Positions 1-64,000 of a DNA stretch of 64,000 nt are shown in pieces. How positions within the stretch are numbered: the stretch's first letter is position 1; each line of letters starts with the position of its first letter. A program made the translations under genes and the position numbers. The notes under the pieces are model-generated. The model was not told the DNA's origin and did not search any database. It saw only the letters and a list, made by a program, of their open reading frames with translations. Source of the stretch: Artemia franciscana (taxonomy: Eukaryota; Arthropoda; Branchiopoda; Anostraca; Artemiidae); assembly GCF_032884065.1 (NCBI RefSeq), contig NC_088865.1, forward strand, positions 43,967,152-44,031,151, read 5' to 3'.

Positions 1-540
1 AGACATATTTTGTATTTTGTAACAAAATAAAAAATATTTATTTTAATGTATTTTTTGTTTTATAAGAACTATTTTCTTGTTTTGCAAGAAGGATTTTTTG
101 TTTTGTAAAAAGTTTTTTTTGTATTATAAGAAATATTTTTGTTTTGAAATAAGAATTTCTGATCCTTAGGATCTACTTTTTGTTTGGTAGGAATTATTTT
201 TTGTTTTATACAAAATATTTTGTATTTTGAAAGAAAAATCTGTGATCTTTTAGGATGTATTTTTGTTGTTTAAGAATTTTTTTTATTTTGTAAGAAGTGT
301 TTTTTGTTTTGTAACAGGTATTTTGCATTTTGTAGAACAGTTTGTGATTGTTTAGGATGTATTTTTCTTTTATAAAAATTATTTTTTGCATTGTAAGAAA
401 TTTTTTTGTTTTTGTATGAAATATTTTGAATTTTGTAAGAGCGATCTCTAATTTTTTCTTTATTTTTGTTTTTATGAATTATTTAGGATATCTTTTAGTT
501 TTGTAAGAATTATTTTTTTTAAAGAAATATCTAAACATAA
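1..540. repeat. T-rich degenerate short tandem repeat
   Basis: The plus strand is an irregular array built from a unit of roughly 20-50 bases around TATTTTTTGTTTTGTAAGAA, with many variants. The open frame on the minus strand here is only the repeat read in translation and is not a gene. Confidence 0.75.
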
Positions 541-1090
541 TCAGTTTTACAAGGAAAAACATCAAAGTACAAGTCTCACGAAGACATAAACCAACATGCA
601 ACAAGTTTCATAAACAAAATCTTTACACAACAAGTTCTACAAACAAAATCAGTTTCCTGATGAGAAAAATAAATGTACAAGTTTCACAAAGAGAAAAGTC
701 AACAACCAAATAATTTCGTAGACAAAATTCAGCATGCAATAAGCTCCATGAAGTAAATCAGTTTTACGAGAAGAAAAATCAATGCACAAGTTCAACGAAC
801 AGAAAAATCAATATGCAAACAAAACACAAACACGACCAAAAGTCAGCTCGCAACAAGTTCCATGAACAAAAGACATCAAGCAATAAGTTCCACAAACAAA
901 ATCAGTTTCGCGAGGTGAAAAATCAATGTAGAAGTTTCACGAAGAAACAAATGAACGTGCAACAAGTTTCACAAAAAAATAAATCAGCAGGCAGCAAGTT
1001 CTACGAACTAAAAATCAGCACGCAACAAGCTCCATGTGAGTGTTTATCCTTCCAATGTAAAAATAATGCTCATCGAAAACGTATAATAAA
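541..1090. repeat. A-rich tandem repeat (CAACAAGTTCCACGAACAAAA type)
   Basis: An irregular array of about 25-50-base units containing CAACAAGTTCC, ACGAACAAAA and AATCAG. It abuts the T-rich array at about 540, where strand composition flips from T-rich to A-rich. A 93-codon plus-strand frame inside it consists of repeated KxxxQ/S-rich peptides and is judged non-coding. Confidence 0.75.
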
Positions 1091-1199
1091 CTAGCTCTTG
1101 TCAACGACGAGGCAAAACCAAATCGTTATGACCGAAGGTTAGAAAGGGGGGAAGCGGAATCAGATATCCTTTTTTTTAAAAAAATATTTGTAAAATGTC

Positions 1200-2160
1200 T
1201 TAGAAATGAAAATGTGTGTCAAAGGGATGTCACGAGCCAGCCACTTATTGGCATGGTGGCGTGAAATACCAAGGAGGGCATCATATTGAGATATGGCTCA
1301 CAAAAATACGAATCAAATATGTGAAAAATCTCTCAGGAATGATAATAAGAATCATAGGGTAATCACGGAGGCCAGCCACAAATTGTCACAGCGAGGTGAT
1401 GTGCCATAGACACCATCACGTTGAGGGGCACTGGAGGGTGTCATATGCCACCCATAGTATGCCATGTTGACGTGAATAGCTTGGACAAGCATAGGAAGTT
1501 CTACAGCTTAAAGTTAAAGTGGGATGTGTTAAAAGAATTTTTCAGCAGTAGGAGGGGGGGAATGAAATCTAAGATTCAGTGAAAGAAATGAGACATTTTC
1601 ATTGAGAACCTCCCAGAAATAACTCTTTATATGATTTATATTTATTTCAAATAAAAACCCTACCCCTTTGGAACTGCTTGCTAGTGTGGCCTACCCAGAT
1701 ATTGTCACAGTGGCGTGAATATGCACAGTCTTAGCTCAATGAAACGTAGCATTTCTATTCAGACCTCTTAGAAATAACTCTTAATTTGGTTTAAATTTAT
1801 CTACAATAAGAAACCTCCCCTCTAGAGTTGGTTCCAGGGGGCCCCCTTTGGAATTGAATTTTAAGGGTCCCGCTGGAATTTCTTGCTAGGGTCGCAATGG
1901 AGTTCGTTTCTATGCCCACGTTGGAACTGGATCTTCGGTTCTCCACTGGAATGGCTCGCTAGGGGGTGTGGCTGACTCGCTAGTGTCAGCCACATACTGT
2001 CAAGGTGGCATGAATATTCATAACCATGGCTCAAAGAAACGTGGCATTTCTATTCAAACCTCTCAGAAATAACTTTTTATTTGGCTTAAAGTTATTTCTA
2101 AGCCTCTTTTGCAATTGGTTGCTGGGATCCACGTTGGAATTGCTCAGTAGGGGATGGGTC
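1200..2160. repeat. Tandem repeat array with ~300-bp units (diverged)
   Basis: Units share 'gccagccac...tgtcacag.ggcgtgaa', 'gaaacgt(a/g)gcatttctattca' and 'ctcagaaataactcttta'. Equivalent positions recur near 1687 and 1984, about 297 bases apart, with an earlier degraded unit from about 1230. GC-rich 'ttgctaggg' patches are shared with the minisatellite further on. Confidence 0.65.
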
Positions 2161-3265
2161 AGCCACTGAATGTCACAGCACAAGCTGGGAATTGGCATGA
2201 AACATCACAATCTAACAATGAAATAACAAATTCCCGCTGTTCAAATAAAAACAACGGTAATTGTAGGCTTAATTTTTTTTGCGAGAAACAGGTTGAAAAA
2301 CTCTTAGGTGTGATAATTTAGCCCTCCTAAGGATGTCATCGGAGATGGAGCATTGTGCCACGATGATCTCAATAACCAGGGGTCATCAGAAGAAACGATA
2401 ATGGGGATTGTTTCATTAAGTTTAAACGACCGATTCTTGTTTAAACAAATATTCTTGCAGGAATATGGCCAAAAAATGACATCTGCGCGATAATGACTGC
2501 TAGAGAGTGCTGTTTGTCAGCCATTGAGTGTTACAGGCTTGGAATTGCCACAGAATATCGTAATCTAACAGTGAAATGACAAGTTTCTGCTGTTCAAATT
2601 TAAACAATGGTCCTTTTAAGTTTATAAATTTTTTTGAGGGAAAAATGTTGAATAATACTTTTGTGTGATAAAGTGACCCCTGATGGTGTACTTGGGGGCG
2701 TTACAATGTGCCACGTTGGCTTTGATTGCTAGGAATTATCAGAAGAAACGCTAATGGAGATTTTTTCAGTTAGTATAAATGATCAGTTCTAGTGTAAAAG
2801 AATATTTCTGCAGAAATATGCTCGAAAAATACCATGCGTGCAATAATGCCTGCTAGAGCGTGCCGTTTTTCAGCCTTCAGTGTCACAGTTAGAGAGTTAC
2901 CACGGAACATCGCAATCTAGCAACGAATTGAAAAGTTTGTACAGCTCAAATAAAAACAATAGTCATTTTTTTAGTTTATAAATTTGTTTTTGAGGCAAAA
3001 AAGACAAAAAACTTTTAGGTGTGATAATGTGCACCAGGGGAGTGTCATCAGGGACTGTTACACTGTCCAATGCTGGCCGCAATCGCTAGGAATCCTCAGA
3101 AGAATCGCTAATGGAGGTTTTTTAATTAAGTGTAAACGATCAATCCTAGTGTAAATGAATATTTTTGCAGAAAAATTCCTGAAAAATGCCACATGTGCTA
3201 TAATAGCTACTAAAGGGTGTCTTGTTTTAGCCATTGAGTGCCTCAGACTGGGAACTGAGAGCATT
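2160..3265. repeat. Tandem repeat, three ~352-bp units
   Basis: Equivalent landmarks ('agtgaaatgacaag...ctgttcaaat') occur at about 2217, 2571 and 2922, a spacing of about 352 bases. Each unit then carries 'cttttaggtgtgataatgt', 'atcagaagaaacgctaatggag' and 'aatatttctgcag'. The minus-strand frame within the third unit is a shadow of the repeat. Confidence 0.85.
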
Positions 3266-4264
3266 GGTTGCTAGGGTTCTCACCTTTCTATAATGCATAA
3301 TTCATTGTTCTTTTTACTTATATTTATCCTTTATAAGTTTTTTTCACATTTTGTTTTTCCATTTGTTGAGTTTTAGCTGCTTTTTTCTGTGTTTTAATAA
3401 TGCTTGCAAATTTGCAATAATGCTTGCTTGCAAATTTGTTTTTATTAATAAAATTTGTATATACAAAAGTTAGTATCCTTTAGATTTAATAACACAGGAT
3501 AAAACTTCAATTTATTTCACTAATTCAATTTAAGCCTCTTGTAGCCTTTGAACACAGGTATGCTCGTTCAAGAATTTCCTTAAAATAAGTGTAAAATTCC
3601 GTGTAGCAAAGAGGAAAAGGAAAAGACTATTTTTTATCATGTATGAAAGTTACCATATTCTAGCTATAATTGTACTCTCACTTTTGTTTCATCTCTGATA
3701 TGAATATTATATGATAACACTTTCTAAAGATTTACTTAACATGCAGTTGCAAACCAAATGTAAGTAATTTCTAGTAATCGATTTTCCCCTCTGCGTGTCA
3801 AGTTATGCAGCCATATGGAACACCCAATCCATTTAATCACTCTAGTAAGCCCGAACAGAGAATTTTCCATACGAGGAATAGGTTACCATGTAGAATGTAT
3901 AAGGCGAATCAAAATATTAGAATGTCTTGTTGGTTAATCTGTTTAGTGCTCCATTCTATTGAGGGGTAATCCCTTTCGAATCCTAATGTTGACATAAAAT
4001 CTTTGGAATATAAAGGTTCCCTGAGAAAAACACATTGAAAAAAATGAATTCTGTTAAAATAGTGTGTAACACCTCGCTTGTAGATCGTCATTACGTAGCT
4101 CCCCACGTGTGTGCCCTCCACAGTCACAAGCGGGGATCCCCCACGGTCCAGCTGTAGTCTAGCATGCCACGCAAGATTGCATCATACTTAACATAAGTAA
4201 ACTTTCCCCTGTTAAATAACAACCTAAGAAATCTTGAAACGTCTTAATAAACATCTTGTCGGTG
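3266..4264. other. Unassigned intergenic sequence
   Basis: No gene could be supported. A short near-palindrome around 'caaatttgcaataatgcttgc' lies near 3408-3440. A 72-codon minus-strand frame (3909-4127) shows no recognised motif. Confidence 0.4.
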
Positions 4265-4740
4265 AGATTAGTTGCTAAGGCTCCCCCCAAAGGAACTAGA
4301 TGCTAGGGTCCCAGTTGATAGGTTAGGGACCCCGATGAAATTGAATGTTATGCCCCCGATCGAACTGGCTGCAAGGGTCCCCCCCGGTGAAATTGGATGC
4401 TAGGGGCCCAATGGTTAGGCTAGAAGTCCCGATGAAATTGGATATTAAGGCCCCGGTGGATGCTAGGGTCCCCCCAATGAAATTGGATGCTAGACTCCCA
4501 ATGCAATTGGATGTTAGGGGCCCATTTGATTTGGATACTAGGGGAGCCCCGTTGAAAATGCTCTCTAAGCCCTCCGTAGGAATTGGTTGACAGGAGCCAC
4601 AATAGAATTGGTTGCTAGGGCTCCGTTGGAAATCGTTGCTTGGGCCCCGTTGGTTAGGTTGGGGGCCAATAAAATTTTATGTTAGGGCTCCCGATGGAGT
4701 TGGATGCTATGGTGCACGGTTGTTAGGTTAGAGACCCCAC
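4265..4740. repeat. GC-richer minisatellite (GAAATTGGATGCTAGGGnCCC type)
   Basis: About a dozen degenerate units of 25-50 bases around 'aattggatgctaggg(t/g)ccccc'. Both strands give open frames with repeated 'MKLDARGP'-like or 'IQFHWG'-like peptides, which is what a short repeat with few stops produces. I do not treat them as genes. Confidence 0.8.
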
Positions 4741-5271
4741 GAAAAACGTCTTGGAGAAAAAATGTTTTAAAAATGTCTTATTAAAATTCCCCCGCTAGAC
4801 TAGTAGACTCTAACACGTTCTATTACGTAATATTTGCATAAATAAACATTTTTTATGACGTAGCATGCATCTGCATCTCATTGGAAAACATTCCTTATTA
4901 CTTAACATGTGCCTGCATCTTTTGGAAAACATTCCCTATTACGCAACTTGCACAAGCATCTCATAGAAAACGTTCCCTGTGATGTAATGAAAACATGCGT
5001 CTTGTACTTACTGAATTGCCGTTAAACTTAAATCATTAAAGGAAGAAAGGATTAGCGGCTATGGGTCTTCTCAAATAGATTGGCCCCTAACTACTGATAC
5101 TAATCCCCTACTGTGCAAATAAATAGCCCATATTATACAAGCCCAATATATTGAGTCATCGGTCACTTGTTTTGATAGTTATGAATCCGATTTTCTTATA
5201 TGTAACCTAAGTGTAAATATCAGATGAAGAACTTGAGTGGGGTAGCTATAAGACATAAGTAACAACATTTC
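4741..5271. other. Unassigned sequence 3' of the sulfotransferase gene
   Basis: It contains a loose repeat of 'cattccctattacgtaac...tgc(a/c)tct' (about 4800-4990). Nothing else is recognised. If the sulfotransferase continues past its first stop through the splice-donor-like site at its end, the next exon would lie here or further left, but none was identified. Confidence 0.35.
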
Positions 5272-5890
5272 TTACATTTTAAAGGCTTCATAGAGTCTCA
5301 AGTCCGCTTTGAGCCATTTTTCCAGTATTTTCTTCTGTTTGTCTGTCACTTCATGTTTCGTTTCTTTTTTTCGAGGAAGCTGTTTTACGTATAACATTTG
5401 CCCAATGTGTGTCCCAATCAGATTTTTCAATAGAATGACTGACTCATCAAAGTATTCTGATATCATCACTAGCTGAAATTGACTATCAATTACATTTATA
5501 AATGATTCTATGGCAGTTTCATTATCAAAAAATTTTGGTTCGAGTCCAAGGGAAAACGATAGTTGGTTTCGTCCATAAAGATGCATGAACCTCTCTTCTT
5601 TAATGGCTCCAAGCTCTAGCTTATCAAGAAACTTTTTGAAAGAAGATACGTTATAAAAATGCCTCATATCCATATATGCAAACATTGATTCGAATTGCTT
5701 AACTGGATTACGCAAAATTGTTAAAGACACGAATTCATTTCCAAGCATTTTCTCAAAGTCGTTAATTTTCCATGTTTCTTTGACAAGAATATCAAACTTT
5801 GAAATTTTTCCATCAATAGCTGGGTCTATATTCTTAAATACTATTGATTCTGTAACGTGATCATAAAAATTTCCATAAAAGTAAGATATC
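5272..5890 (-). CDS. Galactose-3-O-sulfotransferase-like protein, exon 2
   Basis: This encodes most of a Gal3ST-family sulfotransferase, which transfers sulfate from PAPS to C3 of galactose on glycolipids or glycoproteins, normally in the Golgi lumen. The exon opens after a good acceptor (TTCCTTACAG|G, AG at 5891-5892) and joins the 5' exon in frame (AA|G = Lys22). The 3'-phosphate-binding motif TILRNPVKQFESMF is at residues 79-92, with Arg82 and Ser90 eight residues apart as usual. Further on, FQLVMISEYFDESVILLKNLI matches the family's conserved acidic segment, and the C-terminal part has the expected W-L-LY pattern. The spliced protein is 227 aa, against roughly 400 for vertebrate members. 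The stop at 5272-5274 overlaps a donor-like AAAT|GTAAGA, so the true gene may continue for a short C-terminal exon. Identification rests on motif recognition only. Confidence 0.8.
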
Positions 5891-6677
5891 CTGTAAGGAA
5901 ATAAGAAGGAAAATTATAAATAGCAACATTAAAACATATTGAAGCTATATATAGACATGAATAGCAACAATAGTATTAAGAAATATCTTAGACAGCTACT
6001 TATTCTATTAGAAAATATATACTTATTTTATTCGCTTGGAAATTATTCTCTTAGAAAAAAAAATACATAAGAAGAGGAATTAAGCCCAAAGTATGATCTA
6101 CAATTTTACGGTAAGGCAAACTAAAACTGTACACACATTTAGCAAAATCTGCTCTAAGCTCTGTTAAGTAATTTTTCAAAGAATGCTATTTTTTAAACTA
6201 TGCTATTATTGAAAAGTTATTATCTGAATCAAAATTTAAAGACGAAAACTTTTTCACAAAAATGAAACTAAATTAAAAAGAAGAAAATAAATATTATTAA
6301 AATTCAAAACACTAAATCAAACTAAAAATTAAATTTCAATTTTAGTTAGTTAAAAATTAAATTATAAAGAAAAAAAGAAAATTAAAATCATAGTATTGAC
6401 CAGTTACCTTCACTTCACGAGTGTATACTGGCTGGTAAGGAAATATCGGCCTAGTCTTCCTATAGGATCACCGAAACTAAACAAAAAATTACGGTATTTT
6501 TTTTTGTCGAAGTTTAGATAGGTAGGCTGTAGACCTGTTTTCTACGCAATCTCCGAAGCCCTAAAAATAAGGAAACGTCAGAGATATTGACTTGAAAACA
6601 CTTTCCTATGGTATGTTTTAGACTCTGGATTCATGTGTATGGCACTTGATATTAACCAAGTGACATATAGCAATCGC

Positions 6678-6800
6678 AAATTCTGTCGGTCTGTCTGTCT
6701 GTCTGTCGGTCCCGGTTTTGCTACTTTAGGCACTTCCAGGTAAGCTAGGAGGATTAAATTTGGCAGGCGTATCAGGGACCGGACCAGATTAAATTAGAAA
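6678..6800. repeat. (TCTG)n microsatellite with repeat-like flank
   Basis: 'tctgtcggtctgtctgtctgtctgtcggtc' is followed by 'ccggttttgctactttaggc' and 'ggcaggcgtatcaggga'. The flank looks like a dispersed element with a microsatellite end rather than unique sequence. Confidence 0.5.
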
Positions 6801-7097
6801 TAGTCGTTTTTGTTTAATCATATTTAAGAGCAAAGAGTAGGACATTATTATTGCCTAATACCTAACTTTAGTTGGAAGGGTCAGTATATAGTGGCTGGCA
6901 CTTCTGAAGGAAACAAGCTTCCTTCATAACCAGGGATTAAAATTGCTTAAGTACTTTAACTTTGTAAATGTAGTGGTTGGCTACATCTGAAGGAAACACG
7001 CTAAACCAATAAAAATAGTACTATCAGGCCTAGATTCCTCATTTTACGCAATTTACAAAAATCTTTTTTTTTTTTTACAAAAACCATCATAGACCAT

Positions 7098-7416
7098 CTT
7101 CCTGATGGTCCAAGATATAGCGCTAATAATATATTTCTGCTTCATTTAAATATCGTGCTTACGTCATCGATTCTTTGTTCAAATGGGTTTCGACAAATTC
7201 GACTTTACGAAACCAATTTTTGTCTCAACAAATTAGAATAGAAAGTGGATAAAATATTAGTTTAGAAGATTTTAAAAAGTGAACAACAATGGAAGGAAAC
7301 ATTATAATCAAACGGAAAGAAATATCTAACATATTATAAAGTAAAAATTTCATTGTTAAATCTTTTCCTTAAGCTATGTATATATTCCAAGGGCTATATC
7401 TGGGACCATCAGGAAG
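7098..7416. mobile_element. MITE-like element with ~24-bp terminal inverted repeats
   Basis: CTTCCTGATGGTCCAAGATA... at 7098-7121 is matched in reverse complement by ...TGGGACCATCAGGAAG at 7393-7416, with a single mismatch. The ~320-bp AT-rich interior has no coding potential. Family not known. Confidence 0.6.
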
Positions 7417-7524
7417 AGGGGGGGGGGGGTTAACCGTCAGAAATCGACTATAATATTTAGAAATAACATCCAACAAGGAATCTAATGGTACTACTTTTAT
7501 TCGTTTAGTATGTTTCGTTCAGAT

Positions 7525-7720
7525 ATGCAATGCTGTATCCAGGGGGTTGTGGGGTTTGAAATTCTCCCACCCAAAATTTTGGCCCGACTCGTAAAAACAT
7601 AAAAAAATGAATATAAAATTTTTGATGTTTTTCTTAATTTTTTTTGTAAGACCCCGCCCCCCGAAAAAATCCTTTTGTAAAACCCCTTCCGAAAACAAAT
7701 TCTGGATACGACCCCGCAGA
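7525..7720. mobile_element. Short non-coding element, GTATCCAG inverted ends
   Basis: It begins 'gcaatgctgtatccaggggg', contains 'cccgactcgtaaaa' and ends 'ttctggatacgacc', so GTATCCAG is present at both ends in inverted orientation. A second copy lies in the opposite orientation at about 21600-21780 and a fragment near 49850-49980, which supports a dispersed family. The 83-codon minus-strand frame here is a shadow. Confidence 0.6.
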
Positions 7721-7873
7721 CGTGGCCAACTAGTTATCTTCCTTTGCAAAAGTAACGCTTGGCATTGCAATTAATTCTTTTTTTTCAGAGTCGTCAATTA
7801 AGGTCAATTTATAAAGCGAGACGAGATAAATAATCAAAATGTAAGTGGAAACGCAACAGAAAAACAACTCACT

Positions 7874-7938
7874 TTAATAGTATATCAGCCATAGTGGTCC
7901 CAGAAACTTTAAACGATTTTACAAATCCAATTTTCATA
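7874..7938 (-). CDS. Galactose-3-O-sulfotransferase-like protein, exon 1
   Basis: This short 5' exon starts at ATG 7938-7936 and ends at a consensus donor, AAA|GTGAGT. It encodes MKIGFVKSFKVSGTTMADILLK, in which KSFKVSGTT (residues 7-15) is the PAPS 5'-phosphosulfate loop, equivalent to the KTHKTAGST-type loop of Gal3ST enzymes. Phase matches exon 2 exactly: AA here plus G there. An in-frame TAA lies two codons upstream of the ATG, with no acceptor between them, so this ATG is the only start available for the reading frame. As a result the protein lacks the N-terminal signal anchor and stem of Golgi sulfotransferases. It is either a soluble or degenerate copy, or a gene whose 5' end has been replaced. 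Confidence 0.72.
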
Positions 7939-8289
7939 GTTTACATCTATATAGTCTGGATTAAAATATCTAACACATATGTATGTCTATAATCCAGATT
8001 TTACAAATTAGATCTGCTCATTCAAGTGAGTTGAAACAAATAAAACGCGATGATGGAGGTATATATCGTTTGATAGATTTAGCTATATAAGCTACTTCTT
8101 ACCTAACTGGTTTAATAGTTCCATTACGAAGCAAATTACGCAATCTTAAACTTCTTTGTGTAGGTTTACGGTTTGTATATATTTTTCGTGTAAATTAAAA
8201 AATTTTGAAGCTGCAAAGCCAGTTTTTCTACATCAAGGAATATCCTATAGCTTTTAGTGTTTTTGGGCTTCATTTAAGCACAAGATCTA

Positions 8290-8720
8290 TTTCGCAAGGG
8301 TTCACTTTAATAACACAGAGATTTTTAAAGGTTGGTTGATTTTGAATTAAAATCAAGTAGTTGTGGGCATCAAGTCATGGCTAATTCTAGAAAAGGCTAA
8401 GACAAATGGTCAGAGTGAGTGAGAGGCAAAGCTGGCATAAGGCATTTTTAGGACTCTATAAAAATGATGTCAATTCATTTGTCGATAGATAAGTCTATCT
8501 CTCATCCGACCATGGGTCATTCCTCTGGCAGAACTAAGATGGATAGCCATACAACTAAGGGATGAAAGATTGGACTGATTTTGGGTTGACGCGTGTTGGA
8601 CATCCTTTGGTTTTGAATTAAAATCAAGTACTTGTGGGCATCAAGCCATGGCTAGTTGTAGAAAAAGCGAGGACAGATAGCTCGGGTGAGTTAGAGGTAA
8701 TCTGGTATAAGCCTTTTTAA
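8290..8720. repeat. Dispersed repeat R1, copy 1 (with internal duplication)
   Basis: This is nearly the same sequence as 15560-15990, from 'aagggttcactttaataacac' on. Within it, the block beginning 'gttttgaattaaaatcaagta' and ending near 'gctag' is present twice (about 8338 and 8611). The repeat includes 'gatagataagtctat' and 'attttgggttgacgcgtg'. No open frame is shared, so it is probably a non-autonomous element. Confidence 0.75.
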
Positions 8721-8935
8721 ATTAAATCGATAAAGTCTTATCGATTTAATTATTATAAATTATTATTATTATACTTAAAAATTATATTTATATATAATTA
8801 TATATAAATTATATATATATAAATTATATGCAAATTATATTTATATACTTATAATTGTATATTATAATTATAAATTATTATTATTATTATTATTACTATT
8901 ATTATAAATCGATTAAGCCTTAATAAATCGATGTA
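8721..8935. repeat. TA-rich microsatellite bordered by ATCGAT hairpin
   Basis: A perfect 13-bp stem with a 4-nt loop (attaaatcgataa-agtc-ttatcgatttaat, 8721-8750) opens a run of (TA/TTA)n low-complexity sequence that closes with another AAATCGATTAAG...AATCGAT block near 8907-8932. Confidence 0.8.
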
Positions 8936-8944
8936 AGGATCAGA

Positions 8945-9692
8945 AATGTATCTGTTGATCCAAAGAGACAATGTGAAAACATTCAATAAAAAATGGAGCT
9001 ATAGAAGGCAACTTTGAAAAGAAATAAGGTTGGCATTTTTCCACTTTTAAATTCAGACACAGGTAAAAGCAAACATTATCCATTTGTTGTACACTTGGAC
9101 GCTTTGTTAATATATTTCTCAAATTATTTTGACAACATCAATTTTACAAAATATGGGTGGATAGAAGATCCATTTATCGACGAAGAAGATGACGAATTTG
9201 AATTAACAAGTTATGAGAAAGAAAACTTGATTTAATTTGTTTGTGAAAATTGTTCAAAATAAAATTTCCAGAGGGTATCTCTAACTCAATTTTGCCTAGA
9301 TATTAAGAGTGGATATAATATTTCTCCTAATAAAGTTTAAGGAGCGTTGATACCATTCTCAAAATATTACTTATACGGAACCTGATTTTCTGCATTAGCT
9401 GAAATGAAACTTAAATATCGTGTTCGTTTGATTATAGGAAAAGACCTTCGTGCATTCTTCTCATCAGTTGTCACACCCAGTTTTAACAAACTTTGGGCTA
9501 ATTATAGGCAAGCACATCCATCTCACTAAAAGATAATAATAAAAAAAATTATTCGTTTTTTTTCTGTTTTTAGTAATTTGTATTAATAAATTTTGCAGTA
9601 CAAAAAATTATCGTGTCTAGAATTGACGGGAGGCACCATACGGATAAAATTTTTTAAAGGACCCCTGGTAAAATAAAGTTTAGAAACGACTG
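8945..9692 (+). pseudogene. hAT-family transposase C-terminal relic with one transposon end
   Basis: The stretch 9014-9235 reads as the conserved region ahead of the hAT dimerisation domain (HLDALLIYFSNYF, then WIEDPF). After in-frame stops and shifts it continues through LIPFSKYYL, FSALAEMKLKYR and ends QAHPSH near 9529. This arrangement matches the ZBED5/SCAND3/GTF2IRD2-type hAT proteins. The preceding 8945-9013 gives a frame-shifted 'DNVKTFNKKW' piece of the same protein. Downstream, the reverse complement of 9650-9692 begins CAGTCGTTTCTAAACTT and then ACCAGGGGTCC, a typical hAT terminal inverted repeat, so 9692 is probably the right end. No matching left end was found. Several disabling mutations; not functional. 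Confidence 0.7.
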
Positions 9693-10445
9693 CGTTATGG
9701 CATTGTTCAAAAAAGCATATTTTTACCTTGATTATCCTTATAAATCCACTTTTCTCTTTTCTTTCCATTCTCAAACCAATGTTATCTTTACCTTTCGCAT
9801 TATTTCAGCCATACCAATTGTTTTCATTTTTCTTTTTTATCTCTTTAACGTATTGTATTCTTCCTTATCCGCTAGACGCTCGATTCGTCTTATTTCTTTC
9901 CTGTTATCCAGGCTGTGAATACTGATAATACACACGTACCTACCCATGGAAATATCTAATATCGCTTATGTTTCTCTTGGTTTATATGTTCTCAGGAGGA
10001 GCTGCATCCCGGTCCGGCTTTGTCTAATGGTTGAGATAGGAGATGATCGTGCTTTCCAGATATCTCTATCGTACCCTCATTTCAATAAGTTGGCATTCTA
10101 CAAAATGCATAGCGAGAAAGTGTCGTAGCATTTTAATTGAAGAAACAGCTAAACTATTCAAATTAGACATTTTAATATGCAAAACGTAAAATCAGAACCA
10201 AAAATTTCAATCCGTATATTAAGAATATAGTGTCTGTGTGTGGGTGTTTATGTGTAAACTGAAGAAACAGATAAACCTTTAAAGCTGGAATTTTAAAATA
10301 TTGCGTGAAAAAAATTTGAGACCAAGCCAGAACGAAAATTCTACAAATAGTTCAAATATTATCATTGAAAAAAACTTGACTCCAGATGGACGACATTACT
10401 TCTACGCTTTTGATATCTGTACTTCATTTTAGAGCCTTTGGCTGA
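9693..10445. other. Unassigned sequence
   Basis: Short overlapping open frames near 9697-10128 show no recognised motif, and the hydrophobic ones are phenylalanine/serine-rich readings of T-rich DNA. Nothing is supported. Confidence 0.35.
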
Positions 10446-10573
10446 TTTTGGGTTACTCGCGTTCAAATCTCTGCACGAAAGAAACTTCAAAAGCTATAAA
10501 AATAGCTAAAGAACCTAACCAAGAAGTAAAGCAAAGGACGCCAGCCTGTGAAAAGTGCCTGCTAAAACTAAAA

Positions 10574-10659
10574 CCTGCAAACGGGTGTGTCTCTATCGAC
10601 CAGCCAGCCAAACCGACCTGCAAACGGGTGTGTCTCTATCGACCAGCCAGCCAAACCGA
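10574..10659. repeat. Perfect 43-bp tandem duplication
   Basis: CCTGCAAACGGGTGTGTCTC... through ...AGCCAAACCGA is present twice head to tail (10574-10616 and 10617-10659) without a mismatch. The unit length is not a multiple of three, so the open frame running over it changes frame between copies and is not a gene. Confidence 0.92.
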
Positions 10660-10704
10660 CTCATTACCTTGTAAAGCATCGCCTCATCTGTGGAATAAGA
10701 TGTC

Positions 10705-10800
10705 TTTTACAAATCAATGTTTTTAGATTCAGATGTTTTTAGATCCATCTCTCTGTTTTTAGATTCAGAAACGCTGTATTACTTACTTAGATTTAGATCC
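10705..10800 (-). repeat. Short repeat tail next to the LINE 3' end
   Basis: 'tttttagattcag' and variants occur about five times just beyond the C-terminal end of the minus-strand LINE. Read on the minus strand this is an ATCTAAA-like iterated tail, as many LINE 3' ends have. Confidence 0.5.
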
Positions 10801-10802
10801 TC

Positions 10803-13484
10803 CTACGCCTGGGGGCGCATAGGGCAGCGACGGTTGACCTCCAACTTGACCAACCTTGTTCCAAAGACCTCTTTCTCCAGGGATCTACCAAGTATGCTGC
10901 GTTGTCTTCTACTCTTTCGAATGCCGGATTGGGTCCAACACCATAAAACATGTGGGAGGCGTTCTTTGCTCATTCGGGTCATATGCCCCCAATGCTTCCA
11001 TCTTCTCATTCTGATATCGTTGGTCACCAGTTGTTGTTCGGTATCAACCCTAATCTGGGCATTTGTTACTCTATCGGTCCAATGTACCACAAAGATTCCA
11101 CGCAGGCAATTATTCTCGACGCCAAGAAGTCTTTCAAGGCTCCAAGACTTGCATTCATATAAAAGTACAGAGAGTACATTACTCCTAAACAATCACAATT
11201 TCAACTTCTGAGAGTAGTATCTGCATTTCCAAATATTCTTCAGCAGAGAAAATGCTCCACCTGCATACGCTATGCGTAGCAAGACTTCTCTGTCACTATT
11301 ACCATCTTGGGTAATTATACTACGGAGGCACTTAAATTCTCTGACCTCTTCTATATCAGTGCCTTCGTATCGAATCCCAGGTGCAACGGTCGCCACAACT
11401 GCTTTTGACATACTTTTCGTTTTATCAATATTAATCTTCAGGCCCATAGGGGCAGATTTTGATGCTAATTCATTCAGATTAAGTTGAATGTCCTCTTGGC
11501 AGTGAGCCATGAGGACAATATCGTCAGCGAAATTGCAGTCATATATTTGACGCTCAGGGCTTAGTTGTATGCCTTCTTTAAAGTGGCAAGCTTGAAGAAA
11601 AAAATAAATAAGTATTGCGAACAATATCGGAAACAGTAAACATCCTTGACTTACACCGGACTCAACAGGGAACCACTCTGACAGCCCATTTTCCATCTGT
11701 ACTGCACAAACCTGTGCATCATACAGGGATTTAATCAAATTCACAATTTTTGGAGGTATTCCATACGCTAGGAGAATTTTCCACATTGCCTCTCGGTGCA
11801 GAGAGTCAAATGTTTTCAAGAAGTCTATAAACCCTAAAATAATCTGCACTTGCCATTCGTTTGATTCCTCCCGTAGAACACTTATGCTAAATATCAGGTC
11901 GCAGTAAGAACGATTAGGGTGGAAATCATCTTGCTCATCCCTTAAAATTTTGTACACTTTAGTCCAGATTCTACTAAGTATAATCTGACATAGAATTTTG
12001 CTTCCGGCTGACTGGAGTGTGATACCTCTCTAGTTATCACATGATGTCTTTCAACCTTTCTAGAAGAGTTTCACGATAATGCCTTTATTCCAGTCAGGAG
12101 GGAAAACTTCGTCGTCGTACACCTTACCATGCAGCTTAAATAGTGGGCCAGTAACAGCTTTTTTTCCATATTTCAACAGCTCTGGAGGGACTCCGTCACA
12201 TCCAGCTGCTTTCCCATTTTTTTGCGACTTTAGGGCTATAACAACTTCCTGAAAGAGGATGGGGCCCAAACAGATATCCAAGTTAAATAGGGGCACGTCA
12301 GGGACCAACAGTGACCAGCAGTTATCTTATATCCAATAGCTTCCACTGCAGCATCTTTTAGACACTCTCATACTGATTTCCAAAGACATTCTGAACTTGT
12401 TTCGTCGGAGTCATCGAGGCTCAAAGCTGTGAACCTATTTTCTAGCGCAAGATTTTATTTTTGACGAATAGTCTTATCACGGAACTTCTGGATATCGAAT
12501 TTCTTAACTATAACTTTCACTTTCTTCACGGCTTTAATTTAGTTTTGCATGTGGATATAACTAGTTGATGATCAGAGAAGCGAACGGCTCCGCGGTAAGC
12601 TATGACATCTTCAAGGGACCTTCTTCTTCACTTGCTGATTAGTATATGGTCAATCTGGTTTCGAGTGGTACCATCGGGTGATTTCCACGTATATTTGTCG
12701 ATAGTCTTGTGGGGATACCAGGTATCTCCTACAATCATGTCATTGATTGCCATTTTCACTGACTTCACCCATTCTATGCGAACCAGTCACCGTTGGCACA
12801 TAATCCTGGTGGCAGCCCACTTTCGCATTAAAATTGCCACAACCACAAACAACCATGGCTATGAACTTCATTTGTAGCATCACTAAGCGACTGATAGAAA
12901 GCGTCTTTATCAGAGTCACTTGATTCATTTGTTGGAGCATACACTGCCATAAACGTCATTTTTGCCTGAGTAGTCGCAAAACGCGCTCTCAGGATACGAT
13001 CGCTAATTGGTTCCCAATCAAGATGACATTTATTTACTGCACCACTTAAAGACAGTGCCACTCCATCCGCTTTAATACGTTCTTTCTCAGAATAAAGCAC
13101 ATTATAGTTCTCACACTCAAGGGTCCCAAACTGTGGAATTCGTGTCTCAGATAGTGCAGCCATATCTATTCGATACTTATCAAGAGTTTTCATAACAATA
13201 TTTATCTGACCCAGCTGAGTATCTGGGTTAATCGTTCCAAAATTCCAAAATTCAATTCGATAAGCATCTTTCATAGTCGAAAATCGTGTCTGGGGGCGTG
13301 CAGGGTTCGGTATCTCAAGATCAGTCACAATTCCGAGGCCTTTTGTCGTTGATCCAGTAATAACCGGTTTTTTACAGTAACAGGTTATTAGCCCATCGAC
13401 CAACCTGCACCACTTTATGGACTTGGGACTGTCAGTTGTGGCCTGAGAAAGCCAACAGGGCAACCCTGTTAACCTCCCGGGCAC
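10803..13484 (-). pseudogene. Non-LTR retrotransposon (LINE) with endonuclease and reverse transcriptase, inactivated
   Basis: Reading 5' to 3' on the minus strand. 13484-12828 encodes an AP-endonuclease-like domain (EFWNFGTINPDTQLGQINI, DMAALSETRI, then MAVYAPTN). An overlapping shifted frame to 12740 gives the 'FNAKVG' segment. 12308-12060 has the RT entry region (KNGKAAGCDGVPPELLKYG). 11957-11193 has the palm (FIDFLKTFDSLHR, GVSQGCL, and the FADD catalytic motif). 11192-10803 continues in the same frame after a single TGA and contains the C-terminal 'CLRGIF...RMRRWKHWGHMTRM' region of many invertebrate LINEs. At least two frameshifts and one nonsense codon break it. An RTE-related affinity is possible, but the clade cannot be assigned by eye. 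The 5' end is not defined. Confidence 0.88.
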
Positions 13485-15555
13485 AAATCAGTGGGTTATG
13501 CTCCATCATAAATCTTATGCTTCAAATTATCACATTATTCATAAATATCAGCCGTTTCGGAAACCTGCTGATTACCACCAAAAAAGGATTGGACGCACTT
13601 CATCCCTTTAGATTTTTTCTGGTCACAAAGTTTTGAGCGTAATAATTCATAATTTCCTTAAATTTTGTCTCGCATGTGCCTTAGCAGAAGGATATCCTAA
13701 AGTTTTGCCAAATAAATTATTTGAAAGAATTAGTGTCTTATCGACAATTAGTTGTATTTATCATAGGGTCATCAATAGCTGCGATATATATCCTCGGCAT
13801 TCTGTTCAGTATTTTCAGAGAAAAGATAATTTTCAAGTACCCGAACGCATTGTAATAATCCAGATAGCCAATTGTGTGGGAAAATTGGATGAAAAACTCT
13901 CAATGTATACGAGTATTACTGTCCCCATTTTCAGTTTTCTCAAAAGAAAAAAAAAAGCTCGGATGTTTTTTTTCTCTTTTCCTTTTTGTTCCTTTTTCGT
14001 GCAATGAGCAAAGATTACTCAGAAGAAAAAAAAGAGAAAAAAGTACTCTGTGGGACCAATTCACATTTTATACAGTAAGCACCATTTGCGGTTTAGCGAG
14101 TTGAAGGGGGGGGGGGGGCTGGGAAGTTCACAAGAGTAGAAGTGCTGCATAAAGCGGAAAATCAACATCACCTAAGTAAGATCAATATTACTCTTTTATA
14201 ATTGATAGAAAGTACTAGAGCTGACTTTTCATGTTGGAAAACTTAAAGATGTGGAAAACCGAACGGAGGTGATCCCAAGTGGATTGGCCAATATCTTAAA
14301 TTTGAAAAGCTAGTTGGTACCAGGCAAATTTTTGGAAATGACACTTTTCATACGACAGTGACACTATTTTACCATCCAAAGTGACACCAAAAATATCTGT
14401 TGAGTTGCAACCCTGATAGCAAAACTAGATGCTTGGTAGTTTGGGTGTTTCATAAATTGGGGAGGGGTGTCAAAATCTGAAGAATGCCGTTTGTGTTTTC
14501 TGTTTAAACCACACAAAAACATATTCAAACAACTTCGATAATTCAATTAAACAACAGAAAGGAATACTAAAAAACAGTCAAAAGGAAACTTTTCCTTAAT
14601 CTTATTAAAAATCTGGTAGCCCCACCCCGTGTTTTCCAGCTTTAGCTGCAGCTCAAATCGGTTCAATGTTTTATTGGCTAAACAATGATATTTCTCCAGT
14701 TTTCAAAATCAATGAAAAGGGTTGATTTACTTTTTAGGAAAATGGATTTAAGTGGCTTGATTGGAGGTAAGCGGAGGATCTCAAGTTTTTGAATAATGGA
14801 TTATAATATAAAAAAAGAACACTTAAAAAGTTTGCTAGAATAAGAAATCTTTTTAAATTGTGTCAAAAGGCTGAGAGCAGTTCTTGGATTTTACTTATTG
14901 TTCAGGTTAATTCAATAGTTTCTATGGCTTAGAAATAATATTTATAATCAAAGAAAGGGATTTATTTAATTTAAAGGAAAATGGATTTACAGTTACCTTT
15001 CCAAAGAAATGGACTCAAAGTAAAATTGTATGCTTTAAGACTATGCAAGTACTCTACCCCTACATCTTGATACGTCTACACCTGGACTTATTGTAGAAAG
15101 GATATAAAGAATTATAGTGAAACATATTGAAAATCTTATTGTAGTGAAATTCAAACGAAACTCTTTTCAGAAATGTGTACTTAAGAAATGTGTAAACCTT
15201 AATTTCTTGGATAAAATTCTAGTTGAGCCACTTTTTGCTACCTTGGAAAGGGACTCGGTTTGGAAAATGAGACTTTTAGCGATGAATCCAGGGCCAAAAA
15301 CATCATCAGGGAAGTTATTACCAAGCTTCAACAAAAGCCCTTATCTGATTTCTAAGTCTTACGAAATTTCCTACTTGACAGGTCTATACCTACTGGAATT
15401 TTGACCAATAGTATTTTACCTTCATCTCCGGTTTCTGGTTTCTTTTTCTCTGGTCTTAGTCTTGAAAATGCAATCCTTATTAGTTAAGTTGAATTTTAAG
15501 CCATAATAATATTTTTTTTTCAAAATTTAGGAGATGTATTTGAAGATATTTGAGT
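13485..15555. other. Unassigned sequence, no supported gene
   Basis: It contains poly-A/T runs and a poly-G tract (about 14106-14119). Short frames at 13633-14104 and 15117-15404 lack recognisable domains and credible start contexts. An ATG followed by a donor-like GGAG|GTAAGC occurs at about 14751-14775, but no partner exon was found. Confidence 0.35.
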
Positions 15556-15559
15556 TCAA

Positions 15560-16090
15560 CAAGGGTTCACTTTAATAACACAGAGATTTTTAAAGGTCTG
15601 TTGATTTTGAATTAAAATCAAGTAGTTGTGGGCATCAAGTCATGGCTAATTCTAGAAAAGGCCAAGACAAATAGTCCCAGTGAGTGAGAGGCAAATCTGC
15701 CATAAGCCCTTTTTAGGATTGTATAAAAATGATGTCAATTCATTTGTCGATAGATAAGTCTATTTTTCATCCGACCACGGGTCATTCCTCTGGTAGAACT
15801 AAGATGGATAGCCATACAACTAAGAGATGAAAGATTGGACTGATTTTGGGTTGACGCGTGATGGAGATCCGTTGGTTTTGAATTAAAATCAGGTAGTTGT
15901 GGGCATCAAGTCATGGCTAGTTATAGAAAAAGCCAGGACAGATAGCTCGAGTGAGTGATAGGTAATCTGGTATAAGCCTTTTTTTAAGATTGCACAAAAA
16001 TGATGCCAGTTCATTTGTTGATAGTTTTCTTGTACTTTATTTAAGCAAAAGATCTATTCCGCAAGGGTACAGTTTAATATCACAAAGATT
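15560..16090. repeat. Dispersed repeat R1, copy 2
   Basis: Same order and near-identical sequence as 8290-8720, including the internally duplicated 'gaattaaaatca(a/g)gtagttg' block. It extends through a second 'cacaaagatttttaaaggtc' so that the repeated start motif recurs near 16050. Confidence 0.78.
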
Positions 16091-16778
16091 TTTAAAGGTC
16101 ATCAATGGTCAGTATCCACTAGAGGGAGAAGGAGTGGAGGTAGATACTTCGAAATACCTTCCCAGGACATTCTTAAGTCTATAGATCAATCCCTAAAAGT
16201 TTCATTTTCCTTACCTAACTCCTTTCCAAGTAAGCAAAATGTAGCTAAACTAGAATTTTACCATTTCTTGTAATTTATACCCACAGATGACACGAACAAA
16301 TGAAATCTACTGCAATTTAGCAGGCTACAGCAATTGAACTATACGAACGGTAATAAGTAAAAGAAAAACGAACAGAACTAGAAGTTAGAACAACATAATT
16401 TATTTGGGATATTTACGTACAACATAAATACATAGAAACACATGAGCATAATTTTCGTACGTATTTCCTTACGACACAGAATAATAATTTAAAAAATATA
16501 AATAACAATTACAATAGCTTGATGTTGGTAGTCACTTTTTTCATCATCGATAGCGTGATATGAATGCATGGACGCCTATGTGAACTTATGTGACAGGAAG
16601 TTGGGGGGGCTGAAGATGCTGTTTCGGGAAACGGTTTAAAAAATGTTTGTTTTTTTTTACAGAAATTTGTTTAGACTTATTACAAAGTAATGAAATATAT
16701 ATTTTTTTATTTTAGGGGACAAATGGTCTAGTTCTAGTTCCCTCGTTATGCGTTCTCATTTTGAATTCTTACAGATGT
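16091..16778. other. Unassigned, possibly unique sequence (candidate 3' UTR)
   Basis: This stretch shows no match to the repeat families around it. An AATAAA signal on the minus strand lies at 16399-16404, downstream of the candidate receptor terminal exon. Nothing else is recognised. Confidence 0.25.
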
Positions 16779-16835
16779 TCAGTCCAAAGCCATGTCCCAT
16801 GATGATCTGACAATGTTACCAGGAGGTCTTAAAAT
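16779..16835 (-). CDS. Candidate terminal coding exon of the class B GPCR
   Basis: After a strong acceptor (TTATCTTCTTACAG|A) this reads ILRPPGNIVRSSWDMALD and stops. The entry phase is 0, matching the phase-0 donor of the receptor tail exon at 25993. The two other minus-strand phases stop within a few codons. Against it, the plus strand over the same bases also has an acceptor (TTCTTACAG at 16766-16774), an open frame ending at an AATAAA signal (16860-16865) and a donor-like ATCT|GTAAGA. Strand and membership are therefore uncertain. Confidence 0.25.
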   Translation of the reverse strand: MLRPPGNIVRSSWDMALD

Positions 16836-17269
16836 CTGTAAGAAGATAAATTGAATCCTAATAAAATCATTGTGTTGAAGAATACTTTCTTGTGAGGAGA
16901 AGAAACTACAGGTAAAAACCCACATATGCGTGTTCCTGTACTTTAACTTGTTCGCAAGTGTTTACATGAGTGTAAATAGCAATGTACGCGCTTCCATCCT
17001 GACCAGTGAGTGCTTCTACCAAAGCCAAAAGTGAGATGGCAGCATTTATCGGTTACTAAAAAAAAAAAGAAAAAAAATTCTGACAAAAATTATTGGTAGA
17101 ACACCTATGATCGGAAAAGTAAGTCTTAAAGTGAAAGTGAGTACCAAAGTAAGTACCAAAGAAAGTAAAAGTGAAAGCTGATTTTTTGGATCCGTTAAGT
17201 GGAAACTTACACAGCCATAAATATCTTTATGTAAATGTAAGGTTTTTCTGGTAAAGGTTGTCACACAAA

Positions 17270-19560
17270 CATTGGAGGGGCTCATTGGATTGGAAATTGA
17301 AAGTTCTAGTACCCTTTTTAATATTCAAAAGTCATAGGAGGGCAACCAGTCCCCTGTTTCGCAAAATTTGCGCAGGAGAATTTTTCCCCGGATATTTAAG
17401 GGGCTTTTAATTCCTAAAATCTGTCAGTTCAAGATCAGATTCTCTTGTAATACAATTTCATGAATGAAAAAGAAATCTGAGGCGACGCTATAGCGTTGCC
17501 TATAGTAAAGGCCATGCGGCTCCAATGTTTTATTATTATTTACTATTTTTACCCAGAGGCACTTCATATGGAAGGATGGGTCGTATGAACTTCGGAGGGG
17601 GGCCCATTTGATTGGAAATCGTAAGTTTTAGTGCCCTTTTTGAGAGCCACTGGGGATCTAAGAGCAATTAGCCCACGCCCTTTTTCCCGAATGCATTAAA
17701 TAAAAATTTTGAGATAGCCATTTTGTTAAAAATAGTTCATAGGTCAGATAACTAAGCCTCCGGTGTCGACACAACCCCCCAAGGCCTGGAAGTAGGCGTT
17801 ATAAGCTATGCCCTAGGGGCATATATGGTTCTTATGGAAGGGATATTCGAAGAAACTCCAGAAAGGGTTCATTTGATTGGAAATTGAAAGTTATAGTTCC
17901 CTATTAAAGAGTCAAAAGTGATCAGAGGGAAGCTAGCCCCCCCCCCAACACCCTTTTTTCCACAGATTCATTAGATAAAAATTTTGAGATAGTCATTTTG
18001 TTAAAAATAGTTCAAAGTTCAGACATGAAAAAACTCCCATGTCGACACATCCCCCAGGATTCGGGGGCAGGCATTGTAAGTTACGCCCTGGAGGCATACA
18101 TGGTTCATATGGATCCATATGGTTCATATGGATGCTTGTATAAACTTCACAGAGGGCTCATATGATTAGAAATTGAAAATTCTAGTTCACTTTTAAAGAG
18201 TCAAAAGAGATCCGAGGGCAACTAGCCCCCCATGCCCTTTTCCTCAAATCCATGCTAAACAAATTTTGAGATAGCCATTTTATTAAATAGTTCAAACATC
18301 AGATAAAAAAAATCCGGGGTCGATAAAACCCCCCAGAGCCCGGGGGCAAGCATTTTAAGTTATATTCCGGGGGTGTATAAGATTTATATGTAAGTGATGG
18401 TCGTATCAACTTCGAAGGTGGCTCATTTGATTGGAAATTGGAAGTTCTATTTCCCCTTTAAGATTCAAAAGTGATCAGATGATGACTAGCCTCCCTCCCA
18501 GCTTTGTTTTCCCCAAGAGTGCCCCGTCGAATTTTCTATAAAGCGATTTTGTTCAAAGTAGACCAAAGATAATATAACAACAACTTCAGGGATAAAACAG
18601 CCCCCCAGAATGCTGGGGCAAGTGTTGTATAATGTGCTCTAGGGGCATATAACATTTTTATGAAAGGGTTGCTGTATAAACTACGGAAGGGTCTCGTTTT
18701 ATTGTAAATAAAATTTTTAGTTCTCTTTTTAAGAATTAAAAGTGATTGGAGGCCAACTAGCCCCCCCCCCCCATCAAGGGCCTTTCCCCCCAAATGTATT
18801 CAATCAAAATTTTGAGATAGCTATTTTGTTCAAAATAGTATAGAAATCAAATAACAAAACTTCGGGGTCGACACAAACCCAAACCCCCAGAGCCCGGGGC
18901 CAAGTGTTGTAAGCTATGCCCCACGGTCATATAAGGTCTTATGTAAGGGGTGGTCGTATAAACTTCAGAGATGGCTCATTTGGTTGGAAACTGAAAGTTC
19001 TAGTTACCTTTTCAAAAGCCATCAAAAGTGATCGGAGGGTATATACCCCCCCTACTTCTTTTTTCCAAGTGCATGCGATAAAACATTTGAAATAGCTATT
19101 TTGTTAAAAATAGTCAAAAATTCAAATTACTATAATTTAGGGGTTGAAATTCTCCTAGCACTCGTGACAAGAATTGTAACTTATGTAAATTGTAAGTTAT
19201 TAAGAATTGAAAGTGATCAAAAAGTAACAAGCCCCACCCCCTCCATTGTCCCTTTTCTCCCCAAATGCATCTTATCACAATTTTAAACAAGCCATTTTGT
19301 TCAAATTAGTCCAAAAATCAAATTACTATAATTTAGGGTTTGAGAAATCCTCCTTAGCCCCCGGGGCAAGGATTGTAACTTATATAAGTTGACCATTATT
19401 AGAATATAAGATTTTTGTGGAGGGGGTGGTCGTATTAACATTGGAGGGTGCTCATTCGAATGGACATTGAAACTTCTAGCTCTTCTCTAAGAATAAAAAG
19501 TGATCAATGGGCAACTAGCCAAAATAGTTTAAAGGCCAAATAACAATGCTTCCAGGGTTG
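17270..19560. repeat. ~277-bp tandem satellite, about eight units
   Basis: The landmark 'gagatagccattttgtt' and variants occurs near 17712, 17990, 18271, 18547, 18819, 19094 and 19290. Spacing is 272-281 bases until the last, shortened unit. Each unit runs 'ggctcatttgattggaaattg', 'gttctagttcccttt', 'gggcaactagcccccc', 'gagatagccattttgtt', 'cggggtcgacacaacccccc', 'taagttatgcccc'. The same succession of motifs forms the core of family A (for example 47930-48200), so the satellite and the dispersed element share ancestry. Confidence 0.88.
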
Positions 19561-19599
19561 ACCCCCCAACCCCGGCAACATGGCTCTGAGTTACAAAAT

Positions 19600-19820
19600 T
19601 ATCGTTACTTTGATGCTTTGTTTACTTTGATACTTCGAGTTAATGACTTAGAAGGTAAATAATTCGATTTGCGGTGCAAGGGCTGTATGTTATGCAAATT
19701 GCTCATTGTTACTTTGATTCTTTGTTTACTTTGATACCTTATTTACTTTGATGCTTTCTTTAGTTTGATCCTTTGGTACTTTGATATTGTTACTTTGATA
19801 CTAGATTTGATACTTTGATG
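19600..19820. repeat. Minisatellite TTTACTTTGATACTT
   Basis: About ten irregular copies of 'tttactttgatactttg' with insertions. Confidence 0.75.
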
Positions 19821-20039
19821 AAAGTTGGACGTCGAAAGAGAAAATCTTATTTTGAAATAAAGAATTTTTGTAAAACTTGAAACTTTTTGCAATCAAAAAA
19901 GAAGTCTTTCCAAGAAAAGTAAAGGCCAATTTAAATTTAATATCAGCAAATACAAGTACCTGTTAAAATTCAAACTCCAAACGTTCAGAAACCACCATTA
20001 AAGAATAAATAAAACTAAAGACAGAAAGAAGTGAAATAA

Positions 20040-20970
20040 ACAATCATAGAAAAGAAACATACAACAAGTACAAATATAAATGAATAAATAAATCTTAAAA
20101 CGAGTAAAGCTTAAATCGAATATGCAAATCAAGCTTTAAACGAATTTTTTTCTATTAAAATATAACTGAAATCTTAAACCGACAAATTAAAAAGAAACAC
20201 AAAAAAAACATGGCAAACAAACATGCAACAGGTACTAATATAAATGAATATATAAATCTTAAAACGAGTGAAACTTAAATTGAATATGGAAATCAAGTTT
20301 GAAAAGAACAAAAATCACTACAAACATGAGTTTGGGTATCGCCTCCTTCTCTCACTGTAAAGTCAAAAGCCAACTACGTCATTGGCACTTTACTGAAAAC
20401 GAACTATATTACAAATATTTATTTTGTACTTTATATTGAAAATAAACATAAAAATTACAGTAAAATTTTTGAACTGATGAGCTTTCAGCAATTAATATCA
20501 TTATTCATCCAATATTCAGTTTAATTTTATTAGTTATTTCCAGGAATGTTTAGGGCAACTATAGTTTCACTACAAACAAGAGTTTAGATACTGCCACCTT
20601 CCTTAATTGTAAAAACCTAAGGTCTACTGCGTCATAGGTGGTTCACTGAAAACCAATTATATCACATATATTTTCTTTTACAGTTATTACAGCATTGAAA
20701 AATAAAATAAAAATTAGAGTGAAATAAAATCTTGAACTGATGCTCTTTCAACAATTAATATCATCATACATCAAATATTCCGTTTGATGTAATTTTTACT
20801 TTCCAACGCTGTTCAAGACGCGTATCATTTTCACAAGCCTATAGGCAACACAAACATTGAAGCCTATAGGCAAAGTATTTGGCGCTTTACTAAAAGGAAT
20901 TATATTACAGATATTTTCTTTTGTACTTATTACAACATAACAAATTAAATGAAAATTGCAGTGAAACCAG
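20040..20970. repeat. Tandemly duplicated segments (~165 and ~245 bp)
   Basis: A block with 'acaagtacaaatataaatgaa' and 'cttaaaacgagt' occurs twice (from about 20055 and 20220). Then a ~245-bp unit with 'cactacaaac...gtttgg', 'cactttactgaaaa', 'gaactgatg' and 'caattaatatcat' occurs from about 20318 and 20563, with a partial third near 20845. 'cactttactgaaaac' is also found in the inverted-repeat family at 40.7 kb and 56.7 kb. Confidence 0.7.
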
Positions 20971-21129
20971 ACACGTATTTACCAATAGGCCCACTAGGCC
21001 CTGCGGCTTTCACTATTCCACTAAGTTTTGAGGATTTCCCCGAAAATCTTTTAAAAACAGATCGTAAAAACACTTGGGCCTAGAATCGTCAAAGCTTTGA
21101 ATCCGGACCTGGGTCCAATAAAAAAAAAA

Positions 21130-22270
21130 TCCTTAGTGAAAACATTACCTTATATGCTAAGGTTTCTCTCTGTTTTCAGTTTACTTTTTGGGCCAGAATA
21201 ATTGGTAGGATCAGTTAGTCAATTAAACACAGATATTCTTGGCAATGGAATAACTACCAGCAGTTTGGATAGCTATCAATATAATAAGAAAAAGTCCTCA
21301 GAGAAAATATTGCCTTACATGCTAAGGTTTCTCTTTGTTTTCAGTTTGTTTATAGGCCACCACTGTTGGTCCGATCAGTTAGTCAGTCAAATAGTGGTAT
21401 TTATGGCAATCAAATAGTTACGATATTCTCTAATGGTTATCTATAGAATAGAAAATAATTCTCTAGAGACAATTTTACCTTCACAAAACCTTCATTTCTG
21501 AAGGTTTCTCTACGTTTCTAATTTAGTTTCGTAGGCCACAATTTTCGATCCAACTTACAAAGTACCGATATTTTTTGGCAATTAGATAATTATGATTTTT
21601 GATTTTTTCAGGAGGGGTTTTACCAAAGAATTTTCTTTTCAGGGGGGGGGGTAATAAAAACTCTCAAAAAATACATTCAGTTTTTTTATATTTTTGTTAC
21701 GTTTTACGAGTCAGACAGATATTTAAAGGGAGAGGAGGGGGGTTCTAACCCCCTAACCCCCCTTGATACGGCATTGCTTTCAGAATTCTTCGTTTCTTAA
21801 GGCTCTATTGTAATTTAATTTTATTGGCTATAGCTATTGGTCCGATCAATTAGTCAATGAAACACTTATATTCTTGCTCATTAAACAAATAAAAGCTGTT
21901 TGGATGGTTATGCATAGAATAGACAATAGTACTAAAGATTTCTCTATGTTTTTAAATTAGTTTTGTTGGCCAAAACTTTCGATCGGATATTCGAAATACC
22001 GATATTCTTGGCAATTAGATAATTACTGTCTGTTTAGGTGGTTATTTATACGATACGCAAGAGCTTCCAGGAGAAAATATTAGCTTCAGAAACTTTTGTT
22101 TCTGATGGGTTTTCTTTGTTTTTAATTTAATTTTGCAGGCCACAATTTTTGGTTTGGTCAATTAGTCAATGAAAGACCCATATTTTTATAATGAAATAAT
22201 TACTTTCTGTTTGAATAACCCACACAATAGACAAGAATTCTCCAGAGAAAATATAATCTTACATGCTAGG
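21130..22270. repeat. ~170-190-bp tandem repeat array
   Basis: Units share 'ctaaggtttctctttgttttcag', 'taggccacaattttcgatcc', 'agttagtcaatgaaac', 'atattcttggcaat' and 'atagaatagacaa'. Units begin near 21165, 21335, 21510, then after an inserted element near 21795, 21940 and 22105. A 71-codon frame within it is a shadow. Confidence 0.8.
21600..21780. mobile_element. Short GTATCCAG-ended element inserted in tandem array
   Basis: The reverse complement starts 'gcaatgccgtatcaagggggg', contains 'gactcgtaaaacgtaac' and ends in 'acccctcctgaaaa', aligning with 7525-7720. It splits a unit of the surrounding 170-190-bp array, so it inserted after the array formed. Confidence 0.6.
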
Positions 22271-22868
22271 AAACGCCCAATGCCCATATGCTAAATGCTA
22301 AACTAAGATGACACTAGTCCTCAAAAGGTTATTGATGCAGAGGCGCCATTTGAGCCAAATCTGGGGGTGGGCATGAACTCCATTTTGGGCCCCCCAAACT
22401 TTCGCGTAAGAAAAAATGCTAGTTTTGGCAGCACATCGATTGAATATTCTAAGTAAAAACGCATTTTCAACACCCATGTGCTGCATGGAAATGTACTGTA
22501 ACCAAATGTGGAACTCGGCCACACTGACCTCTAAGATTAATTATAAGATCAAAGATCATAATCAACGAGGTTAAGTGATTAAACTGAAAGTGAAAAATTC
22601 AACCAGACTACAGGCTGGCCCTCCTCAGCGAGAAACTTTCTTATTGAAGTAAACAACACGTTGGTGAAAGTAATCTTTGTTATCATACTTAGGGTTGTAA
22701 CCAAAATCTTGGTTTTCCTTCAGCAGAAATCTTTCAGATCAAATATATTTACAAAAAGGAAAAACATAAAAAGAGAAAAAATATTACAACACTCAAGGTA
22801 ACAAGGGGAACCGCCGAGGTTTCATCTTTGCGAAATCGTCAACAAGCTGATTATAGTCCAATTTTTTA
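22271..22868. other. Unassigned flank of the hAT relic
   Basis: Contains 'aggcgccatttgagcc...gggggtgggcatgaac', probably repeat-derived. Short frames at 22298-22524 are two phases of the same DNA and are not supported. Confidence 0.35.
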
Positions 22869-23411
22869 CTAAATCCTTCTCTGCAACTCTCCTATCAAAA
22901 GGAGGTGACTGAAATGATCGTCTCCTGTTATAGACTGCAGGTAGTTTTTCACTATTTCTAAGCTAGAAAACAAACGCTCATTGCTTGCTGTTGTCACAGG
23001 AAGTGTGGCAGCAATCCGAAGTACTTTAATTACTTCTGAGTGAGCCACTGGTAATGCCTGAAGATGGTTGACAATGTCTAGGAAGTTTTCTGGCTTTTTC
23101 TCTTCATCAAGCAAGAAACGCTTGGTAATACCAGTTTGACATTCAAGAAGAATGTCGTCGATATCCAGCTATCCAGCCCCGTAAAGAGCTGAGAAACGCT
23201 TGAGCAACTCTGTGTCCATGAACTTGGTTGAGCTTGAATCCAAGGCTTCGAGTGTGCTCAGCACTGGCAAGTTATCTGTGAACCTTCTGTCAAATTCGGT
23301 TAGTAGACGGTTGAAAGTCTTGGAGTACTCTCGCTTCATTTCATCTGCCAAAGTAGTAGTCCGATTGTCACAAATTGTTTCAAATGCTTGGTCATCTTTT
23401 GAGCTATAATG
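22869..23411 (-). pseudogene. hAT-family transposase C-terminal fragment, one nonsense codon
   Basis: One continuous minus-strand frame from about 23411 to 22869, interrupted only by a TAG near 23170. The N-terminal part (DDQAFETICDNRTTTLADEM, then FNRLLTEFDRRF) is the region before the dimerisation domain. The C-terminal part VLRIAATLPVTTASNERLFS followed by SLEIVKNYLQS and HLLLIGELQRR is the hATC dimerisation domain, of the type seen in THAP9/P52rIPK- and ZMYM-like hAT proteins. The N-terminal zinc finger and catalytic core are missing. Transposon ends were not found. The good preservation suggests a relatively recent loss. Confidence 0.85.
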
Positions 23412-23581
23412 CTAATGGTTATTTATACCTTTATATTTACCTAACTAAAAAGTTAATAGGCTTAAGGATGTAAAGTCTTCTACTTCTCTCTGGTTTCTCA
23501 TCTTTAGAGTCTTATGGTAGCGTTGGTCTAAAAGCTGGGGTTCGACCAGTAGAGGATGTCAAGCGTCTCTAACTTTCATTA

Positions 23582-23880
23582 AATAAAAAAAACTAATTTT
23601 TTTAGCTGAAAGTAAGGAGCGACATTAAAACTTAAAACGAACAGAAATTACTCCATATATGAAACGGGTTGTCCCCTCCACAATCCCTCACTCTTTACGC
23701 TAAAGCTTTTAATTGTTTTAAAAAGTAGAATTGTGGCAAAGAGTCAAATTTCAGCGTAAAGAGCGAGGGATTCTGGAGGGGACAACCCATTTCATATACG
23801 GAGTAATTTCTGTTCGTTTTAAGTTTTAATGTCGCTTCTTACTTTCAGCTAAAAAATTTTTTTTTTTTTTTTAAATTTCT
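23582..23880. repeat. ~290-bp palindrome at the end of family A copy 1
   Basis: Arms of about 120 bp ('ctgaaagtaaggagcgacat...' against '...atgtcgcttcttactttcag') surround a ~60-bp centre with 'ttaattgttttaaaaagtag'. Confidence 0.85.
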
Positions 23881-25321
23881 GAACGTTTTTGAATTAATGC
23901 ATGTTTGGTTTTGGCTCTCCGCACATAAATTATTAAAATGAAATTTGTATATTAATTCTTTTTTTGGCTAAATCGCTTTCTCTTAGTTTTGATCAGACGA
24001 TTTTGAGAAATAAGAGGTGGAGAAGGAGGCCTAGTTGCCCTCCAAATTTTCGGTTACTTAAAAAGGCAACTAGAACTTTTAATTTTTAACGAACGTTTTG
24101 ATTAGTAAAAAATACACGTAACTTAAGAATTAACTTATGTAACAAACTTTCATAACCTTATATTTTCATTATGTATACGAGGGGGTTTGTACCCTTGTTA
24201 ATACCTCGCTCTTTACACTAAATCGTAAGTTTTGTTCCAATTCTTTAAGAATGACCCCTGAATCAGAAAGGCCGTAGAATAAATAGTTGAAATTACTAAA
24301 AATACTTTAGCATAAAGAGCAAGGTATTTATCTCCTCCTAAATACCTTGCTCTTTATGCTAAAGTATTTTTAGAACCCCTCATATGCGTAATTATCTCTG
24401 TTCGTTTTAAGTTTCGATGCTACTTCTTCCTTTCATTTCAAAAAACGTTTTCATGTTTATTTTTCATTGTTTTCTTATAGTAATGCTAGAGAATCCTGCG
24501 CCCTTTTCATTGAATTTTTCTTCCCCCATGACATATTCCTCCAGAAAAGATCCTCAAACATAGCCCCCTCTCCTCAGCCCCACCCCCCAAACAAAATAAA
24601 ATCCCCCTGAAAACGTCTGTACATTTCCCAATAACCATTACTATGTGTAAACACTGGTCAAAGTTTGTAACTTGCAGCCCCTCCTCCAGGGATTGTGGGG
24701 GAGTAAGTCATACCCAAAGACATAGTTATTATGGTTTTCGACTATACTGAACAAAATGACAATCTCAAAATTTTGATCCGTTGACTTTGAGAAAAAATGA
24801 GCGTGGGAGGGGGCCCAGATGCCCTCCAATTTTTTTGGTCACTTAAAAAGGGCACTAGAACTTTTTATTTCCATTAGAATGAGCCCTCTTGCGACATTCT
24901 AGGACCACTTGGTCGATACGATGACCCCTGGGAAAAAGAAAAAAAAAAAAAAACAAATAAACACGCACCTGTGATTTGTCTTCTGGCAAAAAATACAAAA
25001 TTCCCCATTTTTGTAGATAGGAGCTTGAAACTTCTACAGTAGGGTTCTCTGATACGCTGAATCTGATGGTGTCATTTTCGTTAAGATCATACGACTTTTA
25101 GGGGGTGTTTCCCCCTATTTTCTTAAATAAGGCACATTTTCTCAGGCTCGTAACTTTTGATGGGTAGGACTAAACTTGATGAAACTTATATATTTGAAAT
25201 CAGTATTTAAATGCGATTCTTTTAATGTAGCTATTGATATCAAAATTCAATTTTTTAGAGTTTTGGTTACTATTGAGCCGGGTCGCTCCTTACTACAGTT
25301 TTTTACCACGAACTGTTTGAT
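23582..25321 (-). mobile_element. Foldback family A, copy 1 (near full length)
   Basis: Orientation is given by the end that reads TCAAACAGTTCGTGGTAACG, here at 25321. The other end (23582-23880) is a palindrome of about 290 bp: its arms carry 'agctgaaagtaaggagcgac', 'cgaacagaaattactcc' and 'cctcgctctttacgct'. A second hairpin (24292-24375) has 'actttagcataaagagc...gctctttatgctaaagt'. No transposase. Both ends share AGTAAGGAGCGAC in inverted orientation. The short minus-strand frame at 24641-24829 is discussed in the findings. Confidence 0.82.
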
Positions 25322-25329
25322 AAGGTTTA

Positions 25330-25990
25330 TGTGTCGAGCATAAAAATGTTTATTTACACATATGATAAAGTAAATGTACATAAGACGAAGACAGAAACAG
25401 AATAAGAACTGACTCCAGTAATCTAAAACGGTGGCTTATATTCACTAAACAAGGAAATAAACATGGAAACATTTGACAGGAACTGACCTACTTTAATCTG
25501 TCAACTTAGAGTAATTACTGCAAATATTCAGAATTTATACTACTAATATAATCATCTAGGAAATGGGCATTTGACAGAACTTGAGACTTTTATTATGTAT
25601 CTAACCTACTTTCAAAGTTTACAATGATTAATAGCAAATAGCATAAATACCCCGAGTGTCGCCAGGTAATTGCGCTCTTTGGTCAGTAATTTCAATGCAG
25701 TGTAGTAATTTCAAATCAACTGGATAGAATGGATTATGTTGGACATAATGGATTATTATGGCAGGCAAAGGACCGTTTGCGGTGGAAGCTTGGGCCCCCT
25801 GAAAAATCCGGGGTGGGCATTTCCCCCCCCCCCCCAATGCCACCTCTGTATTGATACTGCCCCTGAAACGCTCAGTCCTTCCAAGTAAGGTCACTAACTT
25901 CTCTAAAGACGACTAGTCCAGCTACTGCAACATCTTGTAGTTAAATATAAGCGCTGGAATTTCTGTATTTTAAGTAACGTAATTCTACGT
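25330..25990. other. Unassigned sequence next to the receptor tail exon
   Basis: No gene supported. The minus-strand frame directly continuing from the tail exon past its donor would add about 30 residues and stop at 25903. This is an alternative, intron-retained C-terminus for the receptor. Confidence 0.3.
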
Positions 25991-25992
25991 AC

Positions 25993-26079
25993 CTTCCCGC
26001 TCAAAGATCTGCTGGAAATAGAAAACCCCTTCCTTTTTCGGTTTCTCAAATTCCACTTTTTTCGAAATGCTTGAATAAC
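25993..26079 (-). CDS. Class B GPCR, exon for end of TM7 and proximal cytoplasmic tail
   Basis: An 87-nt, phase 0-0 exon between acceptor TTTTGCAG|G (AG at 26080-26081) and donor AAG|GTACGT. It encodes VIQAFRKKWNLRN followed by a basic, serine-rich stretch ending SLSGK. Joined after the TM7 exon it completes the class B signature N-x-E-V (here NAEV) with the conserved downstream basic W segment (the helix 8 region, KKW). The serines could be phosphorylation sites for desensitisation (inference). The exon is 3,474 bp downstream of the TM7 exon. Reading through the donor gives an alternative tail that stops at 25903. Confidence 0.8.
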
Positions 26080-29000
26080 CTGCAAAACATATTGAATAAT
26101 TCATTATTTTAATGTTGACATTTTCAGCAACCGCTATTTCAGAACTGAAATAAAATAGAAAACTCAAACATTTGTAATGATTAAGCAGCTAACTAACACT
26201 TTACATTTAAATCTTCATAAATCCAACTGAAAATACAAACATAATGAAGCTTTTGACTTAATTAATTTGACTTTTGACTTTTGACAAATAGTTTTATAGT
26301 TTTAGCCTAGGAATATGAATAAAAGAAAGGAAAAATGAGAAAACCTTTTTTACTCCAATCTTCAACTGTTTAAAATAACGCTAATTTTAACCTTATTATA
26401 TGATAGCCTAAGTCTTAAATAAATCATGCTAATTTTTTTTTTCCAAATGACAGTAAAGAGTGGAAATACAATTTGGAATGGACAGAAAGTGTTCTTTATA
26501 TCAGGGGGCCTCTACACCTCAAATTCTGCACCCTTTATGCTAAAATTCAACTGAAGTTTTCCTAAAAATATTTTAGAGTGCAAAAACTCATACCACAAAA
26601 ACCATACAAATAGTTTGTAATTGTAAGAAGTTTACTTAGAGACTGCATTTCAAACATATGAACTGATAATTTTATTTTTTTAAGGAGCTGCGAGTAAATA
26701 GGTTATTTCATTCTTGATGAACTACGAAACAAATTTAAACTTTCAATCAGATTACTCTAGCGGTGAAATATTAATTCCTGAAGCGTCGAGAAAAAAAGGT
26801 TAAAATTTTTGGCCGAATAATTGGGAATAAGAGGGGGGGGGGAGAATGAAGTGATCCAACTCAAATATAGGATAATTCACGATTTTTTACTTTTTGTTTT
26901 CCTCTTACTCTCAGTAAAATCTTATATTTGTTGGTTATCATATTCAGGGTTTTCCTAAATACAAGGAAGGGCTCCCACTACCTCAATTTTTTGCTCATAC
27001 AGTTCTTTCAGAAAAGAAACCCATTTAGGAAAATATTTCTTAACAATAAAATAAGAGTATTGTGTAATGTAAAATAAGTTGTGTAAATTATAAGAATAAA
27101 ATAAGTGTAAGATTAAAATAAGGTATTAAGGGAGGCTGTCTCCCTCCGTTAATGACCGTTTTTTATGCTTCAGTTAAGTTTTTATCATAACGTCAAATTT
27201 TGCTTTTTATGAATCATCAAAAACAAAAGCCTGACATTAAAAAACTACTGTTTCTGCAATAAGAAGATAGCTTCCCCAGGTCTTGGCACCCCTTTTGAAT
27301 TCTTTGTCTTCCAAATAAAGGCAGGCAAGAGGTAAAATTCCGCATCCTTAATTATCTTGAGAGGCAATTATGGAAGTGTAAATTTAGGCCTAAAAATGAG
27401 CTCTTTGAGAATTTTTATAAACTGCCCTCCCAAGTAACGGATCTATTTAATTTTCTCTCTAATATAGGATGAAAAAATGCAATACTGTCTAATTGCAATT
27501 GCTACCTGTTAAATTTTTTTCAATATCTGGTCATTTGCATATACTGCATATATATTCAAGGGTTTATTTGCCACCGCATGGCAGAAGTTTTTTCAAATCG
27601 GGAGACAATATAGTTATGTTTTTATCGCTCTAAAACAATTGAATATGTCGAAATTCTTGCTCAGAAGCATTTTGGTTTTGTTTGAGCGAAACATTATTTT
27701 TGTAACTCAAATTCTTCGGTATGATTTTTTTCTTACTTAAAAGTGATACTTTAATTTCAATTTTTACTTTGATAAGTCCGCCTTCGATATTTTGGGATTA
27801 GTGGTTTGACACTGTTACTCTCAAAAAGTGAGGCATTCATGACCCTATTTTCGGGGGAAAACTTCAGAATTTGTGCTTCTTTCTATACAGCATCTTTTTT
27901 CACTTTAGGGTTCTCGGATACATTAAATTTTTGTGGTGTAGTTCACCATAATTCATATTTTTGCAGGTGTTTTCTCTTTTTTTTCGGAAAATGTGCGCAT
28001 ATACTAATAAATTTTGATGTCAAATAAAATATAACTGAGTTTTTCAGATTTAGAATCAGCACCAAGAACGGATTCCGGGATATGCAAGTTGTTATCAAAA
28101 ATCCATTCTAACAAAGGTTTGGTCTTCATTGACTAAAATCCCTTTTTACCCACCATTTATTATTAGGGATGATATGCTAGCACCAAACACATACAAGAAC
28201 ATACAAAAAGTATACAATAAACGTCAAAAATAGAAACAACTTATCAAAGTTTTTCAATTTTAATGCTAATTTATTTAAAATTTTCCTAATTAAAACTAGA
28301 AATTCAAAGTATAAAAAATAGCAGCAATCACAGAAAACGAAATATAACAAAAAAAGAAGTAAAGAGTACAATAAAACCACTGAAAGAAAGTAGCAATCCT
28401 TAGTCAGCTAAAACGGCATTTTTTTGTGGAAACTATTTGGACGCATTTTTAAACTGTTGCTTAATATGAGCCGTGATTTGCTCTTTTCTAAGCTGCAGCT
28501 ATTTTCTTAACATGAAAAATCTGTTCTAACCAAAGCAAACTATAAACAGCAAAAATTTTTTTAGTTACAGTTTCACGTTCCAGTTTTAGTTCCAGTTTTT
28601 TTTAGTTAAGCCACTTTTAGTTCCATTTTATCTTTGCCTATTTTCCTGTGTAATTTAAAAGAGTCCCAATTAGAATTTTTCTACATTATCAAAATTAATA
28701 TTAGTAGATGTCTTGGAAATCCATCAATAAAATCGGACATCTACCTTTGGATACTGGAAACCAGACTGAGCCAGTCATATCATCTAGACTTGATTTTTTT
28801 CAGCTTGGATCAGAACAGAGTAGTTTTTTGCTCGTTAATCACTACGTTAATCGTTTTTTCAGTTACCGTGAAATTGTAAATTGTGAAATCATTGTAAAAA
28901 CGCCCAATAACAAATTACCTTTTTGCGACACAATCGGCCTGAAATTTAAATGGAATTAAAATTTTTACACTTAAATTGAGGCATTTAATTTCGAGGCACT

Positions 29001-29553
29001 TAAATTTGAGGTATTCCAACTTGAGATGTACATAATTTAAAATTTTTCTTGGCGAACCATTTAAAGTTTTAGTCTGGCGCTATCAAGTTGGAACTGTCTA
29101 CAGCGTCATCTAAGTTTGAGTTACAAATAAAGATCGTGTATTGTCGCTCACAGCAAAGTACCATTTGATTCGCTTTTAAAAACTTGGTGAAAATATTATA
29201 TTTTAAGTACGACTTGCGATTATTTTCTTAAGCTGTTGTTGGCATTTCTTTGAAAACACAAAGTTTTAAAGATATTACATTGAAAAAGGGCTGCATTCCA
29301 TCCGGTCGTTTTCAGACAACAATTTTGTTTTCTTGTAAAACAAAAACACAATAGATAAAAATTATTTCTTTTACTTTTCTTATAAAGTTGCTTAGTTGAT
29401 GAAACAATATGCTTAAGATTGGATTAAAAAAAAATGTCAAGTTTTATCAGCTGCTTTCACTCTCATTTTTGAAGGTCTTGTGAAGGCCGCGGAAAAAAGC
29501 AGGCAAGGTACGAAAAAGTAGAAAGTGCATTTGTAATATAAATAAAAACTTAC
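26080..29553 (-). other. Receptor intron between TM7 and tail exons
   Basis: A 3.5-kb intron without recognisable transposase or RT. A degraded 'ctccctccgttaatgacc...tttatgct' stretch (about 26500-27200) loosely resembles family A ends. Short frames (27806-28027, 28177-28380, 28634-28959) lack motifs. Confidence 0.5.
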
Positions 29554-29595
29554 CTCAGCATTTAGTAAACAAAACAGTAGAGCCACGAAGACTCC
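29554..29595 (-). CDS. Class B GPCR, 42-nt TM7 exon
   Basis: Fourteen codons, GVFVALLFCLLNAE, lie between a textbook acceptor (TTGCTTATTTTCAG|G) and donor (GAG|GTAAGT), both phase 0. Joined to the preceding exon (…TASFQ) and the following one (V…) they give SFQGVFVALLFCLLNAEV, the hallmark TM7 sequence of secretin-family receptors (consensus SFQGfFVa.lyCf.N.EV). A separate 42-nt exon for this piece of TM7 is a known, conserved feature of class B receptor genes; in vertebrate CRF1 and calcitonin receptors its skipping yields a receptor lacking 14 residues of TM7. The exon is far too short to be found by open-frame searches. Confidence 0.9.
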
Positions 29596-30733
29596 CTGAA
29601 AATAAGCAAACCCTTAATTAATATAAAAAAATAAATCCTTTGGTGGTTGCACACGCCTAGTCAAGATTCCACATCTGAATGGGCCTCCCCTGCTGGATAT
29701 TCAAACGGAGAGGGGTAGGGAAAACGTTTATCCTTCTAGATTTTCCCCTTCCCTATATATTGAAATACATTTTTGAGGAAATTTTACGTAAAAAAACACC
29801 TTTTTTTTATATATTTTAATCGAAAAAATTAAATGAAATGACAAAATTCCCCCTAGGTTTAAAAAAATCCGTTTTATATTACTCTACATTTCCATGAACT
29901 GGCACTCCCAGCTTTGTCTTAGCAGTATTCCCAGAGGTGGTTATAGGAGGAGGACGTAGAGGAGGGTTAGAGGCGCAAAATTTCAAGTAAATAATCTAAC
30001 GGTTATGATCATTTCGAAATTTTTGAAATATATCATTCAAATAGAGGGCACAGTGTGTAAAATTTTGTTGATAAATGAAAATTTTGTGAAAATTCAGACC
30101 GCAACTTTTCGAGAGAAAATAAATTTGGCTCTGATAAAACTTTCGCCAGGGCGCAAGAGAGGTTAGAACCGTCGCTGAGTATTCCATGTTTGATGTTACA
30201 TGATAATAATGCATATACCCAATACACGTTTTAAGTGTAATATTTAATTTATATACTTGGTCCAAGATTCTAGGCCTTGGGCTGTAATACCAAAATTACG
30301 GGAAAAATCACAAGGAGTGGCACCCAGCCTTAGAACTGTTAGAGCCGGACAATTCAAAAAGGTGTTAGAGTACACAGCAAAGCTCTTCAAGAAAGCAAAC
30401 AAACCTGAAAATAAGTGTCAAATTTTCTACGATTCAAATTTAATACGATTTTTATATCTATGGTGTCAAATCCTAACAACTTTACCATCTATGAATGAAA
30501 GAAAAAAAAATGCAGAAAAGGGAGAGAGGATAGAAGAAAATTTTTACATAGAAGATATTAAACCGTCATGGTTGAGAATCAGAAGATATACTAAAAATAC
30601 ATTAGATTAATGGAGCCAATTGGCTTCGATATCATAAATTCTTTTTTCTCAAACATGTTACAACCAACCTATCGAATTATCACATTTCATTTAAATTTGC
30701 TTGAGGGGAGGAGAATAACAACAAAACACTATT

Positions 30734-30741
30734 ATTTATGG
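30734..30741. repeat. 8-bp target site duplication, left copy
   Basis: ATTTATGG immediately precedes the hAT left end. Confidence 0.9.
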
Positions 30742-31063
30742 CATGGGTCGGCGGCCTTTTGCTCTGAAAGGGCCGAAATTCCATGTTGGGATATTACGCG
30801 GGCCGTACTTAGGTATCACTTCATTACACTGTAATTTAGTACTGTAGGTATACTATAGTAATTAGAGCATATCTAAGATATTTATCCGAAAATATTTTAG
30901 GTTTAAAAATAAAACGCTTAATGTATGTTTTTACTACATTTACTGTAGTTAATAAAATCTATTTAGAGTTACATTAGACTTGCAAGCTTTTTTTTACATT
31001 AGCTTGCATTTTTGTATTAGAAACATGTAATATTGCGTCTAAATGTATGTCCGATAATCAATA

Positions 31064-31539
31064 TCAGTGTTTTTTTCGATAATTAAAAATTGACAAAGTT
31101 TGCTCACGAATATATATACTACCAAACCCAGTAATTATTTGCTTGGCAAACCTCTTTAATTCCTTGTAGTTCTCATAATACAAACTTCCATAGAAATCCA
31201 CCAAGTTGGCTTTTACCTTAAAAGCTATTTTAAGTGTAGTATCACTTTGCAAATTTATCACGTTGATTCATTACTGATAATCACTTGGTACAGTACCGAT
31301 ATCCACTCAACTGTGATGAGGTTTTCAAAAATGTCCATCTTACGTGAGATCTTTGTGAAATCAGCGAACCGATTTTCAAACTCAGTTTGAAGTTGTCTTA
31401 ATCCAATTTCATCTGAGTATTTCATTATTTCACCTTTCATTATACCTCTCTCTGAGGATGTTGCCTTGCATATTCTTATCTTACCCCTTTCCCATAGCTC
31501 TTTAGGAGTGACGTGAACTGGTCTCAAAGTTTTCGCCAA
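31064..31539 (-). pseudogene. Decayed hAT transposase (GTF2IRD2/ZBED5-like type)
   Basis: 31539-31258 gives ELWERGKIRICKATSSERG and then a segment with LQTEFENRFADFTK, characteristic of the region before the dimerisation domain. 31261-31064, in a shifted frame, gives INLQSDTTLKIAFK, LVDFYGSLYYENYKELKRFA and FGSIYIREQTLSIFNYRKK, matching the 'LQSD..LK..F......FY..L....Y..L...A......FGS.Y.CEQ.FS' pattern of vertebrate and invertebrate GTF2IRD2/EPM2AIP1/ZBED5-like hAT proteins. The CEQ position reads REQ. The N-terminal two thirds is not recognisable. A frameshift and stops make it non-functional, so the element would need a transposase from elsewhere. Confidence 0.82.
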
Positions 31540-31869
31540 AATTGCATATGTTATTTGCAGTAAAAGGAAGCTTTTCTAGAACTGACTTCCAGTTTGAGAA
31601 GAACCGTTCAGTATTGACCCTGTTAAAGCTTGTTGCTTGACCCAAGCTTGTGGGTTTAAATTTTGCGTAGTAAAAGTATGTGGATTTCGAGCTCGAAAAC
31701 CTACCAGCCAGTCTATTCCTGCTTTTTGGAATAGGCAAGTAATGATGCAGTCAAAGTCATATGCACTGGTATTTGTAGCTACAAATAATTGGGATCGCAG
31801 TCGCAATCAGTCACATTCACAAGTATTTGCAGTTGCATAGGTTTAAACAGTTAAAAGCAGTCACAGTTT

Positions 31870-32560
31870 GAAAAAGTCACAACAGCAGCAGCACTAATTG
31901 CATAAGTAGTAGTTATAGTAGCCCTCAAAACATTCAACGTATACTGCAATATCCCTTGATAGTTTCACCTTAATGCTCTTGGCCATCCCAGATATACTGC
32001 ATATAGACCAGTTTAACATCAATATATAGCTATAAATCCGCCTCAACTGGTCCTTAAGTTTCAGCTTAATACCTTTATCCGTTCATAAGATGCCGTAATA
32101 TGCCCTTATGACGAAATTGGATGGACATAGTGTTGTTTGATTTATTTCAACATCCCCAAGAATATGCTCTGAAGGTTCCAATGTATCTCCCCCTTTTTTC
32201 CTGGGACATTACACATTCACCGTTTTGACATTCTGGATATGTATTGTACCTTTTGATTTAGTTATACTCCTCCTCTAGTTTTCCTGAAAGTTGAAACTTA
32301 ACACCTTAATCTATTCCAAAGACATTGTATCTATGCTACGACAACCTGGATGTACTTAAACACTTTTGAAGAAAGAAAAAAAAAATCACCCTTGATTTTT
32401 TAGATAGGTCTCATCTGGTACATACTGGGATATGGTCTATTGCGCTATCCCACTATATAACAGATGACAGCTATCTATAAAGTCAAGCGTTAATTGTTTC
32501 TTCCGAATGTGTTGCCACAAGATGGCCACATAATACGACCAGATAATTTGGCTTTCATTT
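31870..32560 (-). repeat. Module B array nested inside the hAT element
   Basis: Read on the minus strand, units show 'gttgaactaa'-, 'aagctgaaacttaagg'- and 'gatattgcagtata'-type motifs, as in the module B arrays at 34.8 and 46.2 kb. Each unit is about 160-190 bp and strongly diverged. Confidence 0.6.
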
Positions 32561-32887
32561 TGTACTCCAAGCACTAAATTTTACTGAATTAAAAAAGAAT
32601 AAACAAAAAAAAAAATCTAAAGACAAAATATTTTTTGGTGATTTATCCCAAACTTTGAGGTAGGTTTGTTCACAAACAAAAATTGTAACATACCAAAATA
32701 ATTGGTCTGGACTGGATAGTTGAACATTAAACTAACATCATGCTAGATAACGCTTACGGATTTTTTTTCAAGAATGCTATATGGCAGAATGCTAGATGGC
32801 ACCCCCTTTCAATGAGGGTCTTGCGGGCCGCAGCAAGATGCCTCGTGGGCCACATATGGCCCGCGGGCTGCGCGTTGCCAACCCATG

Positions 32888-32895
32888 ATTTATGG
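32888..32895. repeat. 8-bp target site duplication, right copy
   Basis: ATTTATGG immediately follows the hAT right end, identical to the left copy. Confidence 0.9.
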
Positions 32896-33635
32896 GACTA
32901 CTCTTGAATGTGAAACGATTCACTTGATCAAATTCATTGGTTTCTAGTAGGGGCCAGAGAATGACGAAATCTGGGGAATTTGATAAAAATCTTGTTTCAT
33001 AATCGAATTTTTAAATTTGATCAGATCTCCAGCCCAACTTGCTACTGCTACTACTAATAACAACTCATTGCAGCACCAGGCCGTCTGAGACCAACACAGC
33101 TGCATACGCTCTTCTTCCACCATAATCTATTCAAACCTTCAATCTTTACCACCTCCCTTTTATAAAGTTTCCATTTCCAACGACGAAAAGGCACAATTTT
33201 TGGGTATCTGTCATTTTCATCCGTAAAATATGGCCCAGTCATCTTAATTTTCTTTTACTTTAGCCCAGTAAAGTGGATTCAAACAATGTTCTCCATACAG
33301 GCCATAATTTGATATACGGCCAGCCAAAAGAGTATCTAAGACTATCCTGAAGCGATTCTTCCGCAAAAAATTCAAGTAATCTTTCTCATACTCAATCTCA
33401 GATTACGTCTAACGCAATTTAAATTAAGCTAAATTAATTTTGTCAAAATTTTGTGCCTCAAAGCTTACAGGGCTATAATGAATATAAGATGCCAATATAT
33501 AATATAAATAATGTCAGTCCCAGAGTCTTGATCAGTACCTATGAATTTGATCAAGTGAATGGCTTATTCGTTCAACCACAGAAAGATATTGAGTCCCAAG
33601 TAGCAGATTAGCATTAAAAAAAAATCTTAAAAAAT
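32896..33635. other. Unassigned sequence
   Basis: No gene supported. A phrase 'gatttgatcaagtgaa' occurs near 32920 and 33545 ('cttgatcaaattcat' against 'atgaatttgatcaagtg'), a small inverted pair. Confidence 0.35.
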
Positions 33636-34265
33636 CCTGCAACTCCTTCATGGAAATTCTCTTCCCTCATGATAAATTCCTCGATGCAAAGATAATTCCA
33701 CGGAACCCCCTCCCCCTGACCCACCCCCACCCTAAAGCGAAAATCTCCCTGATAACGTCTGTGCACTTCATAATAACCATTACTATATTGTAAACAATGG
33801 CCAAAGTTTGTAACTTGCAGCCCCTCCCCCGGGGACTGTGGGGGATTAAGTCGTCCCCAAGGACATATTTATTAGGTTTTTTGACTAAGCTAAACAGAAT
33901 GGCTGTCTCAAAATTTTGATCCGGTGACTTTGGGAAAAATGTGTGTGGGAGTGGGCATAGGTGCCCTCCAATTGTTTTGGTCATTTAAAAAGGGTACTAG
34001 AACTATTTCCGCTTTAATGAGCCCTCTTGCGAGATTCTAGGGCTAATGGGTAGATTCAATCACCCCAGGGAAAAACAACAACAAAAAGACAAATAAAACA
34101 CACATCCGTGTTCTGTCTTCTGGCGAAAAATACAAAATTCCCCATTTTTGTAGATAGGAGCTTGGAACTTCTACAATAGGGTTCATTGATATGCTGAATC
34201 TGAGGGTGTGATTTTCGTTAACATTCTATGACTTATAGGGGGTGTTTCTTCTTATTTTCTAAAAT
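33636..34265 (-). mobile_element. Foldback family A, partial copy (core and part of left arm)
   Basis: Contains 'ctcatgataaattcctcgatg', 'gtaacttgcagcccctccccc', 'gtctcaaaattttgatccg', 'tttttgtagataggagctt' and 'ggggtgtttcttcttatttt'. It lacks both termini. Confidence 0.75.
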
Positions 34266-34809
34266 AAGACTGATGGAGGAGCTACTATACCACAGAATTA
34301 TTTCTTTGGCTTCTGATTACACAACCTCGATGGATGGGAACAATGGGGAACGATGGAGGGAAGAATCCACAAGGAATGATGCAGACTCTAAAGTAGAAGG
34401 TGTGTTTCTGCATGGCCCGGTCATCTTTTTTTTCAAAATTCATTGAGAAACATTTTGACTTTTTTTTCGCTTCTCCATCCGGAGTGTTTCATCCCTTGTT
34501 TACTACAATATTATTTTGCGGACAGATTGAACAAAATGTGCAGGCATTGAGGTTTTTACCCAAAATATTTTTTCCAACGTTCTCCATAATTCCAGCTATA
34601 ACAAGCATATGAGCAGATCTGCAGCATAGCATTATACGCTAATCTGGTTATTTCAGTGCTGCTGGCAACACATACATGGTGGCCCAGAGTTTTTAAGAAA
34701 GTCAAAAGCTGGTTGAAAAGGGGACATTGGGCCCACTTCTCACTCCGTCTAAAAAGGGTGTTGTGGAGAGGGGTTTAAAATCCGGTTTGTTTGCCGTCAG
34801 GATGTATGC
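34266..34809. other. Unassigned sequence
   Basis: Two overlapping short plus-strand frames (34228-34612) with no recognised domain. Confidence 0.3.
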
Positions 34810-36830
34810 TAGATAGGAGGTCACATTATGAGTGTATGTGTATTTGATGGAAAAAACAAGGGTATTATGTGCGTACTCCTACTAATGCTTCCTATTACTG
34901 AAGCTAAGAGCATTAAAGTGAAGCTTTCAAGGAATGTTTTGGCAGATGTTGCTCGTAGTCAAAAAGAACTACGAACGTATAGATTGTCAAAAAGGCACAG
35001 CGGCAATATCTCCGGAATGGCTTACATTTTTAAGTTGGTACTTTCAGGGTATGTCGGGGTGGGTTTTGAACTAGCCAAAAGTTACTATGTGTATACTACT
35101 AATACTACTGATACGATTGCAATAGCTAATGAGGCTAAGAGAGCTCAGAAAAGGTAAAACATTAAGGTAAAACATTAAAAACATAAGGTGAAACATTTTG
35201 GGAGCTCAAAATAAAAGTTTAGAGTGTTTAGTTTAGTTTAGGAGGAGTTTAAATTAAAAGAAAAAAAAAACTATGTGCATGCAGGTATTCAAAAAAAGTA
35301 TATAAGCCAAATAATAGGTAGTGCGTGCTACCATAGAAACTTTTAAAGGAGCTCATTTGATTGAAAACTAAAATATCTGGCACCCTTTTCACTAGTAAAA
35401 AGAGATTGGAGGGCAGACAGCCAAGCCCAAGCCTATTAATTCTCAAAAAGCATTCAATCAAAACTTTGGGACAGTCATTCTGCTCAGCATAGTTGAAAGG
35501 TCCAGTAACTATGTCTCTTAGGATGTTTGGGATGTCAACCCCAACAACCTTTAGTGCAAAGACTGTAAGTTTTGCAATTTGCCCATTGCCTATACATAGT
35601 ATTTGTTATGGAGAAAGAGGGCATGTTTGACCTTTGGTGTTCCAAAAGTTCAAGTGCATCCAAGGGAAGCTTTCAGAGAGTTTGAGTGGATTGTTGAACT
35701 AAATAAAAAAATGCTCTGTGAATACACTTTGTCAGAAGGGAGAGCCTCAGGAACAACTGAGGGTACTAGCTTAGAACTTTAAGGGAATGATGAGGTGGAT
35801 GATCAATTGACCAAGGGTATGTTGAGGGGGATGTTAAACTAACGAAAAGGCACTATGTACACGGTACCACTATTGCTGCTATTACAACTGCTATGACTAC
35901 AACTTTTACTGAGGTTATGAATATTAAGATGAAACTTTCAGGGATTTTTTGGGGGTATTAAAGTAAATCAAAATATAATATGTGCATTCAGGTTGCCAAA
36001 AGGATGCATGAGCGATTTCTTAGGAATAACTTAAAGTATTAAACTGAAGCTTTCAGCTTTGGTCGAAGGCTCAGGACAGGTCGTCGTGGCGAACCACTGT
36101 TGCTGCCTTATGCGCCCTCAGGCGTGGGAGGACCTAAGTCTAAGTCTAAGTTTCATGGCGCGTTCAGAAGGACGTTGAATTGACCAAAAGTCAGTCAGTA
36201 CATATTGCTACTACTACTACTGCTGCTACTTCTGCTGCTAACTATATATATTGGTACGACTACTACTACTAAGGCTAAAGATAGGAAGTTGAATATTTCA
36301 GGAAATGTCAAGGGGGGCGTTGAACTAAACAAAAATATACTTTGTGCAAACAGTCTATCCAAAGGACGTACGAGGTTATCACAGGAATGGGCAAGGGTAT
36401 TAAGTTGAAACTTCAAGGACAATTTATGGAGGACACTGAACTAGACAAAATACAAAATGTGCGTACTAGTACTACTAGTAATACCATAGCTTCTATAATT
36501 ACTACTAAGACTGCTGCTACTACTATGGATACTACTACCACAATTGCTGCTACGATGCCTACTACTAGTACTCCTGAAGCTAAGGGTATCACTATATCTC
36601 AGGAAAAGGATAGAATATTAAGTTAAAACTTTTATTATATGTGAAACTTGATTTTGAACCACCCAAAGGGTTATGTATGTTACTGCACTTATAGCTTCTA
36701 CTACTACTACTAATACTACTATTAAGGCTGAGGGTGTTAAAGAGATATTTTCAGAGAACGTTAGGGGTCATGTTAAATTAAACTGAAACACGCTGAGTGT
36801 AAGCAGGCAGTCAAATGGCCGTATCTGCAG
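34810..36830 (+). repeat. Module B (ACT/TAC microsatellite-bearing) repeat array with core module
   Basis: Units of roughly 160-190 bp run 'ttgaactaaccaaaag', 'tactatgtgcata', an optional (CTA/CTG)n tract, 'gctaagggtattaag', 'gtgaaactttcaggga' and 'tgttgagggggatgtt'. A sister form has 'gcaggttgtcaaaagg' and 'gcaatatctcaggaacgg' in place of the microsatellite. At 35330-35620 a family-A-like core module ('gctcatttgattgaaaac', 'ggacagtcattctgctcag') is interposed. Frames at 34828-35157 and 36205-36626 are translations of this repeat. Confidence 0.75.
36200..36270. repeat. (CTA/CTG)n trinucleotide repeat
   Basis: 'gctactactactactgctgctac' and following triplets within a module B unit. It gives poly-Leu, poly-Ser or poly-Thr frames on both strands, none credible. 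Confidence 0.85.
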
Positions 36831-37084
36831 TATATCAAGAAAGGCTTAAAAAATTAGGGGATGAAGCATTGAAGGCACATGTCAGAAGTTGAAGTTGAAG
36901 TACTTCGTATTTAAGCTTCAAAATAAAAACTGGCGTAATTCGAAAGTGTGGCATATTAATCCAATCCCAATAAACCAAACAAAGAAATGAGGCAGAATGT
37001 TTTCGCACTCTCGCCGACAAAACATCCAATATTTCTGGAGTAGAGCAGTTTACTTTAGGTGTAACGTTTGTGTGCAAAAATTAT

Positions 37085-38525
37085 GACGATAAATATATAT
37101 TACGGAAAGACTTTTTAAAGTTTATCCCTATTAGTGATATAAAAGGATCAACATTAACTAAAAGGTTGATGCAAGTCTTAGGTGAAATGGGAATAAATTT
37201 AAAATACTTTTAGAGCAAGGTTATGATGGAGCTTCATCTAAGAGCAGCCAATTTTAATGTTTTCCTGCTATAGTCTGTAAAAGTTTCGCCTATGCAGTCT
37301 ATTTTCACTGTGCAAGTTACTCTGTAAACTTAGCCCTCTGTTATTTGTGCAACATATCTGTTATAAGAAACTGTCTAGGAGCTATGAAAGAAGTTACTAA
37401 TTTCTTTAGAATTTCACCTAAGCTCTCTGTGATTTAAAAAAAAAATTGTTTAAGAAAGTAATCCTATCACAAGGACTTAAAGAACATGTTTGAACTAATT
37501 TTGCGAGACTAGATGGGTGGAGTACTTGGAAGTAACTATGTTGTTTAAAGAGATGTTCATTGATATCTGTAAGGCTAAGAGGGACATTCAAAAATATCCT
37601 GATTCAGATTCTGAATATTCAAGCAAGCAAAATCTTTGTTATCTGCTATTGAGAGATGCAGTTTTGCTGCAACTATGGTTACTGTCAGTAAAGCTATTAG
37701 TCTGTTACACAATTTTTTTACATCTTTGTAATTGGAAATTATAGATCTCGCACACTTTCTTAAGCACTCTGACTATCTTAAGAACGTAGTTAGAGACACG
37801 AGAGACATACGAAGTCAGAGACATGAGAAGTTAGAGACATAGAGGAGTGAATAGACGTTTCATCCACTTTTTACTGCAGTAGCTGTGCTGTGTCAAGATG
37901 CTGAAATCAGCATTAGAGTACCCTGGAGAGCTCCAAAACAAACATAGAGGGATAATTAAGCAACAGGTCAGAAGATCCTGAAAGGTATTACCAACATTCT
38001 ATGTTTTTCCCATTTATTGACTACTTTCTGTAGCAGCCGTATAAGCGACTGCTTAATCACAGACAATTGCTGGAGTCAGTGGAGTGCCTACTCTTCCGGC
38101 ACTGCATTCCCCTCGACGAAAAAAAGGATACATCGGAAACTCTGTCTCATGTTTGATGTCTCGATGCTGACAGCTATAGGGAAAGATTGCAAGCTGAGTA
38201 TGCTCTGTGGAGGAGAATGTGGATACAGCCGGGAAACAGGGCACCAAAATATTTCATTAAGTGCTTTAGCAAATGCAATAAGAACATTTTTTTTCATTCT
38301 CCTTAGATATTTGAAGATTGGTGCAACGATCCCCGTCACTACGTCTACGTACGAGCGCTCTTTTTCCTAGCCTGAAAAGAGTAAAAATTTCAGGCTAGAC
38401 ATGAGTGCCTCATGTCTAGAGCGGCTTAATGGATTGGCTTTATTATGAATGTTCCAGGAAAAGCTAATGATTTTTTTGATAAATTAGCCCACAACAAGAA
38501 AAAACGCGCTTGGTTTTGTTTTATA
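37085..38525 (+). pseudogene. hAT-family transposase relic (ZMYM1-like), many stops
   Basis: 37103-37210 gives RKDFLKFIPISDIKGSTLTK, and just downstream a shifted frame gives EQGYDGASS, the hAT G-x-YDGA motif. 37265-37435 gives FPAIVCKSFAYAVYFHCASY, SVNLALC and IRNCLGAMKEVTNFF, the conserved HC-A...NLAL and IRNCLG blocks. 38270-38520 gives LLRYLKIGATIPVTTSTYER followed by SLKRVKNFR and CLERLNGLAL, the C-terminal dimerisation domain. Stops and frameshifts lie between blocks. Flanking sequence is module B on both sides but in opposite orientations. Confidence 0.83.
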
Positions 38526-38589
38526 GTTTCATGTTTACAGCGTTTTGTCAATAAAGAATGTACCTTATATTCTTTAAAAAGGTATTAGT

Positions 38590-39170
38590 TCTTTTTAACT
38601 AGTACTACCATTCCTCACTCAGTTTATCCATCCCTTTCCTGAAATTTATTCCTGAATTCATCCTACCAGGCGTAATAGTGGGAGCAATATGAGTGGAATT
38701 AGTGATAGCAGTAGAAATATCAATAGTAATCAATAATGATACTCACATTGTGCTTTTTTGGTCTAGTTTAACATCCCTTCCTTTTGCCCATATAGTTTCA
38801 ACTTAATACTTTAAGCCATTTCTAAGATGTTTCTGATGCATCCTGTTAATAACCTGCATGTACATAATGTGTTTTGATTTAGCCCTACATACCCCTCAAC
38901 AGTCTCTGGAAGCTCTACATTCAAGCCTTTAACCTTAGTAACAATGTTACGAACAACAGTTGTGGTATTACTGCTGCTGGTAGTAGTAGTATGCGTATAG
39001 CGTATTTGTATTAGCTCAACATACCTCTCAGCATCCTCTGAAAGTTTAAAACCTTCATCCCCACCATCTATACGATAGCGCAAAAGGGCCCAAAAATTAC
39101 CGTCATTCTCACTTGTCTCCTCTGAAGACAACGGGTCTTGATCTCTATGTACTTTGAGCAGAACTTCCTG
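38590..39170 (-). repeat. Module B repeat, minus orientation
   Basis: Read on the minus strand: 'gttgaggggtatgtagggct', 'acattatgtacatgcaggtt' and 'aggctaaggtt' patterns with an ACT-type tract at 38965-39000. It mirrors the plus-oriented array left of the hAT relic. Confidence 0.65.
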
Positions 39171-40190
39171 ACGGCCACATAAAATAGGTCTTAATTATAG
39201 GGATTATTTTTTTGCGGTTTTCAGGAATTTGGAGTTTCTACCAAGATCAAACTGAAATACTACATCATGTTTTTTCTTTCCATGAAAAAATATTAAGTTC
39301 TGAGGTATAATATAAAACTGTTTGTGGTAATTAGCCGGTTCATGAGACCAATAATTCTCCTTTTCTTTTTCCACTAAGCAAAGGATTCCCCTACTAGCTA
39401 CTTGAGTTTGACATGACTTCCATTTCCTACTTCACCATTTTCATTAGAGAAAAGACATCAATATTTACAATAATCTCCGTGGTTAAATTCAGAATAATAT
39501 AGCCAAGGAAATTTCGCTAAACACTGTCTTTGGAATTCAAATTTCCCTGACCATGAAGAAATTTGTACAGCTCTGGAGGATTCGAGGCATTTTAAAGCAA
39601 AGTACATTTCACTTCACTGGATGAAACTTAAGCTTTGTCATTATATAGGCCTGTATCAAAAGTACTACAGGTCTGAGTATTAGCCCTATTTCTGGTTGAT
39701 TTAACATAATTGTCAGAATGAGATGGGCCAGCCTTGACAACAAAACTTTGGTTCAGGTTGTAAGGCTGAGAGTTCACTTTACACTTGATGAACAGTCTTA
39801 TTGTCACTATTCACTTGGCTCCTGCTGTCAACCAACGGTTTCTGTTTGAAAAAGTCTATAATTGTTGATCTATAATATAAAAAGTCTATAATTGTTGATA
39901 TAATTGTTGAAACATCCCCATCACAATAAGATTTACGCCGTACATTATCCCTTTATGTTACTCAAGATTTATACGAATGTCGATCCTAAAGGACAATTTT
40001 TTTAAATTTCTGGATTGGGGCATCACCCTTATCCGGGCTGGGCTGGTCTCTGATATCCTATTATCTAGAATAGGGTATAAAGTAGAAAATTCCACGGAAA
40101 GTTTTTGTTACTTTAAATACAAATCAAAAGCCACAATAGGCAAGCTGGTTGGCAATAAGACGTCTCTGCAATATCTCAAGAACGACTGAG
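39171..40190. other. Unassigned sequence
   Basis: No gene supported. A short duplication 'taaaaagtctataattgttgat' occurs near 39850-39910. Confidence 0.35.
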
Positions 40191-40194
40191 AGTT

Positions 40195-40815
40195 GAAAAT
40201 ATCAGGGCTACTACTATTACTGCTTTTGCTTTTACTACTGAACAAAAACAAACGATTTTAAGTGCATCTGGTCTGGTCTGGTTTCTGGTGCATATAAATA
40301 ACTTTTTGGGACTGATGTTAAATTTAAAATTTTTCAGTATAACTTTAGGAGATGTAAAACTAAATTAAATAGTATTATGTGTACCCAGACTTTTAAAAAC
40401 GAGTATGTTATTAAAAAATTCTAAAAATTATCTCCAATATATGAATAGCAAGCCAAACTATAGGTTATTATAGGAAAAAAAACGAAAAAATTCAAAATAT
40501 TCTTTTCTTTTCCACTGAAAAAGACTATGTCAATAACAACGAATTTAAATCATATTAAAAAAAATTTCCCACAGAATATTTTTTCAAAGAAAAGTAAAGA
40601 GCTACATTAAGCCAAAACATGACCAGAAATAAAGTTGCATAATTTTCCTAATGTAAAACCATTAATTAGCAAATGAAACCCGAAACAAACAGAAATTAAA
40701 ACAAATAACCGAATCAAATTCGACACGAGCAGAAACTAAGATTTGTAGGGCTGGAGCCCTCCATGCCTTCTGAAGACAAAAACATAATTTGCACTTTACT
40801 GAAAACAAAATACAT
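40195..40815 (+). repeat. Repeat R2 (same as LINE-flanking inverted repeat), solo copy
   Basis: It aligns along its length with 56230-56790: 'tactattactgct', 'ggagatgtaaaactaaatta', 'ttttcaaagaaaagtaaaga', 'gaaacccgaaacaaacagaa', 'gtagggctggagccct' and 'cactttactgaaaa'. The first part is module-B-like. Confidence 0.78.
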
Positions 40816-41970
40816 TTTAATTGGTTTTAATTTTTTAACTTTAATAAATTTAAAATTATTTAGACTTTAAGGAATAAATATCACCTCCGCTAGAGCAGGC
40901 TAAAGGTTACAGTTTCTTTTGTTCAAAACCTGTTTAAAAAAAGAGGTTTAATTTTAGTGTTGTAATTTAAAGAAATCGAATTTTAAGAACTCATTATTAG
41001 GTTCAAACTATTAAACTTTGCTTTCTAAAATTGCAAGATATATTTAGAACGTCGCTATCTCGCTAGATCCAATAGCAAGCTACCTATTCATTATTTTCTT
41101 GAATAAATCCATTTAACTTCACAATATGTATTTATTTTACAATCAGATCCAGGTTCCATCAAATTTGAAGTGGCTTGAAATTTTACACACCAGAAGCAAT
41201 GGACAAATCGGGATTCTAAAGACAGGGTTAATGGCTTTGTTTCTGGTAAACACTTTTTTCTACAGTTTCTTTTATTCAAATCCTGTTTAAAAAAGAGTTG
41301 CATTTTAAAGAAATCGAATTTTAAGAACTCATTATTAGATTCAAACTGCAATAATACCAGTGGCTTAAAAAATACGTTACAGACGTCAACCAACGAAATT
41401 GAAGCACACTTCTTACCACAGAACTATAGGAAAGTAATGTCTCTTTTTTTCTGTGGTTCAAGTGATTTGAAATTAGTTCGAAGGCTGGCCAATCAGAACA
41501 CTGTCTCTAACTCGCTAAGATCTTTGGAATTCAAAATAATTTTACTCGTATTGATTTGTTTGAAAGTCTAAATAAAAATTGGCTAACAAATAAGCTGATA
41601 CGACACGTTTTAGAACTGGCTGAATCTCGGTATTTAAAAGCTTTATTATCGATAAACCTGTACATAAACGGATCTTCATTCGAATTAGCAAGGTCCGATT
41701 TTATATAATAGGTTGTTCACCCCGATTTTTTCATTGATTGAAGTGTTTATAATACATTTGTAACTCTTCACACCTAGTCATTCCTTTTAGTATGCTTATC
41801 GAGCTACACTTCATTAAAATATTTTGGTATGGTATCTTAATGACAAATCTAGAAAGTGACCTTGGTTTGATATATGATTTGATCTCTGCTTGCAGTGCTT
41901 GTAAACAAACTAAGATACAAAATGACTTCAAGGCAGCAGAGAGCAGCGTTTAAGTACCAATCCTACAATT
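40816..41970. other. Unassigned sequence with a ~100-bp direct duplication
   Basis: 40908-41010 and 41259-41350 share 'cagtttcttttgttcaaa', 'cctgtttaaaaaa' and 'aaagaaatcgaattttaaga'. The minus-strand frame at 41091-41393 crosses the second copy and is not supported. Confidence 0.55.
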
Positions 41971-41971
41971 A

Positions 41972-42345
41972 TCAAACAGTAAGGAGCGACCCGGCTCAAT
42001 AGTAACCAAAACTCTAAAAATTGAATTTTGATATCAATATCTACATCAAAAGAATCGCATTTTAATGCTGATTTTAAATATATAAGTTTCATCAGGTTTA
42101 ATTTTACCCATCAAAAGTTACGAGCCTGAGAAAATTTGCCTTATTAAAGAAAACAGAGGAAAACACCCCCTAAAAGTAGTAGGATCCTAACGAAAATGAC
42201 ACCATCAGATTCAGCGTATCAGAGAACCCTACTGTAGAAGTTTCAAGCTCCTATCAACAAAAATGTGGAATTTTGTATTTTTTGCCAGAAGACAAATCAC
42301 GGGTGCGTGTTTATTTGTTTTTTTTTTTTTGTTTTTTTTTCTTTT
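41972..42345 (+). mobile_element. Foldback family A, 5' fragment lacking the terminal hairpin
   Basis: Begins TCAAACAGTAAGGAGCGAC where other copies read TCAAACAG, then a 20-nt hairpin segment, then TAAGGAGCGAC. It continues as usual to 'cccaggggacatag' and then diverges. Confidence 0.8.
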
Positions 42346-42939
42346 TCCCAGGGGACATAGCTCTATTATCAAAAATGTTTCCAAGTCAAATACCACCGCA
42401 TTTTCTTAGACACATACGAAGAAGTCTTATTATCTCTATTTTTAAGTGGGGGAGGGGGTAGTAATCGAAAAATTTCCAAATTTAAAAAAGCTACACACAA
42501 AAAAACAATAAAATTTTATTTCTGGAATAAGTCTTGAGGCCCGAAGCCTTCCCTTGTGCATATAATTGTATCTACAAATAGAATAGAGATTGTACGGGAA
42601 ATAGTAGAATTAACATTACTTATCCTTGCTGACATCCTTGTCACGCTGACTGATTTCAGCGGTGATCAGTAATCGGGTACTTCTGTTTCTCAGAAGAATG
42701 TTCACTCTTTCCCTTCTTTTCGTAATTTTTCGAACCACGTATAATTCATGTAAGAACAATTGAGTTACCCTAAAGTTCGTCTGTTATAAAAACAACCCCT
42801 CCCCCCATCACTTTACCAATACAAAATTCAATACGACATAAGTTAAGGTAACACTCTAAAAAGTCGATTCTCAAACAGAAGCTTTACGTAAAACAGAAGT
42901 TAAACAAGAGACGTCTTTTATCAAACAGCTCGATATTAT
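42346..42939. other. Unassigned sequence
   Basis: No gene or clear repeat identified. Confidence 0.3.
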
Positions 42940-44039
42940 TATTACGTATATTAGGTGGTTCACCCCCTCGTCAATAACCCAATATTTACGCTAAAGTTCA
43001 TATTTCTTATCAATCCTTTAAGAATGAGCCCTGAATCAAAAAAGCCGTTTAATTAGTATAAATAGCTCTTTTGAAAGTACTAAAGAACTTTAGCGTAAAG
43101 AGTGATGTATTGACAAGGGGACGAGCCCCTAATATACGTAATAATTTCGTTTTAATGTTTTATTTCAATTTTAATATACCTTCTTACTTTCAGTTGAAAA
43201 AACTTGTTTTTATATATTTAATTCTTGAACGTTTTTTAAATAATGTTGAAAAATAGGCGCACATGAAAAATTCCTCCACGGAAAGATCCTCCCACGTATC
43301 CCTCTCTCCCCAACCCCCAACAGAAAAAATCACCCCGAAAACGTCTGTATGCTTCCCAATAACCAATACTACATGAAACAATGGGCAAAGTTCACAATTT
43401 GCAGCCCTTCCCCCGGGGCTGTGGGGGATTAAGTTGTCTTCAAAGACAAAGTTATCAAATTTTTTGACTACATTGAACCAAATGGTCATCTCAAAATTTT
43501 GATTCGGTGACAGTGGGTAAAAAAACGAGCGTTGGAGGGGGCCTATTTGTCTTTTAATTTTTTGGCGACTTAAAAATGGCACTAAAACCTTTAATTTACG
43601 TTCTAATGAACCCTCTGGCAACATTTGAGGACCACTGGGTCGGTACGATCACCCCTGGGGGAAAAGAACAAATTAACACGTTTCCGTTTCTTCTGCAAAA
43701 AAAAAAAAAAATACAAATTCCACATTTTTGCAGATAGGATCTTGAAACCTCTACAGTGTGGTTCTCTGATACGGTGAATCTCATGTTGTGGTTTTCATCA
43801 AGGTTTTGTGACTTCCCCCCATTTTTGTTTCCCTCCATTTTTCTAAAAAGGCAAATTTTCTCAGGGTCGTAACTTTTGATGAGTAGGGCTAAACTTGATG
43901 GAACCTATATATTTAAAAGCAGCATAAAAATTTGGTTCTTTTGATGTATCTATTGGTATCAAAATTCGTTTTTTAGAGTTTCTGTTACTATTGAGCTGGG
44001 TCGCTCCTTACTTACAGTTTGTTACCACGAACTGTTTGA
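42940..44039 (-). mobile_element. Foldback family A, diverged copy
   Basis: The hairpin end is at 44039 ('gttaccacgaactgtttga'). The interior has 'tcaaaattttgattcggtg', 'cagcccttcccccgggg' and 'ctttagcgtaaagagtg'; the palindromic end is lost. The 144-codon minus-strand frame (43190-43624) is a reading of the core. Confidence 0.75.
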
Positions 44040-44049
44040 TTCCAATTCA

Positions 44050-44960
44050 GACATAGACAAATTTTTACATTAGTATTAATGCATCAAAAGCCACCAGCTT
44101 CCGAAAGTCAAGTGATCTTAATAAAAATCACACGACCAGATTCAGTATATCAGAAAACCGTGCTGTATAGGTTTGAAGCTCTTATTGACAAAATACAGAA
44201 TTTGTATTTTTTTTTTGCCCGAAGAATTCCACGGACACCTGTTTACTCGTATTTTTTTCTAGGGTGATTGTATTGAACCAACCACCCTAAAAGATCAGGA
44301 AATATTCCATTTGAATGGAAATCAAACGTAAGTGAACAAAAATAATGGAGAGCCACTAAACCCCTCTCATTCCCCCTTTTCTCCAAAGACATATGACCAA
44401 AATTTTCAAACAGCTCTGTAAGTTCAGCCAGAGTCGATCCCATCTCTAAATGGGAACCTGGAGAGATGTAGGGAAGGAAAACAGGAAGGTTGTGCGAAAG
44501 TACAGGAAGGCTGGCCCACAGATCCCGATTGCGCATTCTGGCTGAAGAGCCATGAAACAGAGAGCTACACCATTTGTAGGGACTGTTAAGTCCATTAATG
44601 TGTTCTTACCTTTTTTACTTTTACCATTTTATTCATTATAGTTTAAAGGTCAAATCCCTATGCCTTTGGGGGTGACATGACCGACCATAGTCCCCGTGGA
44701 AAAAGGTGTAAACTGTGCAATTTGCCCATTGATCATGCGTAGTATTTTTTACTGGGAAATATAAGTAGTTTTTTGGGGAAAAATTTTCTGCAGAGCATGA
44801 TTTGAAAAAAAGTTAGAGGTAAAAAAAAGTTTGTTCAGTTGAAAGTAAGGAGCAACATTAAACTTAAAAAGAACATGAATTATTTCGTATATACAGGGAG
44901 TTGCCCTTTTTCCAACCTTCGTTTCTTCCACTTAATTTCAGCTTTTTGTCACAATCCTTT
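44050..44960 (+). mobile_element. Foldback family A, old diverged copy back to back with the previous one
   Basis: Follows the order of family A: 'tcacacgaccagattcag', 'tttgtattttttttttgccc', 'aatggaaatcaaacgtaagt', 'atgcctttgggggtgacatg', then the far end 'agttgaaagtaaggagcaac' and 'ttatttcgtatatacaggga'. About 40% shorter than a full copy, with an interior foreign stretch. Confidence 0.6.
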
Positions 44961-44999
44961 AAGAAAAATTACTCAAATATAAACATAGAATTAAACTAA

Positions 45000-45665
45000 A
45001 CACAAAATAAAAAACACAAAATGTGTTATATTAAACAGTTTAAGTGTCACGAAAAGACGATTGATAAGTGTATTGATTTTTTGTTTGTTTTACTGTCATG
45101 TTTATTAGCTGTTAATATTATGTTTGTTTATTTACTGTTACAGAGGAGTTTTTCTTAGGAATTCAAGAAACAAAAAAAAAGAACATAACAAATTATAAAA
45201 AAAACCGGAAACTAAACATAAACTAAAATGACAAAAGACATTATGTTAAACAATTTCAATGTTACAGATGAGCAAGCGTAGATGTATTTTATTTGTTTGT
45301 TTTACTGTATTTTTTATTTGCTTTTAATATTATATATTTTTTTTTGGTAAAAAGGAGACTTCTAATGCATTCTAGATATGAAAAAAAGTATGACAAATTA
45401 AAAAAAAAATCATATAAACTTATACTAAAAGTAGAAGAATAAACTTAAACCTCTAATTAAATATAAACTAAAAAGCACAAATGATGTTATATTGAACAAT
45501 ATCAATGTTACGAAACTGGGCTGAAAAATGAGCAAGCGTTTTATTTTATTTTACTGCTATATTTATTTAATTTGCTTACTATTATTCTAGAGGAGATTTT
45601 TTACGTAGTTAAGATACAAAAAAACGATGCGATAAATTTTGGAAAATAAACTTTTAACATTCCTG
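45000..45665. repeat. ~220-245-bp tandem repeat, three units
   Basis: 'ttatattaaacaatttcaatgt', 'tttgtttgttttactgt' and 'aaaggagatttttt...ttc(a/t)aga' recur from about 45022, 45240 and 45484. Related units are at 62690-62985. Confidence 0.75.
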
Positions 45666-46189
45666 AAAGTAAATAGGACACGAGAATATCGATGTAAACA
45701 ATTAGGAGAGCTAACTTAATTTGGGAAATGGGGGGGGGGGATACAAATCTACATTTCATAAAAATATCTATGTTTTACAACGATGTATCATGACTTTTGA
45801 ATTAACAGAATCCAAGTTTTATATTCTCATGGTTTCTTCCTGCTAATAAAAAAAAACCTCTTAGATTATACAAAAAAGAGAATAGGATGTAGGCCACCTT
45901 GAAAAAATAAATAAAAACAAAAAAATTGAAAACATAAAATCAACAGCAATTCAAAGCCGTGGGCGGAACTCAATTTTTCATATAATTAAGAACCTAGACA
46001 AGATTTTGCCATTACCAAAAATAAGTAATTTCATAATGTAACACTCAGTTTAAACATATCCTTGTTTTAATTCCTGAAAACTTTTAAAATTTATCGGAAT
46101 GATTTAATTTCAAAGTGAAATAATTCATTTTTATATTCATGGGTGGTGAAGCTTTGTGTAAATATTAGCAATATCTAAGAAACGGCTGA
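45666..46189. other. Unassigned sequence
   Basis: AT-rich, with A-runs and a G10 tract near 45730; no gene. Confidence 0.3.
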
Positions 46190-47505
46190 GGCTACTGAGT
46201 TAAAGCTTTCAATTTATGTTTAAAGATGTTGAAGACAGATTCGACGGCAACCAGCACCCAATCATTGCCCTTTTATGTGCCCCTCTGATCAACATGTTCA
46301 AAGAGCCTCCCGGTCAACCACCCCTCCCATTACTCCTCTTTAGGTGCCCCTTCTGTCCAAACTAGTCAAAACATCTAATAGCTATGCCTTCAGGGATGTC
46401 CCGCCCCCTACAGTCCTAGGACGGGGATTGTCAATTATGCAATATCCTCCTTGTTTTCATGCAGAATTTATATGGAACTATTAAATATGTTGAGGGGTAT
46501 TTCAAACTAAAGCAAAGGCACTATGTACATCCAGTTTATCACGAAGGATATTCTAAGGGCTGATGGTATTAAATTGTAATTTTCAGAATATATTGATTGG
46601 GATGTTTTAAAGTGGTTGGAGGGATTCCCCTTTACATGTCCTTTTTAGAAGATGTTCCTCCAAAAACATTTGATCAAAATTTTGAAATAGCTATCTTGTC
46701 AAAAATCCTCTAAAAGTCAAATACCTATGCCTATGGGGATGTCATAACCCCCACAACTTTTGATATGGCTGTCGAACATAATCGATACACACTATGTGCA
46801 TGCTGGTTGTCAAAAGACTGTATCAGTAATATCTAAGGGATGAGGGTGGAAATTGAAATTTTCAGGTTATAATCAGGTTATAATGATGAGTGAAAGCGGG
46901 GCGACCAGCTCCCTACCCTTTTTAGATACCCCCTCCCCTCAGCACTGAGCGTTCTGAAAAAGTGATTTATTTTAAAATAGTCCAAAGATCTATTAAGTAC
47001 GACTCCGGGGATGGATTGACTCCCACAACCCCTAGGGCAAGGATCGTAAATTATGCAATTTGCCCTTTTTTACATACAGGATTTGTCATTAAGAAAAGGG
47101 AGAATGTTTGATTCTTGGCGTGTTCGATAAAGCTAAGGATATTAACGTGAAACTTTTGCTAATGTTGAGGAGCATACTAAATTAAATCAAAAGATGCTAT
47201 GTGGATTCATTTCATCAAAAAAGCGTATCTGCAATATATCCAGAATGGATGAGCATATTAAATTTGAACTTACAGAACATGGTGAGGGGTAAGTTGAAAG
47301 TGATTGGAGGGATACCAGCTCCTCTTCCGATCTCCTTTTACCTGATCTGCTCCCAAAGATCTCTCACCAAAATTTTGGAAAAGCCATCGTGTTTAAAATA
47401 GTGGAAAAATGAACTAATTATGACTCAGGGGATGAGATAGCCCCCAAGAACCCCAGGTTAACAGTTTTAAGCTATATAAGTAGCTTACTGTTTATATGAA
47501 AGGCT
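46190..47505 (+). repeat. Composite tandem array: module B alternating with family-A-like core
   Basis: Three to four units of about 350-450 bp, each with 'caatatctaagaaacgg', 'gttaaagctttcaattta', 'gattggagggataccagc', 'gatcaaaattttgaaatagc', 'atgcctatggggatgtca' and 'tatgtgcatgctggttgtc'. This shows the two modules as one higher-order unit. Confidence 0.7.
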
Positions 47506-48469
47506 GGTTATCAAACAGTTCGTGGTAACGAACTGTAGTAAGGAGCGACCCGGCTCAATAGTAACCAAAACTCTAAAAATTTGAATTTTGATATCAATAG
47601 CTACATCAAAAAGAATCGCATTTTAATGCTGATTTTAAATATATAAGTTTCATCAAGTTTAGTCGTACCCATCAAAAGTTACGAGCCTGAGAAAATTTGC
47701 CTTATTTAAGAAAATAGGGAGAAACACCCCCTAAAAGTCGTAGGATCTTAACGAAAATGACACCATCAGATTCAGGATATCAGAAAACCCTACTATAGAA
47801 GTTTCAAGCTCCTATCTACAAAAATGGGGAATTTTGTATTTTTTGCCAGAAGACAAATCACGGGTGCGTGTTTATTTGTTTGTTTGTTTGTTTTTTTTTT
47901 TTTTTTTTTTTTTTTCCAGGGGTCATCGTATCGACCAAGTGGTCCTAGAATGTCGCAAGAGGGCTCATTCTAACGGAAATGAAAAGTTCTAGTGCCCTTT
48001 TTAAGTGACCAAAAAATTGGAGGGCATCTAGGCCCCCTCCCACGCTCATTTTTTTTCCAAAGTCAACGGATCAAATTTTTGAGATAGCCATTTTGTTCAA
48101 CATAGTCGAAAACCATAATAACTATGTCTTTGGGGATGACTTACTCCCCCACAATCCCTGGGGGAGGGGCTGCAAGTTACAAACTTTGACCAGTGTTTAC
48201 ATATAGTAATGGTTATTGGGAAGTGTACAGACGTTTTCAGGGGGATTTTATTTTGTTTGGGGGTGGGGCTGAGGTGAGGGGGCTTTGTTGGAGGATCTTT
48301 CCTTGGAGGAATCTGTCATGGGGGAAGAAAAATTCAATGAAAAGGGCGCAGGGTTCTCTAGCATTTCTATAAGAAAACAATGAAAAATAAACATGAAAAC
48401 GTTTTTTCAAATGAAAGGAAGAAGTAGCATTGAAACTTAAAACGAACAGACATAATTACGCATATGAGG

Positions 48470-48550
48470 GGTTCTAAAAATACTTTAGCATAAAGAGCGA
48501 GGTATTTAGGAGGAGATAAATACCTTGCTCTTTATGCTAAAGTATTTTCA
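48470..48550. repeat. Internal hairpin of family A copy
   Basis: 'actttagcataaagagcgag' is mirrored by 'ttgctctttatgctaaagt', giving a ~32-bp stem and 8-nt loop. Counterparts lie at 24292-24375 and 50738-50815. Confidence 0.9.
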
Positions 48551-48957
48551 ACTATTATTCTACGGCCTTTCTGATTCAGGGGTCATTCTTAAAGAATTGG
48601 GACAAAACTTACGATTTAGTGTAAAGAGCGAGGTATTAACGAGGGTACAAACCCCCTCGTATACATAATAAAAATATAAGGTTATGAAAGTTTGTTACGT
48701 AAGTTAATTCTTAAGTTACGTGTATTTTTTACTAATAAAAAACGTTCATTAAAAATTAAAAGTTCTAGTTGCCTTTTTAAGTAACCGAAAAATTGGAGGG
48801 CAAATAGGCCTCCTTTTCCACCCCTTATTTCTCAAAATCATCTGATCAAAACTAAGAGAAAGCAATTTAGCCAAAAAAGAATTAATATACAAGTTTCATT
48901 TTAATAATTTATGTGCGGAGAGCCAAAACCAAACATGCATTAATTCAAAAACGTTCA

Positions 48958-49252
48958 GAAATTAAATAAAAAAAAACTAATTTTTTTAGCTGAAAGTAAG
49001 GAGCGACATTAAAACTTAAAACGAACAGAAATTACTCCGTATATGAAATGGGTTGTCCCCTCCGCAATCCCTCGCTCTTTACGCTGAAGTTTGACTCTTT
49101 GCCACAATTATACTTTTTAAAACAATTAAAAGCTTAAGCGTAAAGAGCGAGGGATTGCGGAGGGGACAACTCATTTCATATACGGAGTAATTTCTGTTCG
49201 TTTTAAGTTTTAATGTCGCTCCTTACTTTCAGCTAAAAAATTAGTTTTTTTT
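48958..49252. repeat. Terminal ~295-bp palindrome of family A copy
   Basis: 'ctaatttttttagctgaaag' is mirrored by 'ctttcagctaaaaaattag'; arms of ~120 bp flank a centre with 'aattatactttttaaaac'. Confidence 0.9.
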
Positions 49253-49255
49253 TAT

Positions 49256-50044
49256 TGAATTAGGAAAAGAGGCCATGATTGATCCTAACTCTTCAAAAGT
49301 CTCTTTTAATATTCATATCGAGGACTTTTCGTTTTAGACCAGTTAGACCAAAGTAGACTGATCAATGTTACTGGGAAGTAGGTGTACATTTTTCAGGTGG
49401 GAGGGGGTAAAATCAAGGGATATTTTACACTGGGAGAATTTGCGTCTTATGTCTTACTTTTTCTTTGCGCGTCTGTCAATTTTACGCGTCTTTTAAGACG
49501 CGTAAAAAGGGTTTTAAGGTAAAACTTCTTGAAAATACTTAGGGGGATATCAAGGGAAATCAAAATGCCTTATAAGCAGAAGGGTTTTCAAAATGGCTCA
49601 ACAATAACACCTAAGTTCCAGCTATGGGTGTTAGCCAGCATTTATCCCAGTGTAAGATTGCACTTATTTGTTTTTTTTGGTCTGTTCTTCTTTGTTCTGG
49701 TTTTGTTTGTATTTGTTAGAAGTTATTCGATTATTTTTTCCTTATATTTGTTTATTACTCCATCAGTGCTGTATTTTAAAATTTCTGATTGGCAATAAAT
49801 TTACTCAATTAATTAAGTTTAATATTTAAGTGCATGTTAAGAGCAGGGCCTTATGCAACTTTTTTTTGGGGGGGTGTTACACAAATAAAACTTTAAAACA
49901 GGCATAAACAATTCGTTTAAATGTATTTTTTGTATTCCTAAGAGTCAGACAAAGAATCGGAGGGGGAAGGGAGACTTTTATTTTAGAGATATATTTAATA
50001 AATTTTATAATTAATTTTTTTATCCCCTTAATTAATAAAAAATT
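49256..50044. other. Spacer between inverted family A copies
   Basis: Contains a T/G-rich frame (49529-49798) with a hydrophobic phenylalanine-rich stretch but no recognised domain, and a piece of the GTATCCAG-type element ('agtcagacaaagaatcggag', about 49850-49980). Confidence 0.4.
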
Positions 50045-51740
50045 ATTAATTTTTTATTTAGCGACATTAAAAATTAAAACGAACAGAAATTACTCCGTAT
50101 ATGAAATGGGTTGTCCCCTCCGCAATTCCTCGCTCTTCACGCTAAAGCTTTTAATTGTTTTAAAAAGTAGAATTTTGGCAAAGAGTAAACTTTAGCGTAA
50201 AAAGCGAGGGATTGCGGAGGGGACAAACCATTTCATATACGGAGTAATTTCTGTTCGTTTTAAGTTTTAATGTCGCTCCTTACTTTCAGCTAAAAAAATT
50301 AGTTTTTTTTATTTAATTTCTGAACGTTTTTGAATTAATGCATGTTTGGTTTTGGCTCTCCGCACATAAATTATCAAAATGAAATTTGTATATTAATTCT
50401 TTTTTTGGCTAAATGGCTTTCTCTTAGTTTTGATCAGACGATATTGAGAAATAAGAGGTGGAGAAGGAGGCCTAGTTGCCCTCCAATTTTTCGGTTACTT
50501 AAAAAGGCAACTAGAACTTTTAATTTTTAACGAACGTTTTTATTAGTAAAAAATACACGTAACTTAAGAATTCACTTACGTAACAAATTTTCATAGTCTT
50601 ATATTTTTATTATGTATACGAGCGGGTTTGTACCCTCGTTAATACCTCGCTCTTTACACTCAATCGTAAGTTTTGTCCCAAGTCTTTAAGACTGACCGCT
50701 GAATCAGAAAGGCCGTAGAATAAATAGTTGAAATTACTAAAAATACTTTAGCATAGAGAGCGAGGTATTTATCTCCTCCTAAATACCTCGCTCTTTATGC
50801 TAAAGTATTTTTAGAACCCCTCATATGCGTAATAATCTCTGTTCGTTTTAAGTTTCAACGCTACTCCTTCCTTTCATTTGAAAAAACGTTTTCATGTTTA
50901 TTTTTCATTGTTTTCTTATAGTAATGCTAGAAAATCCTACGCCCTTTTCATTGAATTTTTCTTCTCCCATGACCGATTCCTCCAAGGAAAGATCCTCCAA
51001 CATAGCCTCCCACCGCCAAACAAAATAAAATCCCCCTGAAAACGTCTCTACACTTCCCAATAACCATTACTATATGTAAACACTGGTCAAAGTTTGTAAC
51101 TTGCAGCCCCTCCCCCAGGGATTGTGGGGGAGTAAGTAATCCCAAAAGGCATAGTTATTATGGTTTTCGACTATGCCGAACAAAATGAATGTCTCAAAAT
51201 TTTGATCCGTTGACTTTGGAAAAAAATGAGCGTGGGAGGGGGCCTAGATGCCCTCCAATTTTTTTGGTCACTTAAAAAGGGCACTAGAACTTTTCATTCC
51301 CGTTAGAATGAGTCCTCTTGCGACATTCTAGGACTACTTGGTCGATACGATGACCCCTGCAAAAAACAAACAAACAAATAAACACGCACCCGTGATTTGT
51401 CTTCTGGCAAAAAATACAATATTCCACATTTTTGTAGATAGGAGCCTGAAACTTCAACAGTAGAGTTCTCTGATACGCTGAATTTGATGGTGTCATTTTC
51501 GTTAAGATTGTACGACTTTTAGGGGGTGTTTCCCCCTATTTCCTTAAATAATGCAAATTTTCTCAGGCTCGTAACTTTTGATGGGTAAGACTAAACTTAA
51601 TGAGACTCATATATTTAAAATCAGAATTAAAATGCGATTCTTTTGATGTAGCTATTGATATCAAAATTCAATTTTTAGAGTTTTGGTTACTATTGAGCCG
51701 GGTCGCTCCTTACTACAGTTCGTTACCACGAACTGTTTGA
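50045..51740 (-). mobile_element. Foldback family A, near full-length copy (minus orientation)
   Basis: Hairpin end at 51740, palindrome at 50061-50325 with its outermost arm slightly truncated, internal hairpin at 50738-50815. By eye it is very similar over its length to the plus-oriented copy at 47511-49255, with which it forms an inverted pair. Confidence 0.87.
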
Positions 51741-51840
51741 TAACTACCTGTAACTAAGTTATAAATTAGGTTCAAGAAAATCCTGTCATTGAATCTAAAT
51801 CATTTTACGAAAAAAGAAAGGAAAAAATACAAGAAGATAC

Positions 51841-52133
51841 CTGAAAAGAAGCAGTAACAGCTAGAACCATTTGATAAGCTATGGTCCATGTGCTTGGTCC
51901 AGTGCTATTGTTCTTTGGTGACAGAAGATCATCAGTATCCGTAGCATCTTCGTGATGAAACGGGACAAGCATATAATGAAGACCAAGAAGGGGTATTAAT
52001 ATGAAAGTTGCTCGAACAGCTTTTTTATAGCCACAAGGACATTTCGGCTCCTTGAGTTGGATACGATGTCTCTTTGATTGGTGCATACTTTGGGGACTTT
52101 TGGTAGAATTATTTGCCGCTGTGCAATGACCAC
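51841..52133 (-). CDS. Class B GPCR, exon for ICL3, TM6, ECL3 and start of TM7
   Basis: The frame reads a hydrophilic, Cys- and Lys-containing loop (KEPKCPCGYKK), then AVRATFILIPLLGLHYMLVP, the TM6 signature of secretin-family receptors (kAvrAtl.L.PLLGl.y.l.pf). An acidic extracellular loop 3 with an N-glycosylation sequon (NNST) follows, then WTIAYQMVLAVTASFQ, the start of TM7. The donor is CAG|GTATCT (51835-51840). The frame is open upstream to about 52215; likely acceptors are GAAG|G (exon from 52133) or CACAG|C (exon from 52118), so the 5' boundary is approximate. It joins in frame to 29554-29595. The PLLGLHY...PF wording resembles arthropod PDF/DH31-type receptors, but the subtype cannot be fixed without TM1-5. 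Expected role: neuropeptide-activated, Gs-coupled signalling at the plasma membrane (family knowledge). Confidence 0.88.
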
Positions 52134-52199
52134 CTTCAAAAGATGAATGCATTATTTGGAGTTCGAAAAATAGTTGGTGCAATTTTTTGTAACGAAAAA

Positions 52200-53905
52200 A
52201 TTGTCATCTTTCAATGTTACCACCCTAGTTAAGCGAAATTTGAGATTTGACAGTCAACGTACTAGAAATGACTTGGTAAGTAACGACGTGTCTCCCATGT
52301 ATTATTAATTTGATTTTTTCAACATCTGATATTTTGTTTGGCTCATTATATTAGAAACTGATAGTCTTAATGTTGTTTGCGAGGGCCAAAAATATTTGGA
52401 AGCAATCTCCATGTCTTTTTCTCCAGGTTAACCAAATGGCATAGGATGAAAATTTCCAAATGAAAATTTCATTTCCAAACGGTTCAAAAGTCTGATTATT
52501 TATTTTACATGGATAAAATGACCTACACAGCCCTACAGACAATGGTTCTAAATTTTTCAAGTAGCCTATTGTTGACAGATAGGTTTTATAATAGAAAAAG
52601 CAATCCCGTAGGATCATGGCTTTCATATCGAATTTAACCCTTCAAGGGGGGCCTTAAATTTTATTTTCGAGGTACGCCTGCGGGCGAAAAATGGGCAAAA
52701 TGTAGTTTTTCTCCAAAATACTAAGTAATAAACTTTACCAAAACAATCCCAAAAGATTGTAATTGTTTGAAGTGGACGTTGAGAGCAGATGAATTCCTTA
52801 ATGATTAAATGAATTAATGACTTTCATCTACCTACCCTCCCCTCCCCCTAAAAGAAAAAGATTAAGTGGGCTCTTCGAATCAAATCAAAGGTAGCCAAAG
52901 GTAGAACCAAAGGTAGGATATTGGGAGTGGGCTCTCTCAGACAGAAATTGCGAGTTCTGGTTCCCTTCTTTCGAGTTGAAAGCAATTAGAGGATATCAAT
53001 GCTCCTTCCTTTCTCCTTAGGCATGATCGTGGCAAAACGTCATTTGGGGTTGAAAGTCAAATAGTAATTAAGGATTAAAATACCTATAACTATGTTTCCA
53101 AGGCAAACTCCCTGAAAGACCATAAATATCGGGCTAAAAGAGAACAGAGATTACTTAATGAAGTTTTTCTTTACAAATTAAAGCAATGGTCAAACGAAAA
53201 TAAGTTTTCGTGAATAAGAGGGGGGCTGCTGCCTCCCTTAGCCCTAACTGTTCATGCTAAAAGTTTTCTGCTTCACCAATGCTTCAAGACAGTATACTCT
53301 AATGTAAAAGCTCTAATGCGTAATGTAATGTGTTAAAGCGTATTAAAATATGGGTATACTTTGTTAAACGTGTTATGTGTGTTAAAATGTGTTATAACAC
53401 ATGTTCTAGTATGTTAAAATGTGTTTTTATGTTCACTATGTCTCAAGAATGGAAGGGGTTATTAATTTCCATCAAATTTATACTGAATCCATTCGTATTA
53501 TCAAATTTTTCGGTTAAAACGTAGTGAAATACAATAAATAAACACTTGCAACCGAATCGTACCAACAGTGTAGAATATTGGAAGAGGGATCTCCCAGACC
53601 GAAATTGAGAGTTCTGGTTCCCTTCTTTCGAATTGAAATACAAGAAATAAACCTTACAATCGTCAAACGTCTATAATTTTTGTACCCCAAGGACTTTCAG
53701 TTAACATTAGTTAAAGTTAATCGCAAAGATGAGGGGGCGGGGCTAAGCAGCAACCTCCTTTGTATGCTTGATAATATTGTCTCATTTTTAGTTTTAATGC
53801 TACTCTTTCCTTTCTTTTCCAACAAAATGTTTTTATTTTATTTGCGTGCAAAGCCTATATAGCCAAGTAAGAAAAAAAAAGTTCAACCAGTCATTACATT
53901 TAGAT
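52200..53905. other. Unassigned sequence upstream of the TM6 exon
   Basis: Earlier receptor exons (TM1-TM5) would be expected at higher coordinates, but none was recognised here. A 'tgttaaaatgtgtt' short repeat lies at 53320-53430. 'ggctgctgcctcccttagccc' (53225) loosely resembles family A ends. Confidence 0.35.
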
Positions 53906-53908
53906 AAA

Positions 53909-55319
53909 CTAAGTTTTTGAAATGACAGTAAGAAGTGATATTACAAATTAAGACTAACAGAAATATTCTTTTCTTTGGGGGGGATGGACCTTCCTTAATT
54001 GGTAGATAAATAATTTCTTAGACCACACTGCTTTTCCATTTACGAAAAAAAAATAATTGAAGAAAAAAGAGCGGGGGAGGAAGCCTAGTTGCCCTCCAAT
54101 TTTTTGGTTAATAAAAAAGGCAACTAGAACTTTTAATTTTTTATGAATCTTTTTATTAGTAAAAGATATACGTAACTTATAAACTAGATTAAGTAAAGAA
54201 TTTTTTATTCTCATGTTTGTATTACACATATGAGAGGGTTCGCCCCCTCGTCAGTACCTCTCTCTTTACACTAAATCTTAAATTTTGGCCCAATTCATTA
54301 AGAATGACCCCTGAATCACAAAAGCCGTAGAATAAATAGTTGAAATTACTATAAATACTTTAGCGTAAAGAGCGAGGTATTAGGAGGAGGTGAGCCCCTC
54401 TTATGGGTAATAATTTCTGTTCGTTTTAAATTTTAATGCTGCTCCTTACTTTCAGCTGAAAAAACTTTTTCATATTTATTTTTTAATTTTTTTTTTAAAT
54501 AATGCTAGTAAATCCTGCGCTCCCTTCATGGAAATTTTCTTCCTCCATGACAAATTCTCGATGGAAAGTTCCCCCAGAATATCCCCCTCTTTTCAACCCC
54601 TCCCCCAACCAAAAAATCCTCCTGAAAACACCTGTAAACTTCCCAATAACCATTACTATATGTAAGCACTGGTCAAGGTTTGTAACTTGTAGCCCCTCCC
54701 ACGGGGACTGTGGGGGAGTAAGTCGTCCCCAAAGACATAGTTATAAGGTTTTTCGACTACGCTGAATAAAATGGATATCTCAGAATTTTGATCCGTTGAC
54801 CTTGGGAAAATAATTAGCGTGGGAGGGGGCCTAGGTGCCCTCCAATTTTTTGGTCACTTAAAAAGGGCACTTGAACTTTTCATTTCCATTAGAATGAGCC
54901 CTCTCGCAAAATTCTAGGACAACTGGGTCGATACGATCACCCCAGGGAAAAAGAAAAAAAAAAAAAAAAAACAAACAAATAAACACGCATCCGTGATCTG
55001 CCTTCTGGCAAAAAATGCAAAATTCCACATTTTTGTAGATAGGAGCTCAAAATTTCTACAGTAGGGTTCTCTGATACGCTGAATTTGATGGTGTGATCTT
55101 CGTTAAGATTCTATGACTTTTAGGGGGTGTTTCCCCCTATTTTCTAAAATAACGCAAATTTTCTCAGGCTCGTAACTTTTGGTGCGTAAGACTAAACTTG
55201 ATGAAACTTATATATTTAAAATCAGCATTAAAATGCAATTCTTTTGATGTAGCTATTGGTATCAAAATCTATTGAGCCGGGTCGCTCCTTACTACAGTTC
55301 GTTACCACAAACTGTTTGA
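53909..55319 (-). mobile_element. Foldback family A, copy with reduced palindrome
   Basis: Hairpin end at 55319. The core 'ccctccaattttttggtcac', 'gattttgatccgttgacc'-type and 'cagcccctcccacgggg'-type segments are present. The distal end keeps a single arm ('gacagtaagaagtgatatta') instead of the full palindrome. Confidence 0.8.
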
Positions 55320-55339
55320 CAAGTTACAAAAAAACAAAT

Positions 55340-56225
55340 CGACACTATCATAGGAATGCTAATTATATCAAGTTGAGTAGTTATACTACTGCTGTGACTA
55401 CTATCATAGCTGTGCCTAAGGGTATGAATGTGAATTTTTCAGAGAATATTTCTGAAAATTTCCGTTGTACGGATGACAACCTGCCATCCGTATGCAGGTT
55501 GTCACAAGGGCATATCTGCAATATCTGAGGAACAGTTTGTTATGTGAACTTAAAACTTACAACTCTTGTTATGGGGGATGTTGAACTAACCAAAAGACAA
55601 TATTTGCACCATACTGCGCTTCTACAGTATATGCTTCTACTCCTGCAACTATTATTAATATTGCTACTACTACTACAGATATTAAAGCTAAGACTACTAC
55701 TACTAACTCTACTCTTACTGCTACTGCTATAACTACTGGTGGTACTGAAAAAATTTGAAACACACCATGCCCAAATAGGTTGTCATGAGGACGTATCAGT
55801 AATGCTTCAGGACCGGTTTATGGTGTTAAGTTAAAAATTTCATCGTGCATTGAAGGTTATGTTGAAAAAAAGGTACTATGTGCATACAACTACTAATGAG
55901 CTAATTTGGTTGGAAATTCAAAGTTCTAGTACCCTTTTTATGAGTCAGAATTGATTGGAGGACAATCAGCCATCCTCTTTAGCTCATGATTTTCAAAACA
56001 CTTCCAATCAAAATTTAAGATAGCTATTTCTTTCAGCATAGCTGAACGGTCTTTTAACTTTATCTCTAGGGCAATTGCATAGGTCCACCCCCACAGTTAT
56101 GCATTTTGCCCATCATATTCAAAAACTAAATGTTGCCTTAACATTAAATCAAAATGCACTGTGTTAATGATAATTGCAATAAGGCATCTCAGCAGTATCC
56201 GAAGAAAGACTGGGGGTATTACGTT
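55340..56225 (+). repeat. Module B array with an interposed core module
   Basis: Microsatellite-bearing units at 55370-55450 and 55600-55745 ('actactactacagatattaa'), sister units with 'caggttgtcacaagggcata', and a family-A-like core at 55900-56110 ('gagctaatttggttggaaat', 'aagatagctatttctttcag'). The two opposite frames at 55544-55763 are translations of the (CTA/CTG)n tract. Confidence 0.7.
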
Positions 56226-56229
56226 CAAA

Positions 56230-56790
56230 CACTCGGGGCTACTTCTATTACTGCTTCTGTTCTTAAAATTTAACCAAATCAAAAGAGTGTAAGTGTATCC
56301 AAGCTGTCAACGAGTATTGATAGATTATTTTGCAAATGGTACCAAGTTTTCTTTTTCAGGTGAACTAGAGGAGGTGTGAAACTAAATTAAATACTACTAT
56401 TTGTGTCCAGGTTATTAAAAGAGTGTGTATTGTTAAAAATCGTTGAAAAATTTTCTCCAGCATACAAATAGCAGGCTAAATTATAAATTGTTAAACAAAA
56501 ACCGAAAAGATAAATTTTTCTACGAAATAAGTTTTTCAAAGAAAATTAAGGAGCTGCATTAAACCATAAAAATATAATCAAATAATCTACCAAGCTTAAA
56601 ACTACCGCAAATCAGCATCGATAAATAAATAAAATAAAAAACGAACAGAAATTACAATAAATAACAGACTCAAACTCAAAAAGGACCAGAAATTAACACG
56701 AGTAGGGCTCAAAACCATTATACCTTCCCAAGGCCAGAACATAATTTACACTTTACTGAAAAATTGAATATTTTTTTGAGCTTGTAGTTT
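56230..56790 (+). repeat. Repeat R2, left arm of the inverted repeat around a LINE
   Basis: From about 56520, 'aagtttttcaaagaaaatta', 'gcatcgataaataaataaaa', 'acgaacagaaattacaataa' and 'gagtagggctcaaaac' are mirrored at 59390-59660. The outer part also matches the solo copy at 40195-40815. Confidence 0.85.
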
Positions 56791-56819
56791 TTCAAACGTA
56801 GTTATAATTAATTGTTATT

Positions 56820-59320
56820 TTCTGACTGATTGCCATGATTATATTTCTTTTGATGCGTTTACTCAATGCTGTTTTAATCTTTGTCGTTTTGTCTCTAGTT
56901 TATAGCCGAAATTGCATACTTATATTTTAGGTGATTTTAACTGTGATCCAAACATAGCGAATGAACGGGGTACAATTTTATCATCTTGTCTTCCTAATTT
57001 TTCTATTTTACCGAAGTTCCAGGATTTTACTTATATTCATTGGAGTGGTAGTACAACTAATATTGATCATGTTTTTTCTTCTAACCCAAGTGATCCTTTG
57101 CCTGTGGCCGTTAGTGACCACATCCGCTTCAGTTCATTTTACCCCCTTTGCCTTCTCATCCTTCCCCAGTTCGTATTTCAGGTAATAAGCTTCCTAAACT
57201 TTTTGATCGGGGTTGATTGGAATCCAAATTTTAAACCGCTTTACCAAGAAAGAGTTGGGACTTTAATTGATAAAGTTTTATTCCTGATAGCTTAAATGCA
57301 ATGGACAGTAATCCATCTTTGACTATTAATTGTCTTTATTTTTTATTTTGAATTAATCCATTGCTTAAAGTATGGTGCTGCGGCAGTTTTTCCTACTAAT
57401 AGGATAAGATTGGGTGCGCAGAAACCTTTTTGGAGCCTCAATCCTTTTTTGGTAAATTCTAATAAGGCGGCAAAACAAGGGTATTAGGAATGGCGGGCGC
57501 TTGGTAAACCTAGAGACTCGCATCCAGCTTTTTCGCTAATGAAAAAGAGAAAGGCCGAATTTCAAGCGGAGCTCGACCGTCATAATAACTTGATCATGGA
57601 AGAAGCTTCTCCAAACATTGATAACGACAAGGACAAGAATCTCCTTTAGAAAGTTCTCCGAGGCAATAGGCGGACTAACATGCCTGCTACTAATTCCACA
57701 CCATCGCTAAAAGAGCGGGAAAATTATTTTTCTAAGTTGTCTGACTTCACACGATTCTAGCAGTGTTGTGTTGCAATTAGATGAAAGGTTGAAGAATTTT
57801 TCAACTGATTACAGGATATCTGAGGATATGTTATGTAAAGCAATCAAAACGTTAAAGGCGCAGTCGGCTAAGAATCATGATGGCGTATGTGCTAATCACC
57901 TTAAACTTCTTCCTTCTTCTTTTCTTATTACTCTACTGGCAGTTTTCAACCTTTTACTTATTACTGGTTTAGTACCATCGTCATTCTATATTGGCATTGT
58001 TACGCCTATTCCTAAGAGTGGGAAGATAGACTTGTCATCTTGTAGTTCCTGGAGGCCAATTACTAGGGGTTCTATGATTTGGAAAGTGTTTGAGTTGTGT
58101 TTGAAGGATCTTCTTGAAATTCTCGACGTTGATTCTAATCAAGTTGGTTTCAGGAGAGGTTTGGGATGTGACCACGCCCATGCATCTTTCAGCAAAGTTA
58201 TTGAAGAAGCGAGAATCTCTGGTCAACCGCTATACGCCCTCTTGGTTGATATCAAAGGGGCCTTTGATAACATTTCTCATGTATCTGCACTGCTCCCTTT
58301 AATCCATGCTGGATTGCCCCTAGCTGTCATTCGAGTCTTCGCTCTTGGTATTCTGGATTAAAGATCCGTATTTGTCCGAGTTCGTCTTCATGTCAGTCCA
58401 AATTAATTCAAGTGGGTAGAGGAATTAGACAAGGAGGAATTATTTCTCCTTATATAATCAATTCATGTTTAACTACTGCCCTTAATTCTCTTTCCTGCTC
58501 TTTTGTTTCATTATCTCGAAATCTGACTTACATTGCATATGCTGATGACATTATCCTTCTAAGCCAGTCCAAGTCTAGTCTTGTTTCTAATTTTCATATT
58601 TTAATTAATTGTTTAAAAGGTTTGGGCCTTTCTATCAGTTTTGAAAAATGTCAATTTTTTGTTGTAAATTGTTTAGAGGATAATGTCAGGGTGACTCTCG
58701 ATTGCGGCAATGGTGTTATTTTCCAGTCGTCACCAATAGTCACTTATTTGGGATTACCTTATGCTGCTTCGAAAAGAGATTTTAAACCTGTCCTGGTTTA
58801 GCATGTTCAGATAAAACTACGCAAGGCATTTGGTCTTTCAATTTGTTTTCGGGGTCTTTATCGTCGGGACGTCCTTGGTCGTATGTATAGCGCTGTTGCT
58901 CTGCTTCACGTATTGTTCCCGTCCCTCCTCTTCCGTTAAAGTTTCTTATTTTAAATTTTGCAAATTTTTCTTGGTTTCCCCCTTTCTTTTAGTAACACTG
59001 AGATCGTTTTAAAGCTTAAAGTAAAGGATCCTGTATTCTGTATAAAGAAAAAATATAAAGCATTTGAAGACAAGGTAAAAATTATTCTTTTAGGCCACAA
59101 TTTATTTCCGTTTTTTAGTAACAGTTCTGGCTCTTGATGATTTACAGGCTAAATTATTTAGCCAGTGTTTTTGTATCATTTTTTTCTCTTTTTAAGTGTC
59201 TGACCAATATTTGATTTTTTTTTATTGTAAGCGATATCATTTGTCTTTTCTTTATATTTATATTGTAGTCTACTCCTCAATTTTTGAGGGAAATAAAGAA
59301 AATAAATAAATAAAAAAAAA
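56820..59320 (+). pseudogene. 5'-truncated LINE: end of endonuclease and reverse transcriptase
   Basis: 56820-57180 encodes the last part of an AP-endonuclease domain (LHTYILGDFNCDP, then TNIDHVF and VAVSDHIRF). A degraded linker follows (57380-57760: RLGAQKPFWSLNP, FSLMKKRKAEFQAEL). RT starts at 57768 (KAQSAKNHDGVCANHLKLLP, TPIPKSGK, SSWRPIT, NQVGFRRGLGCDHA, LVDIKGAFDNISH). After a frame change it resumes at 58412 with GRGIRQGGIISPYIINSC, the YADDIILLSQS catalytic motif and LGLPYA. The 3' end near 59280-59325 is an A-rich AATAAAGAAAATAAATAAAT tail. Most of the endonuclease is missing and several stops and shifts occur, so it is inactive. The clade is not certain (CR1/L2-like guess). It sits wholly between two inverted R2 arms. 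Confidence 0.87.
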
Positions 59321-59389
59321 ATAAATTATTATTAGCATTTTAGTTAATAAATATCAGTATATGTATATTAAACTGATAATGAATATTCA

Positions 59390-59660
59390 TTTGTATTTTT
59401 TTCACTGAAGTGCAAATTATGTTCTTGCCTTGGAAAGGCTTAGGGGCTTTGAGCCCTACTCATGTTAATTTCCGGTCGTTTTGGCTTTGAATCGGTTATT
59501 TATTGTAATTTTTGTTCGTTTTGGGTTTCATTTATTTACCGATGCTGACTTGTGGTAGTTTTTTGTTTGGTAGAGTATTTGATTTTATTTTTGCTCATTT
59601 TTGTTTAATTGAGTTCTTTACTTTTCTTTGAAAAACTTATTTTGTGGAAAAGTTGTTTTT
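59390..59660 (-). repeat. Repeat R2, right arm of the inverted repeat around a LINE
   Basis: The reverse complement reads 'aagtttttcaaagaaaagta', 'gcatcggtaaataaatgaaa', 'acgaacaaaaattacaataa', 'gagtagggctcaaag', matching the left arm in order. Confidence 0.87.
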
Positions 59661-60212
59661 TTAATTAATAGAAGTAAAGACTAGAAAAATTAGCATAAAA
59701 AGCTGAATTACATAAAAAGATTGGATTATGTAAGTTTCATCTTTATCGCGGTTGTAGTGTTCGCTGAAATTTTTTATACAAGCTGGGTTGCAGTAGTAGC
59801 TAGCAATCTAGTAAGAGACGATCACGTCATACTAGGAAATAAAATAGCCGATAACTCCTATGAATAGTGACAGATCAAAACAAGAAGTACACTATCAGAA
59901 CCGCCTTATCCGAAACCTCTTTATAGGAAACTTACCGTCCCTTGGCTTGAATGACGAGGAAATCCATTTGCTTGAAAAATAAGAAAAGTTGCTCGAAGCA
60001 CGATTTCCTGCATTGAATACATTTTTTTAATTTTTTTTGGTGCTGCTAGTGGGGCAATGGAAAATTGTAGAGAGCTGTTTAATTCTTGAGAAGTTTATCT
60101 CTTGAGGCATAGGGCGACACCCCTTCCCCCCTAAACAATCACCCACCGGCCTTCTCTGTAATAGTTGATAGGAAATTTTACATTACTATGCATAATCAAT
60201 TAAAAGGTATTT
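59661..60212. other. Unassigned sequence
   Basis: Possibly unique. Both strands give short plausible exon-like stretches around 59930-60040; see the rejected list. Confidence 0.3.
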
Positions 60213-61385
60213 TTTCAGCTAAAAGTAAGGAGCAACTGAAATTAAAAAATAAAATGAACGAAAATTTTTCCTTATATGAGGGGGGCTGGCTCTTCATCAA
60301 CCCTTGCTGTTTAATCTGGTATCTTATAGTTCTTTAAAAATATTTTTCGTTCAAACTATACGGTCCTTGTATTTGAGCAGTTTTTCTGAAAGTATTATCA
60401 TAAAAACTTGTATTATCAATTAAAAAAGGGTTATGAAAAAGTATGAAAAGTATATGAAAAAGTATTATCACAAGAGCGAGGGTGGAAGAAAAGATAGCCT
60501 CATACACCCTCATATGCGGAATATTTTCTGTTCGTTCTAAATTATTTAACGAAGAGAACTTATTTATATGTCTGATCGTTTTCAAATCATACCTGGAAAT
60601 CCATAAAGGAAAATCCCCCTCAGTAATTCCTCACTCCATGGAAAATTTTCCCAGTGGATAATAAACCCCCCTTCTTGCAGAAAATTTGCATCTAAAACTC
60701 CTTATGTTCCCAAAGATAAATACTATATGTGAACAAAGGGCAAACTGTGTAACTTAAATACCTTTCCCCATGGGCTAAGGGGGTCTAATCATCCCCATGA
60801 GCACAGTTAATGGACGTTTCAACTATGTTGAATCAAATGGCTGTCTCAAGATTTTGATCAGATGTATTAGAGGAAAAAGGGGTATAGGGGGAGGGGCTAG
60901 TTGTTCTCCAATCTTTTTGGTCAATTCAAAATAGCCCTATGTCTTTTAATTTTAGTTTTAACAAGCGCTCTCCCGAACATCTAGGACCATTATTTGGATA
61001 CAATCTCCCTTCTAAAAAAAAAGAATTAGCACGCATCGGTGATCATTTTTCTGGCAGAAAAATCCACATTTTTGTAGATAGGAGTTTCAAACATCTACAG
61101 CTTTCTTATATAATGTGCTGAATCTGATGGCGTGACATTTGTTAAACATCACTTGACTTTTGGGGGGCGTCCTTCCTTTTCTAGGAAATCAGGCAAATTT
61201 TCTCAGGCTTTTGGTTTTTGATGGTTAAAATTAAACTTAGTAAAGTATTTATGTTTCGAATTAGCATAAAAAGCCTGCTCCTTTGAGGTATCTATTGTTA
61301 ACAATTCCGTTTCTTAGAGTTTTGGTTACTATTAGGGCAAATCGCTCCTTACTTATAGTTCATTACCAAGAACTATCTTATTTTA
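60213..61385 (-). mobile_element. Foldback family A, diverged copy
   Basis: The distal end 'agctaaaagtaaggagcaac' is at 60213, the core 'ggctgtctcaagattttgat' at 60840, 'catttttgtagataggag' at 61068, and the degraded hairpin end at 61385. Confidence 0.72.
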
Positions 61386-61639
61386 TTAAGCAAAAAGCAA
61401 ATCAAGTTGGTTAAATGAAGGTTTAAAATACGTTTCTATATTTACTGCTTATTCTATATGGACTACTTGACTTTTTAGGAACGAATGAGCAACCATATTT
61501 CATTATTGTCTCTGAAACTGGAAAGCTAAATATATGGTTTAAGAAAAAATCAAATTGACAAGCTAACTTAGGATATTCATTTGAGAGGAACTTACCCATT
61601 CATAGGTCAAAATTATGGTTAAGTCCCATAAATCATTTG

Positions 61640-62115
61640 GCTATTTAAAAGGGACTAGAAATTTAATTTTAATTTGAACGAGCCGTCTCTCAGTTTTCTA
61701 CGGCAATTAATTGCCGTATTAATTGCCATGGCACAAAAAACACAACTTTTTGATCTTCCTTGGTTGTGCTCTCCCCTTTTTTGAAAACAAGGCAAATTTT
61801 GTCAGGCTCGTAAGATTTGATGGGTAACTTTAAATTTGATGAATTTCTTTTATTTGGAATCATTGTAAAAAACCAATTCTTTAATGCATATATTTCTTTT
61901 TTATCAGAACTTTTATAGAATTTTCATCTTTATAGAATCTTTATAGAACTTTATAGAATCTTTATTAGAACTTTATAGAACTTTATTAGAATCTTTATAG
62001 AATCTTTATAGAATCTTTATAGAACTTTTATAGAATCTTTTATAGAATTTTCAGTTACTATTTTTCCAGGTTGCTGCTTATCTATACTTCGTCACCACAA
62101 AGTGCATGAAAGATC
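61640..62115 (-). mobile_element. Foldback family A, old fragment (hairpin side)
   Basis: 'gtcaggctcgtaagatttgatgg' and 'cagttactatttttccaggt' followed by 'cttcgtcaccacaaagtgc' follow the order of the left third of family A. The short repeat below interrupts it. Confidence 0.55.
61905..62055. repeat. Minisatellite TTTATAGAATC
   Basis: About eleven copies of 'tttatagaatc' or 'tttatagaact' with small variations, expanded inside a family A fragment. Confidence 0.88.
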
Positions 62116-62689
62116 ATTCAAAAGTCATGGAAGGTTTCCCTTTCCCTCTTTGATATGATGGAATTTATAAGAAATGTTTTCAAACTAATTTTTTGTTTCT
62201 ATTGAAAAAAAGACTCATTACACGTATACTTTTGAGCTTTCGGGGGACACGACCACAACGCTTTTTTCACAAAAGATACCTTTTCTGTTGTTAAAAAACC
62301 TATTTATTCTAGAGATCCCCTTAATATCCTTATAGATGTAATTTATGCGCAATTTACGATGTAAAAACAACTCATCCTTGGGGCTTTGCAACTTTGGAAA
62401 TTGCACTTCTTAGAAATAACTATTTTGAAAGTGTTTTCTTGGGATTCGATGCCGTGAGGCTAATAGCGATGGAAAATTGATTCTGGGAATAAAGGGAACA
62501 ACTATTAGTTTAACACTAGAATCATTGTTGCAAAGGAGGAGCACTTACAAAAAGTGTTAGATTGTTGTTTCATAATAATAAAAGTTCTTTCTCTTGGGAG
62601 TATATCTGTTATCGACAGCGGTTACGCATAAGGTGCATTGTTAATCTTCACGAATGTTACAGAAGACAGACTGAAAAGTGTGTTTTATT
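62116..62689. other. Unassigned sequence
   Basis: No gene supported; the 62-codon minus-strand frame (62218-62406) has no recognised motif. Confidence 0.3.
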
Positions 62690-62985
62690 TTGTTCATTTT
62701 ATTGTTACGACCACAAACTGTTGAGGTAATGTTTGTTTATTTCCTACCACAGGAGATTTATTTAGGCATTCAATATTTGATAAAAGTGAATCTAACCAAA
62801 TTGTAAAAACTAAACATAAATTTAAAATAAACATAAACTAAAAAAGAAGAAAAGTGCACATAAACAACGTGAATGTTGCATAGGAGCCACTGAATAATGT
62901 GTTATTTGTTTATTTTACTGTCTTTTTGTTTATTGCAGTTATTATGTTTGTCAACTTACTGCTATAAAGGAGAATTTTTAAGGCA
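62690..62985. repeat. Two units of the ~220-245-bp tandem repeat
   Basis: 'gttcattttattgttacgacc', 'aaactaaacataaatttaaa' and 'aaaggagaatttttaaggca' correspond to the array at 45000-45665. Confidence 0.65.
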
Positions 62986-63030
62986 TCAAACAGTTCGTGG
63001 TAACGAACTGTAGTAAGGAGTGATCCGAAA
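62986..63030 (+). repeat. Duplicated terminus of family A (hairpin end only)
   Basis: TCAAACAGTTCGTGGTAACG... to 'ggagtgatccgaaa' is a lone ~45-bp copy of the family A end, placed directly before the same end of the next copy. Confidence 0.88.
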
Positions 63031-64000
63031 TCAAACAGTTCGTGGTAACGAACTGTAGTAAGGAGCGGCCCGGCTCAATAGAAACCAAAACTCTAAAAAA
63101 TGGAATTTTGATACCAATAGCTACATCAAAAGAATTGCATTTTAATGCTGATTTCAAATATATAAATTTCATCAAGTTTAGTCTTACGCATCAAAAGTTA
63201 CGAGCCTGAGAAAATTTGCGTTATTTTAGAAAATAGGGGGAAACACCCCCTAAAAGTCATAGAATCTTAACGAAAATTACACAATCAGATTCAACGTATC
63301 AGAGAACCCTACTGTAGAAGTTTCAAGCTCCTATCTACAAAAATGTGGAATTTTGTATTTTTTGCCAGAAGCCAGATCACGGATGCATGTTTATTTGTTT
63401 GTTTTTTTTTGTTTTTTTTTCCCAGGGGTGATCGTATCGACCCAGTTGTCCTAGAATGTTGCGAGAGGGCTCATTCTAACGGAAATGAAAAGTTCTAGTG
63501 CCCTGTTTAAGTGAACAAAAAAATTGGAGGGCACCTAGGCCCCCTCCCACGCTAATTATTTTCCCAAAGTCAACGGATCAAAATTCTGAGATAGCCATTT
63601 TATTCAGCGTAGTCGAAAAACCTTATAACTATGTCTTTGGAGACGACTTAGTCCTCCAAAGTCCCCGTGGGAGGGGCTACAAATTACAAACTTTGACCAG
63701 TGCTTACGTATAGTAATGGTTATTGGGAAGTGTACAGGCGTTTTCAGGAGGATTTTTTGGTTGGATGGAGGGGTTGAGAAGAGGGGATATATTGGGGGAA
63801 CTTTCCATCGATGAATTTGTCATGGGGGAAGAAAATTTTCATGGGAGGAGCGCAGGATTTACTAGCATTATTTTTAAAAAAAAAACAATGAAAAAATAAA
63901 TATGAAAAAGTTTTTTCAGCTGGAAGTAAGGAGCAGCATTAAAACTTAAAACGCACAGAAATTATTAACCATATGAGGGCCTCACCTTCTCCTAATACCT
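63031..64000 (+). mobile_element. Foldback family A, copy cut by the window end
   Basis: Starts with the hairpin end and runs through the core ('ctcccacgctaattattttc', 'gagatagccattttattcag') to 'agctggaagtaaggagcagc' at 63918. The distal palindrome would continue beyond 64000. The frame at 63498-63713 is a core reading. Confidence 0.85.

Follow-up and report, generated by a model that had tools for sequence, protein, structure and literature searches.

A gene of at least nine exons for a probable calcitonin/DH31-group receptor in Artemia franciscana

The window (64,000 nucleotides of scaffold C3 from Artemia franciscana, with a GC content of 0.33-0.38) contains three short minus-strand exons, which we number 7 to 9 (Table 1). 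The preliminary description had assigned them to a class B (secretin-family) GPCR gene, and all three stand at the places that it gave, with GT-AG borders and matching phases. Read in the direction of the gene, and with a slash at each border, exon 7 (52133-51841) runs ...tcttttgaag/GTGGTC...TTTCAG/gtatct, exon 8 (29595-29554) runs ...ttttcag/GGAGTC...GCTGAG/gtaagt, and exon 9 (26079-25993) runs ...tttgcag/GTTATT...GGGAAG/gtacgt. Exon 7 begins inside a split codon, of which it carries two bases, and closes at phase 0. Its end at 52133 had been given as approximate, but it is exact, since those two bases complete the codon left unfinished by the exon before.

From the second part of the third intracellular loop, exon 7 runs through TM6 and ECL3 into the start of TM7 (to Q7.49). 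Exon 8 encodes 14 residues of TM7, GVFVALLFCLLNAE (7.50 to 8.41, with the numbering counted by hand), and exon 9 encodes the basic start of the cytoplasmic tail, VIQAFRKKWNLRNRKRKGFSISSRSLSGK. As had been proposed, the three exons join into one stop-free frame that runs through TM6, ECL3, TM7 (SFQGVFVALLFCLLNAEV), and the basic tail. Because exon 9 terminates at a splice donor, the gene continues past it.

The joined tail (104 residues) matches 77 distinct PDB sequences at E ≤ 0.001. The best matches are CLR (5.6e-9) and CRF1R (3.4e-8), and no protein from outside class B came first. It also matches Pfam's 7tm_2 with 24.1 bits (the cut-off is 20.6), over positions 200-250 of the 250 in the profile. 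Taken singly, the exons are harder to find. They are absent from the 23 single-exon 7tm_2 matches in a profile scan of the genome, and in a translated genome search with a 393-residue query, exon 8 alone is a weak match (E = 0.56). Exons 7 and 9 match in place in that search, at 2.6e-62 and 7.3e-9, but these are self-matches by construction.

Table 1. Receptor gene features on scaffold C3, in the direction of transcription, and how each was located
Feature	Position in window	Position on C3	Strand	Length and phase	Evidence
First half of hormone-receptor domain		44184520-44184627	(-)		1 of 8 genome matches of the hormone-receptor family
Second half of hormone-receptor domain (HRM2 exon)		near 44146084	(-)		Pattern scan of 264 kb
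TM1 exon		ends at 44120836	(-)		Second of five candidates in a hydropathy scan restricted to exons of the right phase
7tm_2 match		44112140	(-)		Profile 18-63, a stretch missing from the window
7tm_2 match		44086973	(-)		Profile 74-141, a stretch missing from the window
7tm_2 match		44060113	(-)		Profile 144-200, a stretch missing from the window
Exon 7 of those found	51841..52133	44018992-44019284	(-)	293 nt	AG/GT borders and frame
Intron between exons 7 and 8	29596..51840		(-)	22,245 bp	Exon coordinates
Exon 8	29554..29595	43996705-43996746	(-)	42 nt, phase 0-0	Borders and frame
Intron between exons 8 and 9	26080..29553		(-)	3,474 bp	Exon coordinates
Exon 9	25993..26079	43993144-43993230	(-)	87 nt, phase 0-0	Borders and frame

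The window holds only part of the gene. At least nine coding exons make up the gene, and exons 7-9 come at the end of this series, so the three-exon gene that had been described consists of real exons but is incomplete. Exons for TM1-TM5 had been predicted to lie beyond the 64 kb, and we found six further exons upstream, on the same strand and scaffold, with the farthest 153 kb beyond the window. In particular, 3 of the 23 matches from the genome scan with 7tm_2 are on C3 and on the same strand, 29 to 81 kb past the window's high end. The nine exons are 114, 107, 92, 127, 239, 194, 293, 42, and 87 nt long, in order, and they join into one frame of 431 codons. From the coordinates, the gene spans 43993144-44184635, or 191,492 bp (about 191.5 kb), with introns of 38.4, 25.1, 8.6, 24.9, 26.7, 40.8, 22.2, and 3.5 kb. 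GT-AG borders, exon order, and phase agree at 8 of 8 junctions, with some borders picked with the frame in view. The upstream exons join exons 7-9 in order and in phase, which supports the splicing model of the preliminary description.

In the 431-residue product, a hormone-binding extracellular domain is followed by seven membrane segments and the first stretch of a basic tail. The product matches two Pfam families, in support of the proposed class B identity: HRM, the hormone-receptor domain, with 67.6 bits (positions 3-64 of 66), and a complete 7tm_2 with 195.5 bits (4-250 of 250). The C-terminal half of the hormone-receptor domain alone scores 20.9 bits, which is under the cut-off of 26.2. 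(Another Pfam family, Dicty_CAR, scored 20.2 bits, below its cut-off of 21, and was rejected.) An extracellular hormone-receptor domain sets class B1 apart from most adhesion-type 7tm_2 proteins. The extracellular domain has five of the six conserved cysteines, and D before CW, CW, CP, and GxW are all present; the first cysteine would sit farther upstream, on an exon that we did not find. PMC7200681 lists the six cysteines and these motifs for the extracellular domain.

The same genome contains two relatives of this gene, on scaffolds C4 and C1. A translated genome search with a 393-residue version of the protein (8 exons) gave 30 matches at E ≤ 10, among which were all 8 query exons on C3 and 8 counterparts on C4, in order. 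With its HRM match added, the C4 copy has nine exons over 157 kb. Their nine lengths are identical to those on C3, their borders are GT-AG, and they read in a single open frame. Two of the C4 matches are weak alone (E = 0.135 and 6.87) and were accepted because of their place, borders, and frame; the weaker of these is the counterpart of exon 9, and it is of equal length. A second gene with the same nine exon lengths is an independent test of the exon model, which indicates that the model is real.

The C3 and C4 proteins are identical at 325 of 431 residues (75%). We estimate a dN of 0.164 and a dS of 3.23, which is near saturation and hence rough. Exon 8 encodes the same 14 residues in both copies, despite 9 nucleotide differences: 8 of its 14 codons have changed, all of them synonymously. 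Exon 7 has 19 synonymous and 45 non-synonymous changed codons. Since the proteins are still 75% identical despite near-saturated synonymous change, the gene is under selection, with the caveat that comparing a pair cannot assign the constraint to one of the two branches.

The C1 copy is more diverged. It has seven exons in one frame, and exons 8 and 9 were not found there. The counterpart of exon 7 is 67% identical on C4 (over query positions 35-114) and 51% identical on C1 (over 44-114). A query with exon 7 gave 10 genome matches at E ≤ 10: the C3, C4, and C1 copies, the neighbouring C3 exon, and six matches with E above 1. These comparisons show that the C4 copy is an older duplicate that shares the exon plan of the C3 gene and that the C1 copy is a more distant third relative. 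We also noticed a second copy of the HRM2 exon at C999:23395-23505 (-), with 97% identity to the query and a score equal to that of the C3 exon.

Both ends of the C3 gene lie outside the exons that we could place. An exon with the start codon, signal peptide, and first cysteine was not found, nor were the final tail exon(s) with the stop codon found downstream of exon 9. For the tail, we collected the stop-to-stop frames that reach at least 18 aa on the minus strand in the 10 kb downstream of the C4 copy (189 frames) and compared them with the 86 kb downstream of exon 9. There were 582 matches at E ≤ 1, and the best 25 of the 582 look like repeats. After filtering (at most 4 matches per frame, on the gene's strand, with no stop), 5 matches were left, with a best E of 1.3, and we claim none of these. 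Similarly, the interval 5914-25992 offered 17 candidates for a terminal exon; retroelement-like frames led the list, and none is claimed. The 3' end may still lie in this interval, as is suggested by a sulfotransferase-like frame at 5272-5913 (-), on the same strand as the receptor gene. This 213-aa open frame matches galactose-3-O-sulfotransferase (PF06990, positions 126-305 of 402) with 87.5 bits and is the best-scoring host-like frame of the ten proteins scanned, which makes it doubtful that the receptor is the strongest host gene in the window, as had been stated.

To place the receptor within class B, we compared it to proteins with solved structures. Among the matches listed, down to E = 1e-45, the nearest to the C3 protein are CTR (229.1 bits) and CLR (227.5 bits), and CRF2R is next with 160.1 bits, so CTR and CLR are ahead of it by 69 and 67 bits. 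For the C4 copy, CTR (237.0 bits) and CLR (222.5 bits) are followed by PTH1R (164.3 bits), and for the C1 copy, CTR (203.6 bits) and CLR (198.0 bits) are followed by CRF2R (150.4 bits). Judged by similarity, this places all three copies with calcitonin-type receptors among the receptors with solved structures. Like the human calcitonin receptor (PDB 9blb, 5uz7) and CLR (6e3y), the Artemia protein has a hormone-receptor domain with CW, CP, and GxW motifs, seven membrane segments, a TM6 that starts with KAVRAT, and FQG...N.EV in TM7. In the alignments, its second and third extracellular loops are longer than theirs. Our preferred reading is that a functional class B1 GPCR gene of the calcitonin/DH31 receptor group has its 3' part in the window, and we would put the probability of this at roughly 0.8. 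From membership in this family, we infer a role as a receptor for a neuropeptide or hormone. Literature searches on Artemia with diuretic hormone 31, and on Artemia with calcitonin, neuropeptide, and GPCR, returned no report of this gene; we claim nothing wider.

As outlined in PMC12638048, PMC7200681, and PMC4237046, the calcitonin group splits into deuterostome CTR, protostome DH31 receptors, and protostome "Cluster A" calcitonin receptors, and receptors for PDF (pigment-dispersing factor) form the other main clade. An arthropod receptor that resembles CTR and CLR would be expected among the DH31 or Cluster A receptors described there. The preliminary description had proposed a PDF/DH31-like affinity, and the nearest solved structures favour the calcitonin/DH31 half of this. 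It is also conceivable, but in our view unlikely, that the gene encodes a PDF receptor. In the tree of PMC12638048, which is rooted with CRH-type receptors, PDF-type and calcitonin-type receptors are the two clades. There is no PDF receptor among the PDB matches listed, and a PDF receptor could also come nearest to CTR and CLR. More broadly, our placement uses solved structures, so it would not separate a DH31 receptor, a Cluster A calcitonin receptor, and a PDF receptor. On the other hand, the C3 gene and its two relatives are all led by CTR and CLR, by 47 to 73 bits. The HRM match is strong here, while two sea cucumber PDF receptors are described in PMC12638048 as having no predicted HRM, which is a weak argument from one species.

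Alternatively, the C3 gene might be a decayed copy (a pseudogene) of the C4 gene. This would account for the failure to find either end of the gene and for the distance between the two copies of exon 7, with its 45 non-synonymous codons. But we consider it very improbable, given 431 open codons across 8 junctions, an exon 8 whose changes are synonymous only, and a dN of 0.164 against a dS of 3.23 (though the pair comparison leaves the constrained branch unassigned). We give almost no credence to the idea that the three pieces in the window are unrelated open stretches that were joined by chance. It is true that AG and GT are common, that the 14-residue exon is weak alone, and that stop-free frames of at least 132 aa arose 0 to 3 times in 20 first-order random windows. 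Yet the joined tail has PDB and Pfam matches, six further exons stand upstream in the right order and phase, and the C4 copy has equal exon lengths; a chance join of exons 7-9 is refuted by the reconstruction of the whole gene.

If the gene does encode a receptor of the calcitonin/DH31 group, then one part of a DH31/calcitonin-like peptide would be held by the extracellular hormone-receptor domain, and the other part would enter the core. On binding, TM6, ECL3, and TM7 would move (TM6 and TM7 outward), a Gs-type G protein would be engaged, and cAMP would rise. The ligand, the helix movement, and the coupling to Gs are all predicted by analogy with the receptor family. In the same genome, on C9, there is a DH31-like peptide exon that reads as 34 protein letters (not shown), in keeping with this placement. 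A second copy of the peptide exon, at C90:1762787-1762888 (-), has a score equal to that of the copy on C9. Perhaps this copy and the second HRM2 exon (on C999) are from unmerged haplotypes.

According to PMC9331257, class B receptors have a HETx switch (H2.50, E3.50, T6.42, Y7.57) and a network (R2.46, R6.37, N7.61, E8.41). Counting by hand, the Artemia protein has H2.50, E3.50, and T6.42 of the switch, with F at 7.57 as in CLR, and R2.46, N7.61, and E8.41 of the network, with K at 6.37. Because exon 8 carries 7.50 to 8.41, an in-frame skip would take out half of this switch. As summarized in PMC3659299, the TM7 exon is highly conserved in the secretin family, and skipping has been reported for the CRF1, PTH1, and rabbit calcitonin receptors. 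Exon 8 is like the 14-residue TM7 exon of vertebrate class B genes in that account, with 42 nt and phase 0-0 on both C3 and C4. The split between TM6 and TM7 is not universal in this genome, since a single open frame holds both in another class B gene, L057. The TM6-region exons of L057 (C5:29298650-29299050) and of a further class B gene, L055 (C19:9852550-9853050), look CRF/DH44-like by eye.

The third intracellular loop is unusually long. From KLR or KLK at the end of TM5 to KKAVRAT, it has 60 residues in all three copies, as compared to about 10 in human CLR (between aligned blocks, 59 residues in the C3 protein vs. 9 in CLR). In this it differs from the calcitonin-type receptors with solved structures, a point against our placement. 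The loop has diverged more than the rest of the protein: C3 and C4 are identical at 22 of 58 residues in the loop (38%) and at 303 of 373 elsewhere. On C1, the TM5 exon ends, and the intron within the loop sits, 27 nt earlier, and the loop again has 60 residues. The long loop is not shared by all class B genes of this genome, as L055 has a short one. The hip and hop variants of PAC1, as covered in PMC3659299, likewise add residues to the third loop of a class B receptor. They are described there as optional cassettes of 81-84 nt, whereas here the added length is on the two exons that flank the loop intron, in all three paralogues. We speculate that the 60-residue loop might be a signalling module of this receptor group that is fixed in length but changes quickly. 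This is a long shot, and the identical lengths in three genes may be a coincidence. If true, the loop module would set the G protein or other partner of each duplicate, while the face that binds the hormone stays conserved.

Biologically, the gene is mostly ordinary. Exons of 42 to 293 bases, tens of kilobases apart, were read correctly from raw sequence and can be tied to a whole gene, and a crustacean genome gains three related calcitonin-type receptors, with introns and a third intracellular loop that are both long. Two of the duplicates, with the outside kept and the inside changed, could reveal, as a natural experiment, what decides the partners of a class B receptor.

Reverse transcriptase frames in the window, at 11193-12029 (-) and 57711-58361 (+), match RVT_1 with 80 and 33.2 bits, and the frames that adjoin them, at 12828-13487 (-) and 56906-57295 (+), have no Pfam match but look endonuclease-like by eye. 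Elsewhere in the genome, there are 75 matches to COX1, of which 14 cover at least 410 of the 436 profile positions. In 12 of these 14, TGA is the only stop, and several are inside chromosome-sized contigs. Such matches are either recent nuclear copies of mitochondrial DNA, in large number, or pieces of the mitochondrial genome that were misassembled. The best COX1 match is flanked by nad2-like and cox2-like frames (named by eye). Finally, the scan with 7tm_2 also turned up four intronless-looking frames of 691 to 846 aa (L002, L004, L005, and L008), with an N-terminal cysteine pattern that by eye resembles somatomedin B. L004 and L005 have equal scores and are 0.45 Mb apart on C2.
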